A stretch of 64,000 bases of DNA from Vibrio cidicii. Its GTDB lineage: Bacteria; Pseudomonadota; Gammaproteobacteria; Enterobacterales; Vibrionaceae. The notes below the pieces were generated by a model that saw nothing but the letters and a program-made list of their open reading frames with translations, was not told the DNA's origin and searched no databases. The position numbers and the translations under genes are program-made. Each line of letters starts with the position of its first letter. Within the stretch, counting starts at the first letter, position 1. The DNA lies in NCBI RefSeq assembly GCF_009763805.1, contig NZ_CP046803.1, positions 1,254,757-1,318,756 on the forward strand, read 5' to 3'. Positions 1 through 64,000 of this stretch are shown in pieces.

Positions 1-875
1 AATATCGTCTTTGCTTTGGCAAAGCATCGCTCAGCCAGTACCGAACGCGGTTCACTGCTACGAATCAGTAGGCCAATCCGCGAGTGTACTTTGGCTTTGG
101 AGATCGGGAGCATCTGCAGATGATCGTTCATAGCTTCCATGCCACCATTAAGTGGCATAATGGTGCAACATAACCCAGCGTTAACCGCTTGCAGCAACTG
201 AAATGTCGAGTCACTCTCTAACTGAATGTGCGGTTCAATAGCGTGACTGTGAAAACTAAGGTCAATCGAGCGTCGGTAATGCATCCCCTGAGTAAGCAAG
301 CCAAGCGGGATCTTATCGAGACTCTCCCAAGCCATTTCGCTCTGGTCGAAGGAAAAATAGCGGCTATCGTGCAGTAGCCCCATACGGGTAGGTTGAAGTT
401 CAAACACCTCAAATTGGCGCGTATCGAGTTGATCGAGATAGCAAAGACCGAGATCAAGCTGGTTGCGGTTTAACGCGTCAACTACTTGTTCTGAGGTCAT
501 TGAAAAGAGCTGATAGCGCAGATCTGGGTAGTGTTGGGTGAGTGGCTTGAGCAACGTCATAGGATCAAGGCTGGCTAGAGGTACCATGCCAAAACGCAGA
601 TTCCCAACCAGCTGCCCGCGGCAGTTGGCCGCTTCTGCTTGCAAACCATCGTGCGCGGCGAGCACACTGCGCGCCCAAGCGAGAATGCGCTCGCCTGCAT
701 CAGTAAATCCTTCGAAGCGCTGACCACGGTTAATCAAAGTGAGCTGCAACTCCTCTTCTAAATTGCGAATGCGCATCGAAAGAGTTGGCTGAGTAATGTG
801 GCACATCGCTGCGGCTTGCCCAAAATGCTGGGTTTCGTCGAGAGCAATGAGGTATTTCAATTGCTTAATATCCAT
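1..875 (-). CDS. LysR-family transcriptional regulator (3' end cut by window edge)
   Basis: A LysR-type regulator of which 291 residues are visible; the stop lies beyond base 1. The N-terminal winged helix-turn-helix (residues 1-60) is canonical, with QPTLSMRIRNLEEEL as recognition helix, followed by a periplasmic-binding-protein-like effector domain. The ATG at 875-873 is the only plausible start. It is divergent from the molybdopterin oxidoreductase at 1762 and the shared 0.9-kb spacer carries inverted repeats of LysR type, so it probably controls that gene and itself. The N-terminus resembles OxyR, but the redox cysteine loop of OxyR is not seen, so I do not call it OxyR. The reading frame is intact. 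Confidence 0.9.
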   Translation of the reverse strand, partial: MDIKQLKYLIALDETQHFGQAAAMCHITQPTLSMRIRNLEEELQLTLINRGQRFEGFTDAGERILAWARSVLAAHDGLQAEAANCRGQLVGNLRFGMVPLASLDPMTLLKPLTQHYPDLRYQLFSMTSEQVVDALNRNQLDLGLCYLDQLDTRQFEVFELQPTRMGLLHDSRYFSFDQSEMAWESLDKIPLGLLTQGMHYRRSIDLSFHSHAIEPHIQLESDSTFQLLQAVNAGLCCTIMPLNGGMEAMNDHLQMLPISKAKVHSRIGLLIRSSEPRSVLAERCFAKAKTI

Positions 876-1761
876 AGTGCTTTCCTAAGCCGCCAAGCGT
901 AGAGAGGTTGCAGGCATTAAAATGGCCTGACTTGAGTCGTTTTGCTCAATATTGACGATCAGCGCTTCGGATTGCAATCGGTGAGTACGCATCGCTTATT
1001 GAAAACGCCATATCTTTTTACTCAATGGGCACGACAGAGGTTGGACTGGTTAATAAGTAAGCGTTGATAGTTGTGATGACGTTCTCATGAAATACAGTCA
1101 TCTACCAGTAAAATAAATATGTCGCTCAGAATACCACGACTATTTTAATTTATTCTTCGAATATTTCAGTTTGAGACTTTTAGAAAATTACAGGTGAAAT
1201 TAAATTTCTATAAGACATTAAATCTTAATTTAAATAATAAGTTTCAATGTCAAAAATAGCTTTTTATAGAAATTCTTCTGAACTTTTAATACGCTTTTAC
1301 TCTGTGTTGATTTTCACTTTCTTTGATTGTGGTCAAGAATAAAGTTGAAAATGACCCAGATCAAATTGATTGTTTTTATTAATTGATAGATGAGATCTAT
1401 CAAGATTGACGTGCGAGCTTATCTGGCAATCATGGCTATCAACGCTTTGTTTTTAAGAGAGCAATAGTGAGACTAGTGATGAAAATGCAATCTTTGTATT
1501 TAATTATCCTGATAGTTTCTATCAATTAAAATTAAATCAATCAATTTGACTAACGTAGAGATAGGGATTAACCTCTATCTAAAATAAAAATCGCCACAAA
1601 GAATTTGTGGTATTGAATAATCAGTCAGTGAACTTTACCTCCTCAACGTTATTTCACCGAAATCAAAGTGCTTGACGCTAGGATCGCTATTTTCTATCGC
1701 TCATTAATAAATCTGAGTGGTAAATCAGAGTTCATTGTCATTCCGAACGAGGAGTGTCGTC
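876..1761. promoter_or_regulatory. Long AT-rich divergent regulatory spacer
   Basis: No credible gene is seen in this 0.9-kb spacer between the LysR gene and the oxidoreductase. It is AT-rich and holds several dyads. At 1383-1403 a 9-bp perfect inverted repeat (TTGATAGAT, 3-bp spacer GAG, ATCTATCAA) contains ATAG-N7-CTAT, the shape of an OxyR/LysR quarter-site. A related dyad CTGATAG-TTT-CTATCAA is at 1509-1525. FNR-like boxes TTGAT-N4-GTCAA (1323-1336) and ATGAC-N4-ATCAA (1351-1364) each differ from consensus by one or two bases. Sites are seen; their use is inferred. Confidence 0.5.
1383..1403. promoter_or_regulatory. Candidate LysR operator (perfect 9-bp inverted repeat)
   Basis: Arms TTGATAGAT and ATCTATCAA flank GAG. 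The core ATAG-ATGAGAT-CTAT fits ATAGntnnnanCTAT as known for OxyR half-sites and the general T-N11-A rule of LysR regulators. It lies about 360 bp upstream of the oxidoreductase start. Confidence 0.5.
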
Positions 1762-4086
1762 ATGAAGCAAAAAGAACAGATTGAACAATATTCTGGCCCT
1801 GCCGGTGGCTGGGGAGCGCTCAAAGCGGTCACGAAAAGCTGGTTAGGCAGCGACAATGCCTTTCGAAACTTACGCGCGATGCTCAAGACTAACCAAAATG
1901 GCGGCTTTGACTGCCCGGGATGCGCTTGGGGAGAATCACCAGAAAACGGCATGGTCAATTTTTGCGAAAACGGCGCCAAAGCCGTCAACTGGGAAGCCAC
2001 CAGCCGCTTAGTCGATCCGGAGTTTTTTGCCCAGCACAGTGTCAGTGAGTTGGCAAAGCAAACTGACTACTGGTTGGAATACCAAGGTCGTTTGAGCCAT
2101 CCGATGCGCTACGATGCGAGCAGCGATCACTATGTCGCTATCTCTTGGCAAGAGGCATTTGATTTAGTCGCCAAGCATCTCAACGCGCTGCAATCGCCTG
2201 ATGAAGCAGAATTTTACACCTCGGGACGAGCCAGCAACGAGGCGGCCTATCTCTATCAGCTGTTTGTGCGTGCCTTTGGCACCAATAATTTTCCCGACTG
2301 TTCCAATATGTGCCACGAAGCCAGCGCGATAGGGTTGTTTGAAACCATCGGGGTGGGTAAAGGCACTGTGGTGTTTAAAGATTTAGAACACGCTGATGCG
2401 ATTTTTATTGTCGGGCAAAACCCCGGTACTAACCATCCGCGGATGTTAGAACCGCTGCGCGCGGCGGTAAAACGCGGCGCACAGGTTGTTTGTCTCAACC
2501 CACTCAAAGAGCGTGGTTTGGAGCGTTTTCAAAACCCACAATTGCCGATTGAAATGCTACGCAACGGCTCAAAACCGACCAGCAGTGCTTACTATCATCC
2601 GGCTCTGGGCGGCGATATGGCGGTGTTTCGCGGCATGGCAAAGTTTCTATTGCAATGGGAACGTGAAGCGTATGCGCAGGGCGGGGAACCTGTGTTTGAC
2701 CACGAGTTTATTCGTCAGCATACCAACGGGTTAGACGCCTATTTAGCGGCTGTTGAGCAAACATCATGGCAGCAAATTGTTGAGCAATCAGGTTTGCAAC
2801 TCGATGAGATTGAGTCGCTAGCGCACATCTATCGTCACGCCGATCGCGTTATCATGTGCTGGGCGATGGGGCTGACGCAGCATCGCCACTCGGTAGTGAC
2901 CATTCAGGAAGTGGTGAATCTGCAATTGCTGCGCGGCAACGTGGGCAAACCGGGCGCGGGCTTATCGCCAGTGCGTGGTCACAGTAATGTGCAGGGCGAT
3001 CGCACCATGGGTATCAATGAGAAACCGCCTGCGTTTTTGCTTGATGCACTGGAGAAACGTTTTCAGTTCAAGGTGCCTCGCTCACATGGCCACAACGCCG
3101 TGCAGGCGATTCAGGCGATGGAAGAAAAACGCGCCAAAGTCTTTATCGGTCTTGGTGGCAATTTCGCCCAAGCAACACCGGATACGCCTCGCACTCACCA
3201 AGCCATGCGCAACTGTGAGCTTACGGTACACATCGCCACTAAACTCAACCGCTCTCATTTGGTGACCGGGCGTGATGCCTTGATCTTGCCGTGCTTGGGT
3301 CGCACTGAAATCGACGTGCAAGCCCATGGTCCGCAAGGTGTGACGGTGGAAGATACCTTTAGTATGGTGCACCTCTCGTATGGTCAGCTGAAACCGCGCT
3401 CGCCACATTTGCGCTCTGAACCCGCCATTTTGGCCGGGATTGCTAAAGCGACGCTGGGCAACTTCCCGATTGACTGGGATTGGGCCATTGCTGATTACAG
3501 CCGCATTCGTGATTTGATTGAACAGACCATTCCCGGTTTTAAAGATTTTAACCAACGCGTGCAGCACCCCGGTGGTTTCTATCTGGGCAATGCGGCGGCG
3601 CGGCGTGAGTGGAATACCGCCAGTAGCAAAGCGCAGTTTTCTCCTTCGGCTTTGCCAGCACAACTGGTGAATGAGCATGTCACGTCTCGTGGTGATAAGC
3701 CGGATCTGATTTTGCAAACGCTGCGCTCGCACGATCAATACAACACCACGCTGTATGGTCTGAACGACCGTTATCGTGGCGTGTTTGGCCGACGTGATGT
3801 GGTGTTTGTCAACCAAGAGGAAATTCGCCGGTTGGGTTATCAAGCGGGTGACAAAGTCGACTTGGTGAGCTTGTGGGAAGATGGCGTGGAACGCCGTGTG
3901 AGCGGCTTTGAGCTGGTGGCGTATGATATGCCTGCGGGGCAAGCTGCGGCCTATTACCCTGAAACCAACCCTCTGGTTCCACTGGAGAGTTACGGTGAAC
4001 GCACATTTACCCCGACCTCCAAGTTTATTGCGATTAAACTTGAAAAAGCGCAGCCAAGTGAGGTGATTGCGACCACCGCAGTGTAA
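1762..4086 (+). CDS. FdhF/YdeP-family molybdopterin oxidoreductase
   Basis: A 774-residue molybdopterin-dependent oxidoreductase of the FdhF/YdeP family (E. coli YdeP is about 760 residues). The N-terminal CPGCAWG and downstream FCENG mark the reduced iron-sulfur/Cys region typical of YdeP rather than a full four-Cys ferredoxin-like cluster. Molybdopterin-binding segments follow (SGRASNEAAYLYQLF, GQNPGTNHPRM, VRGHSNVQGDRTMG), and a C-terminal dinucleotide-binding domain ends the protein (LRSHDQYNTTLYG, NQEEIRRLG). I chose the ATG at 1762 over the in-frame upstream start at 1717 because GAGGAG lies 9 bases before it. No partner subunits are adjacent, so it probably acts alone in the cytoplasm. 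The substrate is unknown; YdeP is linked to acid resistance in E. coli. The divergent LysR gene is the likely regulator. Confidence 0.9.
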   Translation: MKQKEQIEQYSGPAGGWGALKAVTKSWLGSDNAFRNLRAMLKTNQNGGFDCPGCAWGESPENGMVNFCENGAKAVNWEATSRLVDPEFFAQHSVSELAKQTDYWLEYQGRLSHPMRYDASSDHYVAISWQEAFDLVAKHLNALQSPDEAEFYTSGRASNEAAYLYQLFVRAFGTNNFPDCSNMCHEASAIGLFETIGVGKGTVVFKDLEHADAIFIVGQNPGTNHPRMLEPLRAAVKRGAQVVCLNPLKERGLERFQNPQLPIEMLRNGSKPTSSAYYHPALGGDMAVFRGMAKFLLQWEREAYAQGGEPVFDHEFIRQHTNGLDAYLAAVEQTSWQQIVEQSGLQLDEIESLAHIYRHADRVIMCWAMGLTQHRHSVVTIQEVVNLQLLRGNVGKPGAGLSPVRGHSNVQGDRTMGINEKPPAFLLDALEKRFQFKVPRSHGHNAVQAIQAMEEKRAKVFIGLGGNFAQATPDTPRTHQAMRNCELTVHIATKLNRSHLVTGRDALILPCLGRTEIDVQAHGPQGVTVEDTFSMVHLSYGQLKPRSPHLRSEPAILAGIAKATLGNFPIDWDWAIADYSRIRDLIEQTIPGFKDFNQRVQHPGGFYLGNAAARREWNTASSKAQFSPSALPAQLVNEHVTSRGDKPDLILQTLRSHDQYNTTLYGLNDRYRGVFGRRDVVFVNQEEIRRLGYQAGDKVDLVSLWEDGVERRVSGFELVAYDMPAGQAAAYYPETNPLVPLESYGERTFTPTSKFIAIKLEKAQPSEVIATTAV

Positions 4087-4101
4087 TCACTATGCTAAAT
4101 T

Positions 4102-4137
4102 GCGAGGCCCTGCAGTATGCTGGGCCTCGCTGTTTTT
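4102..4137 (+). terminator. Rho-independent terminator after the oxidoreductase
   Basis: Nine-base-pair stem GCGAGGCCC / GGGCCTCGC with an 11-base loop, followed by TGTTTTT. It also covers the 3' end of the convergent ecfT. Confidence 0.85.
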
Positions 4138-4978
4138 ACGACCACGGATACCAGAATAGAGCCGTGTCGAGTAAGCGCTTACCAATCGCTGCCGCGACGA
4201 TCACGACAATCGCGGTGAGACAAAGATAATCCACTTGTTTGAGCGGTTTCAAACTGTACCAAGTACGCGAATTATGGCGACCAAAGCCGCGTAGTGTCAT
4301 CGCGTTGGAAATTTGATCCGCGCGTTCCAAGCTGGAAAAAATGAGCGGACCAAGAATTTTGGCGACGTTTTTCAAACGCGTGAACAGCGGTGCTTTCTTG
4401 CTGAGTTCGACTCCGCGAGCTTGCTGGGCGTGCATGATATTGACGAAATCTTTTTTCACTTCCGGTAGATAACGCAACGTTAAACTGACCGCGTAGGCGA
4501 TTTTGTACGGCACACCGAGGCGGTTAAGGCTCGCGGCAAACTCCGTCGGATGGGTTGTGAAGACAAACACCAACGCAATCGGGAACATGCTGAAATATTT
4601 CAATGTCACGGTGACTAAGTAAAACAGCGTCTCTTGGGTGAGCGAGTAGTCACCGGGCAGCGAGAGCAGCACATGCGCAGTGCCGATGTATTCGCTACCT
4701 TGCTGCGGGGCTAAGGCAAACATAAACAGCGCGTTGAGCAGAAGTACGCTCGCAGTACCGAGCAGTAACGGTTTATAAACGCGAAATGGCACTCGGGTGA
4801 GTTTGAGCAGCCCAAGACCCGCGATGATCAACAAGCCAATCATCCGTAAGTCAAAGGTAGTGAGTACTACCGTGATCCACGCGATGAAGAGGGCGAATTT
4901 TGTGATGCCGTTCAGTTGGTGCAAAGGCGATTGGGTATCAATGTAGTTGATACCAAACTTCATTTTAGTCTCTTTCAT
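4136..4978 (-). CDS. ecfT: ECF transporter transmembrane T component
   Basis: A 280-residue EcfT-type integral membrane scaffold of an energy-coupling-factor vitamin/cofactor transporter. Several hydrophobic helices are visible (around residues 25-60, 65-85, 125-145, 245-265). The cytoplasmic coupling helices carry the Ala-Arg-Gly signatures: ARGVEL (QQARG) and TLRGFG (AMTLRGFGRH), which bind the two ATPase grooves. It overlaps the ATPase gene by ATGA, so the two are translationally coupled. An alternative start is the internal Met six codons on (MKFGINYID). Substrate is set by the S component upstream. Confidence 0.9.
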   Translation of the reverse strand: MKETKMKFGINYIDTQSPLHQLNGITKFALFIAWITVVLTTFDLRMIGLLIIAGLGLLKLTRVPFRVYKPLLLGTASVLLLNALFMFALAPQQGSEYIGTAHVLLSLPGDYSLTQETLFYLVTVTLKYFSMFPIALVFVFTTHPTEFAASLNRLGVPYKIAYAVSLTLRYLPEVKKDFVNIMHAQQARGVELSKKAPLFTRLKNVAKILGPLIFSSLERADQISNAMTLRGFGRHNSRTWYSLKPLKQVDYLCLTAIVVIVAAAIGKRLLDTALFWYPWS

Positions 4979-6726
4979 GCCTGCTTCTCGTGACAGCGCT
5001 TGTTTGACGAGGTTTCACTTTCGTGGACTTTCTCGCGATGGACTTTCTCGCTGGTGATAAAGTGGCGCATCAACCCATCACGGTCGGCAATGGCAAACTT
5101 TTCCGCCAATGGGTACAAGCTGGTGACCGTGAGGTTGGCGCTATCGAGCAAAGCGGGCGAACTCAAAACATGGGTCATCGGTGCATCGGCAATCAATTTG
5201 CTGTCGGCAATGACCAGCGAACGTGTAGTGTATTCAAGCACTAGGTGCAGATCGTGCGAGATGATCATCACCGTGATGCCAAGCTCGCGGTTGAGTTTTT
5301 CGATAAAACGCAACATCGCGGTGTAATTGCGATAATCTTGACCCGCGGTCGGTTCATCAAGGATCAACAGTTGCGGCTCTAAAGCGAGAATCGAGGCGAT
5401 GGTCACGCGTTTTTTCTGTCCGTAGCTCAACGCTTCAATCGGCCAGTGCCGATACTTACTCAGCCCACAGAGGGCCAGAACGTCAAGCACTTTGCTCTCG
5501 ATCTGAGTTTCGTCGAGGCCACGATTACGCAGGCCAAAAGCGACTTCATCGAAAATCATGTGATGGGAGATCATATGATTGGGGTTTTGCATCACAACGC
5601 CGATTCTTTGGCTGCGCTCAAAAATCGACAATTGACTGAGATCGTCGCCATGTAAGTGCATTGAACCTGCATCTGGCGTCAGTACCCCCATCAGCAGTTT
5701 GGTGATGGTGGATTTTCCTGAGCCGTTTTTACCCAGCACGGAGACAAACTCGCCACGTTGAATATCAAAACTGACGTTCTCAAGCGCATTTTTCTCACCA
5801 TCATAGGAATAGGTCAAATCACGAACTTGCAAAAGAGGCGCGGATAGTGAACGCTCAGAGGCAGGCTTGGCGGCATCAAACCAAGCGCGAAGCGGCTCGA
5901 CAAACGGTTCGACAGGGATATGCGACAGCTTCGATGGATGATGATGTTCAGTAAGCTGGCAGCCCGCCGCTTTTAAGGCTGAAAGGTAGAGCGGCTCACG
6001 AATTCCGTACTGCGCCAGCAAAGAAGAAGCAAGTAGCTTGTCAGGTGTGGTGTCGGCAATTATCTCGCCGTTATCCATCAAGATGATGCGATCCACTGGC
6101 CGATGCAGCACATCTTCCAGACGGTGTTCAATAATCACCACGGTTTTGCCACTTTGTGTGTGCAGATCATCAATGATTTCAATGGTCTTCTTGCCCGTTT
6201 TCGGGTCAAGTGCGGCTAGCGGTTCATCAAACAGCAAAATATCGACATGGTCGACTAAAATGCCCGCCAGTGAGACACGCTGCTTTTGCCCACCGGAGAG
6301 ATCGTGCGGCGAGCGCTCCAGCATCATCTCCAGATCGACCATACGCGCAGTGGCTTTGACCAGCGGGTACATCTCAATATTGCTAGTCAGTTGGTTTTCC
6401 AGCGCGAACGCAATATCTTCACCAATGCTCAACCCGACAAACTGGCTGTCGGTATCTTGCAATACCGTGCCCACTTGCTCGGTGAACTGGTGCATCTCAA
6501 AAACGCCAGTATCTTGCCCATTAATGCATAGGTTGCCAGAGATTTCTCCTTTAACCGCATGTGGTATAAGCCCATTGAGGCATTGGCCAAGCGTCGATTT
6601 GCCGCTACCGCTTGGGCCAATGATGACGATTTTCTCTCCTTTCTCTATCCTTAGATTGATATTTTTTAGCGTCGGTTTATCCAGCGACTCATATCGAAAA
6701 GAGAAGTTAGAAAATTCGATGGTCAT
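4975..6726 (-). CDS. ecfA: ECF transporter ATPase, two ABC domains fused in one chain
   Basis: A 583-residue fusion of two ABC ATPase domains, equivalent to EcfA1 plus EcfA2 (YkoD-like). Domain 1 has Walker A GPSGSGKST near residue 38, signature SGGQKQR and Walker B ILLFDEP. Domain 2 (from about residue 295) has GKNGSGKST, the variant signature SYGQKKR and LLILDEP. Both halves keep the catalytic residues, so two ATP sites are expected. The C-terminal 50 residues are charged and not recognised. It lies 6 bp after the S component and overlaps ecfT, giving an S-A-T operon on the minus strand. Confidence 0.93.
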   Translation of the reverse strand: MTIEFSNFSFRYESLDKPTLKNINLRIEKGEKIVIIGPSGSGKSTLGQCLNGLIPHAVKGEISGNLCINGQDTGVFEMHQFTEQVGTVLQDTDSQFVGLSIGEDIAFALENQLTSNIEMYPLVKATARMVDLEMMLERSPHDLSGGQKQRVSLAGILVDHVDILLFDEPLAALDPKTGKKTIEIIDDLHTQSGKTVVIIEHRLEDVLHRPVDRIILMDNGEIIADTTPDKLLASSLLAQYGIREPLYLSALKAAGCQLTEHHHPSKLSHIPVEPFVEPLRAWFDAAKPASERSLSAPLLQVRDLTYSYDGEKNALENVSFDIQRGEFVSVLGKNGSGKSTITKLLMGVLTPDAGSMHLHGDDLSQLSIFERSQRIGVVMQNPNHMISHHMIFDEVAFGLRNRGLDETQIESKVLDVLALCGLSKYRHWPIEALSYGQKKRVTIASILALEPQLLILDEPTAGQDYRNYTAMLRFIEKLNRELGITVMIISHDLHLVLEYTTRSLVIADSKLIADAPMTHVLSSPALLDSANLTVTSLYPLAEKFAIADRDGLMRHFITSEKVHREKVHESETSSNKRCHEKQA

Positions 6727-6732
6727 GCGCGA

Positions 6733-7282
6733 CTAAGCCTCAGTTAAGTTGCGGCTCTGTTTATTGCGTTTCGCGACCGATTTAAGAATGAAATAGCCCA
6801 CAACGGCGATCAGTACGGTGTTACCTGAGGCAATAATCGTCAGTTGGGTAAACACTTTTGTGAAAGGTTCGGCATATAACAGGGTATCGAGGAACGCAGA
6901 ACAGCCATAGCCAAATACGTTACCAAGTAGCGCGAGCAGCACAAACAGGGCAAAGTCTTTCATACTAAACTCGCCTTTTTCCAAGCGGTTGCGAGTCAGA
7001 GATGGGAAGAAGCCAATAATCAAACCAACCAAACCAGAGCCGATAACCCAAGTCAGCCACACGCCCCAACCGGCGAAACAGGTCAGTCACCCAGTGACCA
7101 ATAAAGCCCACCAAAAAGCCGACCAGAGGGCCAAAAAGAACAGAAAACAGCGCGAGGACCGCCATCGCTGGCTTGAGTGTGGTATTGGCAAAAACCGGAA
7201 TGCCAAACATGGGCAAGCCACCAATGCCGTAAAGCGCCGCACCGATTGCAATCACCACCACGGTTTTAGCTGAAAGATTCAT
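6733..7282 (-). CDS. ECF transporter S component, UPF0397 family (one-base frameshift)
   Basis: Substrate-binding membrane subunit of the ECF transporter, about 182 residues when restored. The N-terminal part (helices around [18 protein letters not shown] and [20 protein letters not shown]) is read from 7282; the C-terminal part ([19 protein letters not shown] onward) is in another frame. One extra A at 7076-7078 (GCGAAACAG for GCGAACAG) causes the break; removing it gives the family sequence [14 protein letters not shown]07155 members are annotated as riboflavin-type S components, but the ligand here is not known. First gene of the S-A-T operon. See the GAAAC finding for why this is probably not a true pseudogene. 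Confidence 0.85.
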
Positions 7283-7490
7283 AGTTAACCTCTGTTCAAT
7301 TGTCGAAAGAACACATCATTGTTCGCGATGAGCCGCCTGATTGTCTATGAAATAGACAAAACAACCAAGTCGCTTATGGTCGGTGCGATTAGTCATCAGA
7401 AAAGTTGTGATGTTTTCTGCATATCCTTATGACACGCTTGCTTTTTCCGCACACATAAAAATAAGGCACGCAGTATACAGAATTATATGA
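7283..7490 (-). promoter_or_regulatory. Promoter and structured 5' leader of the ECF operon
   Basis: On the minus strand a TATAAT at 7487-7482 could be a -10, leaving a leader of about 190 nt before the S component. The leader holds a nested hairpin: GTCAT 7392-7396 pairs with ATGAC 7429-7433, enclosing CAGAAAA 7397-7403 / TTTTCTG 7413-7419. It also holds a perfect 8-bp hairpin TTGTCTAT 7341-7348 / ATAGACAA 7352-7359. ECF vitamin transporters are often riboswitch-controlled, but I do not recognise a known class here. Confidence 0.4.
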
Positions 7491-7540
7491 GGTGAGGGAA
7501 TGGAGTGTGATGGGATGAAGTGAATGTGGGCGCTTTAGAG

Positions 7541-7573
7541 AAAAAAGAGCAGCGTGGGAAACCCCACCACTGC
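7541..7573 (-). terminator. Terminator after the TPR-GGDEF gene
   Basis: On the minus strand a GCAG...GTGGG / CCCAC...CTGC stem with a short loop is followed by TCTTTTTT, two bases past the stop codon. Confidence 0.7.
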
Positions 7574-7574
7574 G

Positions 7575-9159
7575 TTATTCTTCGGTACACACCTGATTGC
7601 GTCCGTTGGCTTTGGCGCGGTAGAGCGCTTTATCGGCGCGATAGAAGGTGCGTTGGGTATTTTCACCGTCGCGATGCATGGTGATGCCGATTGAAACGGT
7701 CAAACCGCGTTCACCTAAAATCTCTGTCCAGCCAAACTGGAAAATGCGTTCGCGGTAATTTTCAGCGTGCAGCTCGGCTTTAGCGAGGTCGGTATTTTCT
7801 AAGATCACTAAAAACTCTTCTCCGCCAAAACGCACACACGAGGCACCGCGAAACTTAAAGTAGGCGGCAAGCTCATGTGAAACGCTGACGATCGCCTTGT
7901 CGCCGACTAAATGGCTCAGTTCATCGTTGATCGATTTGAAGTGGTCGATATCGATCACCATTAGCGCAAATGGCGTTTCATGCAGCAGCAGATCTTTGAG
8001 TTTCACGTCCAGCCAACGTCGGTTGTGCAGCGCGGTGAGCGGATCGGTGAACACATCCTGTTGCAACTGCGCCATGGTGTTTTTGTGTTGCTGTGTGGTC
8101 TCTTTGAGTTCCTTGTTTTCAATCTCAGAGAGGATCAATTTCAGTTGCAGATCAAAACGGGAGATGCGGCGCAGCTGGCTTGCCCCCAGCTCGCTGATCG
8201 GGATGTGCTTCATCAGATCCGACTCAATACGGAAGCCTTTTTTCTCACATGCCAACGCGTCCTTAAATCGACCTTGCGCGGCTAATACCTTACTCATTGC
8301 ATCGTAAAACTGTTTTGCAACGATGGGAGAGGCCTTTAGCTCAATGTTCTTGGCTGCACTGACAAGCAGCATATTGGCGAGCTCTTGTTTGCCAATCGCA
8401 CACAGAGAGTAAGTGAGCTCGATACGGTTCATGATCGACAACCAGTTTCGAGTGTAGGCTGCTCGAAGAGTACTGCGTTTTTGACAGGGCCAGCAAGGCT
8501 TGCATGTGTTGGTTTTGCAATCGGTGCAACTTGGCTTGGTAAAGCAGAACTTGCCCTGAAAGAATTTTATCGCTGACCAGAATACTCAGCTCTTCACACT
8601 CTTTTAAGAGATCCTTGGCGACATTGACACGGCCCAAATGGATGTAGCAGGAGAGTAGGTAGAGTTTATAACGTAGCCGTAGTGAACGGCTGCTGATGGA
8701 GTGGTCAATGCCGTCAATTTTTTGATAGTAACGCAGCGCGCGGTTGTGATCGCCAAACGCATCGCAAAGGTTACCCATGCCGACAATCGAGGTTACATAT
8801 TCATCGATAAACCCGTGTTCAACGGCAATATTGGAGGAGGAGATGTATTCATTGAGTGCGGCAGTATAGTCACCACTGTCGACCAATCGTTCACTCAGGC
8901 TGGCTTTAACCGTGAGAATATCTTCGGCATCGTCAGGTAATTCAAGCAATTGAAGCGCTTGGCGTAACTCGTCAATGCTCAGTTGTAACTGCTTTAATTC
9001 ATAACGGTACTCTGCACTAATAATGTAGCAGTGCGCGCGCTCTTTGCGGGTGGAAGCAACATGCTGGCGAACATGATTCCAAAGAATAATGGCTTCTTCT
9101 CCGGCCACGGAGGCGGGATCAAAACCTGCATCGGTGACTTTATTCAGCAGCTTTTCCAT
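7575..9159 (-). CDS. TPR-containing diguanylate cyclase (one-base frameshift)
   Basis: A soluble signalling protein of about 527 residues when restored. The N-terminal two thirds are tetratricopeptide-like helical repeats (for example LSERLVDSGDYTAALNEY and DAFGDHNRALRYYQKI). The C-terminus is a GGDEF domain making cyclic di-GMP, with FTDPLTALHNRRWL, DIDHFKSINDELSH and an intact active-site GGEEF (RFGGEEFLVI). I see no inhibitory RxxD site upstream of GGEEF. The frame breaks at 8446-8448: GTTTCG on the plus strand should be GTTCG, giving LHSNWLSIMNRIEL across the join. It overlaps the upstream TPR gene by 20 bp, so the two are coupled. Confidence 0.88.
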
Positions 9160-10645
9160 GCTTCTTTACCTTTGTTTTTTTTCTTTGGCTCTCTTCCAAC
9201 TGCTCAAGTGTAAACGGAAAAGTGAGAATATCGTGCAGCGTGATTTCGGGTAGGGCGCCGTTTAATCCTTTACGCTTCCAAGGGTAGATACTCAGGATAC
9301 TGGAGAATATGGCGAACAGTTCTTCGGCCGCTTGTTCCTTTTCGCTGATGAGCATTGCCACACGATCGGCGCTCAAACGAGAAATCAGATCTTTGGTGGT
9401 GGAGAGGCTGTGCGCCAGTTCAGTACAAACGTCTAGGTAAGCCGCATCACTGTGGCGTATCACGATAACGGCATGGTTGCCCTTTTTCAGTTCAGTTTTA
9501 AACAGAACCAATTGTTCCCACCAATATGTCTCAGACACAACATTGGAAAATTGTTTTTCCGGATCATATTCGTGCTGCGCGCGTATGCGGTTGATCAGTT
9601 TGCGTGCACGCTGCTCCAGTTGTCTTTTTGAGCCACGAGCTTTGTCCATGCTGACGCGGCTGGTTTGTTCTCGGAGCATTTGCAGTGAGTGGCGGCGATA
9701 TTTCTGAAACGCTTGATACGCCAACTCATAATTGCCTTGTTCTTCGGCGACTTTAGACTGCTGAAAACAAATTTGGCTGAGTAGTTCGCCATTATCAAAA
9801 CGAACGGCGGACGCTTCTGCTTGAGCGAGCAGTTTCGCTGCGTTGAGGGTATTTTTACGCAGTAGTTCTAAGCGAGCTCGGCTGATGTAAGAGTGGGCTT
9901 TCATCCAGGTAAGGTCGTGCTCAACAGCGAGTTCATGCGCTTTTTGCGTTGCCTCATCGGCAGCATCAAGCCGTTCTAACCCAAGTAAGGCTAATCCACG
10001 AAAATCCCAGATTTCGGCTTGCCACGTTTTGTCATGGTAATCCTTCAGCACTTCGGCCGCACCATCCAGCACAGTTAACATTTCTACGTAATTGTTGAGT
10101 AGATAGTAATCCCAAGCCAGCAAAATACGTGCTTTGCCTTCCAGCCAATCAATGCGTGCATTATTGGCGACTTTGACCGCGAGTTCATGAGTGGCGGCGG
10201 CAAGTTTGTAGTCTGTCGTAATGCGCCAAACATTGCCAAGGCCAATCAAAGCCTCAATTTGAATCTCTACTTCGTCGACCAAAGCGGATTGCTCGAGAGT
10301 GTTTATCCAATACTGCTGAGCGGAGTAATACTTGGCTTGTCCCCAGTATTGCAGGGCGTGAAGGTGGAGAATTTCCGGAAGGTGGTCGTCGTTATCTAAG
10401 CGGTTTTGTTTGCTGTAAGCGTCTTTAACAAATTTCAGCCCACGGCGGTAGTCCATCAAGTTCCAACAGCACTGTGAGAGGATCAGCAGTGCGCGAATTT
10501 CGCCTTCAGGGTAGAGAATCTGTTCCGCACGGACGTAGCACTGTTCAGCGACTTTGAATACCGCTTCTGGCTCTTGATTGATGCGAGCCTTGAGCTGTCT
10601 GAGTTCTGTATCTAACTGAAATTGGCTTTTATCCAAAGTGTACAT
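9140..10645 (-). CDS. TPR protein with a degenerate GGDEF-like domain
   Basis: A 501-residue cytoplasmic protein. Residues 1 to about 350 are TPR-like repeats (for example IEALIGLGNVWRITTDYKLAA and ISRARLELLRKNTLNAAKLL), then a basic coiled stretch (RQLEQRARKLINRIRAQ). The C-terminal 130 residues are laid out like a GGDEF fold, but the active site is replaced: RLSADRVAML stands where RLGGDEFAVL would be. It therefore should not make cyclic di-GMP and may sense or regulate the active cyclase encoded just downstream with a 20-bp overlap. The ATG at 10645 is the first in frame. The pairing of active and dead copies is seen; the regulatory role is inferred. Confidence 0.75.
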   Translation of the reverse strand: MYTLDKSQFQLDTELRQLKARINQEPEAVFKVAEQCYVRAEQILYPEGEIRALLILSQCCWNLMDYRRGLKFVKDAYSKQNRLDNDDHLPEILHLHALQYWGQAKYYSAQQYWINTLEQSALVDEVEIQIEALIGLGNVWRITTDYKLAAATHELAVKVANNARIDWLEGKARILLAWDYYLLNNYVEMLTVLDGAAEVLKDYHDKTWQAEIWDFRGLALLGLERLDAADEATQKAHELAVEHDLTWMKAHSYISRARLELLRKNTLNAAKLLAQAEASAVRFDNGELLSQICFQQSKVAEEQGNYELAYQAFQKYRRHSLQMLREQTSRVSMDKARGSKRQLEQRARKLINRIRAQHEYDPEKQFSNVVSETYWWEQLVLFKTELKKGNHAVIVIRHSDAAYLDVCTELAHSLSTTKDLISRLSADRVAMLISEKEQAAEELFAIFSSILSIYPWKRKGLNGALPEITLHDILTFPFTLEQLEESQRKKTKVKKHGKAAE

Positions 10646-10804
10646 CCGTGACAGTAAAGAGGGCGTCTAACACTTTCATTATATTGACGTGTCAAAAATT
10701 AGCACTATATCCGGGCTTATTTGTTCCGCTCGTTACCGCTGGGTTATGAATAATGGGCGTTATTTCACATTCTTAACTCAGGTTGAACCTTCTACAGTGC
10801 TGCA

Positions 10805-12280
10805 TTAGGACAAAAGCTGCTTGAGTGTCAGTGGCTTTTCGGTCACTCCGAGCCGCTGTGCCGCGGTTTGCCCTTGTTTGTCTTGATAGCATAAATTGTG
10901 CCACGCTCTGAATATGTCCAGCAGCGACAAAATGCCTCCGGGGCGGAGTTTACGTCTTGGCTCGTTGATAAAGCTTTCAAACAGAACTTGGAAGCGCCGC
11001 TGGAAGAAGGCGACGTTGCGCGTAGTGGCGGTATTAAACCATTGTTCGGGATGGTTATTATTACCAGCAAGATAACAGATGCCTTTTTGTACGTCGCCTT
11101 GATTGGCAATCGCCCAGCGATCACGCCACCAGCTCATATAGACAATGTCGACTCGTTCAAAAGGCTGATCCATTTTCCAGTCCACATCTTCTTCAACATA
11201 CATCAGGTCAACATTCTGGCTCTTGATCCGTGAGAGGCAAACACTCAGTGCCGCAGATCGCAGCAATGGATCTTGTGGCATGTAAATAGAGACACGACAA
11301 GCGTCGTTGCACATATCCAACACATGGAGGTAGTGAGCGTAAGAGGTGTAGGGCGGACGAACCACCGCACCTTTTGACGGATAGTTAAACACCGTCATGT
11401 TACCCATCGGGTCTTCTACGTTTCCGCGTGCCAGAATGGTTTGATATTTCTGATCAATTCGCTCGCGCAAATAGTTTGACGGTGCGCCAGTCGCTTCTTT
11501 GGCTTCGGCAACGTATTCAGGGGCAACAAAACGAGAAATCGGCTCGTAAGGGTTATGATCCACCGAGCCTAAAGGTTGTTCATTGGCCGAGTAGTTGACG
11601 TGCTGGCAGAGAATGTAGCCGGATTGGGCTTCACCAGAGGCGATCCAGTACACGCCGTTATCACTGTTCGGCTGTAGCGAAACGTAATGGGAAGCAAGAT
11701 GATAACTTTGTGCATGGTTGACCCAGCGCGCATCAATGGTGGCCAATTTGCGGCGGCAACGGCTGGCAATGTGGTCGACATGATCGTAAAACGTTTTGGG
11801 ATTGATGTGAAGCTTGCGGCAGATCTCTCGCACTGAGTAACCCGTAAACAACAGGCCCATCAAGTTTTCTTGGAATTGCAGCTTTTTATTTGCCCCAGAC
11901 CATTTATCGACAAAGGTCGATTGACAACTTTTGCAGCGATATCTTTGTCGATCGCCACTGTAGCCAAACGCATGGTAGAGGTGTTTGTGAGTATGAACGG
12001 ATAGGCCAAAGTTGGCGCAATCGTCGTTGCGGCAAGCTGGTAGGCCGTCGCTGTGAAGCTGACGCAAGCGATGCAGCTCGTTCAGCACTTCACGGTTGTT
12101 AAGTAAGGGGGGGAAAGCTCCACATTCACGGCAGACCATCGCTGGACGCTTAGGGTTCGCATGTTGCAAAACGTATCGTTTTGCATCGCTCAGACCAAAG
12201 TTGTCACACGCCAATGTTTTACAAAAGTTGAGTTGTAACCCATCTGCGTCTTTTGGCAGTTGGCCGTTAGACACGATCAC
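10805..12280 (-). CDS. Zinc-ribbon and helix-turn-helix protein related to IS1-type transposases
   Basis: A 491-residue protein I do not recognise by name. Two tandem zinc-ribbon units of the same pattern open it: CKTLACDNFGL with CRECG, then CRNDDCANFGL with CKSCQ. A helix-turn-helix follows (LLFTGYSVREICRKLHINPKTFYDHV, residues about 145-170), as in the InsA/IS1 or IS1595-like accessory region. The remaining 300 residues show several acidic candidates (VEEDVDWKMD, WWRDRW), but I cannot assign a DDE triad. No inverted repeats or target duplications are seen around it, so it looks like a resident host gene derived from a transposase. Start is GTG, either 12280 or two codons later, where GAGGGG spacing is better. 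Confidence 0.6.
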   Translation of the reverse strand: MIVSNGQLPKDADGLQLNFCKTLACDNFGLSDAKRYVLQHANPKRPAMVCRECGAFPPLLNNREVLNELHRLRQLHSDGLPACRNDDCANFGLSVHTHKHLYHAFGYSGDRQRYRCKSCQSTFVDKWSGANKKLQFQENLMGLLFTGYSVREICRKLHINPKTFYDHVDHIASRCRRKLATIDARWVNHAQSYHLASHYVSLQPNSDNGVYWIASGEAQSGYILCQHVNYSANEQPLGSVDHNPYEPISRFVAPEYVAEAKEATGAPSNYLRERIDQKYQTILARGNVEDPMGNMTVFNYPSKGAVVRPPYTSYAHYLHVLDMCNDACRVSIYMPQDPLLRSAALSVCLSRIKSQNVDLMYVEEDVDWKMDQPFERVDIVYMSWWRDRWAIANQGDVQKGICYLAGNNNHPEQWFNTATTRNVAFFQRRFQVLFESFINEPRRKLRPGGILSLLDIFRAWHNLCYQDKQGQTAAQRLGVTEKPLTLKQLLS

Positions 12281-12324
12281 CCCCTCGGGATTATTCGGAT
12301 GGCCGAGCGAACCCGGCCAAAAGT

Positions 12325-13035
12325 TTAGAGATTGATGGCTGTTTCAAGAGCCACTTTCATCATGTCATTGAATGACTTCTGACGATCTTCTGAGCTCAGT
12401 TTTTCACCACGGATGATGTGGTCAGAAACGGTCAGAATAGTCAGCGCTTTGGCTTTGAGATCTGCGGCTACGCCGTAGATGCCCGCCGCTTCCATATCCA
12501 CACCTAGAATGCCCAGTTTTTCCATCTTTTCAAAGATATCAGCTTCTGGGGTGTAGAACAGGTCGGCAGAGAACACGTTACCCACTTTAACAGGTACATT
12601 TTGCGCACGTGCTTGCTTCACCGCTTCTTCAAGTAGGCCGTAGTCTGCTAGAGCAGCAAAGTCGTGGTCGTTAAAACGGATACGGTTCACTTTAGAGTCA
12701 GTGGATGCGCCCATACCGATAACCACGTCCATTAGGTTTACGTCGTCACGTACCGCACCACAGCTACCGACACGGATAACATTCTTAACGCCATATTCAG
12801 CGATCAGCTCGTGTACATAGATACACGCGGATGGGATACCCATACCGTGGCCCATCACAGAGACTTTTTTGCCCTTGTAAGTACCAGTAAAGCCAAACAT
12901 GTTACGAACGTCACAAACTTGTTTTACATCTTCCAAAAAGGTTTCTGCGATGTATTTAGCGCGAAGTGGATCACCCGGCATCAGGACGGTTTCAGCGAAA
13001 TCACCAGGTTGTGCGTTAATATGTGGGGTTGCCAT
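12325..13035 (-). CDS. deoD: Purine nucleoside phosphorylase
   Basis: A 236-residue hexameric-type purine nucleoside phosphorylase that splits purine (deoxy)nucleosides with phosphate in salvage. It matches E. coli DeoD closely: N-terminal [14 protein letters not shown], phosphate-site RVGSCGA, nucleoside-site [12 protein letters not shown] and TVSDHI with the catalytic Asp. I chose the ATG at 13035, which has GGAGA upstream and gives the family N-terminus, over a longer in-frame extension to 13074. Single gene; no deoABC neighbours are present. Confidence 0.95.
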
Positions 13036-13450
13036 AGTCTTCTCCAATATTTCTATTGAGGTAATTATCATCAAAAGCAGAGTGTAATTACCAATTCTGT
13101 TGAAACTGTTTTCGTTCGTTGAGGCAATACTAGCTAGATAAACGGATATTCCATGAGACTGCGCTCACAGATTGCTTTGATTTATATCTCTACATCCTTA
13201 TTGATAACTAAATATGTTGAAAGCAAAAGAGCAATCGATTTGTCTTGGGCAAACCAGTAGTGAACTTGGCTTGCTGTTAATGATATAGATGTAATTGGCC
13301 GTCTAGGCTCACAAAGCATTAACTTTGTTAATCATAAAGTAACCTATTCTGTTTGCGAAAAGCTGGGTGTGTACAAAAAGAAATCTTGTATAACATGGCG
13401 TTTGTTTGCTATATCTATACAGGAGATTTTTTTGTATAAGGTGTGGTGTG
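13036..13450. promoter_or_regulatory. Divergent promoter region with TGTRYA motifs, deoD / photolyase operon
   Basis: No gene is seen here. Close to the plus-strand operon lie repeated motifs: TGTACAA at 13370-13376, TTGTATAA at 13386-13393 and again at 13432-13439, and TATACA at 13416-13421. E. coli MlrA and related MerR regulators that carry LRAWQRRYGL-type recognition helices bind TGTACA-like sites, and the MerR protein encoded by this operon has that helix. Autoregulation is therefore plausible but inferred. Confidence 0.4.
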
Positions 13451-14405
13451 ATGGAAAAGACAGGTATCAAAGTTGGCGTCAGCGCCTGTGTGCTTGGCGA
13501 TAAAGTCCGATTTGACGCTGGACACAAACTGAGCCGATTTGTTGTTCAGGATCTCGGTGCTTATATGGATTTCGTTTCTGTTTGTCCGGAAGTGGGAATG
13601 GGCATGCCTGTGCCACGCCCGACAATTCGTTTGGTCTCGGACGCCGAAACGCATTGCTTTACTGGAAACTAAAAATCCTGACAAGGATTACTCGCATGCG
13701 ATGTTGGCCTATGCCGAACAGAAAGTATCGCAATTGATGGATGAAGAGCTGAGTGGCTATATTGTCTGCGCTAAGTCGCCAACCTGTGGCATGGAAAAGG
13801 TCAAGGTGTACAAACAGCATGGCGCGGAGAAAGAGGGAGTTGGCTTATATACGCAAACTTTGATGCGCAAAATGCCGTGGTTGCCGGTAGAAGAAGATGG
13901 CCGACTGCATGACCCGGTATTGCGTGAAAACTTCATCACCCGCGTTTATTGCTTACATGATTTTAATCTGAATATTGGCCGCGTGCGCACACGCAAGAGC
14001 ATTGTCGATTTCCACTCACGCTATAAACTGACCTTGATGGCCCATCATCCGCAATCTTATCGTGAGCTTGGTCGTTTGGTCGCCGCGATTGCTGAGTATG
14101 ACTTGGAAGCTTTTATTCCCTTATATCGCGAGGGTTTGATGCGTGCATTGACCCATCGTGCCAGTCGCAAAAACAATACCAATGTGTTGATGCACTTGCA
14201 GGGCTATTTTAAGAAAGTGCTCAATAAAGAGCAAAAAGCGGAATTGGCGCGAACGATAGACGAGTATCGTCAAGGCATGCTGCCTTTGCTGGCGCCACTG
14301 ACGCTGATAAAACATTATCTCAACACTTATCCCGATGATTATCTGCACAGTCAGAAGTTTTTAGCCCCTCATCCTCAAGAATTGAAGTTACGTTATGGTT
14401 TATAA
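13451..14405 (+). CDS. DUF523-DUF1722 protein, YbgA-like (one-base frameshift)
   Basis: About 317 residues when restored. The N-terminal DUF523 domain (GVSACVLGDKVRFDAGH, VCPEVGMGMPVPRPTIRL, CAKSPTCGMEKVKVY) is followed by a DUF1722/YbgA domain (HSRYKLTLMAHHPQSYRELGRLV). This pair is usually found beside photolyase genes and its biochemical role is unknown. The break is one extra A at 13647-13649 (GCCGAAACGC for GCCGAACGC); removal yields VSDAERIALLETKNP. The ATG at 13451 follows GGTG-type spacing; upstream TTG starts are unlikely. It overlaps the MerR gene by 11 bp. Confidence 0.88.
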
Positions 14406-15204
14406 ACAAACAGAAGAGAAACTCTACGCTATCCGCGAAGTGGCAGAAATGACGGGCGTGAAGCCTGTGACACTCAGAGCTTGGCAGCGTCGCTATAATC
14501 TCGTTCAGCCGCAAAGAACGGAAAAAGGTCATCGGCTGTACAACGAAGAAAACTTGGCGATGATCCGCGAGATCCAAGGCTGGCTAGCCAAAGGGGTGGC
14601 GATTGGTAAAGTACAGGCCTTGTTGGGCCAAGCGGCGGATATTAGCGGCCTAGAGAGTCAAGCGCTTGATGAAGTCGAAGCCATGCTTTCGGCGCTAGCC
14701 GATCTCAGCGCTGGCAAAGTGGAAAGCCTGTTAAACACTGTGCTGCGCGAGTACCCCTTTAATGTGGTTTGTCAGCAGTTTCTGTCGCCGATATTACAGT
14801 CTGTAGAGTTGGTGAAAAGCGCAAATCGTTCACTGCAAAAAGGCTTGTTGCGTTCAATCCTTGTACGCCGTTTAGCCGCCGTTTTAGATGCCGAGAACAA
14901 AGCAGCGAGTAAAGGTAAGTGTCTAATTGTCAGTTATGAAAGCAGCGATTCATTGGCAGGTTGGATAGAAGCGGCGCGTTTGAGCGATCAAGGCTGGCAT
15001 ATCACTTTGATTGATCATGTTGATGATGTCAGTGGTTTGCTGCAAGTCGATGTGCTAGCCAAATATCAGCGAGTGCATCTGTTTTCCAATCGTGCGCTGC
15101 AGGAAAAGCAGCAAGCTATCATACGCCAACTACAGCAGCAACATAGTGCTGTGACGTTGTCAGAAGTGTTGAGCAAACTCCATTTTGAGCAGGAAAATCA
15201 ATGA
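14395..15204 (+). CDS. MerR-family regulator of the photolyase operon
   Basis: A 269-residue regulator with an N-terminal MerR helix-turn-helix (IREVAEMTGVKPVTLRAWQRRY) like MlrA and BluR, and a C-terminal domain with the cobalamin-binding-like fold seen in CarH/LitR. The residues that hold B12 (a W...EH box and the DxHxxG loop) are not seen, so it is probably a B12-independent member that responds through a partner or another signal. The stop overlaps the phr start as ATGA. Gene order suggests control of light or UV response and of its own operon. Confidence 0.85.
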   Translation: MVYKQTEEKLYAIREVAEMTGVKPVTLRAWQRRYNLVQPQRTEKGHRLYNEENLAMIREIQGWLAKGVAIGKVQALLGQAADISGLESQALDEVEAMLSALADLSAGKVESLLNTVLREYPFNVVCQQFLSPILQSVELVKSANRSLQKGLLRSILVRRLAAVLDAENKAASKGKCLIVSYESSDSLAGWIEAARLSDQGWHITLIDHVDDVSGLLQVDVLAKYQRVHLFSNRALQEKQQAIIRQLQQQHSAVTLSEVLSKLHFEQENQ

Positions 15205-16611
15205 AACTGGTTTGGTTTAGACGCGATCTGCGCGTGATCGATAACCCCGCTTTGCAATATGCCACAGAAAACTCGCAGCAGGTGGTCGCCTGTTTTGTCG
15301 CCACGCCCACTCAGTGGCAATCTCAACATATGGCGCCTATCCAAGCCGACTGGATTTGGCGTCGCTTACCTGAGTTGCAGCGCGATCTCGCGGCGCTCAA
15401 TATTCCTACGCTTTACGCCGAAGTGGACACTTACCAACAGAGCGCAGAGCAAGTCGCAAGCTGGGCTAGGCAGCTCGGTGCAGACAGCGTGGCGATCAAT
15501 GCCGAATACGAAGTGAATGAGCAGGCGCGTGACCATTGGCTGGAAGCTGAGTTAACGCAAAGCGGCATGCATCTACAAAGTTTTCACGACAAATGTTTAA
15601 TGCCACCTGGTTCAGTGCGCAACAAGCAAGGTGAGTACTTCAAAGTCTTTACCCCGTTTAAACGTGCTTGGTTAAGCCAGTTTACGCTGCCCGTGATTAC
15701 CACCTCTTCTGCGGTTGCGACTTGTCACTTGCCGCAAAGCTTGGCTGAGCAAATTTTAACGCCTGACGCGCCCTTTTCTTTCCCAAGAAAAGCCAGCGAG
15801 GCTTGGCCTGCAGACAGCGCTTCGATTTTGCAGCGCCTCAGGGACTTTTGCTCAACGTCGGTGGATACCTACGACAAGCAGCGCGATTTTCCCGCTGTGG
15901 CTGGCACCAGTCAGCTATCGCCCTATTTAGCGTTAGGCGCGTTGTCGGTACGCCAATGCATCGTGCGTTTGCATTGGCAGCAAGCGTTTTTATCTCCGGG
16001 GCGGGAAACGTGGTTGAGTGAGCTGATCTGGCGCGAGTTTTATCAACATCTAATTTGGTTTGAACCTAAATTGGTAAAAGGGGCGGGCTTTGTCGCATGG
16101 GAAAGCAAACTCTGCTGGCCGGCTAAGTCGGCATGGCTTACACAGTGGCAGCAAGGGCAAACGGGGTATCCGATAGTCGATGCGGCGATGCGCCAACTGA
16201 ACGAAACGGGATGGATGCACAATCGCCTGCGCATGATCGTGGCGAGTTTTCTTACCAAAGATTTGCACCTCAACTGGCGCGATGGCGAGCAGTATTTTAT
16301 GCAGAATCTGATTGACGGTGATTTTGCAGCTAACAATGGTGGCTGGCAGTGGTCGGCATCCACTGGGTGTGACGGTCAGCCCTATTTTCGTATTTTCAAC
16401 CCGACCAGTCAGGGGGAAAAATTTGACCCAGATGGCCGCTTCATTCGCCGCTGGGTGCCTGAGCTGACAAGCGTACCGGATAAATACATTCATCAGCCGT
16501 GGAAACTGGCCTGGGAAAAGCATGCTCAGTTACCCAGCGCCGATGGTTGATCATAAGCGGGAAAGAGAGATAACCTTAGCGGAGTACAAAAGAGCAAAGG
16601 ACAGCGACTAG
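15201..16611 (+). CDS. phr: Deoxyribodipyrimidine photolyase (one-base frameshift near the end)
   Basis: A CPD photolyase that uses blue light and FADH- to split cyclobutane dimers. It has the antenna-domain start KLVWFRRDLRVIDNPAL and the FAD/DNA-binding segments WREFYQHL, GYPIVDAAMRQLNETGWMHNRLRM and the WSAS(T)GCDGQPYFRIFNP core. As read it stops at 16550 after 449 residues. An extra A at 16503-16505 (TGGAAACTGG for TGGAACTGG) shifts the frame; removing it gives WNWPGKSMLSYPAPMVDHK and a normal end at 16611, about 469 residues, the family length. The restored stop abuts the next start as TAGATG. Confidence 0.92.
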
Positions 16612-17529
16612 ATGAAAGGCAAGACGGCGCGATTATCGGCTTATTTTATCTCACTTTTTGCCAGCAGCAGTTTATGGGCGGCGACATTTGATTTGCCGCG
16701 GGAAGGGAGCCGATTAATTGGCCGCATTCAGCACCATGTGGTTGAAGGTGGTGAAACCATGGCCAATATTGCCAAGCACTACGATGTCGGTTTTCTTGCT
16801 TTGATGGCCGCCAATAAAGGGGTTGATCCTTTTTTGCCGCAAGAGGGTTACGTGCTCTCCGTGCCAACGCAGATGATCCTGCCGCCTGTGGAATACAAAG
16901 GGATAGTGATCAATCTGGCCGAGCTGCGTCTTTACTATTTTGAACCTGAAATCAACAAGGTACACGTGTTCCCTGTTGGGATTGGACGTGTTGGCCGAGA
17001 CACGCCAGAAATGGTGACCAAAATCAGTGAAAAGCGGCCGAACCCAACGTGGACGCCGCCCTCTTCTATTCGCAAAGAGTATCTTGAGAAAGGCATTGAA
17101 CTTCCTCCCATCGTTCCCTCAGGCCCGGAAAATCCGCTCGGAGAATTTGCGCTGCGTCTTGCCTATGGCAGTGGTGATTATTTGATCCACGGTACCAATA
17201 AAGATTTTGGTATCGGTTTGCGTGTGAGCGCTGGTTGCATTCGAATGGAGCCAAAAGACATCCAGTGGCTGTTTTCTCAAGTGCAAAAAGGGGAGCAGGT
17301 GACGGTTATCAACCAGCCAGTCAAAGTCAGCTTGGAGCCGGGGCGCATTGTCTATCTTGAAGCGCATGAACCACTGACACGCAGTAACGGCGTACAAGAT
17401 GAACTGACAGTGCCTATCGAGTTGGATTGGTGGATGGGAGAGCTCAATTTGGATGACAGCAAAGCAAGAGCGGTACTGACATCGCAAAACGGGGTGCCCG
17501 TTGAAGTGGCAGCGCCAGACTTTGGTTAA
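16612..17529 (+). CDS. L,D-transpeptidase (ErfK/YbiS/YcfS/YnhG family)
   Basis: A 305-residue periplasmic enzyme with a signal peptide (residues 1-23, ending SLWAA), a LysM peptidoglycan-binding region (about 42-85, VEGGETMANIAKHYDVG) and a YkuD catalytic domain with HGT at His193 and SxGCIRM with Cys209. Family members either make 3-3 crosslinks or attach Braun lipoprotein to peptidoglycan. A lipoprotein ending in Lys lies directly beyond the prophage, and the two genes would be convergent neighbours without it, so lipoprotein attachment is an attractive role. The start abuts the restored phr stop, so the gene is probably co-transcribed with phr. Confidence 0.92.
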   Translation: MKGKTARLSAYFISLFASSSLWAATFDLPREGSRLIGRIQHHVVEGGETMANIAKHYDVGFLALMAANKGVDPFLPQEGYVLSVPTQMILPPVEYKGIVINLAELRLYYFEPEINKVHVFPVGIGRVGRDTPEMVTKISEKRPNPTWTPPSSIRKEYLEKGIELPPIVPSGPENPLGEFALRLAYGSGDYLIHGTNKDFGIGLRVSAGCIRMEPKDIQWLFSQVQKGEQVTVINQPVKVSLEPGRIVYLEAHEPLTRSNGVQDELTVPIELDWWMGELNLDDSKARAVLTSQNGVPVEVAAPDFG

Positions 17530-17539
17530 GTCCGGCGCT
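17511..17539. terminator. Hairpin at the end of the L,D-transpeptidase gene
   Basis: AGCGCCAGAC and GTCCGGCGCT form a stem with one mismatch and a 9-base loop overlapping the stop codon. Before prophage insertion it would also have followed lpp on the other strand. Confidence 0.5.
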
Positions 17540-17547
17540 GAGTGAAG

Positions 17548-17561
17548 CTTATTTGGTATAA
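17548..17561. other. attL: 14-bp prophage attachment core
   Basis: CTTATTTGGTATAA here is repeated exactly at 54864-54877, where it encodes the Tyr-Thr-Lys-stop end of lpp. It lies between host DNA (L,D-transpeptidase) and the integrase gene. Sequence diverges on both sides of the repeat, as expected for a site-specific core. Confidence 0.8.
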
Positions 17562-17675
17562 TACTTAGCGCATTCGCCAGCCCAGTAATACCAATGGTTT
17601 ATATTGTTTTTCAATGGCTTATAAAATTCCCGTTAACCAAATATCATCAAATAGCCCTCAATATCAATAAAATTT

Positions 17676-17697
17676 GTCGCCACTTTGCCGCCACTTT
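17676..17697. repeat. Tandem 11-bp repeats near attL, probable integrase arm sites
   Basis: GTCGCCACTTT (17676-17686) is followed directly by GCCGCCACTTT (17687-17697). The same word occurs as an inverted pair near the other prophage end (54766-54797). Placement beside int and beside both att cores suggests arm-type integrase binding sites. Confidence 0.55.
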
Positions 17698-17713
17698 CTT
17701 GGATGGTAAGTGG

Positions 17714-18757
17714 CTACAATCCTAGTCTGGAAATGGGGTTTAACTCGGCGGCTTGAATCAAGTGATCGGGAGAGAAATGCGCGTAGCGCATTGTCATCTT
17801 AATATCACTGTGACCGAGGATTTTTTGTAGCACCAGAATGTTTCCGCCCGCTTCCATGAAGCGGCTGGCAAAAGTATGTCGGAAGACGTGTGTATTTTGT
17901 CCATTCGGTAAGTCAGGAAATGTCTGATTGATAATGTAAGTAATGCCGTAAACACAGTTGTTAAACAACCTATCTTTCTCGCCTGTGCGTTCAAACGCCA
18001 TTAGTTCGTTATAGAGCTTTTCGGTGATCGGCACCGTGCGGTTCTTTTTGCTCTTGGTATCAAGAAACGTGATCTTGTACTTTGAGATCTGAGAAAGTCG
18101 AATGTTGTTCGCTTCTGAAATGCGTGCGCCAGTCGATAAACAGATTTTACAGACAAGTTCGAATTCTTTGGCTCGCTTGCTTTTACTGATGCGGTCGAAG
18201 AGTGCGGTGATATCGTCGTTTGAGAAAAAGCTCATTTCAGATTCATTCACCGGAATCTGCCTTACACTGGCTAGGGGATTTGGCTGAGTCCATTCGCCAA
18301 GGGAGATCAGCTCATTGAACACGGCGCGCAGGTATCTCAAATCAAGATTATTCGTTGGCGCAGAGATAGCCTTCCATGTGCCATGCTCCATGTGGCGGTG
18401 CTTGGCCTTTCTGCCCGAACGCCAGTGAACAAAATCTTTTGCCGTGAACTTGATGGCAAACGGGTTTCCGAGTTCCTCCACAATAGTGCAGAGGCGAGGG
18501 TAAACTTTTTTAGCGGACTTGAGGTGTTGGCCGTGCAGTTTGTACCAGAGCTCGACTAAATCTTGCAGCGTGCGTAAATCCTTTTTGTCACCCAGCCACG
18601 GTTTCTCATCCACTTCCTTCATTGTGAACTTTTCGAACGCCAGCGCTTCACCTTTGGTAGCAAAGCGTTTGCGAACGCGCTTACCCGTGCGGCCTTGCGG
18701 GTAGCACTCACAAAGCCACGGTTTTTTGTGACCGTCCTTGAGGTTTCTAATTGACAT
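17714..18757 (-). CDS. int: Tyrosine integrase of the P2-like prophage
   Basis: About 347 residues. The N-terminal AP2-like arm-binding part (RNLKDGHKKPWLCECYPQG) and central SAM-like domain precede the catalytic domain with Arg in STGARISEANNIRL, HVFR, the LGH box and the nucleophile Tyr in MRYAHFSP about 22 residues from the end. Two adjacent ATGs are possible (18760 and 18757); spacing from AAGGTG favours the second. It sits next to attL, transcribed toward it. A LexA-like box lies 15 bp upstream of the start, so excision and integration may be SOS-linked. Confidence 0.95.
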   Translation of the reverse strand: MSIRNLKDGHKKPWLCECYPQGRTGKRVRKRFATKGEALAFEKFTMKEVDEKPWLGDKKDLRTLQDLVELWYKLHGQHLKSAKKVYPRLCTIVEELGNPFAIKFTAKDFVHWRSGRKAKHRHMEHGTWKAISAPTNNLDLRYLRAVFNELISLGEWTQPNPLASVRQIPVNESEMSFFSNDDITALFDRISKSKRAKEFELVCKICLSTGARISEANNIRLSQISKYKITFLDTKSKKNRTVPITEKLYNELMAFERTGEKDRLFNNCVYGITYIINQTFPDLPNGQNTHVFRHTFASRFMEAGGNILVLQKILGHSDIKMTMRYAHFSPDHLIQAAELNPISRLGL

Positions 18758-18771
18758 CATTTCACCTTAAT

Positions 18772-18787
18772 ATGTATAAATATACAG
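18772..18787. promoter_or_regulatory. LexA-like box upstream of int
   Basis: ATGTATAAATATACAG is one base off the CTGT-N8-ACAG consensus. The identical 16-mer in reverse orientation lies upstream of ogr, and a perfect version is upstream of the gene at 32882. Confidence 0.6.
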
Positions 18788-19006
18788 TATTTAAGGCGGT
18801 GTGAGAAATCAATGTTTGTTTTGCGTAATAATATACAAGCGAAAACATTGGGACTCAGTTAACTGGAGAAGTGTCATGGAAATGGCATTCTTTAATGTTA
18901 GTTTTGTTAATTGTAAGGGCTGATTTGTTGCTAACAATCTCATTTACATTGATAAACTAGTAAAAATATCTGTAGATTGCTTACTACTGGTATTTAGACA
19001 AGTAAT

Positions 19007-19958
19007 ATGGGCACATATAGGCTTATTGGGTTCAGATATATGTTTCAGAGCGATATTGGTCCGTTAGATGGCGATTCTTGGGAAGGCATCATTCAATCAG
19101 TTTTTAAACATAAATACGATACTTACCAAGAGATGGTTGCTTCACCTGGGGATCTTGGTATTGAAGGTTTTGTATTGGATGAGGGGATATTGATTCAGTG
19201 CTATTGCCCTGATGAGAATTACAATACTAAAACCTTGTATGAGAAGCAGCGAGACAAAATGACAGTGGATTTAAATAAACTGTCTAAGAATCAGCATGAA
19301 ATCTCCATGCATCTTGGCGAAGCTAAAATTTCTCAATGGATTTTTATAACGCCAGAAATTGCTAAACATGATTTACACGTACATGCCAGAACTAAAACCA
19401 AAGAAATATTGGCACTCAATTTGCCATTTATTGCAGATGACTTTCAAATTCTGATTAAAGATGTGCATGCATATATTAGTGATATCAGATCACTAGAGCT
19501 ACTCATGGGTAAGGAGATTTGTTTTGTCCCTTCAACTGGTGAATCGATTCCTGAGCCAATACTTAAGACAGAGTACGATAAAAATATTAGCGAAAAAAAT
19601 CAGATCAGAAGTGTTGTTAAAGGGGTATACAAGGACAATGTGCACGAGATGTTGAACTTTAAAACTAAAACCCAGTATCTTGATGGATATGACATATTAA
19701 GACGGATCTTTAATCAGTCCCCTGAGCTATACGAAACGTATTGCTAAAGTAGTTAACAGGTTTGAAGATGATGTCGAGATTCAGTCTTCGACTTGGCAGG
19801 GAGAGCCGCAAGATTTGATTAACAATCTTGAAGATAAACTGTTAGATAGATTTAGCAAAAATACATACATATCCGCTATTGAACACGAAGATTTGCAGTC
19901 TATCACTAAGCACATGATTGCTAGGTGGATTGCGGAATGTCCAATGAGGATTGAATAA
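19007..19958 (+). CDS. Nuclease-like first gene of an ABC three-component cassette (one-base frameshift)
   Basis: About 316 residues when restored. The N-terminus contains GDLGIEGFVLDEGILIQCYCP, which has the D-x-(E)GF ... Q-x-Y layout of PD-(D/E)xK-type restriction endonuclease folds; the C-terminus (KRIAKVVNRFEDDV onward) resembles the helical tails of ABC-3C effectors. The break is an extra A at 19734-19736 (TACGAAACG for TACGAACG), restoring ELYERIAKVVNRF. The stop overlaps the next start as TAATG, tying it to a small winged-helix-like protein and a Rad50-like ATPase. The region is AT-rich compared with the rest of the prophage. The nuclease call is an inference from the motif. Confidence 0.6.
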
Positions 19959-20410
19959 TGAGTAGAATCAGTTTCTCTCGCAAGAAGTCAGCAGTTATAC
20001 CGGAACTTAGGCCAATGTATAAGATTGGCAAAATCTTATTGATATTAAAAGTATGTTGTGCAGGTGGTAAATCTAGTTTGCTCAAGCTGCATTTGTTCAA
20101 CTGGGCGATGCTGGATCCAAAGCGAATGAAAGCTCTTCAGTTATCGGCAGAACGTAAAGAATTGTTGATAGGAATATGGGGCATCGACCCATCATTGAAT
20201 ATGGCACTAGGTTTTGCAACTGCTGAAGGCCTTCTAGCAAGAACATCAAATGGTTCTTATCAAATGACAAAAAAGGCAGATGACTTTGTTGATAAAACAG
20301 AACTTTTGAAATTATTTGATACAGATACAACTGAACTGAAAGTGATCGGAAAACGCATATCAGAATTAATGGTAGCAAATGCAGCAAAAAGGTGGGCAGA
20401 TGAAGTTTAA
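19958..20410 (+). CDS. Middle component of the ABC three-component cassette
   Basis: A 150-residue basic protein without a recognised catalytic motif. It looks like a small helical or winged-helix protein (YKIGKILLILKVCCAGGKSSLLKLHLFNWAML, then GFATAEGLLARTSNGSYQMTKKADDFV, similar to a winged-helix hairpin). In ABC-3C systems a small middle component of this kind lies between effector and ATPase. TAATG overlap upstream and an 11-bp overlap with the ATPase downstream indicate strict co-translation. Confidence 0.55.
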   Translation: MSRISFSRKKSAVIPELRPMYKIGKILLILKVCCAGGKSSLLKLHLFNWAMLDPKRMKALQLSAERKELLIGIWGIDPSLNMALGFATAEGLLARTSNGSYQMTKKADDFVDKTELLKLFDTDTTELKVIGKRISELMVANAAKRWADEV

Positions 20411-22490
20411 TCAGTTATTAGTCAAAGTATCTGCAACGGATAATAATGACTATGGATATAAAATATCTTTTGGTTCTGGCCTTAACATTATTCGTGGTGA
20501 TAACTCATCTGGTAAAAGTACATTTGTTAACTCTCTTATTTATGCTTTAGGCATGGAAGAAATCATTGGTGCAAAAGGTGTCGCATCTTTACCGTATGCA
20601 CTAAAAGATAGGTTCGATTTCAACGGTGAGAAAAGAGTAACTACTTCTACGGTATTTTTGGAGATAGAAAATAGACACGGGGAAGTTATTACTCTTAAAA
20701 GAGCTATCGTTTCGACAGAAGTTAATACAAAAGTAATACAGATTATTGAAGGAGCATATTTATCAAGGCCAAATAGCAATCTGCACAGTGTTTATACATT
20801 CTTACACGATGCAGGTTCTGCTCAAGATGCTCAAAAAGGTTTTTTTGCTTACTTAGAACAGTTTCTCGGTCTTGAGTTGCCAAAGTTATCTGACAACAAA
20901 GGTAGAGAAACTAAATTGTATTTGCAGTCCGTATTTGCAGCGCTTTTGATTGAACAGAAACGAGGTTGGACAGACTATATTGCAAATATTCCATACTACG
21001 GTGTTAGTGGCATGCGAGAGAAAGTAGCAAGTTTTTTATTGGACTTGGACAGCTTTCGAAATGCTAAAACATTAAGTGAATATCAGTCTGCTAGATCCGT
21101 GATTATGTCTAAATGGGCAGAGACTACAACTGAGCTAAAAGGTGCAGTTGAAGCTAAGCAACTATCCATATCTGGAATTAGTAAGACTCCGGTGTCTGAT
21201 TTTGACCGTAACTTAGTGGTAATAGGCGAAAGAAATGGCGTCGATATAAAACCACTAGAAACCGTAAGAATCGAGTTGACGGACGAGCTAATTAGGATAA
21301 GTAAACAAGATAAAGACAGGTTGAAAAATGAACCTGTTGATATTGTGAAAAAAATTGAACAGACACAAAACAAAATTGATGAACTGTTGATACTACAAGG
21401 GATGTGTGGGAAACGAATTAAGATTAACGAATCACAGCTCAGTCAATATAAAGACAGCTTGAATGGTATAGAGAAAGACTTAAAGTCAAATAGGCTAACT
21501 GAAAAATTGGTAGAATATGGCGTTGATGAAGCTGAGTTAGGGGTCGCGAAGGGAAAATGCCAAACCTGTTTTAGCTTACTGGATGATATCTTGATATCTC
21601 CAGACAGTGTCTCAATGCCAATGACACTTAAAGAAAATATTACGCATTTGGACAATCAAAAGAAAATGACTCAATCGCTTATTGAAGGCATTACAAAAAG
21701 CATCGAGTTAGATAAGAACCAACTTCTCACTATAAACAGAAATGTAGTGGTTCTGCGTAAAGAATTGGTTTCTCTTAAGAGAGATATTAAATCTACTAAT
21801 GACGTAACTGAAGCCGATATTAGACGTAAAATTGTTATTGAGAATAGACAACAAGAAGTGAGCCAGATTGACCAGAAAGTAGATAAAGTACTAAATGAAC
21901 TAGCTTCCCTATCTGTGAGCTACAAAACAATCAACGGAAAAATTGCCGCACTGTCCAAATATGATTTTTCGTACTCTGATATCACTAAGATTAAAAATTT
22001 TTCAGAGAATTTCAAAACACTGGCACGTAAGTTTGGTTATCGCAGTGCTAGCGTAGATGAGATAGAACTAAAATCTGAAACTTTACTTCCATATCTCCAA
22101 GGTATAGAGCTGAGAGAGAAAGTCGATACTCCTTCAGAGCTAAAAGAGAAAAAATCTATCAGCAGCACAGATATTAAGACGGATTCATCAGCAAGTGATT
22201 TTGTTAGATTGATTTGGTCATATTTGATCTCGTTATATAAGACGTCTCAAACGAACAACGGTAATCATCTCGGAGTGTTACTGTTTGATGAGCCTGCCCA
22301 GCATTCCATGAGTACAAATAGTGTTAATGCGATGTTGGAAACATTATCTAGTACGCAGGGGCTACAGAGTATCGTTGCTGCATCTTTCGATGAAAATGAG
22401 GATACTTACAACTCTTCTGTTAGAGGTATGAAGGAAGGAAGCTTTACGCTAACTAGATTGCCTAGGAAAATTATTGAAGAAATGAACTAA
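20400..22490 (+). CDS. Rad50/SMC-like ABC ATPase of a defence-type cassette
   Basis: A 696-residue ATPase. Walker A GDNSSGKST is at residues 33-41, Walker B LLFDEP near 626, and a signature-like helix (SSASDFVRLIWSYLISLYK) lies near 598. In between are long coiled-coil arms with a single CxxC at Cys387/Cys390 (KGKCQTCFS), placed like a Rad50 zinc hook. Such short-armed Rad50-like proteins power Lamassu and ABC-3C anti-phage systems. Start ATG 20400 was chosen for AGGTGGG eight bases upstream. A strong terminator ends the cassette. Position beside int in a P2-like prophage is a usual place for defence cargo. Confidence 0.75.
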   Translation: MKFNQLLVKVSATDNNDYGYKISFGSGLNIIRGDNSSGKSTFVNSLIYALGMEEIIGAKGVASLPYALKDRFDFNGEKRVTTSTVFLEIENRHGEVITLKRAIVSTEVNTKVIQIIEGAYLSRPNSNLHSVYTFLHDAGSAQDAQKGFFAYLEQFLGLELPKLSDNKGRETKLYLQSVFAALLIEQKRGWTDYIANIPYYGVSGMREKVASFLLDLDSFRNAKTLSEYQSARSVIMSKWAETTTELKGAVEAKQLSISGISKTPVSDFDRNLVVIGERNGVDIKPLETVRIELTDELIRISKQDKDRLKNEPVDIVKKIEQTQNKIDELLILQGMCGKRIKINESQLSQYKDSLNGIEKDLKSNRLTEKLVEYGVDEAELGVAKGKCQTCFSLLDDILISPDSVSMPMTLKENITHLDNQKKMTQSLIEGITKSIELDKNQLLTINRNVVVLRKELVSLKRDIKSTNDVTEADIRRKIVIENRQQEVSQIDQKVDKVLNELASLSVSYKTINGKIAALSKYDFSYSDITKIKNFSENFKTLARKFGYRSASVDEIELKSETLLPYLQGIELREKVDTPSELKEKKSISSTDIKTDSSASDFVRLIWSYLISLYKTSQTNNGNHLGVLLFDEPAQHSMSTNSVNAMLETLSSTQGLQSIVAASFDENEDTYNSSVRGMKEGSFTLTRLPRKIIEEMN

Positions 22491-22493
22491 ATT

Positions 22494-22519
22494 AAAGGCA
22501 TCATTACGATGCCTTTTTT
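22494..22519. terminator. Terminator after the ABC cassette
   Basis: AAAGGCATC / GATGCCTTT, 9-bp perfect stem, 5-base loop and a T run. It overlaps the stop of the convergent gene at 22504. Confidence 0.85.
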
Positions 22520-22992
22520 CTTATTGCGTCAATTTTAGAGTAAAGAATTTTGAATTCGATAAAATGATTTGAATATTCAGGTCGCCTTTCAATTTCTGTT
22601 ATCAATGGAGCATATGCAATATAGGCATCGGTTAGCATCTTCCCACCAAGCTTATTCACAACTTTTAAGTCATAAATATTTAAATTTATACCAGTGGCCA
22701 AGTGCTCAAACATATTGAGACCGTCAATTATTAGTTTTAGATTGATATCTGATTCCATTTTTTTTTGGGCAATATCGCTAGTCCATTGCCCGCTATGGAT
22801 TCTGGATATAGATTCAACCCCTTTGGTTAAAATGGAATATGCCGATTCCCAATAATCCAAAGTTTTAATTTTCCGCTCTCGGTTTGTACTTATCACGTAA
22901 GTAACACAAGTCACAATAAACGTAATACAAGCGACTAACGCAGCGATTATCGTTGCAAAATCAGATGCTGAAATTGATGAAGAAGATTCCAA
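22504..22992 (-). CDS. Small membrane-anchored protein, unknown function
   Basis: A 162-residue protein with one N-terminal membrane helix (about residues 10-34, FATIIAALVACITFIVTCVTYVI), then a basic turn (TNRERKIKTLDYW) and a helical cytoplasmic region. This layout resembles DUF4760-type prophage proteins, but the match is weak. It is AT-rich and lies between the ABC cassette and the repressor region on the opposite strand, as a lysogenic-conversion gene would. No function is proposed. Confidence 0.55.
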   Translation of the reverse strand: MESSSSISASDFATIIAALVACITFIVTCVTYVISTNRERKIKTLDYWESAYSILTKGVESISRIHSGQWTSDIAQKKMESDINLKLIIDGLNMFEHLATGINLNIYDLKVVNKLGGKMLTDAYIAYAPLITEIERRPEYSNHFIEFKILYSKIDAIRKKAS

Positions 22993-23183
22993 TATTTATA
23001 CCTTAAGTCAATAGTTAAACTTCCAGCTCACCTTCAAACGTATGTTCAAGCCCGAAGTGCGTTGCTCTTCTTTGTCTATGTCGTAACGCTGGATGAGTTC
23101 GACTTAGTTGACAGGGCTATAGAGTTATTCGCGCAGATGTTCAAATGTCTTGATACGCGTTTAGCATCTACTAAACAAACGCC

Positions 23184-24140
23184 TCACCTGTCTCGACATT
23201 GCAGATACCAGTGATTCGGTCTGCTCTGAACGTGCGAATAGAATTCCTCATCAAACAGAAAGCTTTGACGTAGGTAGCGCCACTGGCGTTTCTGCTCAAT
23301 TTTTCTTAAAACAATCTCGCGGTCAGATACTTTCCCTGCAGCGTCCTTGTAGTTCATAAAGTATTGGGCGCCTAGTTCTAGCTCATTAAGAAATGATAAT
23401 CCGGATGATTCCTTTATATTGATTCGCTTTCCGGATGTCGGCGCTGGTTTTTTCTTCGGTTTTTCGTTGGCTTGTTCGCGTTCCTCGAACCCATCACAGA
23501 AATCGGTTAGAAGGACGAATAGATGAAGAGCTTCATCGTTGTCGAGTACTTTGTCTTCTAGGTAAAGTTCAACAGTTGCTGCCAGCTCTTTAGTTTTCGG
23601 GTCTTCTTTCGATTCAGGGTAGCGCTTAAACCATGCACGAAGCTTTTTAGATTCTTCTAGATCAACAACGTCATCTTCTAGAATTTTATTGGCTAGGTTG
23701 TATAGAGCTTTTTCTCTGCGTGGTGTGAGCAGTTCTTGCTCAGCACTAGATTGAGCAGCGCTGGTATTGGTCTCTTTTGGCTGGATGGGAGCCGAAGTCT
23801 TAGGTGAGTTGGATGCTGGCTTTCTTTCTAGCTGTGTCTCAATGTCTTTTGGTTGGCTGTTAATCGTATTATTGTTGTTAGTCTTCTGGATGGACTTCTT
23901 AACTAGCGTAATTAGACCGCTACATGCAAAAAAAGCAAATAGAGCCATGATGTTAAATGTAATTAGGTTCGCTAGGTCATTTGATTCTGGTGAGATGATC
24001 ATCCCTAAATACAACAAGCACATAAAGGCTGTCCAAAGTGTAGATAAAGTCTTTACCCACATTGGATGGTTGCCTTTGTAAACAAAGAAAACAAAAGGAA
24101 CCGGCGCTACTACAGTGCCTATTTTAAGCCAAGATTTCAC
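23184..24140 (-). CDS. Membrane protein with a WYL-like C-terminal segment; 3' end possibly damaged
   Basis: 318 residues. Two to three membrane helices occupy residues 10-85, then a low-complexity Asn/Ser/Pro/Thr linker, then a soluble helical region, and near the C-terminus GAQYFMNYKDAAGKVSDREIVLRKI, which resembles a WYL-type sensor strand pair. After the stop other frames encode NVETGEAF, then FSRC and TRIKTFEHLRE (down to about 23122), suggesting that the original end has been lost through indels that are not of the GAAAC type. It lies just upstream of the CI gene on the same strand and may be a lysogeny-expressed sensor. Function unknown. Confidence 0.5.
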   Translation of the reverse strand: MKSWLKIGTVVAPVPFVFFVYKGNHPMWVKTLSTLWTAFMCLLYLGMIISPESNDLANLITFNIMALFAFFACSGLITLVKKSIQKTNNNNTINSQPKDIETQLERKPASNSPKTSAPIQPKETNTSAAQSSAEQELLTPRREKALYNLANKILEDDVVDLEESKKLRAWFKRYPESKEDPKTKELAATVELYLEDKVLDNDEALHLFVLLTDFCDGFEEREQANEKPKKKPAPTSGKRINIKESSGLSFLNELELGAQYFMNYKDAAGKVSDREIVLRKIEQKRQWRYLRQSFLFDEEFYSHVQSRPNHWYLQCRDR

Positions 24141-24163
24141 AGCTACCTCCTCGCCAATCTTTA

Positions 24164-24814
24164 TTATTTAAGTTTTGTTTCTAACACTACCTTTCCAATC
24201 ACTTCGATATCACCTTCCTGAACTTCAATCGTTTGTCCATCGAATGCAATAGCGAGTTTGCCGGGTAAGCGTTGAACCTGATTGATAGAGTATCGACCAT
24301 CAATACCGATCAGGTAGTTACCATTCATGGCATCGTTTTCGTTTTTATCGACCAGCATCACGCTTTGGTTGGTTTCGATTTCGATGAGTTCTGAGCGCTC
24401 CAAACCAAAGCTGTTGAGACGTCGAACGGAATAAGGTACCACGCCAGTCTCCAGCAATTTACCGTTGGTCAAACAAAAGCTTTTTACCGGACGAACGGAA
24501 AGCTGAGGATTTTGTTCAGTAGTAGCGGTGAAACTGTTTGTGTCTCGTGGTTCTTCTGCTTTACCAGCGAACTGAGCACGATCCTCGGGCTTCAATGCCA
24601 ATTCTTCAATTGGAATTCCCATCGCCAAATGTAGACGCACCATCATCTCATGAGATGTACGATCATGAAGTTTCCAAGCACTAAAAGTTGCTTTTGGTAC
24701 ATCTAAAAGTTCAGCCATGTCGAGGAAGGTTCGACATCCAGTAACTTCCTTAAGTTTTTCTGTAAACTCATCACCTTTTAGGTAATCGAAAGGAAGGATT
24801 TTTTTGTCTTTCAT
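24164..24814 (-). CDS. Prophage CI-type repressor
   Basis: About 216 residues. The N-terminal CI-type helix-turn-helix (GCRTFLDMAELLDVPKATFSAWKLHDRT) is followed by a linker and a C-terminal S24-like oligomerisation fold (VMLVDKNENDAMNGNYLIGIDGRYSINQVQRL). The Ser/Lys dyad for self-cleavage is not obvious, so induction may be through the antirepressor rather than RecA-driven cleavage. I chose the ATG at 24814; a TTG six bases earlier is in frame. Inverted-repeat operators lie just upstream, between this gene and the rightward Cox-like gene. Confidence 0.85.
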   Translation of the reverse strand: MKDKKILPFDYLKGDEFTEKLKEVTGCRTFLDMAELLDVPKATFSAWKLHDRTSHEMMVRLHLAMGIPIEELALKPEDRAQFAGKAEEPRDTNSFTATTEQNPQLSVRPVKSFCLTNGKLLETGVVPYSVRRLNSFGLERSELIEIETNQSVMLVDKNENDAMNGNYLIGIDGRYSINQVQRLPGKLAIAFDGQTIEVQEGDIEVIGKVVLETKLK

Positions 24815-24827
24815 AACCAACTATTCG

Positions 24828-24892
24828 TTTTGTTGATTTAGATCGACAAAAAACAATTGAATTATTTCTTTTGTCGATCTAAGATTTTTGAG
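24828..24892. promoter_or_regulatory. Repressor operators between cI and the early operon
   Basis: O1 at 24828-24851 is TTTTGTTGAT-TTAG-ATCGACAAAA, a near-perfect dyad. O2 at 24869-24892 begins TTTTGTCGAT and has a weaker second arm. The words TTAGATCGACAAAA (24838-24851) and TTTTGTCGATCTAA (24869-24882) are exact inverted copies. This fits cooperative repressor binding over divergent promoters. Confidence 0.7.
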
Positions 24893-24950
24893 TGTTCAAT
24901 AAACGCGCCTAGATAGCCACAAATAAGCGCTAACTTGTAAGGATACCACC

Positions 24951-25151
24951 ATGGCAAGCATACAAATAGCCATAGATACACCCTATGTGACTAAACGTGA
25001 ATTTCTTCGAAGAACAGGTATGACATCGTCTACCTTCGACAACCTGCGCAATGCAGGCCGAATCCCAGTTATGGAGAAGCCTTCAGCCAAATCAACCGTA
25101 TTGGTGAACCTGTATAAGTGGGCCGAACAAGCCGCGATGCAGCAGGTGTAA
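24951..25151 (+). CDS. Cox/excisionase-like small DNA-binding protein
   Basis: 66 residues with a helix-turn-helix (TPYVTKREFLRRTGMTSSTFDNLRNAGRIPVM) typical of MerR-like excisionase/Cox proteins. In P2, Cox both directs excision and represses the lysogenic promoter. It is the first gene on the rightward side of the operators, where Cox lies in P2-like phages. AAGGATACC gives a good ribosome site. Confidence 0.75.
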   Translation: MASIQIAIDTPYVTKREFLRRTGMTSSTFDNLRNAGRIPVMEKPSAKSTVLVNLYKWAEQAAMQQV

Positions 25152-25261
25152 CCATGCGTTTTTCCTCTCTGATTCCAACCAAATCTTACTGCCCGCTCTG
25201 GCTTCATTTGTTCGCTTGGGCAGTCATTTGCATTCCAACGTTGCTATGAGGATTGTCAAAC

Positions 25262-25801
25262 ATGGACGCGAACATCGCCATGTGCAGTTTACGTAGCGCC
25301 AAACAAAACGCGTTTGACGAAGCGTGCTGCGCATTTGCAACTAACCACAACATGGCTGCACTGGCCAGAAAGATGGATATGGGTGAAACCATGTTGCGGA
25401 ATAAGCTCAACCCAGAGCAGCCGCACAAGCTTTATGCCATCGAACTGGCGTGGTTGTGCCATCACTCTGGCGACTACTCCATTCACAACGTTCTTTATAG
25501 CGATTTGGGCACCGTAACCGTGGCGCTGCCACCGGAATCAGAAAAGAAAAGCTTCATTGAGCGCACGTTAATGAACAACGCACTCAGCGGCGAGCTCTCT
25601 GGCGATGCAATGCAAATGTGCACCGCAGAGCGCCTGCCGCGCTCCAGCAAAAACAGAACATTGGCGAAAGCGCATGCTGCGCTCGGCAACCTCGTTCTGA
25701 TGATTTCCGATTTAGAAAACCGCACTACAGGCGTGACCCCTATGTTGTCGATGGGGATGGATTTTCTCGTCAACGGTGCGCCCATTCCGGGTTTAGCTTA
25801 G
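25262..25801 (+). CDS. Phage CII-like regulatory protein
   Basis: 179 residues, similar to the phage regulatory CII family of P2/186-like phages (FDEACCAFATNHNMAALARKMDMGETMLRNKLNPEQPHKLYAIEL is the DNA-binding helical region; residues about 18-60). CII would favour lysogeny by activating the repressor promoter. The ATG at 25262 sits 9 bases after GAGGA; a TTG at 25253 is too close to that site. Confidence 0.75.
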   Translation: MDANIAMCSLRSAKQNAFDEACCAFATNHNMAALARKMDMGETMLRNKLNPEQPHKLYAIELAWLCHHSGDYSIHNVLYSDLGTVTVALPPESEKKSFIERTLMNNALSGELSGDAMQMCTAERLPRSSKNRTLAKAHAALGNLVLMISDLENRTTGVTPMLSMGMDFLVNGAPIPGLA

Positions 25802-25812
25802 GAGAATTTGTT

Positions 25813-26097
25813 ATGTCAGTTGCTCACCAAACCATGGTCGAACCATGCCACAAACCTTGCCCCGATTTGAGCTGCTACAGCTTAAACGCGGCGCAAAAAG
25901 CCAAAGGGCTAGTGAACCTTAAGAAGGTTCGCAGCGAGCTTAAAGAAAAGCAGCTTGAGCCTTTGCGTGTGAAGCGTAAAGAGCTGGTTGCGAGAGCCAA
26001 TCACGAAGATACCCGCCAGCTAGAGCGCGCGCGTATCGCCGAAGAAATCCAACGAATCGACAGACAAGCGCAACGCATTCAAGAGCGCTGGTCTTAA
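25813..26097 (+). CDS. Small early-region protein, highly charged coiled coil
   Basis: 94 residues. After a Cys-rich start (EPCHKPCPDLSC) it is one long charged helix (KVRSELKEKQLEPLRVKRKELVARANHEDTRQLERARIAEEIQRIDRQ is split here only for description; positions about 30-90). Start ATG 25813 follows GGAGAA. It belongs to the early operon; function unknown. Confidence 0.6.
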   Translation: MSVAHQTMVEPCHKPCPDLSCYSLNAAQKAKGLVNLKKVRSELKEKQLEPLRVKRKELVARANHEDTRQLERARIAEEIQRIDRQAQRIQERWS

Positions 26098-26180
26098 CCC
26101 TTTTTTACCTAGCCAACCTTTGCCCTCTCGATTTCTTAGGATTGAGGGAGGGATTTTTTCGTCTCAGCGTAGGAGCAAAG

Positions 26181-26477
26181 ATGATGAAAGACCCAGTAAC
26201 CAAAGAAGCGTTTGAGCGCGCTATTCTTGCCACCATCACCAGCCTGTATGCACTCGCCATCGATAGCGCCGATGTGATGAGTGTGCGTATCGAATATTCC
26301 TCAAGTATGAAGATGTTGAACGTCATCATCTTTTCCGCCACCACAACAGACCACGCCCACAACATTGTGCTGCTGGACGACAAGCAAGCACTCAAAGACC
26401 TGCTGGCCATCGAGGATGAACTAATCGAACGAATTGCCCAGCGCCGCGATGAACTGGAAAAGGAGGACGCAGTATGA
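26181..26477 (+). CDS. Small early-region protein of unknown function
   Basis: 98 residues, predicted alpha/beta with an acidic C-terminal helix (LLAIEDELIERIAQRRDELEKE). ATG 26181 follows AGGAG with 6-base spacing; an in-frame start at 26142 lacks one. It overlaps the next gene by ATGA, so the two are coupled. I do not recognise a family. Confidence 0.6.
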   Translation: MMKDPVTKEAFERAILATITSLYALAIDSADVMSVRIEYSSSMKMLNVIIFSATTTDHAHNIVLLDDKQALKDLLAIEDELIERIAQRRDELEKEDAV

Positions 26478-26920
26478 GCCGCTTCAAGATTCACCAACTG
26501 AAAGTGCGTCAAGAGTATTTCCTTGAGGTGTTAGCAGGAAGGAAGACGCACGAAGTCCGCCGTAATGACCGTGATTATAAGAAAGGTGATGTACTCAACC
26601 TTTGCGAAATTGAGGAAAACGGGAAGCCGACAGGGCAGCAGCTAAACGCGCAGATTTCGCATGTTTTGCAGGGTGGCGAGTTCGGCATTGCCGATGGCTG
26701 GTGCGTGCTTTCTCTGACGAACGCGACACACACGCAAGCCAAGGTGTTGATCGAGTTTCTGCGCGACAGGTTGCAGGAAACCTGCGACTGCATTGAGGCG
26801 GGTTACGAGATTACGCAGGCATCTGGCCGTTCTATTGCGGACAGCCAAATGACGGTGAAAGGCGGACGGGCATTTGTCGATGAAGCGAATCTTTTTCTCA
26901 GCCACATCGGGGAGGTTTAG
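26474..26920 (+). CDS. DUF3850 / ASCH-like domain protein
   Basis: 148 residues. The first half (HQLKVRQEYFLEVLAGRKTHEVRRNDRDYKKGD, then GGEFGIADGWCVLSL) matches the DUF3850 form of the ASCH/PUA fold, thought to bind RNA or nucleotides. The second half is helical and may be a separate unit. Part of the early operon with an ATGA overlap upstream and a 2-bp gap downstream. Role in the phage unknown. Confidence 0.65.
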   Translation: MSRFKIHQLKVRQEYFLEVLAGRKTHEVRRNDRDYKKGDVLNLCEIEENGKPTGQQLNAQISHVLQGGEFGIADGWCVLSLTNATHTQAKVLIEFLRDRLQETCDCIEAGYEITQASGRSIADSQMTVKGGRAFVDEANLFLSHIGEV

Positions 26921-26922
26921 CC

Positions 26923-27150
26923 ATGCAGTACGCCGCAGTGATGATTTGTCCAGATGGCGGAATTATCCGCCATGAGGAAACCCAAGAAGCCGCCAACGTT
27001 CTCGTTGGCGATTTCGACACCATGGATTTAGCCATTGAACAAGCCTGCCACGCCCTGCAATGCAAGCACCTTTTAAAAGGTGTGCTGAGCAAAGGTGAGG
27101 GCAAAGGCGGTTATCTGTTAGTAACAACACAAGATTTGGAGGGGATATGA
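26923..27150 (+). CDS. Small early-region protein of unknown function
   Basis: 75 residues with a beta-hairpin start (MQYAAVMICPDGGIIRHEE) and a central helix (MDLAIEQACHALQCKHLLKGV). No motif recognised. It is packed between neighbours: 2 bp after the DUF3850 gene and ATGA overlap with the next. Confidence 0.55.
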   Translation: MQYAAVMICPDGGIIRHEETQEAANVLVGDFDTMDLAIEQACHALQCKHLLKGVLSKGEGKGGYLLVTTQDLEGI

Positions 27151-27380
27151 GTGGCAGCGAGATCGCTTTACTCACAGTCGGAGAAGACACTATCGCGCTC
27201 TACAACGGCAGAACCAGCAATTATGAAGAGTGCGTGGTGGCCTACTTTCAAGGGCCAGATGGTTGGGGCGTGGCCATGAACATTCGCCCTGAAGAGTTAG
27301 ATAGCTTTGTGAACAGACCGTTGTGGCAAAGCGCTTTTATTGCTTTTGCAAAAAACAAGCTAGGAATGGGGGCAGCATGA
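27147..27380 (+). CDS. Small early-region protein of unknown function
   Basis: 77 residues (MSGSEIALLTVGEDTIALYNG, WGVAMNIRPEELDSFVNRPLW). It starts with an ATGA overlap on the gene before and its stop overlaps the next start by ATGA. Good coding structure but no recognised family. Confidence 0.55.
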   Translation: MSGSEIALLTVGEDTIALYNGRTSNYEECVVAYFQGPDGWGVAMNIRPEELDSFVNRPLWQSAFIAFAKNKLGMGAA

Positions 27381-27775
27381 GAGTTTACACATACAACGGC
27401 ATTAAAGGCTTGCCGAATATCGCCAAACATTACGGCATTCCACTTGGCACGCTGAAAGGCCGCTTGCGCAATGGCAAAACCTTGCATGAAGCCATCTACA
27501 TGGAAGATTCGCGCAAATTGAATACTGGTGTTGCCATTTACGAATGGAATGGCATCAAAGGCATGAGAAACATTGCAGAGTCAGCTGGGGTGGCGGAGGT
27601 GAGTATTTATCGCCACTTACGGAATGGCAAAACTTTAGATGAAGCGATGGCAACCATCCTAAAAAACAAGCGAACCAAAGCAGCAGCGGCAGCACCAAAG
27701 CAGACCGTCGGTATTAAATACCCGTCGCTTTTGTCACCTCAATGGCGCTTGGCGCTAGGGATGGGTACAGAGTGA
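27377..27775 (+). CDS. Two-repeat helix-turn-helix-like early protein
   Basis: 132 residues built of two copies of a 38-residue unit: YNGIKGLPNIAKHYGIPLGT with LKGRLRNGKTLHEAI, and WNGIKGMRNIAESAGVAEVS with IYRHLRNGKTLDEAM. Each unit looks like a small helix-turn-helix that reads DNA as in NUMOD- or IENR-type repeats of phage and homing proteins, so tandem DNA binding is plausible. A basic Ala/Lys tail follows. It lies directly before the replication initiator. Confidence 0.65.
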   Translation: MRVYTYNGIKGLPNIAKHYGIPLGTLKGRLRNGKTLHEAIYMEDSRKLNTGVAIYEWNGIKGMRNIAESAGVAEVSIYRHLRNGKTLDEAMATILKNKRTKAAAAAPKQTVGIKYPSLLSPQWRLALGMGTE

Positions 27776-27785
27776 ACAAGCCATT

Positions 27786-30330
27786 TTGAAAACACTCACC
27801 GAACCCACCGAAATCGAACTCTTTGACCTCGATAAATACGGTTTCAACGCAGAACAAAAACGCGCAGCTTCTCTGGTTTGTCAAAACTGGGGGAGCTTAC
27901 ACGTTTATCCGCAAAAGCCAAAGGCGATCGAAGAAGGCTGTTTTGCGGCTAGGCGTTACCAAGACGTTATCGAGCCAGAAGACCTCACCGTGCTTGAGAG
28001 AGTGCTGTTTGAAGCGGCGCCAGCGGATTTTGAGTGGGCCAAAGAAAAAGTAAACCGCCTGCCTGCGTACTTAACCAAATACTTCGTTAACCGTTACGTC
28101 AGCATTTACCAGTCAAAAGGCCGTTTTGAGGGCAACACCTTCTTATTGCAAAAAGTAGAGCCAGCGGTACAACGCGCTCTGCTGGTATTGCGCAAATACA
28201 AAAAGTTACCGACAACCCAAAAGGTCGCTTTGCTCAGTGAAGAGTTAGACACTGACACCGAGCAAAACGACTTTTCCAACCCAGAAAAGCCACAGCTTAC
28301 CTTTGATTTCAACAAAGCCGAGAAAAGCCGCAAGCCAGTAAAAAACAGGCTGCTTGCCGAGCTGGAAAACGACGAACTCAAAGAAATGGCGTTCAAACTC
28401 TCTCAGATAGTTGCTCGTTACTACCAGATTGAAAGCAGTAAATACCACGCAAAAACGACACTCGGCACCGAAATGGCGGTGGTGTTCACCTATGAGCAAA
28501 TGGCCAAGTTCGTCACTAATACCTTCGGCATGAAACCGCCGCGCAAGTACAAAGACCAGTCAGAACTTTCCGCGCTTCAAGACATATCAAAGCTAATCAA
28601 TCAGAAATGGTGGCTAGGTCGTTTGGTGAAAGCACGCAAGATTATGCGCGAGCATTTAGCCATTGCTATGGGACAGGTCTCTTCAAAGGCGTCGCCTTAT
28701 GCTTCTTGGGATTGCATTAAAGAACACAAAGAACAGCAAAAGCGTAACTGGGAGTTCATCAAACAAAATGAACTGTTTGATGAAGAGACAGGAGAAACCG
28801 CAGATCTTGCTGAAATGGTGCTGCGTAGTGTTTCTAACCCTGCGATTCGTCGTCATGAATTGATGGTTCGTTGTCGGGGCTGTGAAGACATTGGCAACGA
28901 GCTGGGCTTGCAAGGTTTGTTCTTAACACTGACTGCGCCTTCGAAATATCACAGCAGTTACAAAAAGGGTGGCTTTGTTCCTCACTGGAACGGAGCAAGC
29001 CCTCGTGATGCGCAAATCTATTTGAACAACGTATGGCAACGAATTCGCGCCAAGTTAGGCCGCGAAGATCTACGTTGGTTTGGTGTCCGTGTTGCTGAGC
29101 CACACCATGACGGTACACCTCACTGGCACCTGCTTATCTGGGTTAAACCAGAAGAGAAAGACATGATTTCCAAAATCTTCGTTGATTACGCAACCAAAGA
29201 AGATAAGCACGAGCTCTACAACAAAGACGGTGAGTTTGACTATTCACCGCGCTGTGATGTGGGCGAAATCGACCCAGAACTGGGTACCGCTACAGGTTAT
29301 ATCGCCAAGTACATTTCAAAGAACATCGACGGCTTTGCTATGGATGATGAAGTGTCTGACGAAACAGGAAAGTCAGTCAAAGACATGGCGAAGAACGTGA
29401 GCGCATGGAAAAGCCGCTGGAACATTCGTCAGTTTCAATTCTTTGGTGGTGCTCCGGTGACGACTTACCGCGAAACTACGCCGTTTTGCCAACCAGAACA
29501 AAAAAGCCTTTATGGAATATCTGTTCATGCAAGAGCGTGTAGACCTGCTGACTATCTACTCCATGCTTCAGCGTGATCTTGTTGGTCCAATCAAACCAAG
29601 CCGTTTAATCACAAACGAAGAGTTATTGAAGGTCATTGGTGACAGCTACGAATCGCGAATGAAAACAGATGATTCAAGTATTACCGAAACGCTCAGAGCG
29701 GCTGATCAAGGTAACTGGCAAGGTTACATCATGGGTCAGGGTGGCCCGTTTGTTCGCCGTGACGAACTACTGATTGTGAATGAGTACGAAGTGCTTCCAT
29801 TCGCTTCCCCTCACGGGGAAGACGTTCGAAAAATCAAGGGCTTCACAACCCCCGAAGGAACCATAGAAACCCGCACTAAGGTGTGGCTGATTCAGCCGAA
29901 AGGAACGGGGCAAGACCAAGCTGAAGCGGAGGCTCTTGCTCTTACAGGCACCGCAGGTGCCCCTTGGAGTTCTGTCAATAACTGTACGCACCCACCGGGC
30001 GAACAGGGTACCAGTGATAACGAAAGGCCATTAGATCCGTTAGTGGAATACGAGATAAGTAGGCTGATATCTGACCATGATTTCACCGAAAGCATCCGGC
30101 AGAGACTCATGAAAGGTCAGTGGATAAGGGTCACAGAAGAGAAAAGCGTCAAATTGCACCTTGGCGATGGCCAGCGACGCCCAGACCAAATCGTCTACCG
30201 CCACAACATCAAGCCAGATTTGAGTTGGCTAGGGGAAACTGAGCCAGAAATTGAACCGTTAACAGAAGAGAACTACCAACAGCCAAACCTTTCATATTTT
30301 GAGTATGTGGAAGACTGGCCGTTGGAGTGA
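27786..30330 (+). CDS. A: Replication protein A, rolling-circle HUH endonuclease (one-base frameshift)
   Basis: P2 gpA-type initiator, about 847 residues when restored. The HUH motif HWH is at residues 446-448 and the paired nucleophiles are Tyr505 and Tyr509 (YIAKY), so it should nick the prophage origin and join strands in rolling-circle replication. An extra A at 29473-29475 (CGCGAAACTA for CGCGAACTA) splits the gene; removal gives TTYRELRRFANQNKKAFMEY across the join. The first usable start is a TTG at 27786, 10 bp after the previous stop, with a weak ribosome site, so the true N-terminus is uncertain. Confidence 0.92.
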
Positions 30331-30337
30331 GATAGAT

Positions 30338-30763
30338 TTACGATGGTTTTTGAGTTTTTGGTTGAATAGCTACAGCAGCTTGCATACTAGCGCATTGCTG
30401 TAAAAACTTGTCTAGAGCATGGCAAACAGCAATAGCCTCGTCTTTAAAAACTTCTTCATCAAGATCGTAATCAGCTTTTCTACGTTTAGTTTTGTATATT
30501 TCTAAGAATGTTTTTAGGCGCTGCATATCTTTTGGAGCGTACGGCTCGTCTTGTTTGGCATCATATGACGTTAAGTAATCTTTTAGAGATTCATGACAGC
30601 CTACGCCCTTAATTGGTATTGGACGTTTGGTTAGCAATTCAAGAACACCATGATACATGCCGTAATACCCTCTACTAATTATATTTCTATAATCTATCTC
30701 AGAGTTCGCATTAGTGGTGGCGTTTTGTACCAGAGAAAGAAAGTCTTTAGAACTAACAGGCAT
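30338..30763 (-). CDS. HEPN-like domain protein
   Basis: About 141 residues, all helical, with the HEPN-type features YRNIISRGYYGMYHGVLELL and RRKADYDLDEEV. The R-x(4-6)-H nuclease motif of toxic HEPN RNases is not present, so ribonuclease activity is doubtful. The ATG at 30763 was chosen over an upstream in-frame start because it gives a clean domain start. It overlaps the preceding gene of a three-gene minus-strand cassette that interrupts the plus-strand early/late layout; a toxin-antitoxin or abortive-infection role is possible but unproven. Confidence 0.6.
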   Translation of the reverse strand: MPVSSKDFLSLVQNATTNANSEIDYRNIISRGYYGMYHGVLELLTKRPIPIKGVGCHESLKDYLTSYDAKQDEPYAPKDMQRLKTFLEIYKTKRRKADYDLDEEVFKDEAIAVCHALDKFLQQCASMQAAVAIQPKTQKPS

Positions 30764-31112
30764 TTTGCAACCTCTCGGCGAATGTAGGTACACCTTCAGG
30801 TAACACTTCAAAATGCGTTACGCAGCGAATCTCGTCTAGCTCAGCATCGACTAGGGCTCCAGATAAGTCCCAGTTTAAGTCAAAAATCTTTTCTGGTGGA
30901 CACTCTACATAAAGAGTGAGCGTTGCTTTAGACGATTCTGGCAGTACAGACAACGTGGTATAGTTTAGAACCACTTTATCGTGTTGCTCAATCACCTTCG
31001 CGGCTAATACTGACAGTTCGTTAATTGTATTGCTAGAGACTGAAAATTTTTCTTCAATATCACGCATTATCATAAGACGCCCCTCTGAACAAGATTGTTT
31101 CCACTCAATCAA
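30753..31112 (-). CDS. Partner protein of the HEPN-like cassette, unknown
   Basis: 119 residues; start may be 31112 or the Met at 31067. A helix (NTINELSVLAAKVIEQHDKVV) precedes an alternating beta region (TLSVLPESSKATLTLYVECPP) and an acidic tail. No family recognised. It overlaps both neighbours (8-11 bp), so all three genes are made together. It could be the antitoxin or the regulator of the cassette. Confidence 0.5.
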   Translation of the reverse strand: MIEWKQSCSEGRLMIMRDIEEKFSVSSNTINELSVLAAKVIEQHDKVVLNYTTLSVLPESSKATLTLYVECPPEKIFDLNWDLSGALVDAELDEIRCVTHFEVLPEGVPTFAERLQNAC

Positions 31113-31548
31113 TTGCTGTTGCTGAGTTTCTCATCAACCATTCGTTTAATTGTGCATCAAGGCCAAAATCGTTAAACAACCAAATAACGCTAACGATATT
31201 TCCAATGTCATAGCCGTCAGAGCATTCTAATGGCATGCGTTGTACTGCTTCGTAAGCAACTGTCGGTTTACCTTTCTGAATCATCGCCCAAATAATATTA
31301 GACGAAACAAAACCATCATAGCCAAAGTGCTTGATAGCACTAAGTGCTTTTTCTTTAGCCTGCTCTATTTTATCAGCAGCGCAGTAGGTGAGAATCTCAA
31401 CCAGTACTCGTTCTTCTTCCGTTGGCAATTGAGATGCCTTGCGTTTAAATGTTGCAAAGTCAATATCATTCATTTTCTCATTACTGAAAATAACATCAGT
31501 TAGAGTGTCAAGCAGTTCGCTAGATTTTGACGCTGGTACTAAATGCAA
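31105..31548 (-). CDS. First gene of the HEPN-like cassette, helical repeat protein
   Basis: 147 residues from a TTG at 31548, or 122 from the ATG at 31473, which has the better-looking upstream AATGAGAAA. The sequence is helical and TPR-like (EEERVLVEILTYCAADKIEQAKEKALSAIKHFG, then GKPTVAYEAVQRMPL). It probably mediates protein contacts. The promoter is likely in the 31550-31700 region. Function unknown. Confidence 0.5.
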   Translation of the reverse strand: MHLVPASKSSELLDTLTDVIFSNEKMNDIDFATFKRKASQLPTEEERVLVEILTYCAADKIEQAKEKALSAIKHFGYDGFVSSNIIWAMIQKGKPTVAYEAVQRMPLECSDGYDIGNIVSVIWLFNDFGLDAQLNEWLMRNSATAID

Positions 31549-31559
31549 AGTCTGTCACC

Positions 31560-31820
31560 TAATGGTTTGAAAAACTTAAAAGATAAAAAAATACTACAAG
31601 TGATTAATCAGTGTAGTACTTAGTTTGTTAACCTGTCTGTGATCGGATGTTGTATGCACAAAGTTATCCACAAACACCATCTCGAGGGCACTATACCATA
31701 AAAATCATATACCACCATATGCCCAGGTGCACATTTTGTACACATCAATACGCCCATATACACCTATATACACTCATATAAGCCACCATCAGATTGACTA
31801 CCAAGCCCCTACTAGTATAG
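31560..31820. other. AT-rich non-coding spacer with CATATA repeats
   Basis: No gene seen. Short words of the type CATATAccA, CCATATaC, TATATACAC and CATATAaG recur between 31705 and 31785, and a DnaA-box-like TTATCCACA lies at 31663-31671. The promoters for the HEPN cassette (leftward) and for the RNA at 31821 (rightward) must be here. Confidence 0.35.
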
Positions 31821-31914
31821 CCTACGTGGGTACCAGCAAAATCTGGTACCGGGCGTAGGAACCCGTTTTGTATAGCAACAGGTACATACGTACCAGCTCT
31901 ATGCTGGTTTTTTT
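31821..31914 (+). ncRNA. Candidate C4-type antisense RNA with terminator
   Basis: A long two-part stem, CCTACG 31821-31826 / CGTAGG 31854-31859 enclosing GGTACCAG 31829-31836 / CTGGTACC 31843-31850, is followed by the terminator ACCAGC 31892-31897 / GCTGGT 31903-31908 with a T run to 31914. The strand segment GTAGGAA is complementary to TTCCTAC at 32029-32035 in the leader of the downstream antirepressor. This is the layout of the P1/P7 c4-icd-ant operon, where c4 RNA blocks translation of the antirepressor leader. Structure and complementarity are seen; identity as C4 is inferred. Confidence 0.5.
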
Positions 31915-31920
31915 GTATGT

Positions 31921-32106
31921 ATGGCTTCGGCGCATCTAAACATAGTCGTTTCGAACAGAAACCGTACTATCTGCATTATGGTGGGCTGGGCAGGGCAGCT
32001 TCGGCTGGCCGTGTCTGTTGCGCGGTATTCCTACCCCTGTTCAGTTCACCACCCGAAGCGTAGGAACTCCGAGTGGTGGTTTAAAAGCTATCAACAGGAG
32101 GTCGCT
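31921..32106 (+). CDS. Ash/Icd-like leader reading frame, in frame with the antirepressor
   Basis: An open 62-codon stretch starting ATG at 31921 with no stop before the antirepressor ATG at 32107. Its IMVGWAGQLRLAVSVARY and PCSVHH resemble Ash/Icd-family phage leader peptides. The RNA also folds into hairpins (CAGC-TTCG-GCTG at about 32001-32012; TTCCTAC 32029-32035 with GTAGGAA further on). It may serve as a translated regulatory leader, or give a longer form of the antirepressor. Confidence 0.4.
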
Positions 32107-32788
32107 ATGACTTCAGCACTTACTTTTCAAAACACTCATTTCGACGTTATAGAACAGAGCAACCAAATTTGGCTTACTGCTGCGCAAATAGGCAGAGCAT
32201 TAGGCTATGCGCGTGAAGATTCTGTCAGCCGTATCTATGATCGTAATCAAGACGAGTTTTCAAACGCGATGACTGAGACCGTCAAATTGACGGTCTCAGG
32301 GAATTATCAAAAAACAGTCCGTATTTTTTCTCTGCGCGGTGCCCACCTGATTGCAATGTTCGCCAGAAACGTCGATTGCCAAACAGTTCAGAAAGTGGGT
32401 GCTCGATATTCTCGATCAGGAAACCAAAACACAGACCATCATCCCCATAACCAATCCTGCTAGCATTCCCAAAGCCAACTGGCCAATCACTTACCGTACC
32501 GACTGGAAACCTGCCAGCATTACCTTATTCAGCAAAACTGTGCACTACATTTGCTTCGACCTGCAACCAAAACCATTTAGCTGTGAGTTCAGTGCAAAAC
32601 ACACTCCGCAGATTTATCAGGCAACGTTCCACTTTGCCGATCAGCACAAACGACCAATCAAATTGCATCAGGGGAATCAACCCGCGATAGGTGATGTGGG
32701 TTATTTCGAATCGACTCACCTTGATGACTTATGGGTACAGGTGATCGGTTTCGCTGCACGGTGTAATAGCTGTTGTGCATTGCTGTGA
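32107..32788 (+). CDS. BRO-N antirepressor (one-base frameshift)
   Basis: About 226 residues when restored. The N-terminal BRO domain (NQIWLTAAQIGRALGYARED, SLRGAHLIAMFART) is DNA- or repressor-binding in phage antirepressors; the C-terminal half is not recognised and ends in a Cys-rich tail. The break is an extra A at 32367-32369 (CCAGAAACG for CCAGAACG); restored, the sequence reads AMFARTSIAKQFRKWVLDIL, the family pattern. AGGAGG gives a strong start at 32107. With the upstream RNA and leader it forms an antirepressor control unit that would inactivate the CI repressor on induction. Confidence 0.82.
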
Positions 32789-32832
32789 ACAAAGTCGCGA
32801 TTAGCAATATCCAAAAAAACCACTGTAGAAAC

Positions 32833-32848
32833 CTGTATAAATATACAG
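32833..32848. promoter_or_regulatory. LexA box, perfect consensus
   Basis: CTGTATAAATATACAG fits CTGT-N8-ACAG exactly and differs at one central base from the E. coli consensus. It lies 34 bp upstream of the gene at 32882. Confidence 0.8.
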
Positions 32849-32881
32849 TATATTGACAGTGTAGTTGGTAAGGATGTTGAT

Positions 32882-33100
32882 ATGTCAGACAAAAAAGAAC
32901 GTTTCCAGCAGGCTCTGGAGCTGATTATCGATGGGTTGTCATTGAGTGAAACAGGGGCGGGGCGTGTTCAGGCGGGGCGTTACATTCTGACGTTGTTGGT
33001 CTCAGACAATCCCGGTTTGCTGGATGCAGAAAAAATAAAGGCCATCCAATCAATCATTGCGATGGCCGATGAACAGGAAAGTCCTGCGTTTCGCTTATAA
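32882..33100 (+). CDS. Small LexA-boxed phage protein, unknown
   Basis: 72 residues, helical (RFQQALELIIDGLSLSETGAG, RYILTLLVSDNPGLLDAEKIKAIQSII). It follows AAGGATG and a perfect LexA box, and converges on ogr with a 6-bp overlap of their 3' ends. In phage 186 the LexA-controlled gene is tum, an antirepressor; this protein has no visible similarity to Tum, but its control suggests a role in SOS induction. No family recognised. Confidence 0.65.
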   Translation: MSDKKERFQQALELIIDGLSLSETGAGRVQAGRYILTLLVSDNPGLLDAEKIKAIQSIIAMADEQESPAFRL

Positions 33101-33346
33101 CATGTTGAGCTGGTGTTTAAGCTGTTGCCGCTGTTCTGGCGGCAAAGCTTTCACTATGTTAAACGCTAGCTGGCTGGTTGTTTTGGCAGAAGGGCTAAGA
33201 GTGTGGCTAAAGCTCAGGTTCATCACAAACGTGTGGCCACACTCAGCATCGCTGCAAGAACAGTATAAATCGGCATAGCCCGTAGAAATACGGTGTGTTT
33301 TCTGGATGCGAGCTTTCTGCAAACATTCGGGACAAATTACTCTCAT
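33095..33346 (-). CDS. ogr: Ogr/Delta zinc-finger late-gene activator
   Basis: 83 residues. The four zinc ligands are CPEC near the start and CSDAEC further on (ICPECLQKARIQKTHRISTG, YCSCSDAECGHTFV), exactly the P2 Ogr / P4 Delta pattern. It activates sigma-70 late promoters for head, tail and lysis operons by contacting RNA polymerase alpha. A LexA-like box lies 47 bp upstream of its start, which would let DNA damage switch on late genes directly; in P2 ogr is not LexA-controlled. Confidence 0.92.
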   Translation of the reverse strand: MRVICPECLQKARIQKTHRISTGYADLYCSCSDAECGHTFVMNLSFSHTLSPSAKTTSQLAFNIVKALPPEQRQQLKHQLNML

Positions 33347-33392
33347 TATTCACTCCTGCCCGTTCCATAATCATGTTGATAATAGCAACTAA

Positions 33393-33408
33393 CTGTATAT
33401 TTATACAT
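33393..33408. promoter_or_regulatory. LexA-like box upstream of ogr
   Basis: CTGTATATTTATACAT is the exact reverse complement of the box before int (18772-18787), one base off CTGT-N8-ACAG. Confidence 0.6.
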
Positions 33409-33547
33409 GAAAACTTTCTTGATGATTATGTTTTTTAATTCACCTATCTTTGTGAGCTAGTGGTTACTTTATGATATCTCAGGGATATATGTTCGATAGA
33501 TATACCTGCCTCGTATATGGTTTTATTGAACTGTGGAGGATAAAGTG

Positions 33548-34345
33548 ATGAAAAACATAGTCAAAAGGATCTTTTTTGTATTCGTAATTCTCAATTTAAT
33601 ATCGGGATGCACATCCGTCCCTAATGGTGATCAAGAAGTAAAAGTTGCATCTTTTAAAAAAGATGAAACTAACAACCTAGAAGCAACCAAAGATTTGCGA
33701 GGAGAGAAGTTGCCAGATGCGCCTGTTAATGATGAAAACACATACATAGGCGACAAAATTAGCTTTGCATTGATAACAAAAATTAAAAATCTTGAGGACG
33801 AATGCTCAATACCACCATCAACTAATATGCGGGCAATTGGTCTCAACGATACCGGAGATTTAATTTTATTTACGGAAGACAGTAAAATTCAATGCTATGA
33901 GAGCCAGTTCGAATCTTCCGAGAAACCACGTACCGTCATTCCGGCTTACCAAAAGCTTGTGGTTGATAAAAAAGATCTTGTCGCCATGAGACGTTCCGGG
34001 CTGACTTACGGTGTGCTTTTAGTTCCGTACAAATATATTGTTGATGCCAAGGAATTTAAAGGGGGTACCTCTATTGGGCCGTATGCGGGATATCGATTTT
34101 CATCCGGAGCGAGTGGATGGGGTGTAAAAGCGGTTGGCTTCCTCGGTGCCACGACGGTGGATACAAAAGACAGTGACTCAAGTGCACTTGGGGTTTCTTA
34201 CGGGGTAGGGCTGATTGGCGAACTGAAAAGTGAATTTCAGCTAGGTGTCGTTCTTGGCAAAGACCATGTAGGGAAAAGTGAAAACTATGAATTTAACAAA
34301 GATCTTTGGGTAGCAATTTCTATTGGATACAGTTTCTCGAATTAA
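33548..34345 (+). CDS. Prophage-borne outer-membrane lipoprotein (moron)
   Basis: 265 residues with a lipoprotein signal peptide ending LISGC, Cys near residue 20. The mature part is acidic, and the C-terminal third alternates like a small beta-barrel or beta-sandwich (IGPYAGYRFSSGASGWGVKAVG, VSYGVGLIGELKSEFQLGVVLG, ending AISIGYSFSN with an aromatic-rich end). GGAGG at 33535-33539 sets the ATG at 33548. It is AT-rich and sits between ogr and the portal gene with its own terminator, a known cargo site in P2-like phages. It may alter phage receptor or envelope properties of the lysogen. Confidence 0.65.
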   Translation: MKNIVKRIFFVFVILNLISGCTSVPNGDQEVKVASFKKDETNNLEATKDLRGEKLPDAPVNDENTYIGDKISFALITKIKNLEDECSIPPSTNMRAIGLNDTGDLILFTEDSKIQCYESQFESSEKPRTVIPAYQKLVVDKKDLVAMRRSGLTYGVLLVPYKYIVDAKEFKGGTSIGPYAGYRFSSGASGWGVKAVGFLGATTVDTKDSDSSALGVSYGVGLIGELKSEFQLGVVLGKDHVGKSENYEFNKDLWVAISIGYSFSN

Positions 34346-34351
34346 GCCAAA

Positions 34352-34383
34352 AATAGGAAAAGTTCGACAGAACTTTTCCTATT
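34352..34383. terminator. Perfect 14-bp hairpin between the lipoprotein and portal genes
   Basis: AATAGGAAAAGTTC (34352-34365) and GAACTTTTCCTATT (34370-34383) with loop GACA. It separates two convergent genes and can stop transcripts from both sides. Confidence 0.8.
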
Positions 34384-34387
34384 CCGT

Positions 34388-35402
34388 CTATATCTCCAAA
34401 GAAAATTGCAATTGAAGCTGACTTGGAATCTCCGGGTCGCTGTTTACCGCATCTGCAAAGCGCTTGCAAACGGGAATCACCTCGTAACGGTCGTAAACTT
34501 CACTCACCTTGAGTGGGTCGGGAATGGTTGAGCCCGTTTGCGGAATCATCCCGCCCATGCCAGCAGGGAAACGATGGCCTACAAACACATCTTGCGCGGT
34601 AATGTTCTTAATGCGCTCAAACTCATCTTTCGTGGCAATGTCGCCAACGGGTATCAGTTGAATGCCTTTCTCTTTCCCGTTCGGGATGTTCACAAACATA
34701 CTGCGGAAGTTACCAATTCCCTTAGAGCTGGCGATCTTGTTTTTCAGCGCCTCTTCATCTTCTTCGCTCAGGTTTCGGGTCGGTTGAATAGAAGATAAAA
34801 CCCATATGGGCGCCGTTCAGGTAATAGCGGCGGCGAAACAGTGTCGCGTCACGATTCAGTAAGCTGCTTTGAATGCTGCCCAGGTAATCAGGCAGTCCAT
34901 AAATTTGTTGCTGCGGGTCATACTGCGGAATAAAAATCACATCCTTCGCTTTGAACGTCTTCTGCTTGTTGTCACGCAGCAACTGCACAAAATCGCCGTT
35001 CTTACGCTTGCGCATGTGTACCATTGGCAGCGGCTCAAGGGCGATCACATTCTTCATATAGCTGCGAATCTTCACAAACGCCGCCATACCAAGGCCGAAG
35101 TAATCCCAACAGGCGTTATTCATTTTGTACATCGGGATCGCCCCGCCACCGAGAAAACGCCCCGCCACATAGTTAGCCCGGGCTTTAAGCAGTGAACCGT
35201 GATACCCGTTAGCGTTGGCAATATCCGCCAAGCCTTTCAGTGAAATCGGTGGCTCCCAGTAATCGTCAAAATCGTTGTAAACCAGCTCACAGTAGCGCGT
35301 CATCCAGCTATTGGTATCAACGGGCTCCGGGTTCGGGTCAAAGCTGTATACCGATTTGCTTTCACTGGCCTCTGCATTTAATTGGGTTAATTGCTCTGTC
35401 AT
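34388..35402 (-). CDS. Q: Portal protein, P2 gpQ-like (one-base frameshift)
   Basis: About 337 residues when restored (P2 Q has 344). It builds the dodecameric portal at the head vertex. Typical segments are [55 protein letters not shown] and the C-terminal [14 protein letters not shown]. The break is an extra T at 34773-34775 on the plus strand (GTTTCG for GTTCG); removal restores [20 protein letters not shown]. Its start overlaps the stop of the terminase gene as ATGA. Confidence 0.92.
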
Positions 35403-37237
35403 GCTGCTAACTGCCCTTGTTCGCCGGAGAAAACCCAGCGTGATTTGCGTTTGGTGGTGTGGTTCAGTGGCTCATTAATCAGCGCGTGTGAGAGCGCCCA
35501 AAAATCGTCAGCGTGGCCAGCCAGCTCGCTGCGCTCCGCTTTAAATGTCATGTTGTTGCCACTGTTGGTTGAAGTGCGTTTAATCGCCATAAAGGACATG
35601 GCGGTTTCTTTCATGCCCGCATCAAACTGCAGGCGGTTCCCGTCAATGACGTCGATCATCTTCATCACCAAACGGTTTTTGTTGTCGGGGGAGTAGTGAA
35701 TCGGCACCACTTCACGCGGGTGCGTGTCTTTGAGTAAGTCGTAAACCCCTGCGCCAATGCCTGTTACATCAATGCCTAAATAGGTCACGTTAAAGCGCAG
35801 AAACACCTTGCTGATTTCCGCCGCCTGATGCTGAAACGCCAAACCGCGCCAGGTGTGCTTCTCCAATACCCGGAACTTTTCCGCTGCCACAACTGGCGGG
35901 GCGACCACCATCAGCACCGCATTATCACGGGTTCGTGATGGGTCATAGCCCAGCCAAACTTCACGGTTGCCAAATGGTCGCTCTGCGCTTGGCGAGTAAT
36001 CCTGCCAAATTGCCGTATCGACCATGCATTTCTGGATCTTGTTAAACTCAAATATCGAGCTGGCACCATCAACAAAGATGCACATAAACAAGTTGTTGAA
36101 ATCGGTTTCGTTGTACTCTTCGCGCAGTTCGTCGATGTCGAACAGGTCACAGCCACCCTTGGCGGCGTCTTCAATCGTGACCACATAGCGCCACTGCTTA
36201 TCCGGGCAAAGGCGACCGCCATCGCGCAGCTCATCAAACGTTGGGAACTCGATGTTCTTGCGCCGTTCGCTGCCATCGCGCCATTTGTCCCCAGTCCAGA
36301 ATGGGTAAGCAGGGTGCATTTTGGTCGAAGGGGTCGAAAAGTACGTCTTGCGCCACTTCTTATGCGTGGCCATCGCCGAGGCGACTTTGTTCAGCTCGTC
36401 AAACTTGCCGATCCAGAAATACTCATCCACATACACATGGCCGTGGTAACTCTGCGCCGTTTTGCCGTTGGTCGACAGGAAATGCAGCTCAGCGCCGTTG
36501 GAAAGCGTCATCGGGTTGCCGGACAGTTCCAGCCCCAAAAACTCTTTGGCGAGCGAAACAATATAGCGGCGGAACACCTCAGCCTGAGCGCGTGAAGCAG
36601 AGAGGAAAATCTGGTTGTCGCCAGTGAGAATCGCGTTTTCTAACGCTTCCCCTGCAAAGTAATAGGTAGCACCAATCTGGCGAGACTTAAGAATGTTTCG
36701 AATACGCTGATGCATGTTATTACGCATCGTGTGTTGATATTCGAACAGCGAGCCGTGCCAGCGCTTGAAATCGCCTTCAGTGATCTCGCTGACATCGTTT
36801 TTCACTTTCTTACGCCTTTTACCACTTGGCGCAGAAGATTGACCACTATCCGCGTTTTGTTGACCACTTTGCTCTGTTTTGTGCCCAGAACGGGAAGTTT
36901 GTTTACCACTTTGAGCCGAAACCTCACCACCGCTTTGCTCGGGTTTGGCAGGTTTCGCTCGTAACTTCTTAAGTTTGACATGATGCTCAATCAGCCGATC
37001 GAGCATATCCAGTTGCGGCTTACTTGGGTTCTCTATCTCAAGCAAGGTTTGAATACGATTCGCGATAGCTTCATCAATCGTTTGTTCACGCAACATATCG
37101 CGCCAGCCAAACTTATCCGCCCAGTAATAGATGATTCGGTCACTGTTCAGGTTCAGTTCGTCAGCGATTTCGCGTGGCGTCCATGCCTTCAAATAGAGGG
37201 CTCGGGCGGCTTGTCGGATTTCGGGAGAATATGCCAT
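35399..37237 (-). CDS. P: Terminase large (ATPase) subunit, P2 gpP-like
   Basis: 612 residues from the ATG at 37237 (an open extension to 37372 is unlikely). An N-terminal helix-turn-helix ([20 protein letters not shown]), an Ala/Gly/Ser/Gln-rich linker with four short GQ-type repeats (residues about 105-150), the motor domain ([27 protein letters not shown] as Walker B) and the nuclease domain ([29 protein letters not shown]) are visible. The linker repeats ([17 protein letters not shown] and on) are longer than in P2. Frame is intact. Confidence 0.93.
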
Positions 37238-37409
37238 GGCTGAATCATACGCCGCCAAAACCCCATGATTCTCATAGAAAAATTCGGACAAATTCGGACA
37301 AACACCGAAATCCGAATTGGCCCGAACACAACTTGCTGAAAGCCCTAAAAGTTCGGCGTATGGTTGCCACACATCAACGAATTAACGCATCAGAAAGAGT
37401 GTTCATCCC
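37238..37409. promoter_or_regulatory. Divergent late promoter region between P and O
   Basis: Contains AATTCGGACA in direct tandem (37281-37300) and the inverted word TCCGAAT at 37311-37317. P2 has divergent Ogr-activated promoters in this gap; the TGT-N12-ACA element of P2 is not seen, so these repeats may be this phage's Ogr-binding site. Confidence 0.45.
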
Positions 37410-38295
37410 ATGCCAAAAACCAGTGATTGGGTAGTCATCGCCACCGAAGGCAGCACCGTAGACGGGCGCAAAATCACCAAATCGTGGATCAACGATATGG
37501 CCTCACTGTATGCAAAAGATGAATACACCGCCTTAATCTGGCCAGAACACTGGCGCAGTTTCGTGGGGCCCATTTGAAGGTAAAAACTGGGGGGTGGTTG
37601 AAGAGCTAAAAGCCGAAGTGTTAGACGACAAACTCCGCCTGTTTGGCAAAATCACGCCAAACCAATATCTGCTGGATGCCAACCAAGAAGGCCAAAAGCT
37701 ATTTACCTCGATTGAACCGAATCCCGATTACAAGGGCGAGGGGCGTTGCTATTTAATGGGCCTAGCTGTGACTGACTCCCCAGCCTCCACAGGTACAACG
37801 CAACTCAAATTCTCACGCCGCCACGGTGAAGAAACGGCAATTGAATCGGACGCGCTAGAAGAGCTCCACTTAGAGAAATGCTTCAGCCGCAAAGATCGCC
37901 TTTTCTCCGCCTTGCGCACCTTTATCTCTGGCGAAGAGCCAGAAACACCAAGCAAACCTCAGCCAGAGGACGAAAAACCCATGAACCAAGAGCAGTTCAA
38001 CCAAGTGATGAGTGCCATTGGCACGATAAGCACTAAGCAAGGTGAGCTGGAAGAAAAGCTAAACGCCTTTTCAGTTCAGCAAAAGCCAGAAGTCGAAACG
38101 CCGGAAGACGTTCCCTCTGGTGATACTTCAGGTGGAATGACTGCTGAGCAATTTAGCCAGCTAAATGAAAGCCTGAACCAAATGACCAGCAAACTGGGCG
38201 ATTTGGAAACCAAATTCAACCAACTGAGCCAGCAAGGCCCTGAAGACCAAGGCCCTGACGATGCAGGCAATAGCAACACTATGGAGGTGATCTAA
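37410..38295 (+). CDS. O: Capsid scaffolding protein and protease, P2 gpO-like (one-base frameshift)
   Basis: About 294 residues when restored. The N-terminal serine protease has candidate triad Asp18 (TVDGR), His47 (WPEHWR) and Ser123 (TDSPAS). The C-terminal half is a scaffold of acidic Gln-rich coiled coil (FNQVMSAIGTISTKQGELEE, LNQMTSKLGDLETKFNQL). An extra T at 37559-37561 (CAGTTTCG for CAGTTCG) breaks the frame; restored it reads HWRSSWGPFEGKNWG. ATG 37410 gives the family N-terminus (PKTSDWVVIATEG). The stop overlaps the capsid start as TAATG. Confidence 0.92.
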
Positions 38296-39299
38296 TGTTT
38301 AAACTCAATCCATTAGCTGCTGCCTGTTTAACCCAATACAGTGCACAAGTCCTAAGCAATGCTGGAGCACCGGAAGGGACTAAGCAATTTAACCTAACGC
38401 CACCAATGGAAACCAAGTTGCGCCAAGCCATTATGATGGCAGATGCGTTTCTCAACATGGTGGCCTTGTTGCCAGTGCAACAAATTAAAGGCCAAGTGGT
38501 TGATGTGGGTAACGATGGCCTATCAACAGGCCGTGCCGCTGATCGCTTTAGCGTTGAAGTCGGGCAAGATGGCAACACTTACGAGCTGGTGAAAACCGAT
38601 TCTGGTGCGCACATCAATTGGGAAACCATGACGCAATGGGCGAATTCAGGCTCAAAAGACGAATGGCTCAAGATGATGAAAAACGCCATTTCTCGCCGCT
38701 TTGCTTTAGATATGCTTCGCGTCGGTTTCAATGGTACCTCGATTGCCGCAATCACAGATCCGGTTGCTAACCCGCTTGGTCAAGACGTCAACAAAGGTTG
38801 GCTCACCATCGTGAAAGAGAAAAAGGCCGGGCAAGTATTGGCGTCTGCAACCTTAGACCCAACAGGTGCCGCCGCAGATTCTTACAAGAACCTCGATTCT
38901 TTGGTGCAAGACCTCATCAATACCACCATTGCGCCTGAGCACCGCCAAGACCCTGACCTAGTGGTTTTAGTCGGCTCTGATCTGGTTGCGGCTGAGCAAC
39001 ATCGCTTATTGGAATCGGCAAATACGCCAACTGAGCATAAAGCTGCGCAGCAACTGGCCAAAACCATTGCAGGTAAGCAGGCGTACACACCATCGTTCTT
39101 CCCAGCAAAGCAAGTTTGGGTAACCAACACCAAAAACCTGCAAATTCTCACGCAGGAAGGCACACAGTGGCGACGTCAAGAAAACAATCAAGACAAGATG
39201 CGTTTTGAAAACAACCATATCCGCATGGAAGGTTACGCCGTCGGCAATATGAACAAGTTCGCCGCGATCGAAAACGTCACCATCGCAGATGCGGCGTAA
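38295..39299 (+). CDS. N: Major capsid protein, P2 gpN-like
   Basis: 334 residues, HK97-fold capsid subunit of the P2 N family. Recognisable parts are the N-terminal LNPLAAACLTQYSAQVLSNAG, RFSVEVGQDGNTYELVKTD and the C-terminal NHIRMEGYAVGNMNKFAAIENV. In P2 the protein is trimmed by gpO during assembly. Start overlaps gpO. Frame intact and high-GC codon use like the rest of the morphogenesis block. Confidence 0.95.
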   Translation: MFKLNPLAAACLTQYSAQVLSNAGAPEGTKQFNLTPPMETKLRQAIMMADAFLNMVALLPVQQIKGQVVDVGNDGLSTGRAADRFSVEVGQDGNTYELVKTDSGAHINWETMTQWANSGSKDEWLKMMKNAISRRFALDMLRVGFNGTSIAAITDPVANPLGQDVNKGWLTIVKEKKAGQVLASATLDPTGAAADSYKNLDSLVQDLINTTIAPEHRQDPDLVVLVGSDLVAAEQHRLLESANTPTEHKAAQQLAKTIAGKQAYTPSFFPAKQVWVTNTKNLQILTQEGTQWRRQENNQDKMRFENNHIRMEGYAVGNMNKFAAIENVTIADAA

Positions 39300-39309
39300 G
39301 GGGTAGCGA

Positions 39310-40029
39310 ATGGTCAGCCCACTCAAAAAGCAACGAGAACAGATTCTGGCAACGGTGGTTGCAGCGCGTGAAGCCACGGTTGCCACCGCCGCCACGCTAG
39401 ACAGCCTGCACCTGCGCTTAGTCGAATTTGAGCAAGACAAACTCGCGCTCAAAGGGTTCGTGCAAATCGCAGAGAAGGTGAACCACAAACGTGAAGTGTT
39501 GATCCCGAAATACAAGCCTGTTGTGGAAGCGTATCTCGAAGCTGGGGAGAACTACCAAAACCCCATCTTTACAGACCTGATCATCTGGCTGTTCGATGTG
39601 GGCCAAGTAGACACCGCCGTGGAATGGCTGTTCAAAGCCATTGAGCTGGGCTTACCAACCCCTGAAAACTTTAAACGCTCATCGTGGGCCGTGGTGTGTG
39701 GCGACTTCGTTCTCGAATGGGCAGAGGCCCAACTCGCCAACGGCCAATCGGTAGAGCCGTACTTCTCCACCGTGTTCGAGAAAATCGACAAAGAGTGGAA
39801 GCTGCCAGAGAAGCTAGAGGCCAAGTGGTACAAGTTCGCAGGCTACGGCATGTTGCTGAACGACAAAGGCGAGCCGCAGCCAAGCCAGGTGGGCGACATC
39901 GAGCATCTGGAAAAAGCCAAAGCGCTGCTGCTCATGGCCCATGAGAAATACAACAAAATCGGTGTAAAAACCAAAATCGACCAAATCGACATGCGCCTAA
40001 ACGCGCTGCGAGAAGGCAAGAATTTGTAA
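39310..40029 (+). CDS. M: Terminase small subunit, P2 gpM-like
   Basis: 239 residues. P2 gpM pairs with gpP to cut cos. Typical features are the helical N-terminus (LHLRLVEFEQDKLALKGF), DLIIWLFDVGQVDTAVEWLF and the nuclease-associated EWAEAQLANGQSVEPYFSTV. It lies 10 bp after the capsid gene and in the same late operon. Confidence 0.92.
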   Translation: MVSPLKKQREQILATVVAAREATVATAATLDSLHLRLVEFEQDKLALKGFVQIAEKVNHKREVLIPKYKPVVEAYLEAGENYQNPIFTDLIIWLFDVGQVDTAVEWLFKAIELGLPTPENFKRSSWAVVCGDFVLEWAEAQLANGQSVEPYFSTVFEKIDKEWKLPEKLEAKWYKFAGYGMLLNDKGEPQPSQVGDIEHLEKAKALLLMAHEKYNKIGVKTKIDQIDMRLNALREGKNL

Positions 40030-40138
40030 AGCTCCTACGCCGCCGCGCCTCGGCTGGCGAGGTTGCAACAACCTGCGTGGTGAGTTGCTAAACCGTCGAC
40101 CCAGTGGCTAGAGGCGCAATTATTCAAGAGGAACTGCG

Positions 40139-40558
40139 ATGAGCTTTGGCGGAAAGGTAAACAGTGCAGAAAGTACCGACATTGCGGGCGAAGGGTGGCC
40201 GGGTTTATCCACCGGAGAATTTCGCAGCCTGCGCAGGGTTCCGCACACGTTCGACAACGATTCCTTAACCATGGCCGTCACCATTGCCGCAGAGAATATC
40301 CAACAGCGACTGGCAAAACTCTCAGTCGATGGGAGTGCGCCAGTGCTGAACAACGCGAAAACCATGCTCTACAAACGTGCCGTGTATGGTCGGGCGCATG
40401 CTGAGCTGCTCAAAGAGTTCGCCACGCAAGACCGCCGGAAAGAAGGCGACAACGCCGCCACGGATGAACCGGAACAAGAGGCACGTTTCTTGGCCCAGAG
40501 CAACAAAGATGTGCGTCAGCTACTCGGGCGCAGCGCCAACGGGATTGACTCAATATGA
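40139..40558 (+). CDS. L: Head completion protein, P2 gpL-like
   Basis: 139 residues. GLSTGEFRSLRRVPHTFDND and KRAVYGRAHAELLKEFATQDRR are typical of P2 gpL, which binds the portal ring and closes the filled head. ATG 40139 follows GAGGAA. It overlaps the next gene by ATGA. The 109-bp gap before it is non-coding and includes a GCCTCGGC-type hairpin. Confidence 0.9.
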   Translation: MSFGGKVNSAESTDIAGEGWPGLSTGEFRSLRRVPHTFDNDSLTMAVTIAAENIQQRLAKLSVDGSAPVLNNAKTMLYKRAVYGRAHAELLKEFATQDRRKEGDNAATDEPEQEARFLAQSNKDVRQLLGRSANGIDSI

Positions 40559-41040
40559 GCGAAACAGCCTACAACAAAACCAAGCTGGAGCACCTGACCG
40601 AGTACATCGTCAGCCACTTAAACAGTAACGTGCTCGATAACAAAATTGATGCTTGGCAGGAAAACGGCTCCATCGTGTCCAGCGGGGAAGACAGAGGCAA
40701 CGGCGGTTACATCGTCTGCTACTGGAAATACAACGCGGTATTACACGTTGAGGAATTTCCTCACCAGATGCTCGATCCACGTTGCTTGTTAGCACTGGTT
40801 GCCTGTTGGTTAAGTGACCACGAAGAAGACCGCAACGAACAGGAGCTTGAAGACCCGACACTCTCGGTAGATGTGATCAGCAGTGAAGTGGCCGATGTGG
40901 CCATCGAACTGGAAATGATGGAACCGATAGAACTGATCCCCGACCCCGCAGGTGCTATCACCTGGCGTGGTGAAACCTACCGAGTTCAAGCGGTGGAAAT
41001 TTACACCGCAGAAGAGGCGGAACTGGTCAATGAATCCTGA
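40555..41040 (+). CDS. R: Tail completion protein, P2 gpR-like
   Basis: 161 residues. KLEHLTEYIVSHLNSNVL, RGNGGYIVCYWKYNAVL and RCLLALVACWLSDHEEDRNE match P2 R, needed to finish the tail. Overlaps L by 4 bp and S by 11 bp. Confidence 0.88.
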   Translation: MSETAYNKTKLEHLTEYIVSHLNSNVLDNKIDAWQENGSIVSSGEDRGNGGYIVCYWKYNAVLHVEEFPHQMLDPRCLLALVACWLSDHEEDRNEQELEDPTLSVDVISSEVADVAIELEMMEPIELIPDPAGAITWRGETYRVQAVEIYTAEEAELVNES

Positions 41041-41683
41041 GATACGCGTTAACCAAAGGGATGCGCTCAACCTCAGTGAAAAACTGGCACTGCTCGCACT
41101 GCCAGCCAAAAAAAGGTTTTGGATACTAAAAACCCTCGGGCGATGGGAAACCGCCAACGTTCGCCGAAGAATACGCCAGCAGTCGGACATCAGCGGCGGA
41201 AAACTGGAACCGCGCAAAAGCGGAAAGAAAAAAGTACTCAGGCGGATGGCCAAAGGCTTAACGCCCTACGTGAGAAACGCGGAAACGCTCGACCTCACGT
41301 GGAGAAGCAAACTCACCGCCAAAATTGCAGCGCGGCATCATCTTGGCCAAAAGCAAAAAGTCACTAAAGGCCAGATGCAAAAACGATGGGGAACACCGGA
41401 TTACAGCGCCCCGTGCTCTAAAGGCCAAGCAAGAAGGCTGCGAGAGCTGGGTTACACCGTGCCAAGAAAGAGCGGCAAAGGCAAAAAGAAGCCCAGCCTA
41501 AACCAAATTATGGACACCGTAACTCACGGTCAGGCCGGACAAATTATCCGGGAGCTGAGTAACCAGCCGACTGTCGCCTCTTGGGATATCCCGCTGGCAG
41601 AGCGGAAAGTACTCGGCAGCAAGCAAACAGAAGTCACGCGCCAACTCATCAAACTCATTGAGCAGGCAAAACAGAGGAACTAA
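41030..41683 (+). CDS. S: Tail completion protein, P2 gpS-like (phage virion morphogenesis)
   Basis: 217 residues, very basic. The first part (LALLALPAKKRFWILKTLGRW, RRRIRQQSDISGGKLEPRKSG) matches the phage virion morphogenesis family. I chose ATG 41030 rather than the open upstream start because it matches the family N-terminus and overlaps the R stop. The product helps join sheath and tube to the head. Confidence 0.88.
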   Translation: MNPEIRVNQRDALNLSEKLALLALPAKKRFWILKTLGRWETANVRRRIRQQSDISGGKLEPRKSGKKKVLRRMAKGLTPYVRNAETLDLTWRSKLTAKIAARHHLGQKQKVTKGQMQKRWGTPDYSAPCSKGQARRLRELGYTVPRKSGKGKKKPSLNQIMDTVTHGQAGQIIRELSNQPTVASWDIPLAERKVLGSKQTEVTRQLIKLIEQAKQRN

Positions 41684-41686
41684 TCA

Positions 41687-42809
41687 ATGGCAACCGGAAA
41701 GGTAGAGGTAAACAACCTCAATTTAGGACAAGGCGGCATTCCCGAAATTGAACGCCACTTGCTCTACATCGGGCGCACCGACAAAGCCGAACTGCAAGGC
41801 CAAGTCACCCGCATCAACAACATGACCGACCTTGCAAAAGTCGTCGCCGATGATGCACTCGGTGCCAACGTTATCGCCGCTCAGCTCAACGGCAAACAAA
41901 ACTGGACAGCGGCCATCTTCGGCTTAGCCGAAGGCGATACATGGCAGCAAGCAGTAGACATCGCCAACCGTACCGATTCATTCGAAGGGATTTGCCTTTG
42001 TGATGTCGTCACCGACAAGGCCGAGTTTGATGCCATGCAGGCCAAAGCCACTGAACTCACCAGCAAACTAGGCCGCTGGGTATTCTTCCTTGCCGCGTGT
42101 CCGGGCATTGATGCCGAAAATCAGACATGGGCGCAGTACGAAACCGCCATGATCAATCTGGTGAAAGACGTGGCCGCCAATCTGGTGACCGCCGTACCGC
42201 AGCTCAACGGCAATAACCTTGGTGTACTGGGTGGCCGCTTGTGCGACCGCGCCGTCACCGTGGCAGACAGCCCGATGCGCGTAGCAACAGGTAACGTGCT
42301 TGGCTTGGGCGATGAGCCAGTAGACAGCGCAGGCGAAACCGCTGGAAATGAGCACCGTCGCCACCTTGGCCGAAGCGCGCTACTCGTTGCAGCAATGGTA
42401 CGCCGATTTAGAAGGCATTTACTGGACAGACGCCACCACGCTCGAAGCCAAAGGCGGTGATTACCAGTACTTAGAATACGTTCGTCCGGTGCACAAACTT
42501 AACCGCCGCGTACGCATTAAAGCCATTCGCCGCATTGCTGATCGAATCTTCAACTCAACGCCGCCAAGTATTGAGCTTAACCGCACCTATTTCCGCAAAG
42601 ACATGCGCGATATGTCGAAAACCATGGAAATCGGCGGCATCACCTTTCCCGGTGAAATCATGCCGCCAGAGGATGGCGACGTCACCATCCAGTGGATGAC
42701 CAAAACCAAAGTGATGATCGGTTTGATGGTGCGCCCGCATAACTGCCCGAAACACATCGTGGTCAACATCGCGCTAGACCTTTCCAACCCTGCAGACTCG
42801 GAGGCGTAA
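41687..42809 (+). CDS. FI: Contractile tail sheath, P2 FI-like (one-base frameshift)
   Basis: About 373 residues when restored. NLGQGGIPEIERHLLYIGRT near the start and PPSIELNRTYFRKDMRDM with GGITFPGEIMPPEDGDV near the end mark a sheath subunit of Vibrio P2-like phages. The break is an extra A at 42336-42338 (GGCGAAACC for GGCGAACC); restored it reads SAGEPLEMSTVATLAEARY. Four bases separate it from the tube gene. Confidence 0.9.
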
Positions 42810-42812
42810 ACC

Positions 42813-43268
42813 ATGAGCATGCGTATTTCAGGGAAAAACATGCACTTCTCTTTGGGTGACTACAAGCTAAAAGCGCAAAAGGTAACGCTCTCGATTACCG
42901 ACAATTCCGCCGTGAACAAAACCTCCGGCGTACCCGACGGTTATGTGGATGGCGATGTCGAAGCAAGCGGCGAAATGGAGCTCACCACCCAGCAGTTCAA
43001 CGTGCTGAGCAAAGCGGCCAAACAAGCCGGTTCTTGGCGAGGACTACCCGCGTTCGACGCGCTGTTCTACGGCAAGATTGATAAAGACGAGCTGAAAGTC
43101 GAAGCCTTTGGCTGTCGCCTCAAAATCTCAGACTTGCTGGATATCGACACCGCAGGCGGCAGTGCCTTGCTACACAAACTGCCTTTTGAAGTGACCAGCC
43201 CGGATTTTGTCACCATCAACGGCACACCTTACCTGCGCCCAGATGAAACCGAAGATCTCGTGCAGTAG
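42813..43268 (+). CDS. FII: Tail tube protein, P2 FII-like
   Basis: 151 residues. SGKNMHFSLGDYKLKAQKVTLSITDNS and the beta-rich pattern (GDVEASGEMELTTQQFN, FEVTSPDFVTINGTPYL) are as in Vibrio tube proteins. It polymerises as stacked hexamers inside the sheath. Confidence 0.88.
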   Translation: MSMRISGKNMHFSLGDYKLKAQKVTLSITDNSAVNKTSGVPDGYVDGDVEASGEMELTTQQFNVLSKAAKQAGSWRGLPAFDALFYGKIDKDELKVEAFGCRLKISDLLDIDTAGGSALLHKLPFEVTSPDFVTINGTPYLRPDETEDLVQ

Positions 43269-43290
43269 ATCTCAATAACAGGGAGGCAAG

Positions 43291-43503
43291 ATGCCAGATG
43301 TTATCGACCGTGCCTGCAGTGTTGAAGCCCAATTCCAGCAAATGGCACTTGCAAACCACCGAGCAAGGCGAGTGCAAACGGCCCAACCACAAAGCCGAAC
43401 GCACTGCTTGGAATGCGACGACCCAATACCTAAAGCACGGCAAGAAAGCATAACCGGGTGCCAGTACTGCACTCAGTGCCAAGCCGATAAGGAGCCCAAA
43501 TGA
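43291..43503 (+). CDS. TraR/DksA-type zinc-finger protein
   Basis: 70 residues with a C-terminal C4 zinc finger CLECDDPIP...CQYCTQCQ, the TraR/DksA pattern also coded by P2 orf82-like genes in the same place. TraR proteins bind the RNA polymerase secondary channel and mimic DksA-ppGpp. It overlaps the holin gene by ATGA. Confidence 0.85.
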   Translation: MPDVIDRACSVEAQFQQMALANHRARRVQTAQPQSRTHCLECDDPIPKARQESITGCQYCTQCQADKEPK

Positions 43504-43712
43504 ATCAATGGTTTCATGAGTGGTTTGAAAAAGGCACCTCGTACATCGCCTATCTGATGTCGGGAGTGGGGGTGTTTTTGGGATACCTCAGTATTGAACA
43601 GTGGGTCTCCATTTTTGTCGGGGTCTCCGCACTGATTGCCAATATTTGGCACAAACGCGCGATGCAAAAGATTGCACAAGAAAAAGGAATCTATCTCAAT
43701 GAAGATGGCTAA
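43500..43712 (+). CDS. Holin (HP1-type)
   Basis: 70 residues. Two membrane helices (YIAYLMSGVGVFLGYLSI and QWVSIFVGVSALIANIW) with a charged C-tail, as in phage_holin_3/HP1 family. It precedes the SAR endolysin, so it likely acts as a pinholin that depolarises the membrane to release it. Overlaps both neighbours. Confidence 0.82.
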   Translation: MNQWFHEWFEKGTSYIAYLMSGVGVFLGYLSIEQWVSIFVGVSALIANIWHKRAMQKIAQEKGIYLNEDG

Positions 43713-44289
43713 CAAAATTCTCTGCTCAGTGGCGGCGGTGATTGGCCTTATCACCGGAGGAACCGCCCTTTATGGCGATGAGTTTGTCAAACCCGTCGGC
43801 CAAGTGGTGATCGAAGGACAACCCCTCGGCGAGCTGCGCATGAGCCCCAAAGGGCTGGAAATCACAGGCAATGCAGAAGGGTGCCGATTAGACCCGTACA
43901 CCTGCCCGTCTGGGTTAATCACCAACGGCGTCGGCAATACCCACGATGTGCCAAAAGCCCCGATCACCTTAGAACAAGTGGCGAAAGACTGGGTGAAGAA
44001 CCTACAGGAGGCACAGCAGTGCGTAGAAACCGCCGAGCGTCAATCGGGTAAATCCATGACGCAGGGCCAGTTCGATGCGCTGACCTCCTTTGTGTTCAAC
44101 ACCGGATGCCCTCGCTTTAAACACAACCGCAACCGGACGGAAACCCAAATCTACCGCTTCACCAAAACGGGCCAGTTTGAGCAAGCCTGCAAGCAGCTAA
44201 CGCGCTGGGTGTATGGCGGCGGAGTGAAACAGCCGGGATTAATCATTCGACGGGATCTGGAATATGAACGCTGCATGGAACTGGATTAA
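43699..44289 (+). CDS. SAR endolysin of the P1 Lyz type
   Basis: 196 residues. An N-terminal weakly hydrophobic helix (7-25, ILCSVAAVIGLITGGTALYG) is a signal-anchor-release segment with a Cys at residue 9. The T4-lysozyme-type triad is Glu60, then Cys69 in place of Asp, then Thr75, with a second Cys at 62. The spacing Cys62-Cys69 and the SAR-domain Cys match P1 Lyz, where Cys44-Cys51 are paired while anchored and Cys13 frees Cys51 on release. ATG 43699 fits a holin overlap. It degrades peptidoglycan in the periplasm after membrane depolarisation. Confidence 0.88.
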   Translation: MKMANKILCSVAAVIGLITGGTALYGDEFVKPVGQVVIEGQPLGELRMSPKGLEITGNAEGCRLDPYTCPSGLITNGVGNTHDVPKAPITLEQVAKDWVKNLQEAQQCVETAERQSGKSMTQGQFDALTSFVFNTGCPRFKHNRNRTETQIYRFTKTGQFEQACKQLTRWVYGGGVKQPGLIIRRDLEYERCMELD

Positions 44290-44605
44290 AGCGCTCGGCT
44301 TGGCTGCATTGCTGCTCACCACCGTTGTTTTAGGGTTACAGCTCAAAGCCAGCCAAGCGGAAAAGAACACGCTGACCCAAAAGCTCAGCAAAGCGCAAAC
44401 CGACAACCAAAACAACCTGACAACCATCGCCACCCTGAAAGGGGAAGCCGCAGAGCACAACGCGTTGATGGTGAAAAGGCAACAGGAACGAAACCAGAGC
44501 GAGGCGACACTGCGTGAACACATCGCACAGCTTAAAGCGCAAATGGCAGGCATTGAATGCCACATTCCTGATGTTGTTACTCAGCGGCTGCGCGAACCGT
44601 ATTGA
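44264..44605 (+). CDS. i-spanin (Rz-like)
   Basis: 113 residues. One N-terminal membrane helix (about 7-27, WIKALGLAALLLTTVVLGLQL) then a coiled coil (SQAEKNTLTQKLSKAQTDNQ, LREHIAQLKAQMAG). Inner-membrane half of the spanin pair that fuses inner and outer membranes in the final lysis step. Overlaps the endolysin end by 26 bp. Confidence 0.82.
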   Translation: MNAAWNWIKALGLAALLLTTVVLGLQLKASQAEKNTLTQKLSKAQTDNQNNLTTIATLKGEAAEHNALMVKRQQERNQSEATLREHIAQLKAQMAGIECHIPDVVTQRLREPY

Positions 44606-44816
44606 TGACACTCAGTCCACGCAGGTGATTGTCCAGTTACCTCCGGCGGGCATGCTCTACCCCTGCAACAAACCTCAAGTGCAGGGAACGTGGCCGGAAG
44701 TGGTTATCGAAGACATCCCAAGGATGAAAAAAGCACTCACCGAGTGCAACCAACAAATTGAAGATTATTTGAAATGGCGTGCCAAGCACGAACCCAAAGA
44801 GGAAACAGCACAATGA
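44514..44816 (+). CDS. o-spanin (Rz1-like lipoprotein) nested in Rz
   Basis: 100 residues read in the +1 frame, starting inside the i-spanin gene. A lipobox LLLSGC (Cys about 26) gives an outer-membrane lipoprotein; the mature part is longer than in lambda Rz1 (about 75 residues, PPAGMLYPCNKPQVQG), closer to the P2 LysC type. This overlapping arrangement is the normal spanin layout and not a sequence error. Confidence 0.75.
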   Translation: MNTSHSLKRKWQALNATFLMLLLSGCANRIDDTQSTQVIVQLPPAGMLYPCNKPQVQGTWPEVVIEDIPRMKKALTECNQQIEDYLKWRAKHEPKEETAQ

Positions 44817-45258
44817 AAACCATCGTACTCACCATTGGCAATATCGACCTGAGCTTTAACCCAACCGAAGCCGACTACGGCGAATACATGAGCGAAGTGG
44901 CCCAAGGGGATTTGGTCAACGCTTCACACAACTTTGTCATGAGCATTGTGGATGAAGAAAGCAAAGACGCGCTGCGAGGCATCACCACCGAGAACCCCGG
45001 TGCCGCGATGCAAATCACAGGTGAAGTGCTTAAAGAGTACACGCCTAAATTGCAGATCAAAGTAAAAAAATAGATGCCCTGATTCAGGGCATCGAAAGCA
45101 ACGAGCTGGAACAAATGCTCATTTGGCGGCGCAAATGGTTGCCAAATGAGCCAGATGATGAAACCAGCCTTGCCAGAGCCGTTTGGCTCGAAAAGAAACA
45201 CTGGGAAAACCTGACCACGGCCACTGCCAACGGCGTTGCCAAAGCATTCAGCGGATAA
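44813..45258 (+). CDS. Tail assembly chaperone with -1 programmed frameshift (P2 E / E+E' type)
   Basis: The zero-frame product is 86 residues (MKTIVLTIGNIDLSFNPTEA start, ending QIKVKK, stop TAG 45071-45073). Just before the stop is A-AAA-AAA (45064-45070), the best -1 slippery heptamer, and a 9-bp perfect hairpin GATGCCCTG / CAGGGCATC lies at 45073-45093. Slipping back one base continues IDALIQGIESNELEQ to 45258, a fusion of about 148 residues. Long-tail phages need both forms in a set ratio to load the tape measure protein encoded directly downstream. This frameshift is biological, unlike the GAAAC events. Confidence 0.85.
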
Positions 45259-45261
45259 AGC

Positions 45262-47313
45262 ATGTTACCAGAAGCACTTCGATTCAGAGTTGGACTGATA
45301 GATCAAATCAGCGCACCGCTGGGCAACATTCAGCGCCAGCTCAACAGCGTGACCAACACCTATCGCCAAGGTACCCACACCATGGTGGCGGGTGCGACGG
45401 GCATGGTGGGGGCGGGGTTTGCTCTGCAACAGGCGTTAATGCCTGCCATTGAAATGGATCGAAAGCTCGGTGAAGTGAAATCTCTGGGCGTGGCCGATGA
45501 CCAGCTTAAAACTCTGATGGGAACGGCGATGAAGTTCTCCGTCGAGTATGGCAAATCCGCCACGGAATTTGTTGCAGCTTCCTATGACATCAAATCCGCC
45601 ATGGGCGAAATGACGGGCAACGAGCTGGCGGGAATTACCCGCAGTTCCGCCATTCTCGCCGCCGCAACCAAAGCAGACACCGCCACCATTACCAACTACA
45701 TGGGCACCATGTATTCGGTATTCAAAGACCAAGCCGATTTGATAGGTAAAGATAACTGGGCGCAACGTATTGCGGGCATGACCGCCAAATCTGTGGAAAT
45801 GTTCAAAACCACAGGCCAAGGGATGTCGGACGCCTTCAAAGGTGTAGGCGCACTGGGTAAAACGCATGGCATCGCCATTGAAGAACAGATGGCAGTACTC
45901 GGTTTATTGCAGGGCTCGATGTCGGGCAGCGAAGCGGGTACCCGTTATAAGGCGTTCTTGGGTGGCGTGGTGAAAGCACAAAAAGAGTTGGGCATCAGCT
46001 TTACCGACAGCAATGGAAAAATGCTGCCGATGTTCGACATCATGAACAAACTGCGTAACCAGTTTGGTGAACTCGATTCCCTTGAAATTAACCAGATTAA
46101 GCAAGCATTCGGCTCGGATGAAGCCGTACTGCTGATCACTGACCTGATTGGCAAAACAGGGGATTTGCAAAGCAGCGTGCAGACGCTCAACCAGTCGGCC
46201 AACCTCAACACCGCCATCACCATGGCGCACACCATGACCGACCAGTGGGAACGACTCGAACAAGGTGTGTTCGCTGTACGCACGGCCTTTGGCGCAGCGT
46301 TGTTGCCTTCGCTGTTGCCTGTGGTTTCAACTCTGGCCGATGGCGCGATGGAAATCATCGAATGGACAGAGATGTTTCCCAACCTGACCAAATACATTGG
46401 CTTTGGTGCCATGGCGATTTTAGGCGCCGCTGCCGCTGGCGGTGCATTAACGCTGATGTGGGGTATTGGAAAACAGGCCATGGCGAGCTATTCGCTGGTA
46501 CTTAACGGGCTAATCATTGTGAAAAAGGGCTATTTAGCACTCATGCGTCTAGTACGTATTGCTCTGTTCGCTGCCTCTATGCAAATGAACATGTACGGCG
46601 TTAAAGCAAAAATCGTAACAGCAGCTCAATGGGTTCTGAACAGTTCAATGCTTGCCGCCTCTGCTGCGTATCGAATGGCAGCAACGGGCCTCTCTTGGTT
46701 AGGAATGGCTTTTCTGAAAGGAGCCACCGCCGCGCTTAAATTCACCGTTGCATTGCTTACTAACCCGATATTCTTAATCGCCACGGGCGTCATCGCGGCC
46801 ATTGCTGCCGTCGGAGCGCTTATCTATTACTGGGATGATCTCAAAGCCTCGTTTGGTGATACCACTTGGTTCCAGATTATTGAAGGGGCGATCAGCTTTA
46901 TCATGTTCCCGTTCCGCGCCTTGTTCGACTTTCTCGCCGCAGGCTGGAAATGGGTGATGAGCGGCTTTACCGATACCAGCGGCTTTGCCTTTATCGGCCA
47001 GATGGCCGACAACCTGCGTAACGTGTTCAGCAGCGTATTTAACTGGATTTACGAAAAGCTCAACGGCATTTGGGAAACCGTCAAAAGCCTGACCGACTGG
47101 ATACCCGGATTCGGTAACGACGAAGAACTCGAGCTCAAATCCAAATCCATACAAAGCGCCACCCCAACGCTGCAAGTTCAGCCGGGCGGCGCGGCGAGAA
47201 GCATCGCCAACTATCAAACCAGTTCAACCAACTATGGCGGGGTAGCCATCTACCCAACCTACATGAACAACGTCTCCGATTTTGAGAGCGAAATGATGAT
47301 GGCGGCAGGCTAA
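45262..47313 (+). CDS. T: Tail tape measure protein
   Basis: 683 residues, TP901-type tape measure core (KLGEVKSLGVADDQLKTLMG; ASYDIKSAMGEMTGNELAGI; GSMSGSEAGTRYKAFLGG) then several hydrophobic stretches (KYIGFGAMAILGAAAAGGALTL is residues about 380-400; FIATGVIAAIAAVGALIYYW-like segment near 515) expected to enter the host membrane. Length sets tail length. Short for a P2-like phage (P2 T is 815), so a shorter tail is expected. Its stop overlaps the next start as TAATGA. Confidence 0.9.
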   Translation: MLPEALRFRVGLIDQISAPLGNIQRQLNSVTNTYRQGTHTMVAGATGMVGAGFALQQALMPAIEMDRKLGEVKSLGVADDQLKTLMGTAMKFSVEYGKSATEFVAASYDIKSAMGEMTGNELAGITRSSAILAAATKADTATITNYMGTMYSVFKDQADLIGKDNWAQRIAGMTAKSVEMFKTTGQGMSDAFKGVGALGKTHGIAIEEQMAVLGLLQGSMSGSEAGTRYKAFLGGVVKAQKELGISFTDSNGKMLPMFDIMNKLRNQFGELDSLEINQIKQAFGSDEAVLLITDLIGKTGDLQSSVQTLNQSANLNTAITMAHTMTDQWERLEQGVFAVRTAFGAALLPSLLPVVSTLADGAMEIIEWTEMFPNLTKYIGFGAMAILGAAAAGGALTLMWGIGKQAMASYSLVLNGLIIVKKGYLALMRLVRIALFAASMQMNMYGVKAKIVTAAQWVLNSSMLAASAAYRMAATGLSWLGMAFLKGATAALKFTVALLTNPIFLIATGVIAAIAAVGALIYYWDDLKASFGDTTWFQIIEGAISFIMFPFRALFDFLAAGWKWVMSGFTDTSGFAFIGQMADNLRNVFSSVFNWIYEKLNGIWETVKSLTDWIPGFGNDEELELKSKSIQSATPTLQVQPGGAARSIANYQTSSTNYGGVAIYPTYMNNVSDFESEMMMAAG

Positions 47314-47645
47314 TGACTCAGTACAAATACCAAGACATCCTGATTGAAAACGGTGACGTGGTGCTCGATGCAGGCCGCAATCCGGTGCTCATCCAAGACC
47401 GCGCCGTGATCGCCCAAGACATCAAACACGCCATCATTGAGAGCAACTTAGCCGTTGATCTGATAGCCGAGCGCAGCAGCTCGAAAAAATCAGACATTCG
47501 CAAGCAGATTGAACTGCTGGTTGAAGAAGATACGCGCTTAGTACCTGGCACCGTGCGTTTAGAAGAGCCCAAGCAAGGCACCATTTACATATTCGCCAGA
47601 ACCATCGACTTTGGCGACCTTAATGTGGAGATAGTCAATGGCTGA
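47313..47645 (+). CDS. Baseplate-region protein, DUF2590 family
   Basis: 110 residues (DILIENGDVVLDAGRNPVLIQDRAVIAQDIKH). The pattern is gp25/gpW-like: a beta start, GR-type turn, then a helix with AQDIKHAIIES, so it may serve as the W component of the baseplate wedge, next to J as W is in P2. Overlaps the tape measure stop and the J start. Confidence 0.75.
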   Translation: MTQYKYQDILIENGDVVLDAGRNPVLIQDRAVIAQDIKHAIIESNLAVDLIAERSSSKKSDIRKQIELLVEEDTRLVPGTVRLEEPKQGTIYIFARTIDFGDLNVEIVNG

Positions 47646-48826
47646 CATTCCAAAACCCGACTACTCAGAACTGGTCAAACAATCCGGCATTCCGACCGAT
47701 GAAGCAGGCTGGAAAAAAGTGCTCAAAGACGAAATGGAAAAAGAAGGCTGCATCATTGCCAACGATTCGCCGTTTCTCCCCATTCTGGCGCTTGTTTGAA
47801 TCGGCCATTACCAAAGTGACCGTTTGGCTCATCATGACCTTGTTGGTTGGCTACGTACTGCCGAACATGTTTGTTGCGACCGCAGTAGACCAGTGGCTCG
47901 ACTTACTCGCATGGCAATGCAAGCTGGAACGCAAAGGCGCAACCAAAGCCAAGGGATTGATCGCCTTTCAGCGTGCTGCCGCAAAAGGGCCAGCGTTGGT
48001 TATCCCCAAAGACACTTGGGTTCAGACCGAACCGATCAACGGCAATATCTACCGTGTTCGCGTCCTCGCTGATACCACATTGCCAGAAAACCAAACCATG
48101 GTCATGGCCGAGGTAGAAGCGGAAAACGAAGGCGCTGCCTACAACCTCGGTGAAGGTTACTACCACATTCTGCCCACCGCCATCAGTGGCATTGCCGCCG
48201 CCACCAATCCAGCCGAATGGCTGCTGGCCGCAGGGGCAGACAAAGAAAGCAACGATGAACTTCGCCTGCGCATTCGCAACCAGTGGAGCGCTGTAGCGCG
48301 TTGGCACATTGATGCCGCGTATCGGGCGCTGCTGACCAGCCGAGCAGGCATCAACGACGATAACGTCTACTTTGAGCACAATGCACCGCGTGGCCCCGGT
48401 ACGGCTAACGCCTACATTCTGCTCGATACCGGAGAGCCTTCTGCCGACATGCTGGCCGATCTCAACGCCCACATCGTCACCGAAGGGCAGCACGGCCATG
48501 GCGATGATTTGCAGGTAATGGCGATGCCGGAAACCCAGCACGACATCGTGTTCCGCGCTTGGCCAAAACCTAGCCTCACGCTGGATGAGCGCAACGTACT
48601 CAAAGCCAATATTGAAAAATTCATCGGCGCCGCCTTTCGCGAAAACACCGATTACAAGCCCACCGTGACAAATCCGATTAAGAGATTCAGTTTTTCACGC
48701 TTGGGCCAAGAGCTGCATGCGCAGTTCCCGGAACTGGAATCGCTCGAATACGACAATGCCGACATCATCAACAACCTGACCGTGCCCCGCATCAGAACGC
48801 TGGAGGTATCCATTGAAAATACCTGA
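47638..48826 (+). CDS. J: Baseplate wedge protein, P2 gpJ-like (one-base frameshift)
   Basis: About 395 residues when restored. Includes the Baseplate_J hallmark GAAYNLGEGYYHILPTAISG and LRLRIRNQWSAVARWHIDAAY. The break is an extra T at 47773-47775 (CCGTTTCTC for CCGTTCTC); restored it reads NDSPFSPFWRLFESAITK. It starts inside the DUF2590 end and ends inside gpI. Confidence 0.9.
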
Positions 48827-49487
48827 TATCAAGCTGCGTTACTGGATGGGCCGAGGTGAGCTGGCCAAACTCGCCAGAGCACTGCTTGCCTACTGGGGCC
48901 ATGTGCAGGCCGCTTTTGAAATGCCACTCAAACAGCATGACCCGCTAACCGCACCGATGGCACTGGTGAACATTCTTGCATGGCAGCGGGATGTCGAACG
49001 CCTTGGCCAAGAGCCGGAGGAACTGTTTCGTATCCGTGTGGCGCATGCTTACGGCTTCGCCCGTGATGCAGGCTCCGTAGCTGGCTGGGAGGAGATGTTC
49101 GCCAAACTCGGCTATCCGCACATCGCGCAAGATGAGCGTTTAGTCAACGTGGACTGGGATGTCGTGAGCCTGAAAATCAAAGACGGCGACCTGTCCGACG
49201 TCCCTCAACTGCTGGATGCGGTGATCCGTCAATACGGGCGAACCTGCCGACGTTACCAGTACACCACCTATATTGACATGCCACTTCAGGTAAGACCGCA
49301 GAACTTTGAAGCTGAAGTGGAGATCAACGAGGTTATTACCTCACTGGATGTGGCGTTGATGCCACGCCCGCAAAATTTTGATGCAGCAATCGAAACAGCG
49401 CATGTGACAACCGCATTCGAAGTTTCGCTCCTTCCGAGCTTGTGCGGATTCGAAGCGGATATGGAATGTGTAATGGTGCAAGGATAA
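48813..49487 (+). CDS. I: Tail/baseplate protein, P2 gpI-like
   Basis: 224 residues with TTG start at 48813 after GGAGG. LAKLARALLAYWGHVQAAFEMPL, LVNILAWQRDVERLGQEPEELFRIRVAHA are typical of tail protein I. The C-terminal third holds three copies of a unit of about 29 residues (LQVRPQNFEAEVEINEVITSLD, LMPRPQNFDAAIETAHVTTAF, LLPSLCGFEADMECVMV), an internal repeat not usual in P2 I. Confidence 0.82.
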   Translation: MKIPDIKLRYWMGRGELAKLARALLAYWGHVQAAFEMPLKQHDPLTAPMALVNILAWQRDVERLGQEPEELFRIRVAHAYGFARDAGSVAGWEEMFAKLGYPHIAQDERLVNVDWDVVSLKIKDGDLSDVPQLLDAVIRQYGRTCRRYQYTTYIDMPLQVRPQNFEAEVEINEVITSLDVALMPRPQNFDAAIETAHVTTAFEVSLLPSLCGFEADMECVMVQG

Positions 49488-49492
49488 GAGAA

Positions 49493-51844
49493 ATGACGAC
49501 AACCAACCCACTACAGATTTTAACCAAGCAAGGCGAAGAGCTGCTGGCGCGTTTAGCCGCAGAAGAAAAGGAACTGGTGATCGACAAATTCATCTTTGCC
49601 GATGTCCCGGACCGTGGCGAGTTCCCGAGCCGTGAAGAAGCCATCCCGCACGATTACATCGTCCATGAGGAGCCCATCGGCGAAAAAGGACGCCTGACCG
49701 AGAACTCGGTGATCTACACTGCCACACTAGCCAGTGATGTCGGCCCGTTCTATTTCAACTGGTCCGGTTTGTACTGTAGTGAGCACAACGTACTGGTGAC
49801 CATTCACTACCCAAAACGCACACCGAAAACGCAAGACCAGCCCGGTATTGCGGGGAATACCTTAGTGCGCTCGCAGGTGCTGCAATACACAGGCGTGGCT
49901 GAAATCACCAACATCACGGTGGATGCTTCAACATGGCAGTACAACTCAAACGACCGCCTGAAGAAGATGGACGCGGATGTCGCCCAAGCGCTCATCGACC
50001 AGAACGGCAAAGACTGGTTTATCGGAGATGGCTTTCAGGTGCTGCCCAAAACAGACACCTCCGTGGCCATCACGCCGGGGGCAGGTTACGTCTCAGGCAA
50101 CCGTGTCTCGCTTGGCTTTGAGCGCATTATCTCTGTGCCGGCTAAACCTGCATACATCTATTTAGACGCCAAACGCGAAGGCACCCCGACAGGGGAGCAA
50201 ATCACCACCTTTAATTTCGTCGTCTCCGCTGAAGAAAAAGACGATTACATCGACAGCTCCACAGGCAAACAAATCCCGCATTTCGTGTGCAAAATTGCGC
50301 AGGTGCTGGAAGATGGCTCCGTGAGTGATTTAAGGAAAGATAGCCAATTTTATAGATGGGTAAACCAAAACTTCATCACCGGAGAAGGTGGAGAGGAAGG
50401 TGAGGTTTTAATAAAAGCCTCAGCGGGCAATAATGACGTGAAATGGGAAAAGCTTTCTAACTATATCATGACTAATCATCCTTCAATGATTGTAGGAGAA
50501 CAGAGTAAGAAGCTCTTACTGCATCAAACTGGTGGGGTATATCAGGTTATTACAAAAAAAGCGAGAAATGCGCCGGGATATGTCATGATGAGCTATCATA
50601 AAACCATGAATGTTCCAGATGAAAATAATGAATTCGGAACATCACATCATCGCCCTACGACAGTATATGAGGTTACTCATGCGCTGGTTGGTCGATTGAA
50701 ACCAAATAGTAAAGTCGCTGAGAGAGCGACATTGTCAGAGTCATTTAATGCCGCTGTTCTTGGGCTCCCTCACCTACAAACCGTGGACTATTCAAAATAT
50801 GTAGCAGAAGAAGCGACATCTTTTAATGGTATGAATCCATGGGATATTATCCGCGATAGTGATTATGTTGAATATCTACTCAATGGTGAGTTTTCATTGC
50901 TTTTTGCTCGTTCTCCAGCTTCAACAAAACAAGTAATAATCGAAGAACAACAACCCGACGGAACTTATTATAGACTGGATACATTTAGCCTAAAATATTC
51001 GCACAATAACAACGGAGAGGATGCTGCTTTTATTTATACAGGTCGGACATCAAAGAATAAGTTGTCAGTAATACGGGTGAGGAATGGAGAAGGCGACATT
51101 AATGCTCATTGTTATCTGTATGGCGCAAATATTTACCATTTAAATGAAATTAATGGTAAAAACCTTATTCATGATACGGCAGCGTATATACGAGACAATA
51201 ACTACTTTTACATTAAGTCTGCGGGAGCCAATGATTTTGCTTTTAAAAGAAATGGTTCAAAGTGGTTTGGCTCTTATCATGGTGGACATCATCTTGAAAC
51301 GGTAAAGCGCCATATTAGTACAGGAATTTATTCCCAACATACTGATGGCTATTTTGAAATGACCGAGCGAGTGCTGTTTTCATCAAAATCTGAGTTACAT
51401 TCAGAAGGTGTAAAAGAGTACGAAGTATCTGTTGAAACGCAGTTTTTTGATGGGGGATATATCAACTATGCTTGTGTAAACGTGGCTGATGGTAGAGAGG
51501 GTGTTGAATGTACAGATGTGTATACCTCAATGACCTGTTCTGACACTGTATTCACACACGTAGATTTTCCACGATATGTTGATGTGTCCGCTCACCCATC
51601 AAGTAAGGTGATGTTAGGTAATAATAATATCGTTACTCAGACAGACCCACAAAAAAACAGCAAGATAACTAGTCAGATGACATTGTTTGTGACGAGTAAT
51701 AATCAATATGGTGGATTACGTATTGATAAAGCAGCGCAATACAACAAAGTTTATTATGGACCCATTCTTTCAAATAAGACAGAAAAGTTCCCGCCAGTAT
51801 ACCTGTCTGATTTGTCTTTTGTGGCAATGAAAGAATTTTACTAA
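49493..51844 (+). CDS. H: Tail fibre protein, chimeric C-terminus
   Basis: 783 residues. The N-terminal 160 residues match the baseplate-attaching tail-collar domain (LLARLAAEEKELVIDKFIFADVPD, GPFYFNWSGLYCSEHNVLVT), then AITPGAGYVSGNRVSLGFERI. From about 50,340 the base composition changes sharply to AT-rich and the remaining 500 residues are beta-rich with no recognised family. That part should hold the receptor-binding tip. ATG 49493 with AGGATAAGAG is preferred over the frame start at 49442. No separate fibre chaperone gene is seen. Confidence 0.85.
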   Translation: MTTTNPLQILTKQGEELLARLAAEEKELVIDKFIFADVPDRGEFPSREEAIPHDYIVHEEPIGEKGRLTENSVIYTATLASDVGPFYFNWSGLYCSEHNVLVTIHYPKRTPKTQDQPGIAGNTLVRSQVLQYTGVAEITNITVDASTWQYNSNDRLKKMDADVAQALIDQNGKDWFIGDGFQVLPKTDTSVAITPGAGYVSGNRVSLGFERIISVPAKPAYIYLDAKREGTPTGEQITTFNFVVSAEEKDDYIDSSTGKQIPHFVCKIAQVLEDGSVSDLRKDSQFYRWVNQNFITGEGGEEGEVLIKASAGNNDVKWEKLSNYIMTNHPSMIVGEQSKKLLLHQTGGVYQVITKKARNAPGYVMMSYHKTMNVPDENNEFGTSHHRPTTVYEVTHALVGRLKPNSKVAERATLSESFNAAVLGLPHLQTVDYSKYVAEEATSFNGMNPWDIIRDSDYVEYLLNGEFSLLFARSPASTKQVIIEEQQPDGTYYRLDTFSLKYSHNNNGEDAAFIYTGRTSKNKLSVIRVRNGEGDINAHCYLYGANIYHLNEINGKNLIHDTAAYIRDNNYFYIKSAGANDFAFKRNGSKWFGSYHGGHHLETVKRHISTGIYSQHTDGYFEMTERVLFSSKSELHSEGVKEYEVSVETQFFDGGYINYACVNVADGREGVECTDVYTSMTCSDTVFTHVDFPRYVDVSAHPSSKVMLGNNNIVTQTDPQKNSKITSQMTLFVTSNNQYGGLRIDKAAQYNKVYYGPILSNKTEKFPPVYLSDLSFVAMKEFY

Positions 51845-51856
51845 AAGTGCTACACC

Positions 51857-52399
51857 ATGCTAACCCTATCCGGAACCCAACTCCCCCTTAACAACCTGAC
51901 CGTCAGCGTTCGTCAGCAACTCGCCGGACAAGATATGTCCGGCCAGACATCCGCAACCGATCAGGCTGAAACAGGCAGCAAAGGCAAAGTGCTCACGGTG
52001 AAAGGGGTCATCCCCTTCACCAAAAGCGCCATGCTGAGCAATCTATTCACCATGGCCGAAGCCTTGGAAGAGGGCGCGCGGAAAATATACCGCATCAGCA
52101 ATCACACCGCTGACGCGCTTAAAATCCGTCAAGTCAAATTCCAAGGTGCCATTCGGGCCGACGAACAAGAAACCCAGCGCCAGTGGAGCGTCTCATTCGA
52201 ACTGATCGAATATCTCTCCGTTCCTGAGCGTGTCGAACAACGCCAGCCAGAACAGCCCGCCGCACAACAAAAAGTGCAGGGCATCAGCACACCAGTGAGC
52301 GCAGGCCAAGCCGAAGACACTCCACCGGGAACCGAAATCGAACTCACAGGCTTCAAGGGGTTTCTAAAAAATCTCGATAACTCCCTTGCCCCAAGGTGA
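51857..52399 (+). CDS. Baseplate complex protein of Vibrio P2-like phages
   Basis: 180 residues (MLTLSGTQLPLNNLTVSVRQ; GVIPFTKSAMLSNLFTMAEAL; ETQRQWSVSFELIEYLSVPERVEQR). The GC-rich codon use resumes here after the fibre tip. It resembles tail-terminator/U-like or LysM-tube initiator proteins in position but I do not recognise a family with certainty. The C-terminal linker is Gln/Pro-rich. Three bases separate it from the next gene. Confidence 0.6.
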   Translation: MLTLSGTQLPLNNLTVSVRQQLAGQDMSGQTSATDQAETGSKGKVLTVKGVIPFTKSAMLSNLFTMAEALEEGARKIYRISNHTADALKIRQVKFQGAIRADEQETQRQWSVSFELIEYLSVPERVEQRQPEQPAAQQKVQGISTPVSAGQAEDTPPGTEIELTGFKGFLKNLDNSLAPR

Positions 52400-52402
52400 A
52401 TT

Positions 52403-53092
52403 ATGGCCATCAATAACAATTTCATTTGCCGAACCTACATAGGCAAAGAAAAGCGCAAAAACAAACATCACCACATCGTTTTTGACTCCAACACACCGGG
52501 CCGCGCCTCCATCAAAATCGAAGGTACCGCCGAGCCAAACACCATCGTCGCCATCGATATCGGTTGGGGCGACGCCATCGACCGAGTATTCCTTGGCTAC
52601 ATCGAACGAGTACAGCCAGCCGAAAAAGGGTGGTCTGAACTCTTTTGCCGCGAACTCGGGGCCATTCTCTACAAGCCGCTTGATGTCATCATCCGCCACC
52701 CAACGCTCATGCAACTGCTAAGCGAAGTCACTAACAAAACGGGGCTGCAATTTGTCGTACCGGAAAAGGCTTACAGCAAAACCGCCATTCCGTGTTTCTA
52801 CAGCGATGGCAACGGTTACCGCGTCATGGACGAACTCGGCCAAGCCTTCGGCATAGAAGACCTGTTCTGGCAGCAGCAAGGCAACGGGCAAATTTACGTT
52901 GGCAGTTGGAAAGATTCATTCTGGGCAAACAAACCCGTCACCATTCCCAACCAGCTCATGACAAACCACACCGCCAGTAAATCGGTAAAGATACCGGCTA
53001 TCCCAAAAATAAAGCCGGGCGTCGTGGTTAATGGGGTGCGGTTAGTAGGCGTCGAGTTCACAGGAACGGAGGTCAAAATCACATGGATGTAA
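52403..53092 (+). CDS. Baseplate hub protein (gpD/gp27-like)
   Basis: 229 residues, beta-rich with gp27/gpD-type features (IAIDIGWGDAIDRVFLGYIERVQP; LMQLLSEVTNKTGLQFVVPEKAY; CFYSDGNGYRVMDELGQAFGIEDLFW). It lies just before the spike gene and overlaps it by 10 bp, as hub and spike genes do. About two thirds the length of P2 gpD, so it is a reduced form. Confidence 0.65.
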   Translation: MAINNNFICRTYIGKEKRKNKHHHIVFDSNTPGRASIKIEGTAEPNTIVAIDIGWGDAIDRVFLGYIERVQPAEKGWSELFCRELGAILYKPLDVIIRHPTLMQLLSEVTNKTGLQFVVPEKAYSKTAIPCFYSDGNGYRVMDELGQAFGIEDLFWQQQGNGQIYVGSWKDSFWANKPVTIPNQLMTNHTASKSVKIPAIPKIKPGVVVNGVRLVGVEFTGTEVKITWM

Positions 53093-53847
53093 ACACCATC
53101 AAGCGCATCATCTTCCGGTTGTTTCCAGAGTTCACAGGCCAGTGGCATTTGCCGCGCTGGGGCAAAGTCGTTGCCTTACCCGAGCTACCAGAAGAGGGCG
53201 ACTTATCCGATCGCTTTTACCCACATTACGCCGTGGATGTAAAACTGCTCGATGAAAAAGGCATGGAGTACGAAAACAAACCCGCACTTCAAGCCGTCCC
53301 GCTGCCGGTTCCCGGTATCGGTGATCATGCAGGCAGGCTAGAGCCGCCCGCGATAGGCAGCATCGTCGAGATAGGTTTCATGTTCGGCCAGCCGGATAAA
53401 CCGTTCATCCGTACTGTTTTGCCGCTGGGCTTCAAACTGCCCGCCATCAAACAAGGCGAAAGCCGATACCAGCAGCGCCAAGGCGTATACAAATGGGTAG
53501 ACCAAGAAGGGAACTTCGAAAGCACCACCGACAAAAACGACACGCTCAACTGCGTCGATAGAAACGTCAACGCCAGTAACTACACCGCCACCATTGAGCA
53601 GATGCGCAAAATGCTCATCAAACAAAACGAAGAGATCACCATACTCAAAGACCAGGTACAGGACATCAAAGGGCAAGTAAGTTTAACCGTAGGCAAAGAC
53701 CTAACCATCAAAGCTAAGAACATCACCGAAGACGCAGCCACCATCAAACTCAACGGTGGCGCAGGCGTGTGCACAGGAGCGACCGTTTGCCCGTTTACAG
53801 GCGGCGGCCACGTCGATGTATCAACCACCGTATTCGCAGGTAAATAA
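53083..53847 (+). CDS. Baseplate spike protein (gpV/gp5-like)
   Basis: 254 residues. An OB-fold-like N-terminal region (GKVVALPELPEEGDLSDRF; IGSIVEIGFMFGQPDKPFIRTVLP), a Lys/Asp-rich coiled coil (MLIKQNEEITILKDQVQDIKGQ), a beta-helix part (VSLTVGKDLTIKAKNITEDA) and a tip with Cys/His (GVCTGATVCPFTGGGHVDVS) that may bind metal like P2 V or PAAR tips. It punctures the outer membrane during injection. Confidence 0.75.
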   Translation: MDVNTIKRIIFRLFPEFTGQWHLPRWGKVVALPELPEEGDLSDRFYPHYAVDVKLLDEKGMEYENKPALQAVPLPVPGIGDHAGRLEPPAIGSIVEIGFMFGQPDKPFIRTVLPLGFKLPAIKQGESRYQQRQGVYKWVDQEGNFESTTDKNDTLNCVDRNVNASNYTATIEQMRKMLIKQNEEITILKDQVQDIKGQVSLTVGKDLTIKAKNITEDAATIKLNGGAGVCTGATVCPFTGGGHVDVSTTVFAGK

Positions 53848-53848
53848 C

Positions 53849-54046
53849 ATGGCACTAGACAGCAGCAAGACAACCGACAACGCAGTCGCCAAACTGCAAG
53901 CCGCAGGCTTCATCGTAGACGGCCAGTTCTCAAAGCAAAGAGAGTTCGTACAAGCCATCGTCGAAGCCGTGATAGAAGACATCAAAGCCGACGCAGAAGT
54001 CGAAGTCACAGGCGGCAGCTCAGAAGGGAAATACAAAGTCAGTTAA
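53849..54046 (+). CDS. Small late protein of unknown function
   Basis: 65 residues (SSKTTDNAVAKLQAAGFIVDGQFSKQREFV, acidic helical tail). It begins 1 bp after the spike stop and is the last gene of the late operon, before a terminator. Not recognised; position suggests a tail-associated protein. Confidence 0.6.
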   Translation: MALDSSKTTDNAVAKLQAAGFIVDGQFSKQREFVQAIVEAVIEDIKADAEVEVTGGSSEGKYKVS

Positions 54047-54072
54047 CACCTTTCATCAAACCCACCACAACG

Positions 54073-54100
54073 CAGCCTCACCGCTGCGTTTCTTTTTGCC
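54073..54100 (+). terminator. Terminator of the late tail operon
   Basis: CGCAG / CTGCG stem with an 8-base loop followed by TTTCTTTTT, about 30 bp past the last tail gene. Confidence 0.8.
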
Positions 54101-54863
54101 CAAGCAAACCCACGCACGCGCACGACGAACCACCACGGCCACCACAGCGAACCACAGCCACGGAATCGAGCGATTCACCCACGGAATCCGCGCTCTTCCT
54201 CACACGCCCGCGCACTTTTGCAGGTGCATTTTTTTCAGTTTTGATTTTGCGAAAAAACCAGCCTCAGAAGATCAGCTAAATCAGGCGCCAGCCCTTAAGC
54301 GACAAGGGGCCTCGCGAAGAGATAAGCCACAGCAAAACCACCCAAAACCCGCATTTTAAAATTTCAAAAATTGAAAAAAATTTCAGTAAATTGAAATTTT
54401 GATGATCTGAAAAGATCACGAGAAAATCTATAAGTAACTGAATTTAAAAGTGGTTGTGTGGATTTCGTGAGCATTTTTAATGATCAGATGATCACTTTTA
54501 AGATCGGAAAGAAAACCCGCAAACCCAAGCACAGCAAGGCGCGGGAGCGAACTGCAGCCACAAAAGTGTTTTTCAATTTTCTGCAGAGCAGAATAACCAC
54601 ATCCATTACAACTCGGTCTTTTTCTCGAACGCTTAGTCACTGGCACACGGCTTTCGTTGTTGGACAATGAATATCAAAATGAACTAAGGATAAATGCGGA
54701 ATAGTCTGTGTAGTCATTTTGTCCCGTTACGCTTTTGATACGGCAGCGGTACATACGTAAAAACAAAAGTGGCGGCATGAAATCATGTCGCCACTTCATC
54801 GCCAATAATTGACTGGCGTTTAATTAAATCATTGATTTTAAATTAAACTTATCGTGCGTTAAT
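54101..54863. other. Non-coding right end of the prophage
   Basis: No supported gene. Composition moves from GC-rich, proline-codon-like DNA to very AT-rich DNA near 54,350-54,430 (AATTTCAAAAATTGAAA-type runs). Small open frames exist on both strands at 54,100-54,670, but none has a ribosome site or a recognisable protein. The 54,766-54,797 repeats and the att core mark the junction. Confidence 0.5.
54766..54797. repeat. Inverted GYCGCCACTT pair near attR, probable integrase arm sites
   Basis: AAAGTGGCGGC (54766-54776) and GTCGCCACTTC (54787-54797) face each other and match the tandem words at 17676-17697. They also make a 14-bp near-perfect hairpin. Confidence 0.5.
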
Positions 54864-54877
54864 CTTATTTGGTATAA
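54864..54877. other. attR: 14-bp attachment core inside the lpp 3' end
   Basis: CTTATTTGGTATAA, identical to 17548-17561. Read on the minus strand it supplies the Tyr-Thr-Lys-stop codons of the lipoprotein gene, so integration leaves the protein unchanged but swaps everything after its stop. Confidence 0.8.
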
Positions 54878-55164
54878 GATTGCGCGATATTGTCAATACG
54901 CTCGTTAGCACGCACCGCTTCTTCCTGTGCTGCCATCGCGGCCATTGACGCTTCTTTTGCCGCCATTGAGGCGTTTTGGGCCTGCATTTCTGCATCGGCT
55001 TGATTGCTCTTCAATGCTGCGACTTCTTTGCTCAGCATCTCAACTTGATTCTTCAGTTGGTCGACTTGCGACATGGCTGCTTTGGTCTGTGCATCCGGAC
55101 CAGATGCACACCCCGCCAGTAAAAGGACAGACGTTGCGGCAGCTGCGATTAGGATTTTGTTCAT
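54865..55164 (-). CDS. lpp: Major outer-membrane (Braun-type) lipoprotein
   Basis: 99 residues with lipobox LLLAGC (Cys19) and an Ala-rich heptad coiled coil (VDQLKNQVEMLSKEVAALKS; ANERIDNIAQSYTK). The C-terminal Lys is the residue that L,D-transpeptidases join to peptidoglycan in E. coli Lpp. A longer version than the 58-residue E. coli form. The prophage is inserted at its last codons, separating it from the L,D-transpeptidase gene. Its native terminator is now 37 kb away, so transcripts may run into the prophage end. Confidence 0.92.
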   Translation of the reverse strand: MNKILIAAAATSVLLLAGCASGPDAQTKAAMSQVDQLKNQVEMLSKEVAALKSNQADAEMQAQNASMAAKEASMAAMAAQEEAVRANERIDNIAQSYTK

Positions 55165-55507
55165 AAAAACTCCTTGTTCTACTTTTTAATTAGTCACTGC
55201 TTAGATCAATCATAAAGCTTAGATCAATCGAAAAGACTCCATGATTGTAAACAGTATAAGTGACAAGCGTGAGTTAAACTGTGGCAGAGGCGCAAATACC
55301 TGAATTTTTGACCAAACACTCACTTTTGGCCCATTGTGCATCGTGACCAGCGGAAGTTGAGTTTGAAACTACGCCATCAAGGTGGATTAATTTTCTGTGA
55401 TCTCTATCCTTTATCAAGTGGTTTGCGGTATCATTGCGCGTTTTTTAAAAGCCATTTCCAGCGTAGAATTTGCCTGTCTGGACTGGTGCGAATAAGTGGA
55501 GAACCCT
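55165..55507. promoter_or_regulatory. Divergent promoter region lpp / helicase
   Basis: No gene seen. The lpp side has GGAGTTTTT as ribosome site; promoters for both genes must lie here. A 16-base near-repeat (AAAGCTTAGATCAATC-like) occurs at 55199-55211 and 55217-55229. Confidence 0.4.
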
Positions 55508-56836
55508 TTGCAATTTAAAGATTTAGGCCTAGATAATCGTTTGTTGAAAACCTTAAAGCATTTTGATTTCAAGCAAGCGACCAAAATTCAGCAGCAAGCC
55601 ATTCCTGTGGCGATCGCAGGAAAAGACTTGCTGGCATCGTCCAAAACCGGTTCAGGCAAAACCCTTGCGTTTGTATTGCCGATTTTGCACAAATCTTTAA
55701 AGAACAAAGCATTATCTGCAAAAGATCCTCGAGCGCTCATTCTTGCGCCAACCCGTGAGTTAGCCAAACAGGTGTATGGCGAGTTGCGCTCTATGCTGGC
55801 GGGCTTGTCTTACGATGCGACCTTGGTGGTTGGCGGGGAAAACTTTAATGATCAGGTGAAAGCGCTCAGCCGTTACCCGAAATTCATTGTGGCCACGCCC
55901 GGACGTTTAGCGGACCACCTTGAGCACCGCTCACTTTACTTGGATGGCCTAGAAACTCTGGTTCTGGATGAAGCCGATCGCATGTTGGATCTCGGTTTTG
56001 CCCCAGAGCTGCGCCGTATTCATAACGCGGCCAAGCATCGTCGTCGTCAGACGCTCATGTTCTCGGCGACGTTAGATCATGCGGAAGTAAATGATATTGC
56101 ATCGGAAATGCTTGATTCACCGAAGCGCATTTCCATCGGTGTTTCGAATGAAGAGCACAAAGACATCACACAGCGTTTCTACTTGTGTGACCATCTTGAT
56201 CACAAAGAAGCGTTACTGGATCGCGTATTAAGCGAAGCCGAATACCGTCAGGTGATCATTTTCACCGCCACGCGTGCTGACACCGATCGCCTGACGGAAA
56301 AACTCAACCAACAAAACCTCAAAGCGGTGGCGCTGAGCGGTGGGTTAATCCAAACCCAGCGCAACACCATCATGAGCCAGTTTGAGCGTGCGGTGTTTAA
56401 GATCTTAGTTACAACCGACATTGCTTCGCGTGGTTTGGATATTGCCAACGTGACTCATGTGATTAACTTCGATATGCCAAAACACACCGAAGAGTACGTG
56501 CATCGCATTGGCCGTACTGGACGTGCTGGCAACAAAGGCGACGCAATTTCGCTTGTCGGGCCAAAAGATTGGGACAGCTTTAAGCGTGTTGAAGCGTTTT
56601 TGCAGCAGGACATTACCTTTAGCCACTTCGACGATCTGAAAGGCAAGTTTACTGGTCTGAAACCACGCAAACCGGATTACCGTAAAAAAGCAGTGGTGCA
56701 AAAGAAAGCCAAACCGCAAGCGAAATCGACAGCGAAGAAGCCTGCCAAACGCGATAAGAGTTTCTATCAGAACGTGGCCGTCGGCGACAGCATCTTTATT
56801 CCGAAGAAAAAGTCACCATCCGCCGCTGACGAGTAA
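55508..56836 (+). CDS. DEAD-box RNA helicase (RhlE/SrmB group)
   Basis: 442 residues from a TTG at 55508 (MQFKDLGLDNRLLKTLKHF), 8 bases after GGAG; a GTG at 55496 is also in frame. Motifs: Q-motif KIQQQAIPVA, Walker A SSKTGSGKT, PTRELAKQ, DEAD, SAT, and HRIGRTGR. A basic Lys-rich tail (YRKKAVVQKKAKPQAKSTAKK) binds RNA. Likely acts in ribosome assembly or cold growth. Stands alone with its own terminator. Confidence 0.92.
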   Translation: MQFKDLGLDNRLLKTLKHFDFKQATKIQQQAIPVAIAGKDLLASSKTGSGKTLAFVLPILHKSLKNKALSAKDPRALILAPTRELAKQVYGELRSMLAGLSYDATLVVGGENFNDQVKALSRYPKFIVATPGRLADHLEHRSLYLDGLETLVLDEADRMLDLGFAPELRRIHNAAKHRRRQTLMFSATLDHAEVNDIASEMLDSPKRISIGVSNEEHKDITQRFYLCDHLDHKEALLDRVLSEAEYRQVIIFTATRADTDRLTEKLNQQNLKAVALSGGLIQTQRNTIMSQFERAVFKILVTTDIASRGLDIANVTHVINFDMPKHTEEYVHRIGRTGRAGNKGDAISLVGPKDWDSFKRVEAFLQQDITFSHFDDLKGKFTGLKPRKPDYRKKAVVQKKAKPQAKSTAKKPAKRDKSFYQNVAVGDSIFIPKKKSPSAADE

Positions 56837-56856
56837 GCCTCAACCTTCTTGTTTGA

Positions 56857-56882
56857 AAAACCGCCGACTGGCGGTTTTTTTC
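56857..56882 (+). terminator. Terminator after the helicase
   Basis: AAACCGCC-GACT-GGCGGTTT stem with a 7-base T run. Confidence 0.9.
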
Positions 56883-56990
56883 TACCCCAAATCTTCGCGA
56901 TATGATCGATTGGCCGCTTTTACCGTCGATCGTATGTAAACGAGATGTATTCCTACTACGGTCATGTGATATTAATCTCAAAAATAATGC

Positions 56991-57011
56991 CAATGATAAT
57001 TGATATCATTT
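56991..57011. promoter_or_regulatory. Fur box upstream of the haem operon
   Basis: ATGATA-ATTGA-TATCAT dyad inside AATGATAATTGATATCATTT, close to the GATAATGATAATCATTATC Fur consensus. It is about 60 bp before ptrB and fits iron repression of a haem-receptor operon. Confidence 0.7.
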
Positions 57012-57069
57012 CTATTTATAGGCAAAATAGGCACGTTTATTAATTCTATAAATCTAAGTGCCTTTTCTC

Positions 57070-59077
57070 ATGAAATTTGCTCATGTTTTACTCATGCTGG
57101 CTGTGGCTCCGGCAGGGATTACTTTTGCCCAAGATTCTTACCAATGGCTGCGCGATGAGAGTCGCCAATCACCGCAAGTGCTGGAGTATTTGCAGCAACA
57201 CAATCGCTTGACTGACGAGGCACTGTCACCTGTACGTGATTTGCAGCATTCGTTACTGAGCCAATGGCAAGCGATGACGGTGAGTAAGGCTGATGAACCT
57301 TGGCAAAGCCGTTTAACAATGGAATGGAAGCTCTCATCACAACGGGGCGAGCTTAGTTTGTTGCGCCGAGCAAGCGCAAAATCGCCAGCTCAACTGGTCT
57401 ACTCGTTTGCGCCAAGACAAGCGCAAGCCGATTATTACCAAATCGGCGCTTGGGCGGTCAGCCGCGATCAAAGTAAGTTGCTGTTTAGTGAAGATATCGA
57501 CGGCTCAGAGCGCTATCAACTGGTGGAAGTCGACCTCAAAAAAGGGGGAGAGAAAATCTTAGCCACCGGGCTCGATCAGTCAATGCTTTACTCGGCCGAT
57601 GGGCAATATGTTTACTTGATTCGTAAAGATCCCACCACGCAAAGACCAAGTGAAATCCGCCGCCTAACCGTCGCCGACTTGAGCGAACAACGGATTTGGC
57701 AAGAGGAGAGAGCAGACTGGTTACTCTCTTTTTATCAAGCCAGCGATCCGCGTTATGCCTTGCTGCAAAGCAATAATGAAAATAGCAGTGAACAAAAACT
57801 GCTCGATCTACAAAGCGGTGAAGTGCGGCCAATTCGCCCAGCGCAAGCAGGCCTTGAGTATTACGCCGATGTCGCCAAAGACACGCTGTTCATCAAGAGT
57901 AATTTGCACGGCCAAGCGCGCTTGTATACCGCGCCGCTGAAGCAGCCAAGCGAGTGGACACGCTTTACTCAGGCGCTGGATGGTCTGCAGCAGTTTCTAT
58001 CTGTTTGCCGACGCGCTAGTGGCCGTGACTCAGCAAAAGGCCGATTCACAAGTCTTGGTATTTGACTATGCTGGCGAGTTAAAAAAGCGTTTGCCGCTTA
58101 ATCAGCAAGGACAAGTGGCGTGGGTATCACGCAATGGCGATTTTGCCAGCAATCAACTTCGTCTGCGCAGCATGTCCATGACCACTCCGCCAATGTGGCA
58201 AGAGCTGAATGTGAAGACACTTGATTTAGTGACGTTGTCACGAGATGTCTATCAAAACTACCATGCTGAGCGCTACGTTTCTGAGCAGGTGATCGCCCAT
58301 CAAAATGGCGTTGAGGTGCCGATCACGCTCGCCTATCGCAAAGATAAACTCACCGCGCACTCGCCAGTGATTTTGTACGGCTACGGGGCTTACGGTTTTA
58401 CCATGAAACCTTACTTTATGCCGCAAATCATCAGCTTGCTGGATCAAGGGGCGATTTACGCCATTGCCCATGTGCGCGGCGGCGGGTACTACGGCGACGC
58501 TTGGCACCAAGCAGGGCGAGGTGAGCAAAAACGCCACTCGATGGATGATTTCGTCGCCGCCGCCAAAAGCCTGCAACACTACCAACAGGGTGAGCGTTTG
58601 GTTTACGCCATGGGCTCTAGCGCAGGTGGGACTTTAGTGGCCGGAGCGCTCAATCAAGCGCCGCAAGCTTTTGCCGGAGCGGTGCTCAAAGTGCCGTTTG
58701 TCGATGTGGTGAACAGCATGACCGACACCAGCCTACCGTTGACTGAGCAGCAATATGGCGAGTGGGGCAATCCGCAGGTGGAAAGCGCGTTAAAAGCGAT
58801 GCAAGCCTATGACCCATATGGAAATGTCAAAGCCGTTCCTTATCCGCCCTTATTGGTGCAGATAGGCCTTAATGATCAGCGCGTGCCTTATTGGGAAGGA
58901 GCCAAATATCTCAGCAAGTTGGCCGAACTGAGCACAGGTCAAGGTCCTTATTTACTGCAAACCGATTTCGAATCGGGCCATGCCAGCGATCGCCGAAAAG
59001 CGCTGGAGCAACAAGCGTTGGAATACGCGTTTCTGATTTCACTATTTAAAACATCGAGCCAAGCGGAGCAAAAATGA
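57070..59077 (+). CDS. ptrB: Secreted S9 prolyl-oligopeptidase-like protease (one-base frameshift)
   Basis: About 668 residues when restored. Signal peptide ends near THFAQ-type ITFAQD; the N-terminal beta-propeller covers about 20-380; the catalytic alpha/beta-hydrolase domain has Ser517 in MGSSAGGTL, Asp in NDQRVPYWE and His in SGHASDRRK. An extra T at 57994-57996 (CAGTTTCTA for CAGTTCTA) breaks it; restored it reads GLQQFYLFADALVAV. It lies before hutR with ATGA overlap, as ptrB-hutR in V. cholerae (recalled). Unlike cytoplasmic oligopeptidase B it has a signal peptide, so it may free haem or peptides outside the inner membrane. Confidence 0.88.
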
Positions 59078-61215
59078 AGTTGAATCCTGTTTGTGCGGCG
59101 GTACTGTCGGTACTGGCTGCAAATGTCGTCCACGCGCAAGAAAACCTAGCGGTGATGGAAGAAGTGGTCGTTACGGCGAATAGGATTGAGCAGCCGATCT
59201 CGAAGGTGGCGGGCAGTGTCGCGGTAGTGACGGGGGATGCGCTGGAAGAGAAAGGGATGACCGAGCTGTACGATGCGCTACAAGGCGAGCCCGGCGTGAG
59301 CGTGACGGGCGGTGCGGGCCGACCACAAAACATCACCATTCGTGGTATGACGGGCAATCGTATCAGCATCATTCGCGATGGCATTCGCTCTGCTGACGGC
59401 TTTGGCGCGAATGACATCAATGATCAAGTGGGGCGCGATACCTTTGATCTTGCCAATGTCAGTACCATTGAGCTTATCAAGGGCGCGAGCTCATCGGTGC
59501 ATGGTTCGGGGGCGATTGGCGGCGCGGTGATCTTAAAATCCAAGCAGCCGAGTGATTTTTTGCAAGGCAAGGATTTCTACGCCGATGTGTCTGGCACGTA
59601 CACCGACATCAGCCAAAAGTACAAAGGTGCGAGCAATCTTGCTTTTCGTTCTGGCGATACTGACAGCCTGATCAGCGTGGCTTACTGGCAAGGGCAAGAG
59701 ACGCGCAATTTTGATCAAGATACCTATAACAGTGAGCTTGATGGGTATAGCGTGGCGTACAGCCTCAACCATTTTTACAGCGACGAGCTGATGTTAAAAG
59801 CGCGCGCCGAGCTGTACACACAAAACCAAACTCGTTTGGAAGGCTCCGCCTCGATTCAAAAAGATGGAGAGTGGAAAATAGAAGACTTCGCGCAAGATCA
59901 AAGCAGCGAAGAATATAGCGCTTATCTTGGCGCTGAACTTACCCCGCTGGATCCCACTTGGTTCCGTCAGTTAGATACGAAACTTTATTGGCGTCATACT
60001 GAGTCAGACGAGCAAACCAACCGTTTGATGCATCAAGTGGATCACAATAATTTGCTGGTCAAGCGCCGCGAACAGGAACACAAAACCTTCACCGATGAAA
60101 CCATCGGCATGCGCGCTGATTTCACGCAGTCGCTTTTCGCCGCAGGCGCAGATCATCAACTGGCATTTGGCATCGAACTGGCAAGTGACTACTACCAACG
60201 CACCGATCGCGATAAGGTGCTGGATTGGAACGGCGTCAAAATCTCAGCCAAGCAGCCGTTTGCCCCGGCTCGCGCTTACAACCTTGGGCTGTATGTGCGA
60301 GACATGATCGAGTTGCAACAATGGACCCTTACCGGCGGCTTGCGCTTTGACGCTCATCGCTTGACGCCAGATGCCGATGGCGAAGTCGGCGGTTTCCCGC
60401 TGAAAGATATCGACAGTTCAGAGCTGTCGCCGAGTTTGTCGTTGTCGCGTGAGCTTTTTGCCAACAACCGGGTTTATCTCTCTTACAACCACGGTTACCG
60501 AGCCGCGGAATATGACAAAGCCTATGGCTATGTGTCACACGAGTTCGTTCCTCTGACCCCTTTTGTGATTGCGCCGAATCTGGATCTCAAAGCGGAAACC
60601 TCGGAATCTTTTGAGATTGGCAGCAAATTTGATAACGGCCGCGTGCGTTTGTCGCTGGCTGCGTTTTACAACAAGTTCGACAATTTCATCGATATCGTCA
60701 CCATCAGCTTTGATACCAACAGCGGCAATTATATCAAGCAATATCAAAACCTTGAGGGCGTAGAAACGTATGGCGCTGAAGTCTCTGCGGGTTACGCCTT
60801 GAGCCAAAAGTGGGACGTTGGCGCCAAGCTGGGTTATGTCGATGGTAAAGAGGCAGACGGCGATTACATTCGCAGTATCACACCACTAGAAGGCAGTGTG
60901 TCGCTCAGCTATCACGTGCAAGATTTTAGCGCCTACGGCTTATGGAGCTGGGCAACGGCGATGGATCGCGTACCAACCTGCCAAACCGATCTCGGTTTAG
61001 CGGCTCAGTGTGCCACCACCAGCGCGTGGAATCGCGTGGATATCGGGGCGACCTACCAGCTGTCTAAAGATCTTCGTCTCAGTGCGACGATCGCCAACCT
61101 GTTTGACAAAAAGTACATCCGTTATCAAGACGTTGCCGGCATTCTTGACCAAGACAAGCACTACTCGAGTGAGCCGGGACGCTATTTCACTCTCAATGCC
61201 AAATATCAGTTCTAG
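59074..61215 (+). CDS. hutR: TonB-dependent haem receptor
   Basis: 713 residues: signal peptide (ANVVHA), TonB box-like MEEVVVTANRI, plug domain (GVSVTGGAGRPQNITIRGM; GSGAIGGAVIL) and beta-barrel ending in YFTLNAKYQF with terminal Phe. The haem-receptor FRAP/NPNL region appears in altered form (GYRAAEYDKAYGYVSHEF; IAPNLDLKAETSESFEIG). Recognised as HutR from gene order with ptrB. It takes haem across the outer membrane using TonB energy. Fur box upstream of the operon. Confidence 0.88.
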   Translation: MKLNPVCAAVLSVLAANVVHAQENLAVMEEVVVTANRIEQPISKVAGSVAVVTGDALEEKGMTELYDALQGEPGVSVTGGAGRPQNITIRGMTGNRISIIRDGIRSADGFGANDINDQVGRDTFDLANVSTIELIKGASSSVHGSGAIGGAVILKSKQPSDFLQGKDFYADVSGTYTDISQKYKGASNLAFRSGDTDSLISVAYWQGQETRNFDQDTYNSELDGYSVAYSLNHFYSDELMLKARAELYTQNQTRLEGSASIQKDGEWKIEDFAQDQSSEEYSAYLGAELTPLDPTWFRQLDTKLYWRHTESDEQTNRLMHQVDHNNLLVKRREQEHKTFTDETIGMRADFTQSLFAAGADHQLAFGIELASDYYQRTDRDKVLDWNGVKISAKQPFAPARAYNLGLYVRDMIELQQWTLTGGLRFDAHRLTPDADGEVGGFPLKDIDSSELSPSLSLSRELFANNRVYLSYNHGYRAAEYDKAYGYVSHEFVPLTPFVIAPNLDLKAETSESFEIGSKFDNGRVRLSLAAFYNKFDNFIDIVTISFDTNSGNYIKQYQNLEGVETYGAEVSAGYALSQKWDVGAKLGYVDGKEADGDYIRSITPLEGSVSLSYHVQDFSAYGLWSWATAMDRVPTCQTDLGLAAQCATTSAWNRVDIGATYQLSKDLRLSATIANLFDKKYIRYQDVAGILDQDKHYSSEPGRYFTLNAKYQF

Positions 61216-61224
61216 GAGTTCACC

Positions 61225-63520
61225 ATGAAGTTAACCCCTTTAGCGCTGTCACTTTTGGTTGCTGCAGCGCCAGCGATTCAGGCCGGACAGTGGGATTACC
61301 CTGCCGAAGGCACGACGGTCGCCGATGCCGCGCAAGCCAAAAGCTACCTTGATGCCCATTATGCGCAGGACGGCGAGTTTATCTTGCGTTACCAAACGGC
61401 GTCAAAGCTGGGCCGCCATTACAATTTTGATGTTTGGGTCAATGGTGTTTATCAGCCGCAGCGCACCTTGGTCGTGACGACTAACCCAGAGCAGCAAGTG
61501 GTGCGTGTGTTTAAAAGTGTGCAAGACACGCAGCTGCGTAACGGCCAAGCGCTGGTGGCGGCAGAAATCGAGTCACCGCGCACGCTGGAAGCTGACGAGC
61601 CGCCAGCACTGAGCTCAGGCAATTTGCTGGACGTCACTGTCTCGCTGTTTGACCCAGATCTGCGCACCATGCAGCAACAAGCAGCGCCAGAGACGGTTTG
61701 GGCTTCATTGGATGAATACCCGCAAGCGGTCGAGTATGTTGAGAAATCCATTCAAGTGTTGCAAGCCGATGGCCAGCTCTATCTTGCCAATCCGCGTGTC
61801 AAGCAAGTGGACGCGCAGGCGCTGCTCGCGGTCACTGAGCAGGGTGGTGAGCCGGTGCGTGACAGTGGTGATTTCTTAGCGCCTGAGGGCGTTGAAGCGT
61901 TTCCTTCTATTGATGCGTTGCAAAGTGTGCGTTTGGGTGACGATGCTTTTCCGCAGCTCATGGCGTTTTATCATCTCGATAGCTCGCTGCGCTATTTAGC
62001 CAGCCTGAACTACACCTTGTTTAGCGAGCCACTGCGTTTTGATGCGCGCGGTTTAGCCAAGGACAATTCCAGTTACTACTACGGCCCGCGTGCGGTGATG
62101 TTCGGTATCGGTGGCGCGTCGCCTGACGCCATCGATGCCGATGTGATCCGTCATGAGCTCGGTCACGGCATTCATTATCAGATAGTGCCGGACTGGGCTT
62201 ATGGACACACCGGCGCGATTGGCGAAGGGCTGGGAGACTATTGGGCAGGCAGCGCCAGCTATCGTCAGCAATATTTGGACGCTTCTCGTCGTGGCCAAGA
62301 GTTTGAGATTGATACCGTATTTAATTGGGATGGTGTGTTTGGCGTACGCCGCTCGACCCGCAGCTTGTGGAATCAGCGCGCGCGCTACTTCGAAGATGCC
62401 GAATACCCCGCGCACGTGAGTGTGGGAGGTGAGTTAGGCGACGAGCTTTGGTCAACGCCGCTGTTTCAAGCGCTCAAAGCGGCGGTCGCCCGTTATGGCG
62501 ATGGCAGTGATAGCGTGTTTCGAGAGTTTGACACCATTGTGCTTGAGGGTATGTACGGGGTTGGTCGTGGGGTAAAAATGCACGATTTAGCGGAGTCGAC
62601 GGTTTTTGCTGCCAAAACGCTGTTTCCAAACAAGGAATATGCGCAGTTTCTTATTGAGAGCTTCAATCGTCATAACCTGCTCAAAGCGCCATTTAACGTG
62701 CGCTACAAATCCCGTTACATTGGACAAAGCGAACCAGTGGAACTCAGCCTGACGGCCAATGAGCGTCAAGCGAGCATTCAAGGTCAATGGCAGCTCAACG
62801 GAGCGAAGGTGCAAGAGATCGCGACCACCTTATCGGATGCGCAAACCTTGCAGGTCGCACTGCCCGATGGGCTTGTTTGTGGCGCGCAGTTTGACTCGAC
62901 TCTGGCGTTGGATTATCAGTTCGCCGACAGACTAAAAGCGCAGTCGTGGCGCGACATCGTATCGCTAGTGAACGGCACGCCGCTGCTGCAAACTCCAGCC
63001 AGAAACCTGAATGCGCCTTTGTTGGATGCCAAAGTCGATAGCCAAGGCAGGACAAGCCCCGGCAACAAGATCTTTGTGCAAACCCTAACGGACAAAACGC
63101 GCAAAATTGACAGCAGCTTCGCGGTTTATTTGCACATCGAGCACAGCGCACTGCAAGACCTGCAGGTGACGTTGATCTCTCCGCAAGGCAAATCGGTGCC
63201 ACTGCTCAATCACCAATCTGGCTCTCAGCACGGTTTTCAAGGTTACTTCACGGCTCAGTATGACGACGAGCTGCAAGCGCTACTCGGTGAACCAAGCTGG
63301 GGCACTTGGCGTCTTGAAATATCTGATCGCGTCTCGGGGAACGTTGGGGTTCTGAAAGCGTGGGGCGTAAGTCATTTTGCTCAATATCAATGCAGTGCGG
63401 GCAGCCGAAAAAATACGGAAGGTGAGAGTCAGAGCAGCCGTTTCCGGCGGCAGCGGTTCTCCTTTTGCTTTGCTCGGGCTGCTACTGCTTGCCATGGTGA
63501 GAGCCTTGCGCTCTCGATAA
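61225..63520 (+). CDS. Secreted zinc metalloprotease with P-domain and GlyGly-CTERM (one-base frameshift)
   Basis: About 764 residues when restored. Signal peptide (LVAAAPAIQAG), propeptide-like N-terminal half, zinc site HELGHGIHY (His310, Glu311, His314) with GAIGEGLGDYW supplying the third ligand, and a C-terminal proprotein-convertase P-domain (SFAVYLHIEHSALQDLQVTLISPQG). As read, the frame ends in a basic tail; deleting one T at 63441-63443 (CCGTTTCC for CCGTTCC) restores SGGSGSPFALLGLLLLAMVRALRSR in form, a GlyGly-CTERM rhombosortase signal (Gly-Ser run, membrane helix, basic end), ending at 63520. It follows hutR by 9 bp. Confidence 0.88.
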
Positions 63521-63554
63521 CAACAAACGCAATTTACTAGAAGAAGATCAATCT

Positions 63555-64000
63555 ATGAAGTTTCAACATTCTGTCATTGCTATCTCTTTAGCTCTTGCTG
63601 GCTGCGGTGGTGGAGGCGGCGGTAGCGAAGTGCCAACCTACCAAGTGTCAGGAAATATCGCGATGCCCGGTTCACTGCTCGATACGTCGGTGTGTATCGA
63701 TGACAACCAAAATTTTGTCTGCGATAGCACTGAGCTGAAAGCGAAAAGCGACAATAGCGGCAAATTTTCTCTTACCTCGACCAACAAAAACATCTTGATC
63801 AGCACGATCCTCGCGCAAGTGGAAAACGGAGCAGGGCAGGTCGTACCGCTGGCGGCTCCGGGGCAACGACTCGTGCAAGGGAATCGCATCAATGGCGTGA
63901 CCACCTTGCTGGCAGGGTTGGTCAATGATGGTTACACCCTAGAGCAAGCGGAGCAGATCGTGCAATCGCAGTTGAACGCGGCGGGCATATGGCTAAGTGG
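63555..64000 (+). CDS. Gly-rich-linker lipoprotein (3' end beyond window)
   Basis: First 148 residues of a lipoprotein: signal peptide with lipobox LALAGC (Cys16), then a Gly6-Ser tether and a soluble part starting VPTYQVSGNIAMPGSLLDTS. VCIDDNQNFVCD resembles the calcium/dockerin-like loops of Vibrio surface lipoproteins that carry carboxypeptidase-regulatory-like beta domains. It is the fourth gene of the haem operon, 34 bp after the protease. Function unknown; stop not in window. Confidence 0.8.
   Translation, partial: MKFQHSVIAISLALAGCGGGGGGSEVPTYQVSGNIAMPGSLLDTSVCIDDNQNFVCDSTELKAKSDNSGKFSLTSTNKNILISTILAQVENGAGQVVPLAAPGQRLVQGNRINGVTTLLAGLVNDGYTLEQAEQIVQSQLNAAGIWLS

What the first reader, a model, noticed from the sequence alone, without database searches (positions are those of the whole stretch)
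7076..63443. Thirteen genes broken by the same one-base insertion, always inside GAAAC/GTTTC
Breaks at 7076-7078, 8446-8448, 13647-13649, 16503-16505, 19734-19736, 29473-29475, 32367-32369, 34773-34775, 37559-37561, 42336-42338, 47773-47775, 57994-57996 and 63441-63443 all have three A (or T) between G and C, and all are repaired by changing GAAAC to GAAC. Host and phage genes, both strands, are hit. Ordinary decay or homopolymer error would not choose one 3-base context. GAAC/GTTC is the published DNA phosphorothioation site of Dnd systems in E. coli B7A and Salmonella Cerro 87, and only part of the sites are modified there. I infer consensus error at modified GAAC sites. Some GAAC and GAAAC sites in this window are in frame, so the error is partial.
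Basis: partly seen in the sequence, partly recalled or inferred. Interest (0 to 1): 0.9.

Follow-up and report, generated by a model that had tools for sequence, protein, structure and literature searches.

The report
Backbone-sulfur DNA marks misread as insertions
A Vibrio-like genome in the databases looks as if hundreds of its genes were broken at the same short DNA word, but the breaks are very probably sequencing errors at places where the bacterium's own defence system puts sulfur into its DNA.

Summary
All 13 sites are GAAAC/GTTTC words 1-19 bases from a one-base-gain call of a codon-usage HMM, at its loosest setting, that knows nothing of the word. Ten of 13 lie in DNA that aligns to close relatives or a phage; at 10 of 10 the window is one base longer. 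Three rest on the HMM. Over 464 kb of this genome GAAAC ranks first of all 5-mers at gain calls (60 of 110, 9.8 expected). The genome carries dndB, dndC, dndE and dptFGH; dndC is itself hit. Two closed relatives (96-97% identical over 6 kb) lack dndC and dndE and lack the effect. Flanks of the broken words prefer A/C before and G/T after, the published context of phosphorothioated GAAC/GTTC. A second species (G010, dnd+) repeats word and flanks (92 of 160, 15.9 expected). I conclude: consensus errors at phosphorothioated GAAC, not mutations. The platform is unknown, and 16 of 18 closed dnd+ genomes of the genus show nothing, so dnd is not sufficient. "Always GAAAC" is slightly too strong: some one-base differences lie elsewhere.

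The parts
7075..7079 (+). GAAAC word at a reading-frame break (host gene); intact copies exist in relatives
8445..8449 (-). GAAAC word at a reading-frame break (host gene); intact copies exist in relatives
13646..13650 (+). GAAAC word at a reading-frame break (host gene); intact copies exist in relatives
16502..16506 (+). GAAAC word at a reading-frame break near the end of a DNA photolyase gene; intact copies exist in relatives
19733..19737 (+). GAAAC word at a predicted reading-frame break inside the inserted element
   Evidence: HMM only; no aligned copy found
29472..29476 (+). GAAAC word at a predicted reading-frame break inside the inserted element
   Evidence: HMM only
32366..32370 (+). 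GAAAC word at a predicted reading-frame break inside the inserted element
   Evidence: HMM only
34772..34776 (-). GAAAC word at a reading-frame break in the P2-like prophage; intact copy exists in phage PV94
37558..37562 (-). GAAAC word at a reading-frame break in the P2-like prophage; intact copy exists in phage PV94
42335..42339 (+). GAAAC word at a reading-frame break in the P2-like prophage; intact copy exists in phage PV94
47772..47776 (-). GAAAC word at a reading-frame break in the P2-like prophage; intact copy exists in phage PV94
   Evidence: aligner's gap lies 3 bases beside the word
57993..57997 (-). GAAAC word at a reading-frame break (host gene); intact copies exist in relatives
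63440..63444 (-). GAAAC word at a reading-frame break (host gene); intact copies exist in relatives
   Evidence: HMM only at its loosest setting

Best explanation
The breaks are not in the living chromosome. The strain has an active Dnd system that puts a phosphorothioate (sulfur in the DNA backbone) into part of its GAAC/GTTC sites, preferring A or C before and G or T after. When native DNA was read and assembled, some of these sites entered the consensus as GAAAC/GTTTC, one base too long, which breaks the frame wherever the site lies in a gene. Shown here: the word, the one-base excess against relatives, its spread through a genome sample, the dnd genes, the flank signature and its repetition in a second dnd+ species. 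Inferred: that the sites carry phosphorothioate in this strain, that the error arose in native-DNA reads, and that no accurate polishing removed it. Not known: the platform and the physical step (for example a polymerase pause read twice, or a shifted pore signal).
For: GAAAC is first of all 5-mers at gain calls: 60 of 110 against 9.8 expected, p 5e-34, in 464 kb (44 of 66 against 5.9 at a stricter setting). A homology search without the HMM found 9 breaks in 39.8 kb, 8 with GAAAC (0.88 expected), and all 8 shift the frame as one extra base would. Against the near relatives G141 and G186 (about 42 kb each) 12 of 15 and 13 of 20 one-base gains are at GAAAC, while 0 of 3 and 0 of 7 one-base losses are. 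The dnd locus aligned to that of Vibrio cincinnatiensis 19-VB00020 over 7,241 bases has 396 mismatches and 3 indels, all three one-base gains at GAAAC; they fall once in dndC and twice in the methyltransferase gene. Of seven gain sites in a 20-kb sample six lie in an ORF of a relative, among them polA, glnA, glnG and hemN. dndB, dndC, dndE and dptFGH are present; G141 and G186 have no dndC and are not among the 29 of 227 genus genomes with dndE. Flanks: A/C before and G/T after in 41 of 64 broken words against 660 of 3,071 GAAC/GTTC words, p 6e-13; in G010, 54 of 95 against 615 of 3,210, p 2e-15. PMC9521924 (passages read) reports M at -1 and K at +1 for phosphorothioated GAAC/GTTC. G010 shows 92 of 160 gain calls with GAAAC against 15.9. 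PMC9069010 (passages read) detects phosphorothioated GAAC/GTTC by nanopore base-call error.
Against: Sixteen of 18 closed dnd+ genomes of the genus show nothing (13 of 127 gain calls with GAAAC against 10.3 expected, 60 kb each), so dnd alone does not cause it. Three pairwise comparisons among five dnd+ E. coli records show no GAAAC indel. The contrast 2 of 18 dnd+ against 0 of 13 dnd- is weak by itself. No raw reads, no platform and no direct evidence of phosphorothioate in this strain. In this genome, though not in G010, loss calls show a mild GAAAC excess too (12 of 68 against 5.7), and one alignment to distant relatives shows 4 of 20 losses with GAAAC against 0.7 expected, which I take for gap-placement noise. 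Fifty of 110 gain calls have no GAAAC near. A word-by-word alignment to distant relatives was inconclusive (6 of 11 sites shorter, 5 same length).
Confidence: 0.9

Rival explanations
1. The insertions are real: a mutator process, or phosphorothioation itself being mutagenic, has put extra bases at GAAC sites across the genome.
For: The sites carry the phosphorothioation context, so a mutagenic effect of the mark would give the same map.
Against: The aligned samples give about 0.3 gains per kb (13 in 42.4 kb), which would extrapolate to over a thousand breaks, with polA, glnA and hemN and the DNA-marking gene dndC itself among those seen. A cell without dndC could not go on marking. Sixteen other closed dnd+ genomes show no such change in 60 kb each.
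Confidence: 0.02
2. The error is caused by a methylated base in or near GAAC, for instance by the dnd-associated methyltransferase (TIGR04096) next to dndB, not by phosphorothioate.
For: A TIGR04096 gene lies in the locus, and unusual base modification is a known cause of motif-bound nanopore errors (PMC10687267, passages read).
Against: The word and its symmetric flanks match the published phosphorothioation context. The Listeria errors of that paper were mismatches, not one-base gains. Methylation of GAAC in this genome was not tested.
Confidence: 0.06
3. Ordinary homopolymer-length error of a long-read platform.
For: The extra base sits in a run of A or T.
Against: Runs of 5 or more are not significantly enriched at gain or loss calls (12 of 110 against 15.9; 14 of 68 against 9.8, p 0.11), and six other XAAAY words in the window are hit far less.
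Confidence: 0.01
4. Programmed frameshifting or slippage restores these genes in the cell.
For: None found; this would need a slippery site at each break.
Against: Both strands and unrelated genes are hit, relatives have the shorter word, and three A are not a known slippery site (recalled).
Confidence: 0.01

Closest known systems
DNA phosphorothioation by Dnd proteins at GAAC/GTTC (Salmonella enterica Cerro 87; Escherichia coli B7A, the latter recalled)
   Same: dndB, dndC, dndE and dptFGH homologues are in the genome; the word GAAC and the A/C before, G/T after context agree with PMC9521924
   Different: Here the mark is seen only through its supposed footprint in an assembly; phosphorothioate itself was not measured
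Modification-mediated systematic errors in nanopore assemblies (Modpolish, PMC10687267)
   Same: Motif-bound consensus errors in a genome that carries a particular DNA-modification system
   Different: There the errors are mismatches at GCAGC/GCTGG and indels were not the cause; here a one-base gain at a backbone-modification motif
Nanopore and SMRT mapping of phosphorothioate (PMC9069010; PMC9521924)
   Same: Signals of native DNA are disturbed at phosphorothioated GAAC/GTTC
   Different: Those works map read errors or polymerase kinetics on a known reference; the passages that I read do not report the error surviving into a finished consensus

Membership tests
Dnd phosphorothioation system (in the window's genome) | dndB, dndC and dndE homologues in one cluster | tested here: met
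   TIGR03233 and TIGR03184 over their cut-offs; TIGR03183 (dndC) spread over two ORFs, the longer over the cut-off; PADLOC DndB, DndC, DndE
Dnd phosphorothioation system (in the window's genome) | dndD; dndA or an IscS substitute | not tested
   The dndD interval spans the border of two fetched stretches and was not scanned; IscS was not searched
Dnd phosphorothioation system (in the window's genome) | dptFGH restriction partner | tested here: met
   TIGR03238, TIGR03236, TIGR03237 over their cut-offs
Dnd phosphorothioation system (in the window's genome) | Sulfur present at GAAC/GTTC in this strain | not testable with these tools
   Needs LC-MS, iodine cleavage or raw reads
Modification-mediated consensus error | Errors centred on one motif | tested here: met
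   GAAAC first of all 5-mers at gain calls
Modification-mediated consensus error | Absent from close relatives without the modifying enzyme | tested here: met
   G141 and G186: 0 of 10 one-base losses of the window against them are at GAAAC
Modification-mediated consensus error | Present in every assembly that has the enzyme | tested here: not met
   Only 2 of 18 closed dnd+ genomes of the genus; platform and polishing unknown, so this separates 'sufficient' from 'involved'
Modification-mediated consensus error | Vanishes when amplified DNA is read | not testable with these tools
   Needs the strain or its raw data

The most novel reading that the evidence does not exclude
Finished public genomes of some dnd+ bacteria carry a readable imprint of their phosphorothioate marks: frameshifts at GAAAC record which GAAC sites were sulfur-marked, down to the six-base context A/C-GAAC-G/T, so phosphorothioation specificity and site choice could be mined from assemblies without new wet work. 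Many apparent pseudogenes in such genomes are false.
Probability: 0.75. Interest if true: 0.65.

Novelty: new variant of a known kind. Interest (0 to 1): 0.55.

Why it matters
Genomes of this type would show hundreds of false pseudogenes (extrapolated), may have inflated contamination figures (3.23 here, 5 in G010, against 0-2 in most closed genomes listed; the link is an inference), and would mislead studies of gene decay or of broken prophages. The same errors appear to record which sites carry phosphorothioate, a mark otherwise mapped by special chemistry or raw long-read signals, and agree with the published flank context in two further species. Nine literature searches showed, among the papers they listed, none whose title or shown abstract describes one-base gains at phosphorothioated GAAC in finished assemblies.

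Tried and rejected
The E. coli collection has no near match to window 1-25000. I looked for the effect among E. coli: 204 of 5,426 complete genomes match a dnd query (206 with another query, of which 60 were listed). Two records were picked for odd spans (AR_0374, APEC 102026) and compared with others: three pairs among five dnd+ records. The differences (11, 9 and 2 bases in the first pair; four of 1 base, one of 3, one of 13 in the second; none in the third) have no GAAAC. So E. coli stays open. A class-wide search gave 6 of 369 genomes with DndE, this one included, and I did not sample the others. A word-by-word alignment of break sites to distant relatives was inconclusive: 6 of 11 shorter and 5 same length for this genome, 6 of 11 and 3 for G010, 2 of 5 and 3 for this genome against G010, 2 of 2 for G010 against this one; no relative had GAAAC at any. 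At about 70% identity the gap often falls beside the word; the 94-97% relatives replaced it. Alignments at 72-76% identity to loci of G012, G032 and G010 mix a few GAAAC gains (2 of 14, 2 of 5, 1 of 6, 1 of 7, 0 of 4) with many other one-base gaps. A first script failed on a file name. Weak word excesses in other dnd+ genomes (G092: GGACC; G219: GACCC) are near what the number of tests would give.

Considered and rejected: real mutation, homopolymer error, programmed frameshifting (see rivals).

Full report
Setting. The window is the last 64 kb of contig C1 (1,318,756 bases) of a two-contig genome of 4.75 Mb, in a genus of 227 held genomes. I recall this layout as typical of Vibrio, and the dndB of this genome has its best named match, 99% identical, in Vibrio cincinnatiensis. 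The organism itself was not named by any search.

The observation. All 13 stated positions hold three A or T between G and C. To test the breaks without using the word, I wrote a frameshift-tolerant hidden Markov model of codon usage, trained on the window and 20 other stretches of the genome (464 kb). At its loosest setting 13 of 13 sites in the window lie 1-19 bases from a call of one gained base and 0 of 13 within 25 bases of a call of a lost base; stricter settings keep 12 and 8. The model makes further calls (46 gains and 34 losses at the loosest setting); from their places many look like overlapping gene ends, which I did not count.

Genome sample. Over the 464 kb GAAAC is first of all 5-mers at gain calls: 60 of 110 against 9.8 expected, 44 of 66 at a stricter setting. 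Loss calls show at most a mild excess (12 of 68 against 6.0; p 0.01). Homopolymers of five or more, GATC and CCWGG are not significantly enriched at gain calls (CCWGG 4 against 1.4, p 0.05), and the 50 gain calls without GAAAC show no comparable word. A homology method without the model, using 800 ORFs of 19 other genomes, found 9 breaks in 39.8 kb, 8 with GAAAC against 0.88 expected, and all 8 shift the frame as one extra base would.

Direct comparison. A genus-wide search (189 of 227 genomes scored) found two close relatives, G141 (97%) and G186 (96%), over 6 kb. Aligned over about 42 kb each (93.5-97.4% identical by piece), this assembly is one base longer at 15 and 20 places, of which 12 and 13 are GAAAC, and one base shorter at 3 and 7, none of them GAAAC. 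Six of the 13 sites lie in this DNA, 6 of 6 longer than both relatives. Four more lie in a P2-like prophage aligned to Vibrio phage PV94 (12.8 kb, 90% identical), 4 of 4 longer; in that alignment 4 of 9 one-base gains are at GAAAC and 0 of 7 one-base losses. The other three sites have no aligned copy in what I fetched. A broader check against more distant relatives gave 12 of 30 gains with GAAAC against 1.1 expected, but also 4 of 20 losses against 0.7; G010 gave 10 of 34 gains against 1.2 and 0 of 29 losses; eight other dnd+ genomes gave 4 of 90 gains against about 2.5.

The cause. The genome carries dndB, dndC, dndE, dptF, dptG and dptH, an enzyme of the family that restricts phosphorothioated DNA (SBD-HNH type, a recalled name) and a dnd-associated methyltransferase. 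dndC and the methyltransferase are both split between frames. Aligned to the dnd locus of Vibrio cincinnatiensis 19-VB00020 over 7,241 bases, the locus has 396 mismatches and only three indels, all one-base gains at GAAAC, one in dndC and two in the methyltransferase gene. If GAAC marking explains the breaks, dndC must work in the cell, so its break must be an error. In a 20-kb sample 6 of 7 gain sites lie in an ORF of a relative: polA, glnA, glnG, hemN, yihI and one with only sub-threshold family matches. G141 and G186 have no dndC and are not among the 29 genomes with dndE.

The signature. Broken words prefer A/C before and G/T after: 41 of 64 have both, against 660 of 3,071 GAAC/GTTC words of the same genome. 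I computed the flank table before reading the passages of PMC9521924 that report M at -1 and K at +1 for phosphorothioated GAAC/GTTC. Its C at -2 and G at +2 are only trends here (30% against 23%, 44% against 32%, not significant). Among the 20 sites proved by alignment 16 have A/C, 16 have G/T and 13 have both. Of the relatives' GAAC/GTTC words, 11 of 125 with both flanks read GAAAC here, against 9 of 366 without (two relatives pooled, so shared sites count twice).

Repetition and limits. Beside this genome I sampled the 17 other dnd+ genomes of the genus with at most four contigs, and 13 genomes with at most five contigs that are not among the dndE matches (40-60 kb each, G010 460 kb). G010 repeats everything: 92 of 160 gain calls with GAAAC against 15.9, both flanks in 54 of 95. 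The other 16 dnd+ genomes give 13 of 127 against 10.3, the 13 dnd- genomes 5 of 55 against 4.6, and 33 of the 80 named dnd+ loci, hand-picked multi-contig drafts of several genera, 5 of 72 against 5.7. So the effect needs something besides dnd, most simply a read type and no accurate polishing; no call shows the platform. The absence of homopolymer error argues against an unpolished early nanopore assembly (inference).

Scale. Thirteen gains in 42.4 kb is 0.31 per kb, roughly 1,450 in the genome if uniform; PMC9521924 gives about 0.84 marked sites per kb in Salmonella. On these figures perhaps a third of marked sites would be misread; that ratio is a guess across species.

Verdict. This is an assembly artefact with a biological cause. 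Motif-bound errors from DNA modification are known (PMC10687267, passages read), and phosphorothioate is known to disturb nanopore and SMRT signals (PMC9069010 and PMC9521924, passages read). Among the papers listed by nine searches I saw none that describes one-base gains at phosphorothioated GAAC surviving into finished genomes; most subscription papers are not in that library.

Noticed in passing
17548-54877: An inserted element of about 37 kb with a P2-like prophage, related to Vibrio phage PV94, flanked by a 14-base repeat; G141 and G186 have the uninterrupted host DNA at this place.
   Followed up: partly
L016:16677-17555 and L017:7379-10285: Beside the dnd locus lie an enzyme of the family that restricts phosphorothioated DNA (NF045808) and a protein like type IV restriction enzymes: a cell that seems to mark its DNA with sulfur next to an enzyme family said to cut such DNA.
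   Followed up: no
   Followed up: no
G092 stretches L068-L070 and G219 stretches L071-L073: Weak excess of other words at frameshift calls in two other dnd+ genomes (GGACC, GACCC); could be chance given the number of tests, or another motif.
   Followed up: no
dnd locus, L017 against L116: The dnd gene block is 94.5% identical to that of V. cincinnatiensis, while two relatives 96-97% identical to the host over 6 kb lack dndC; it may have been acquired recently.
   Followed up: partly
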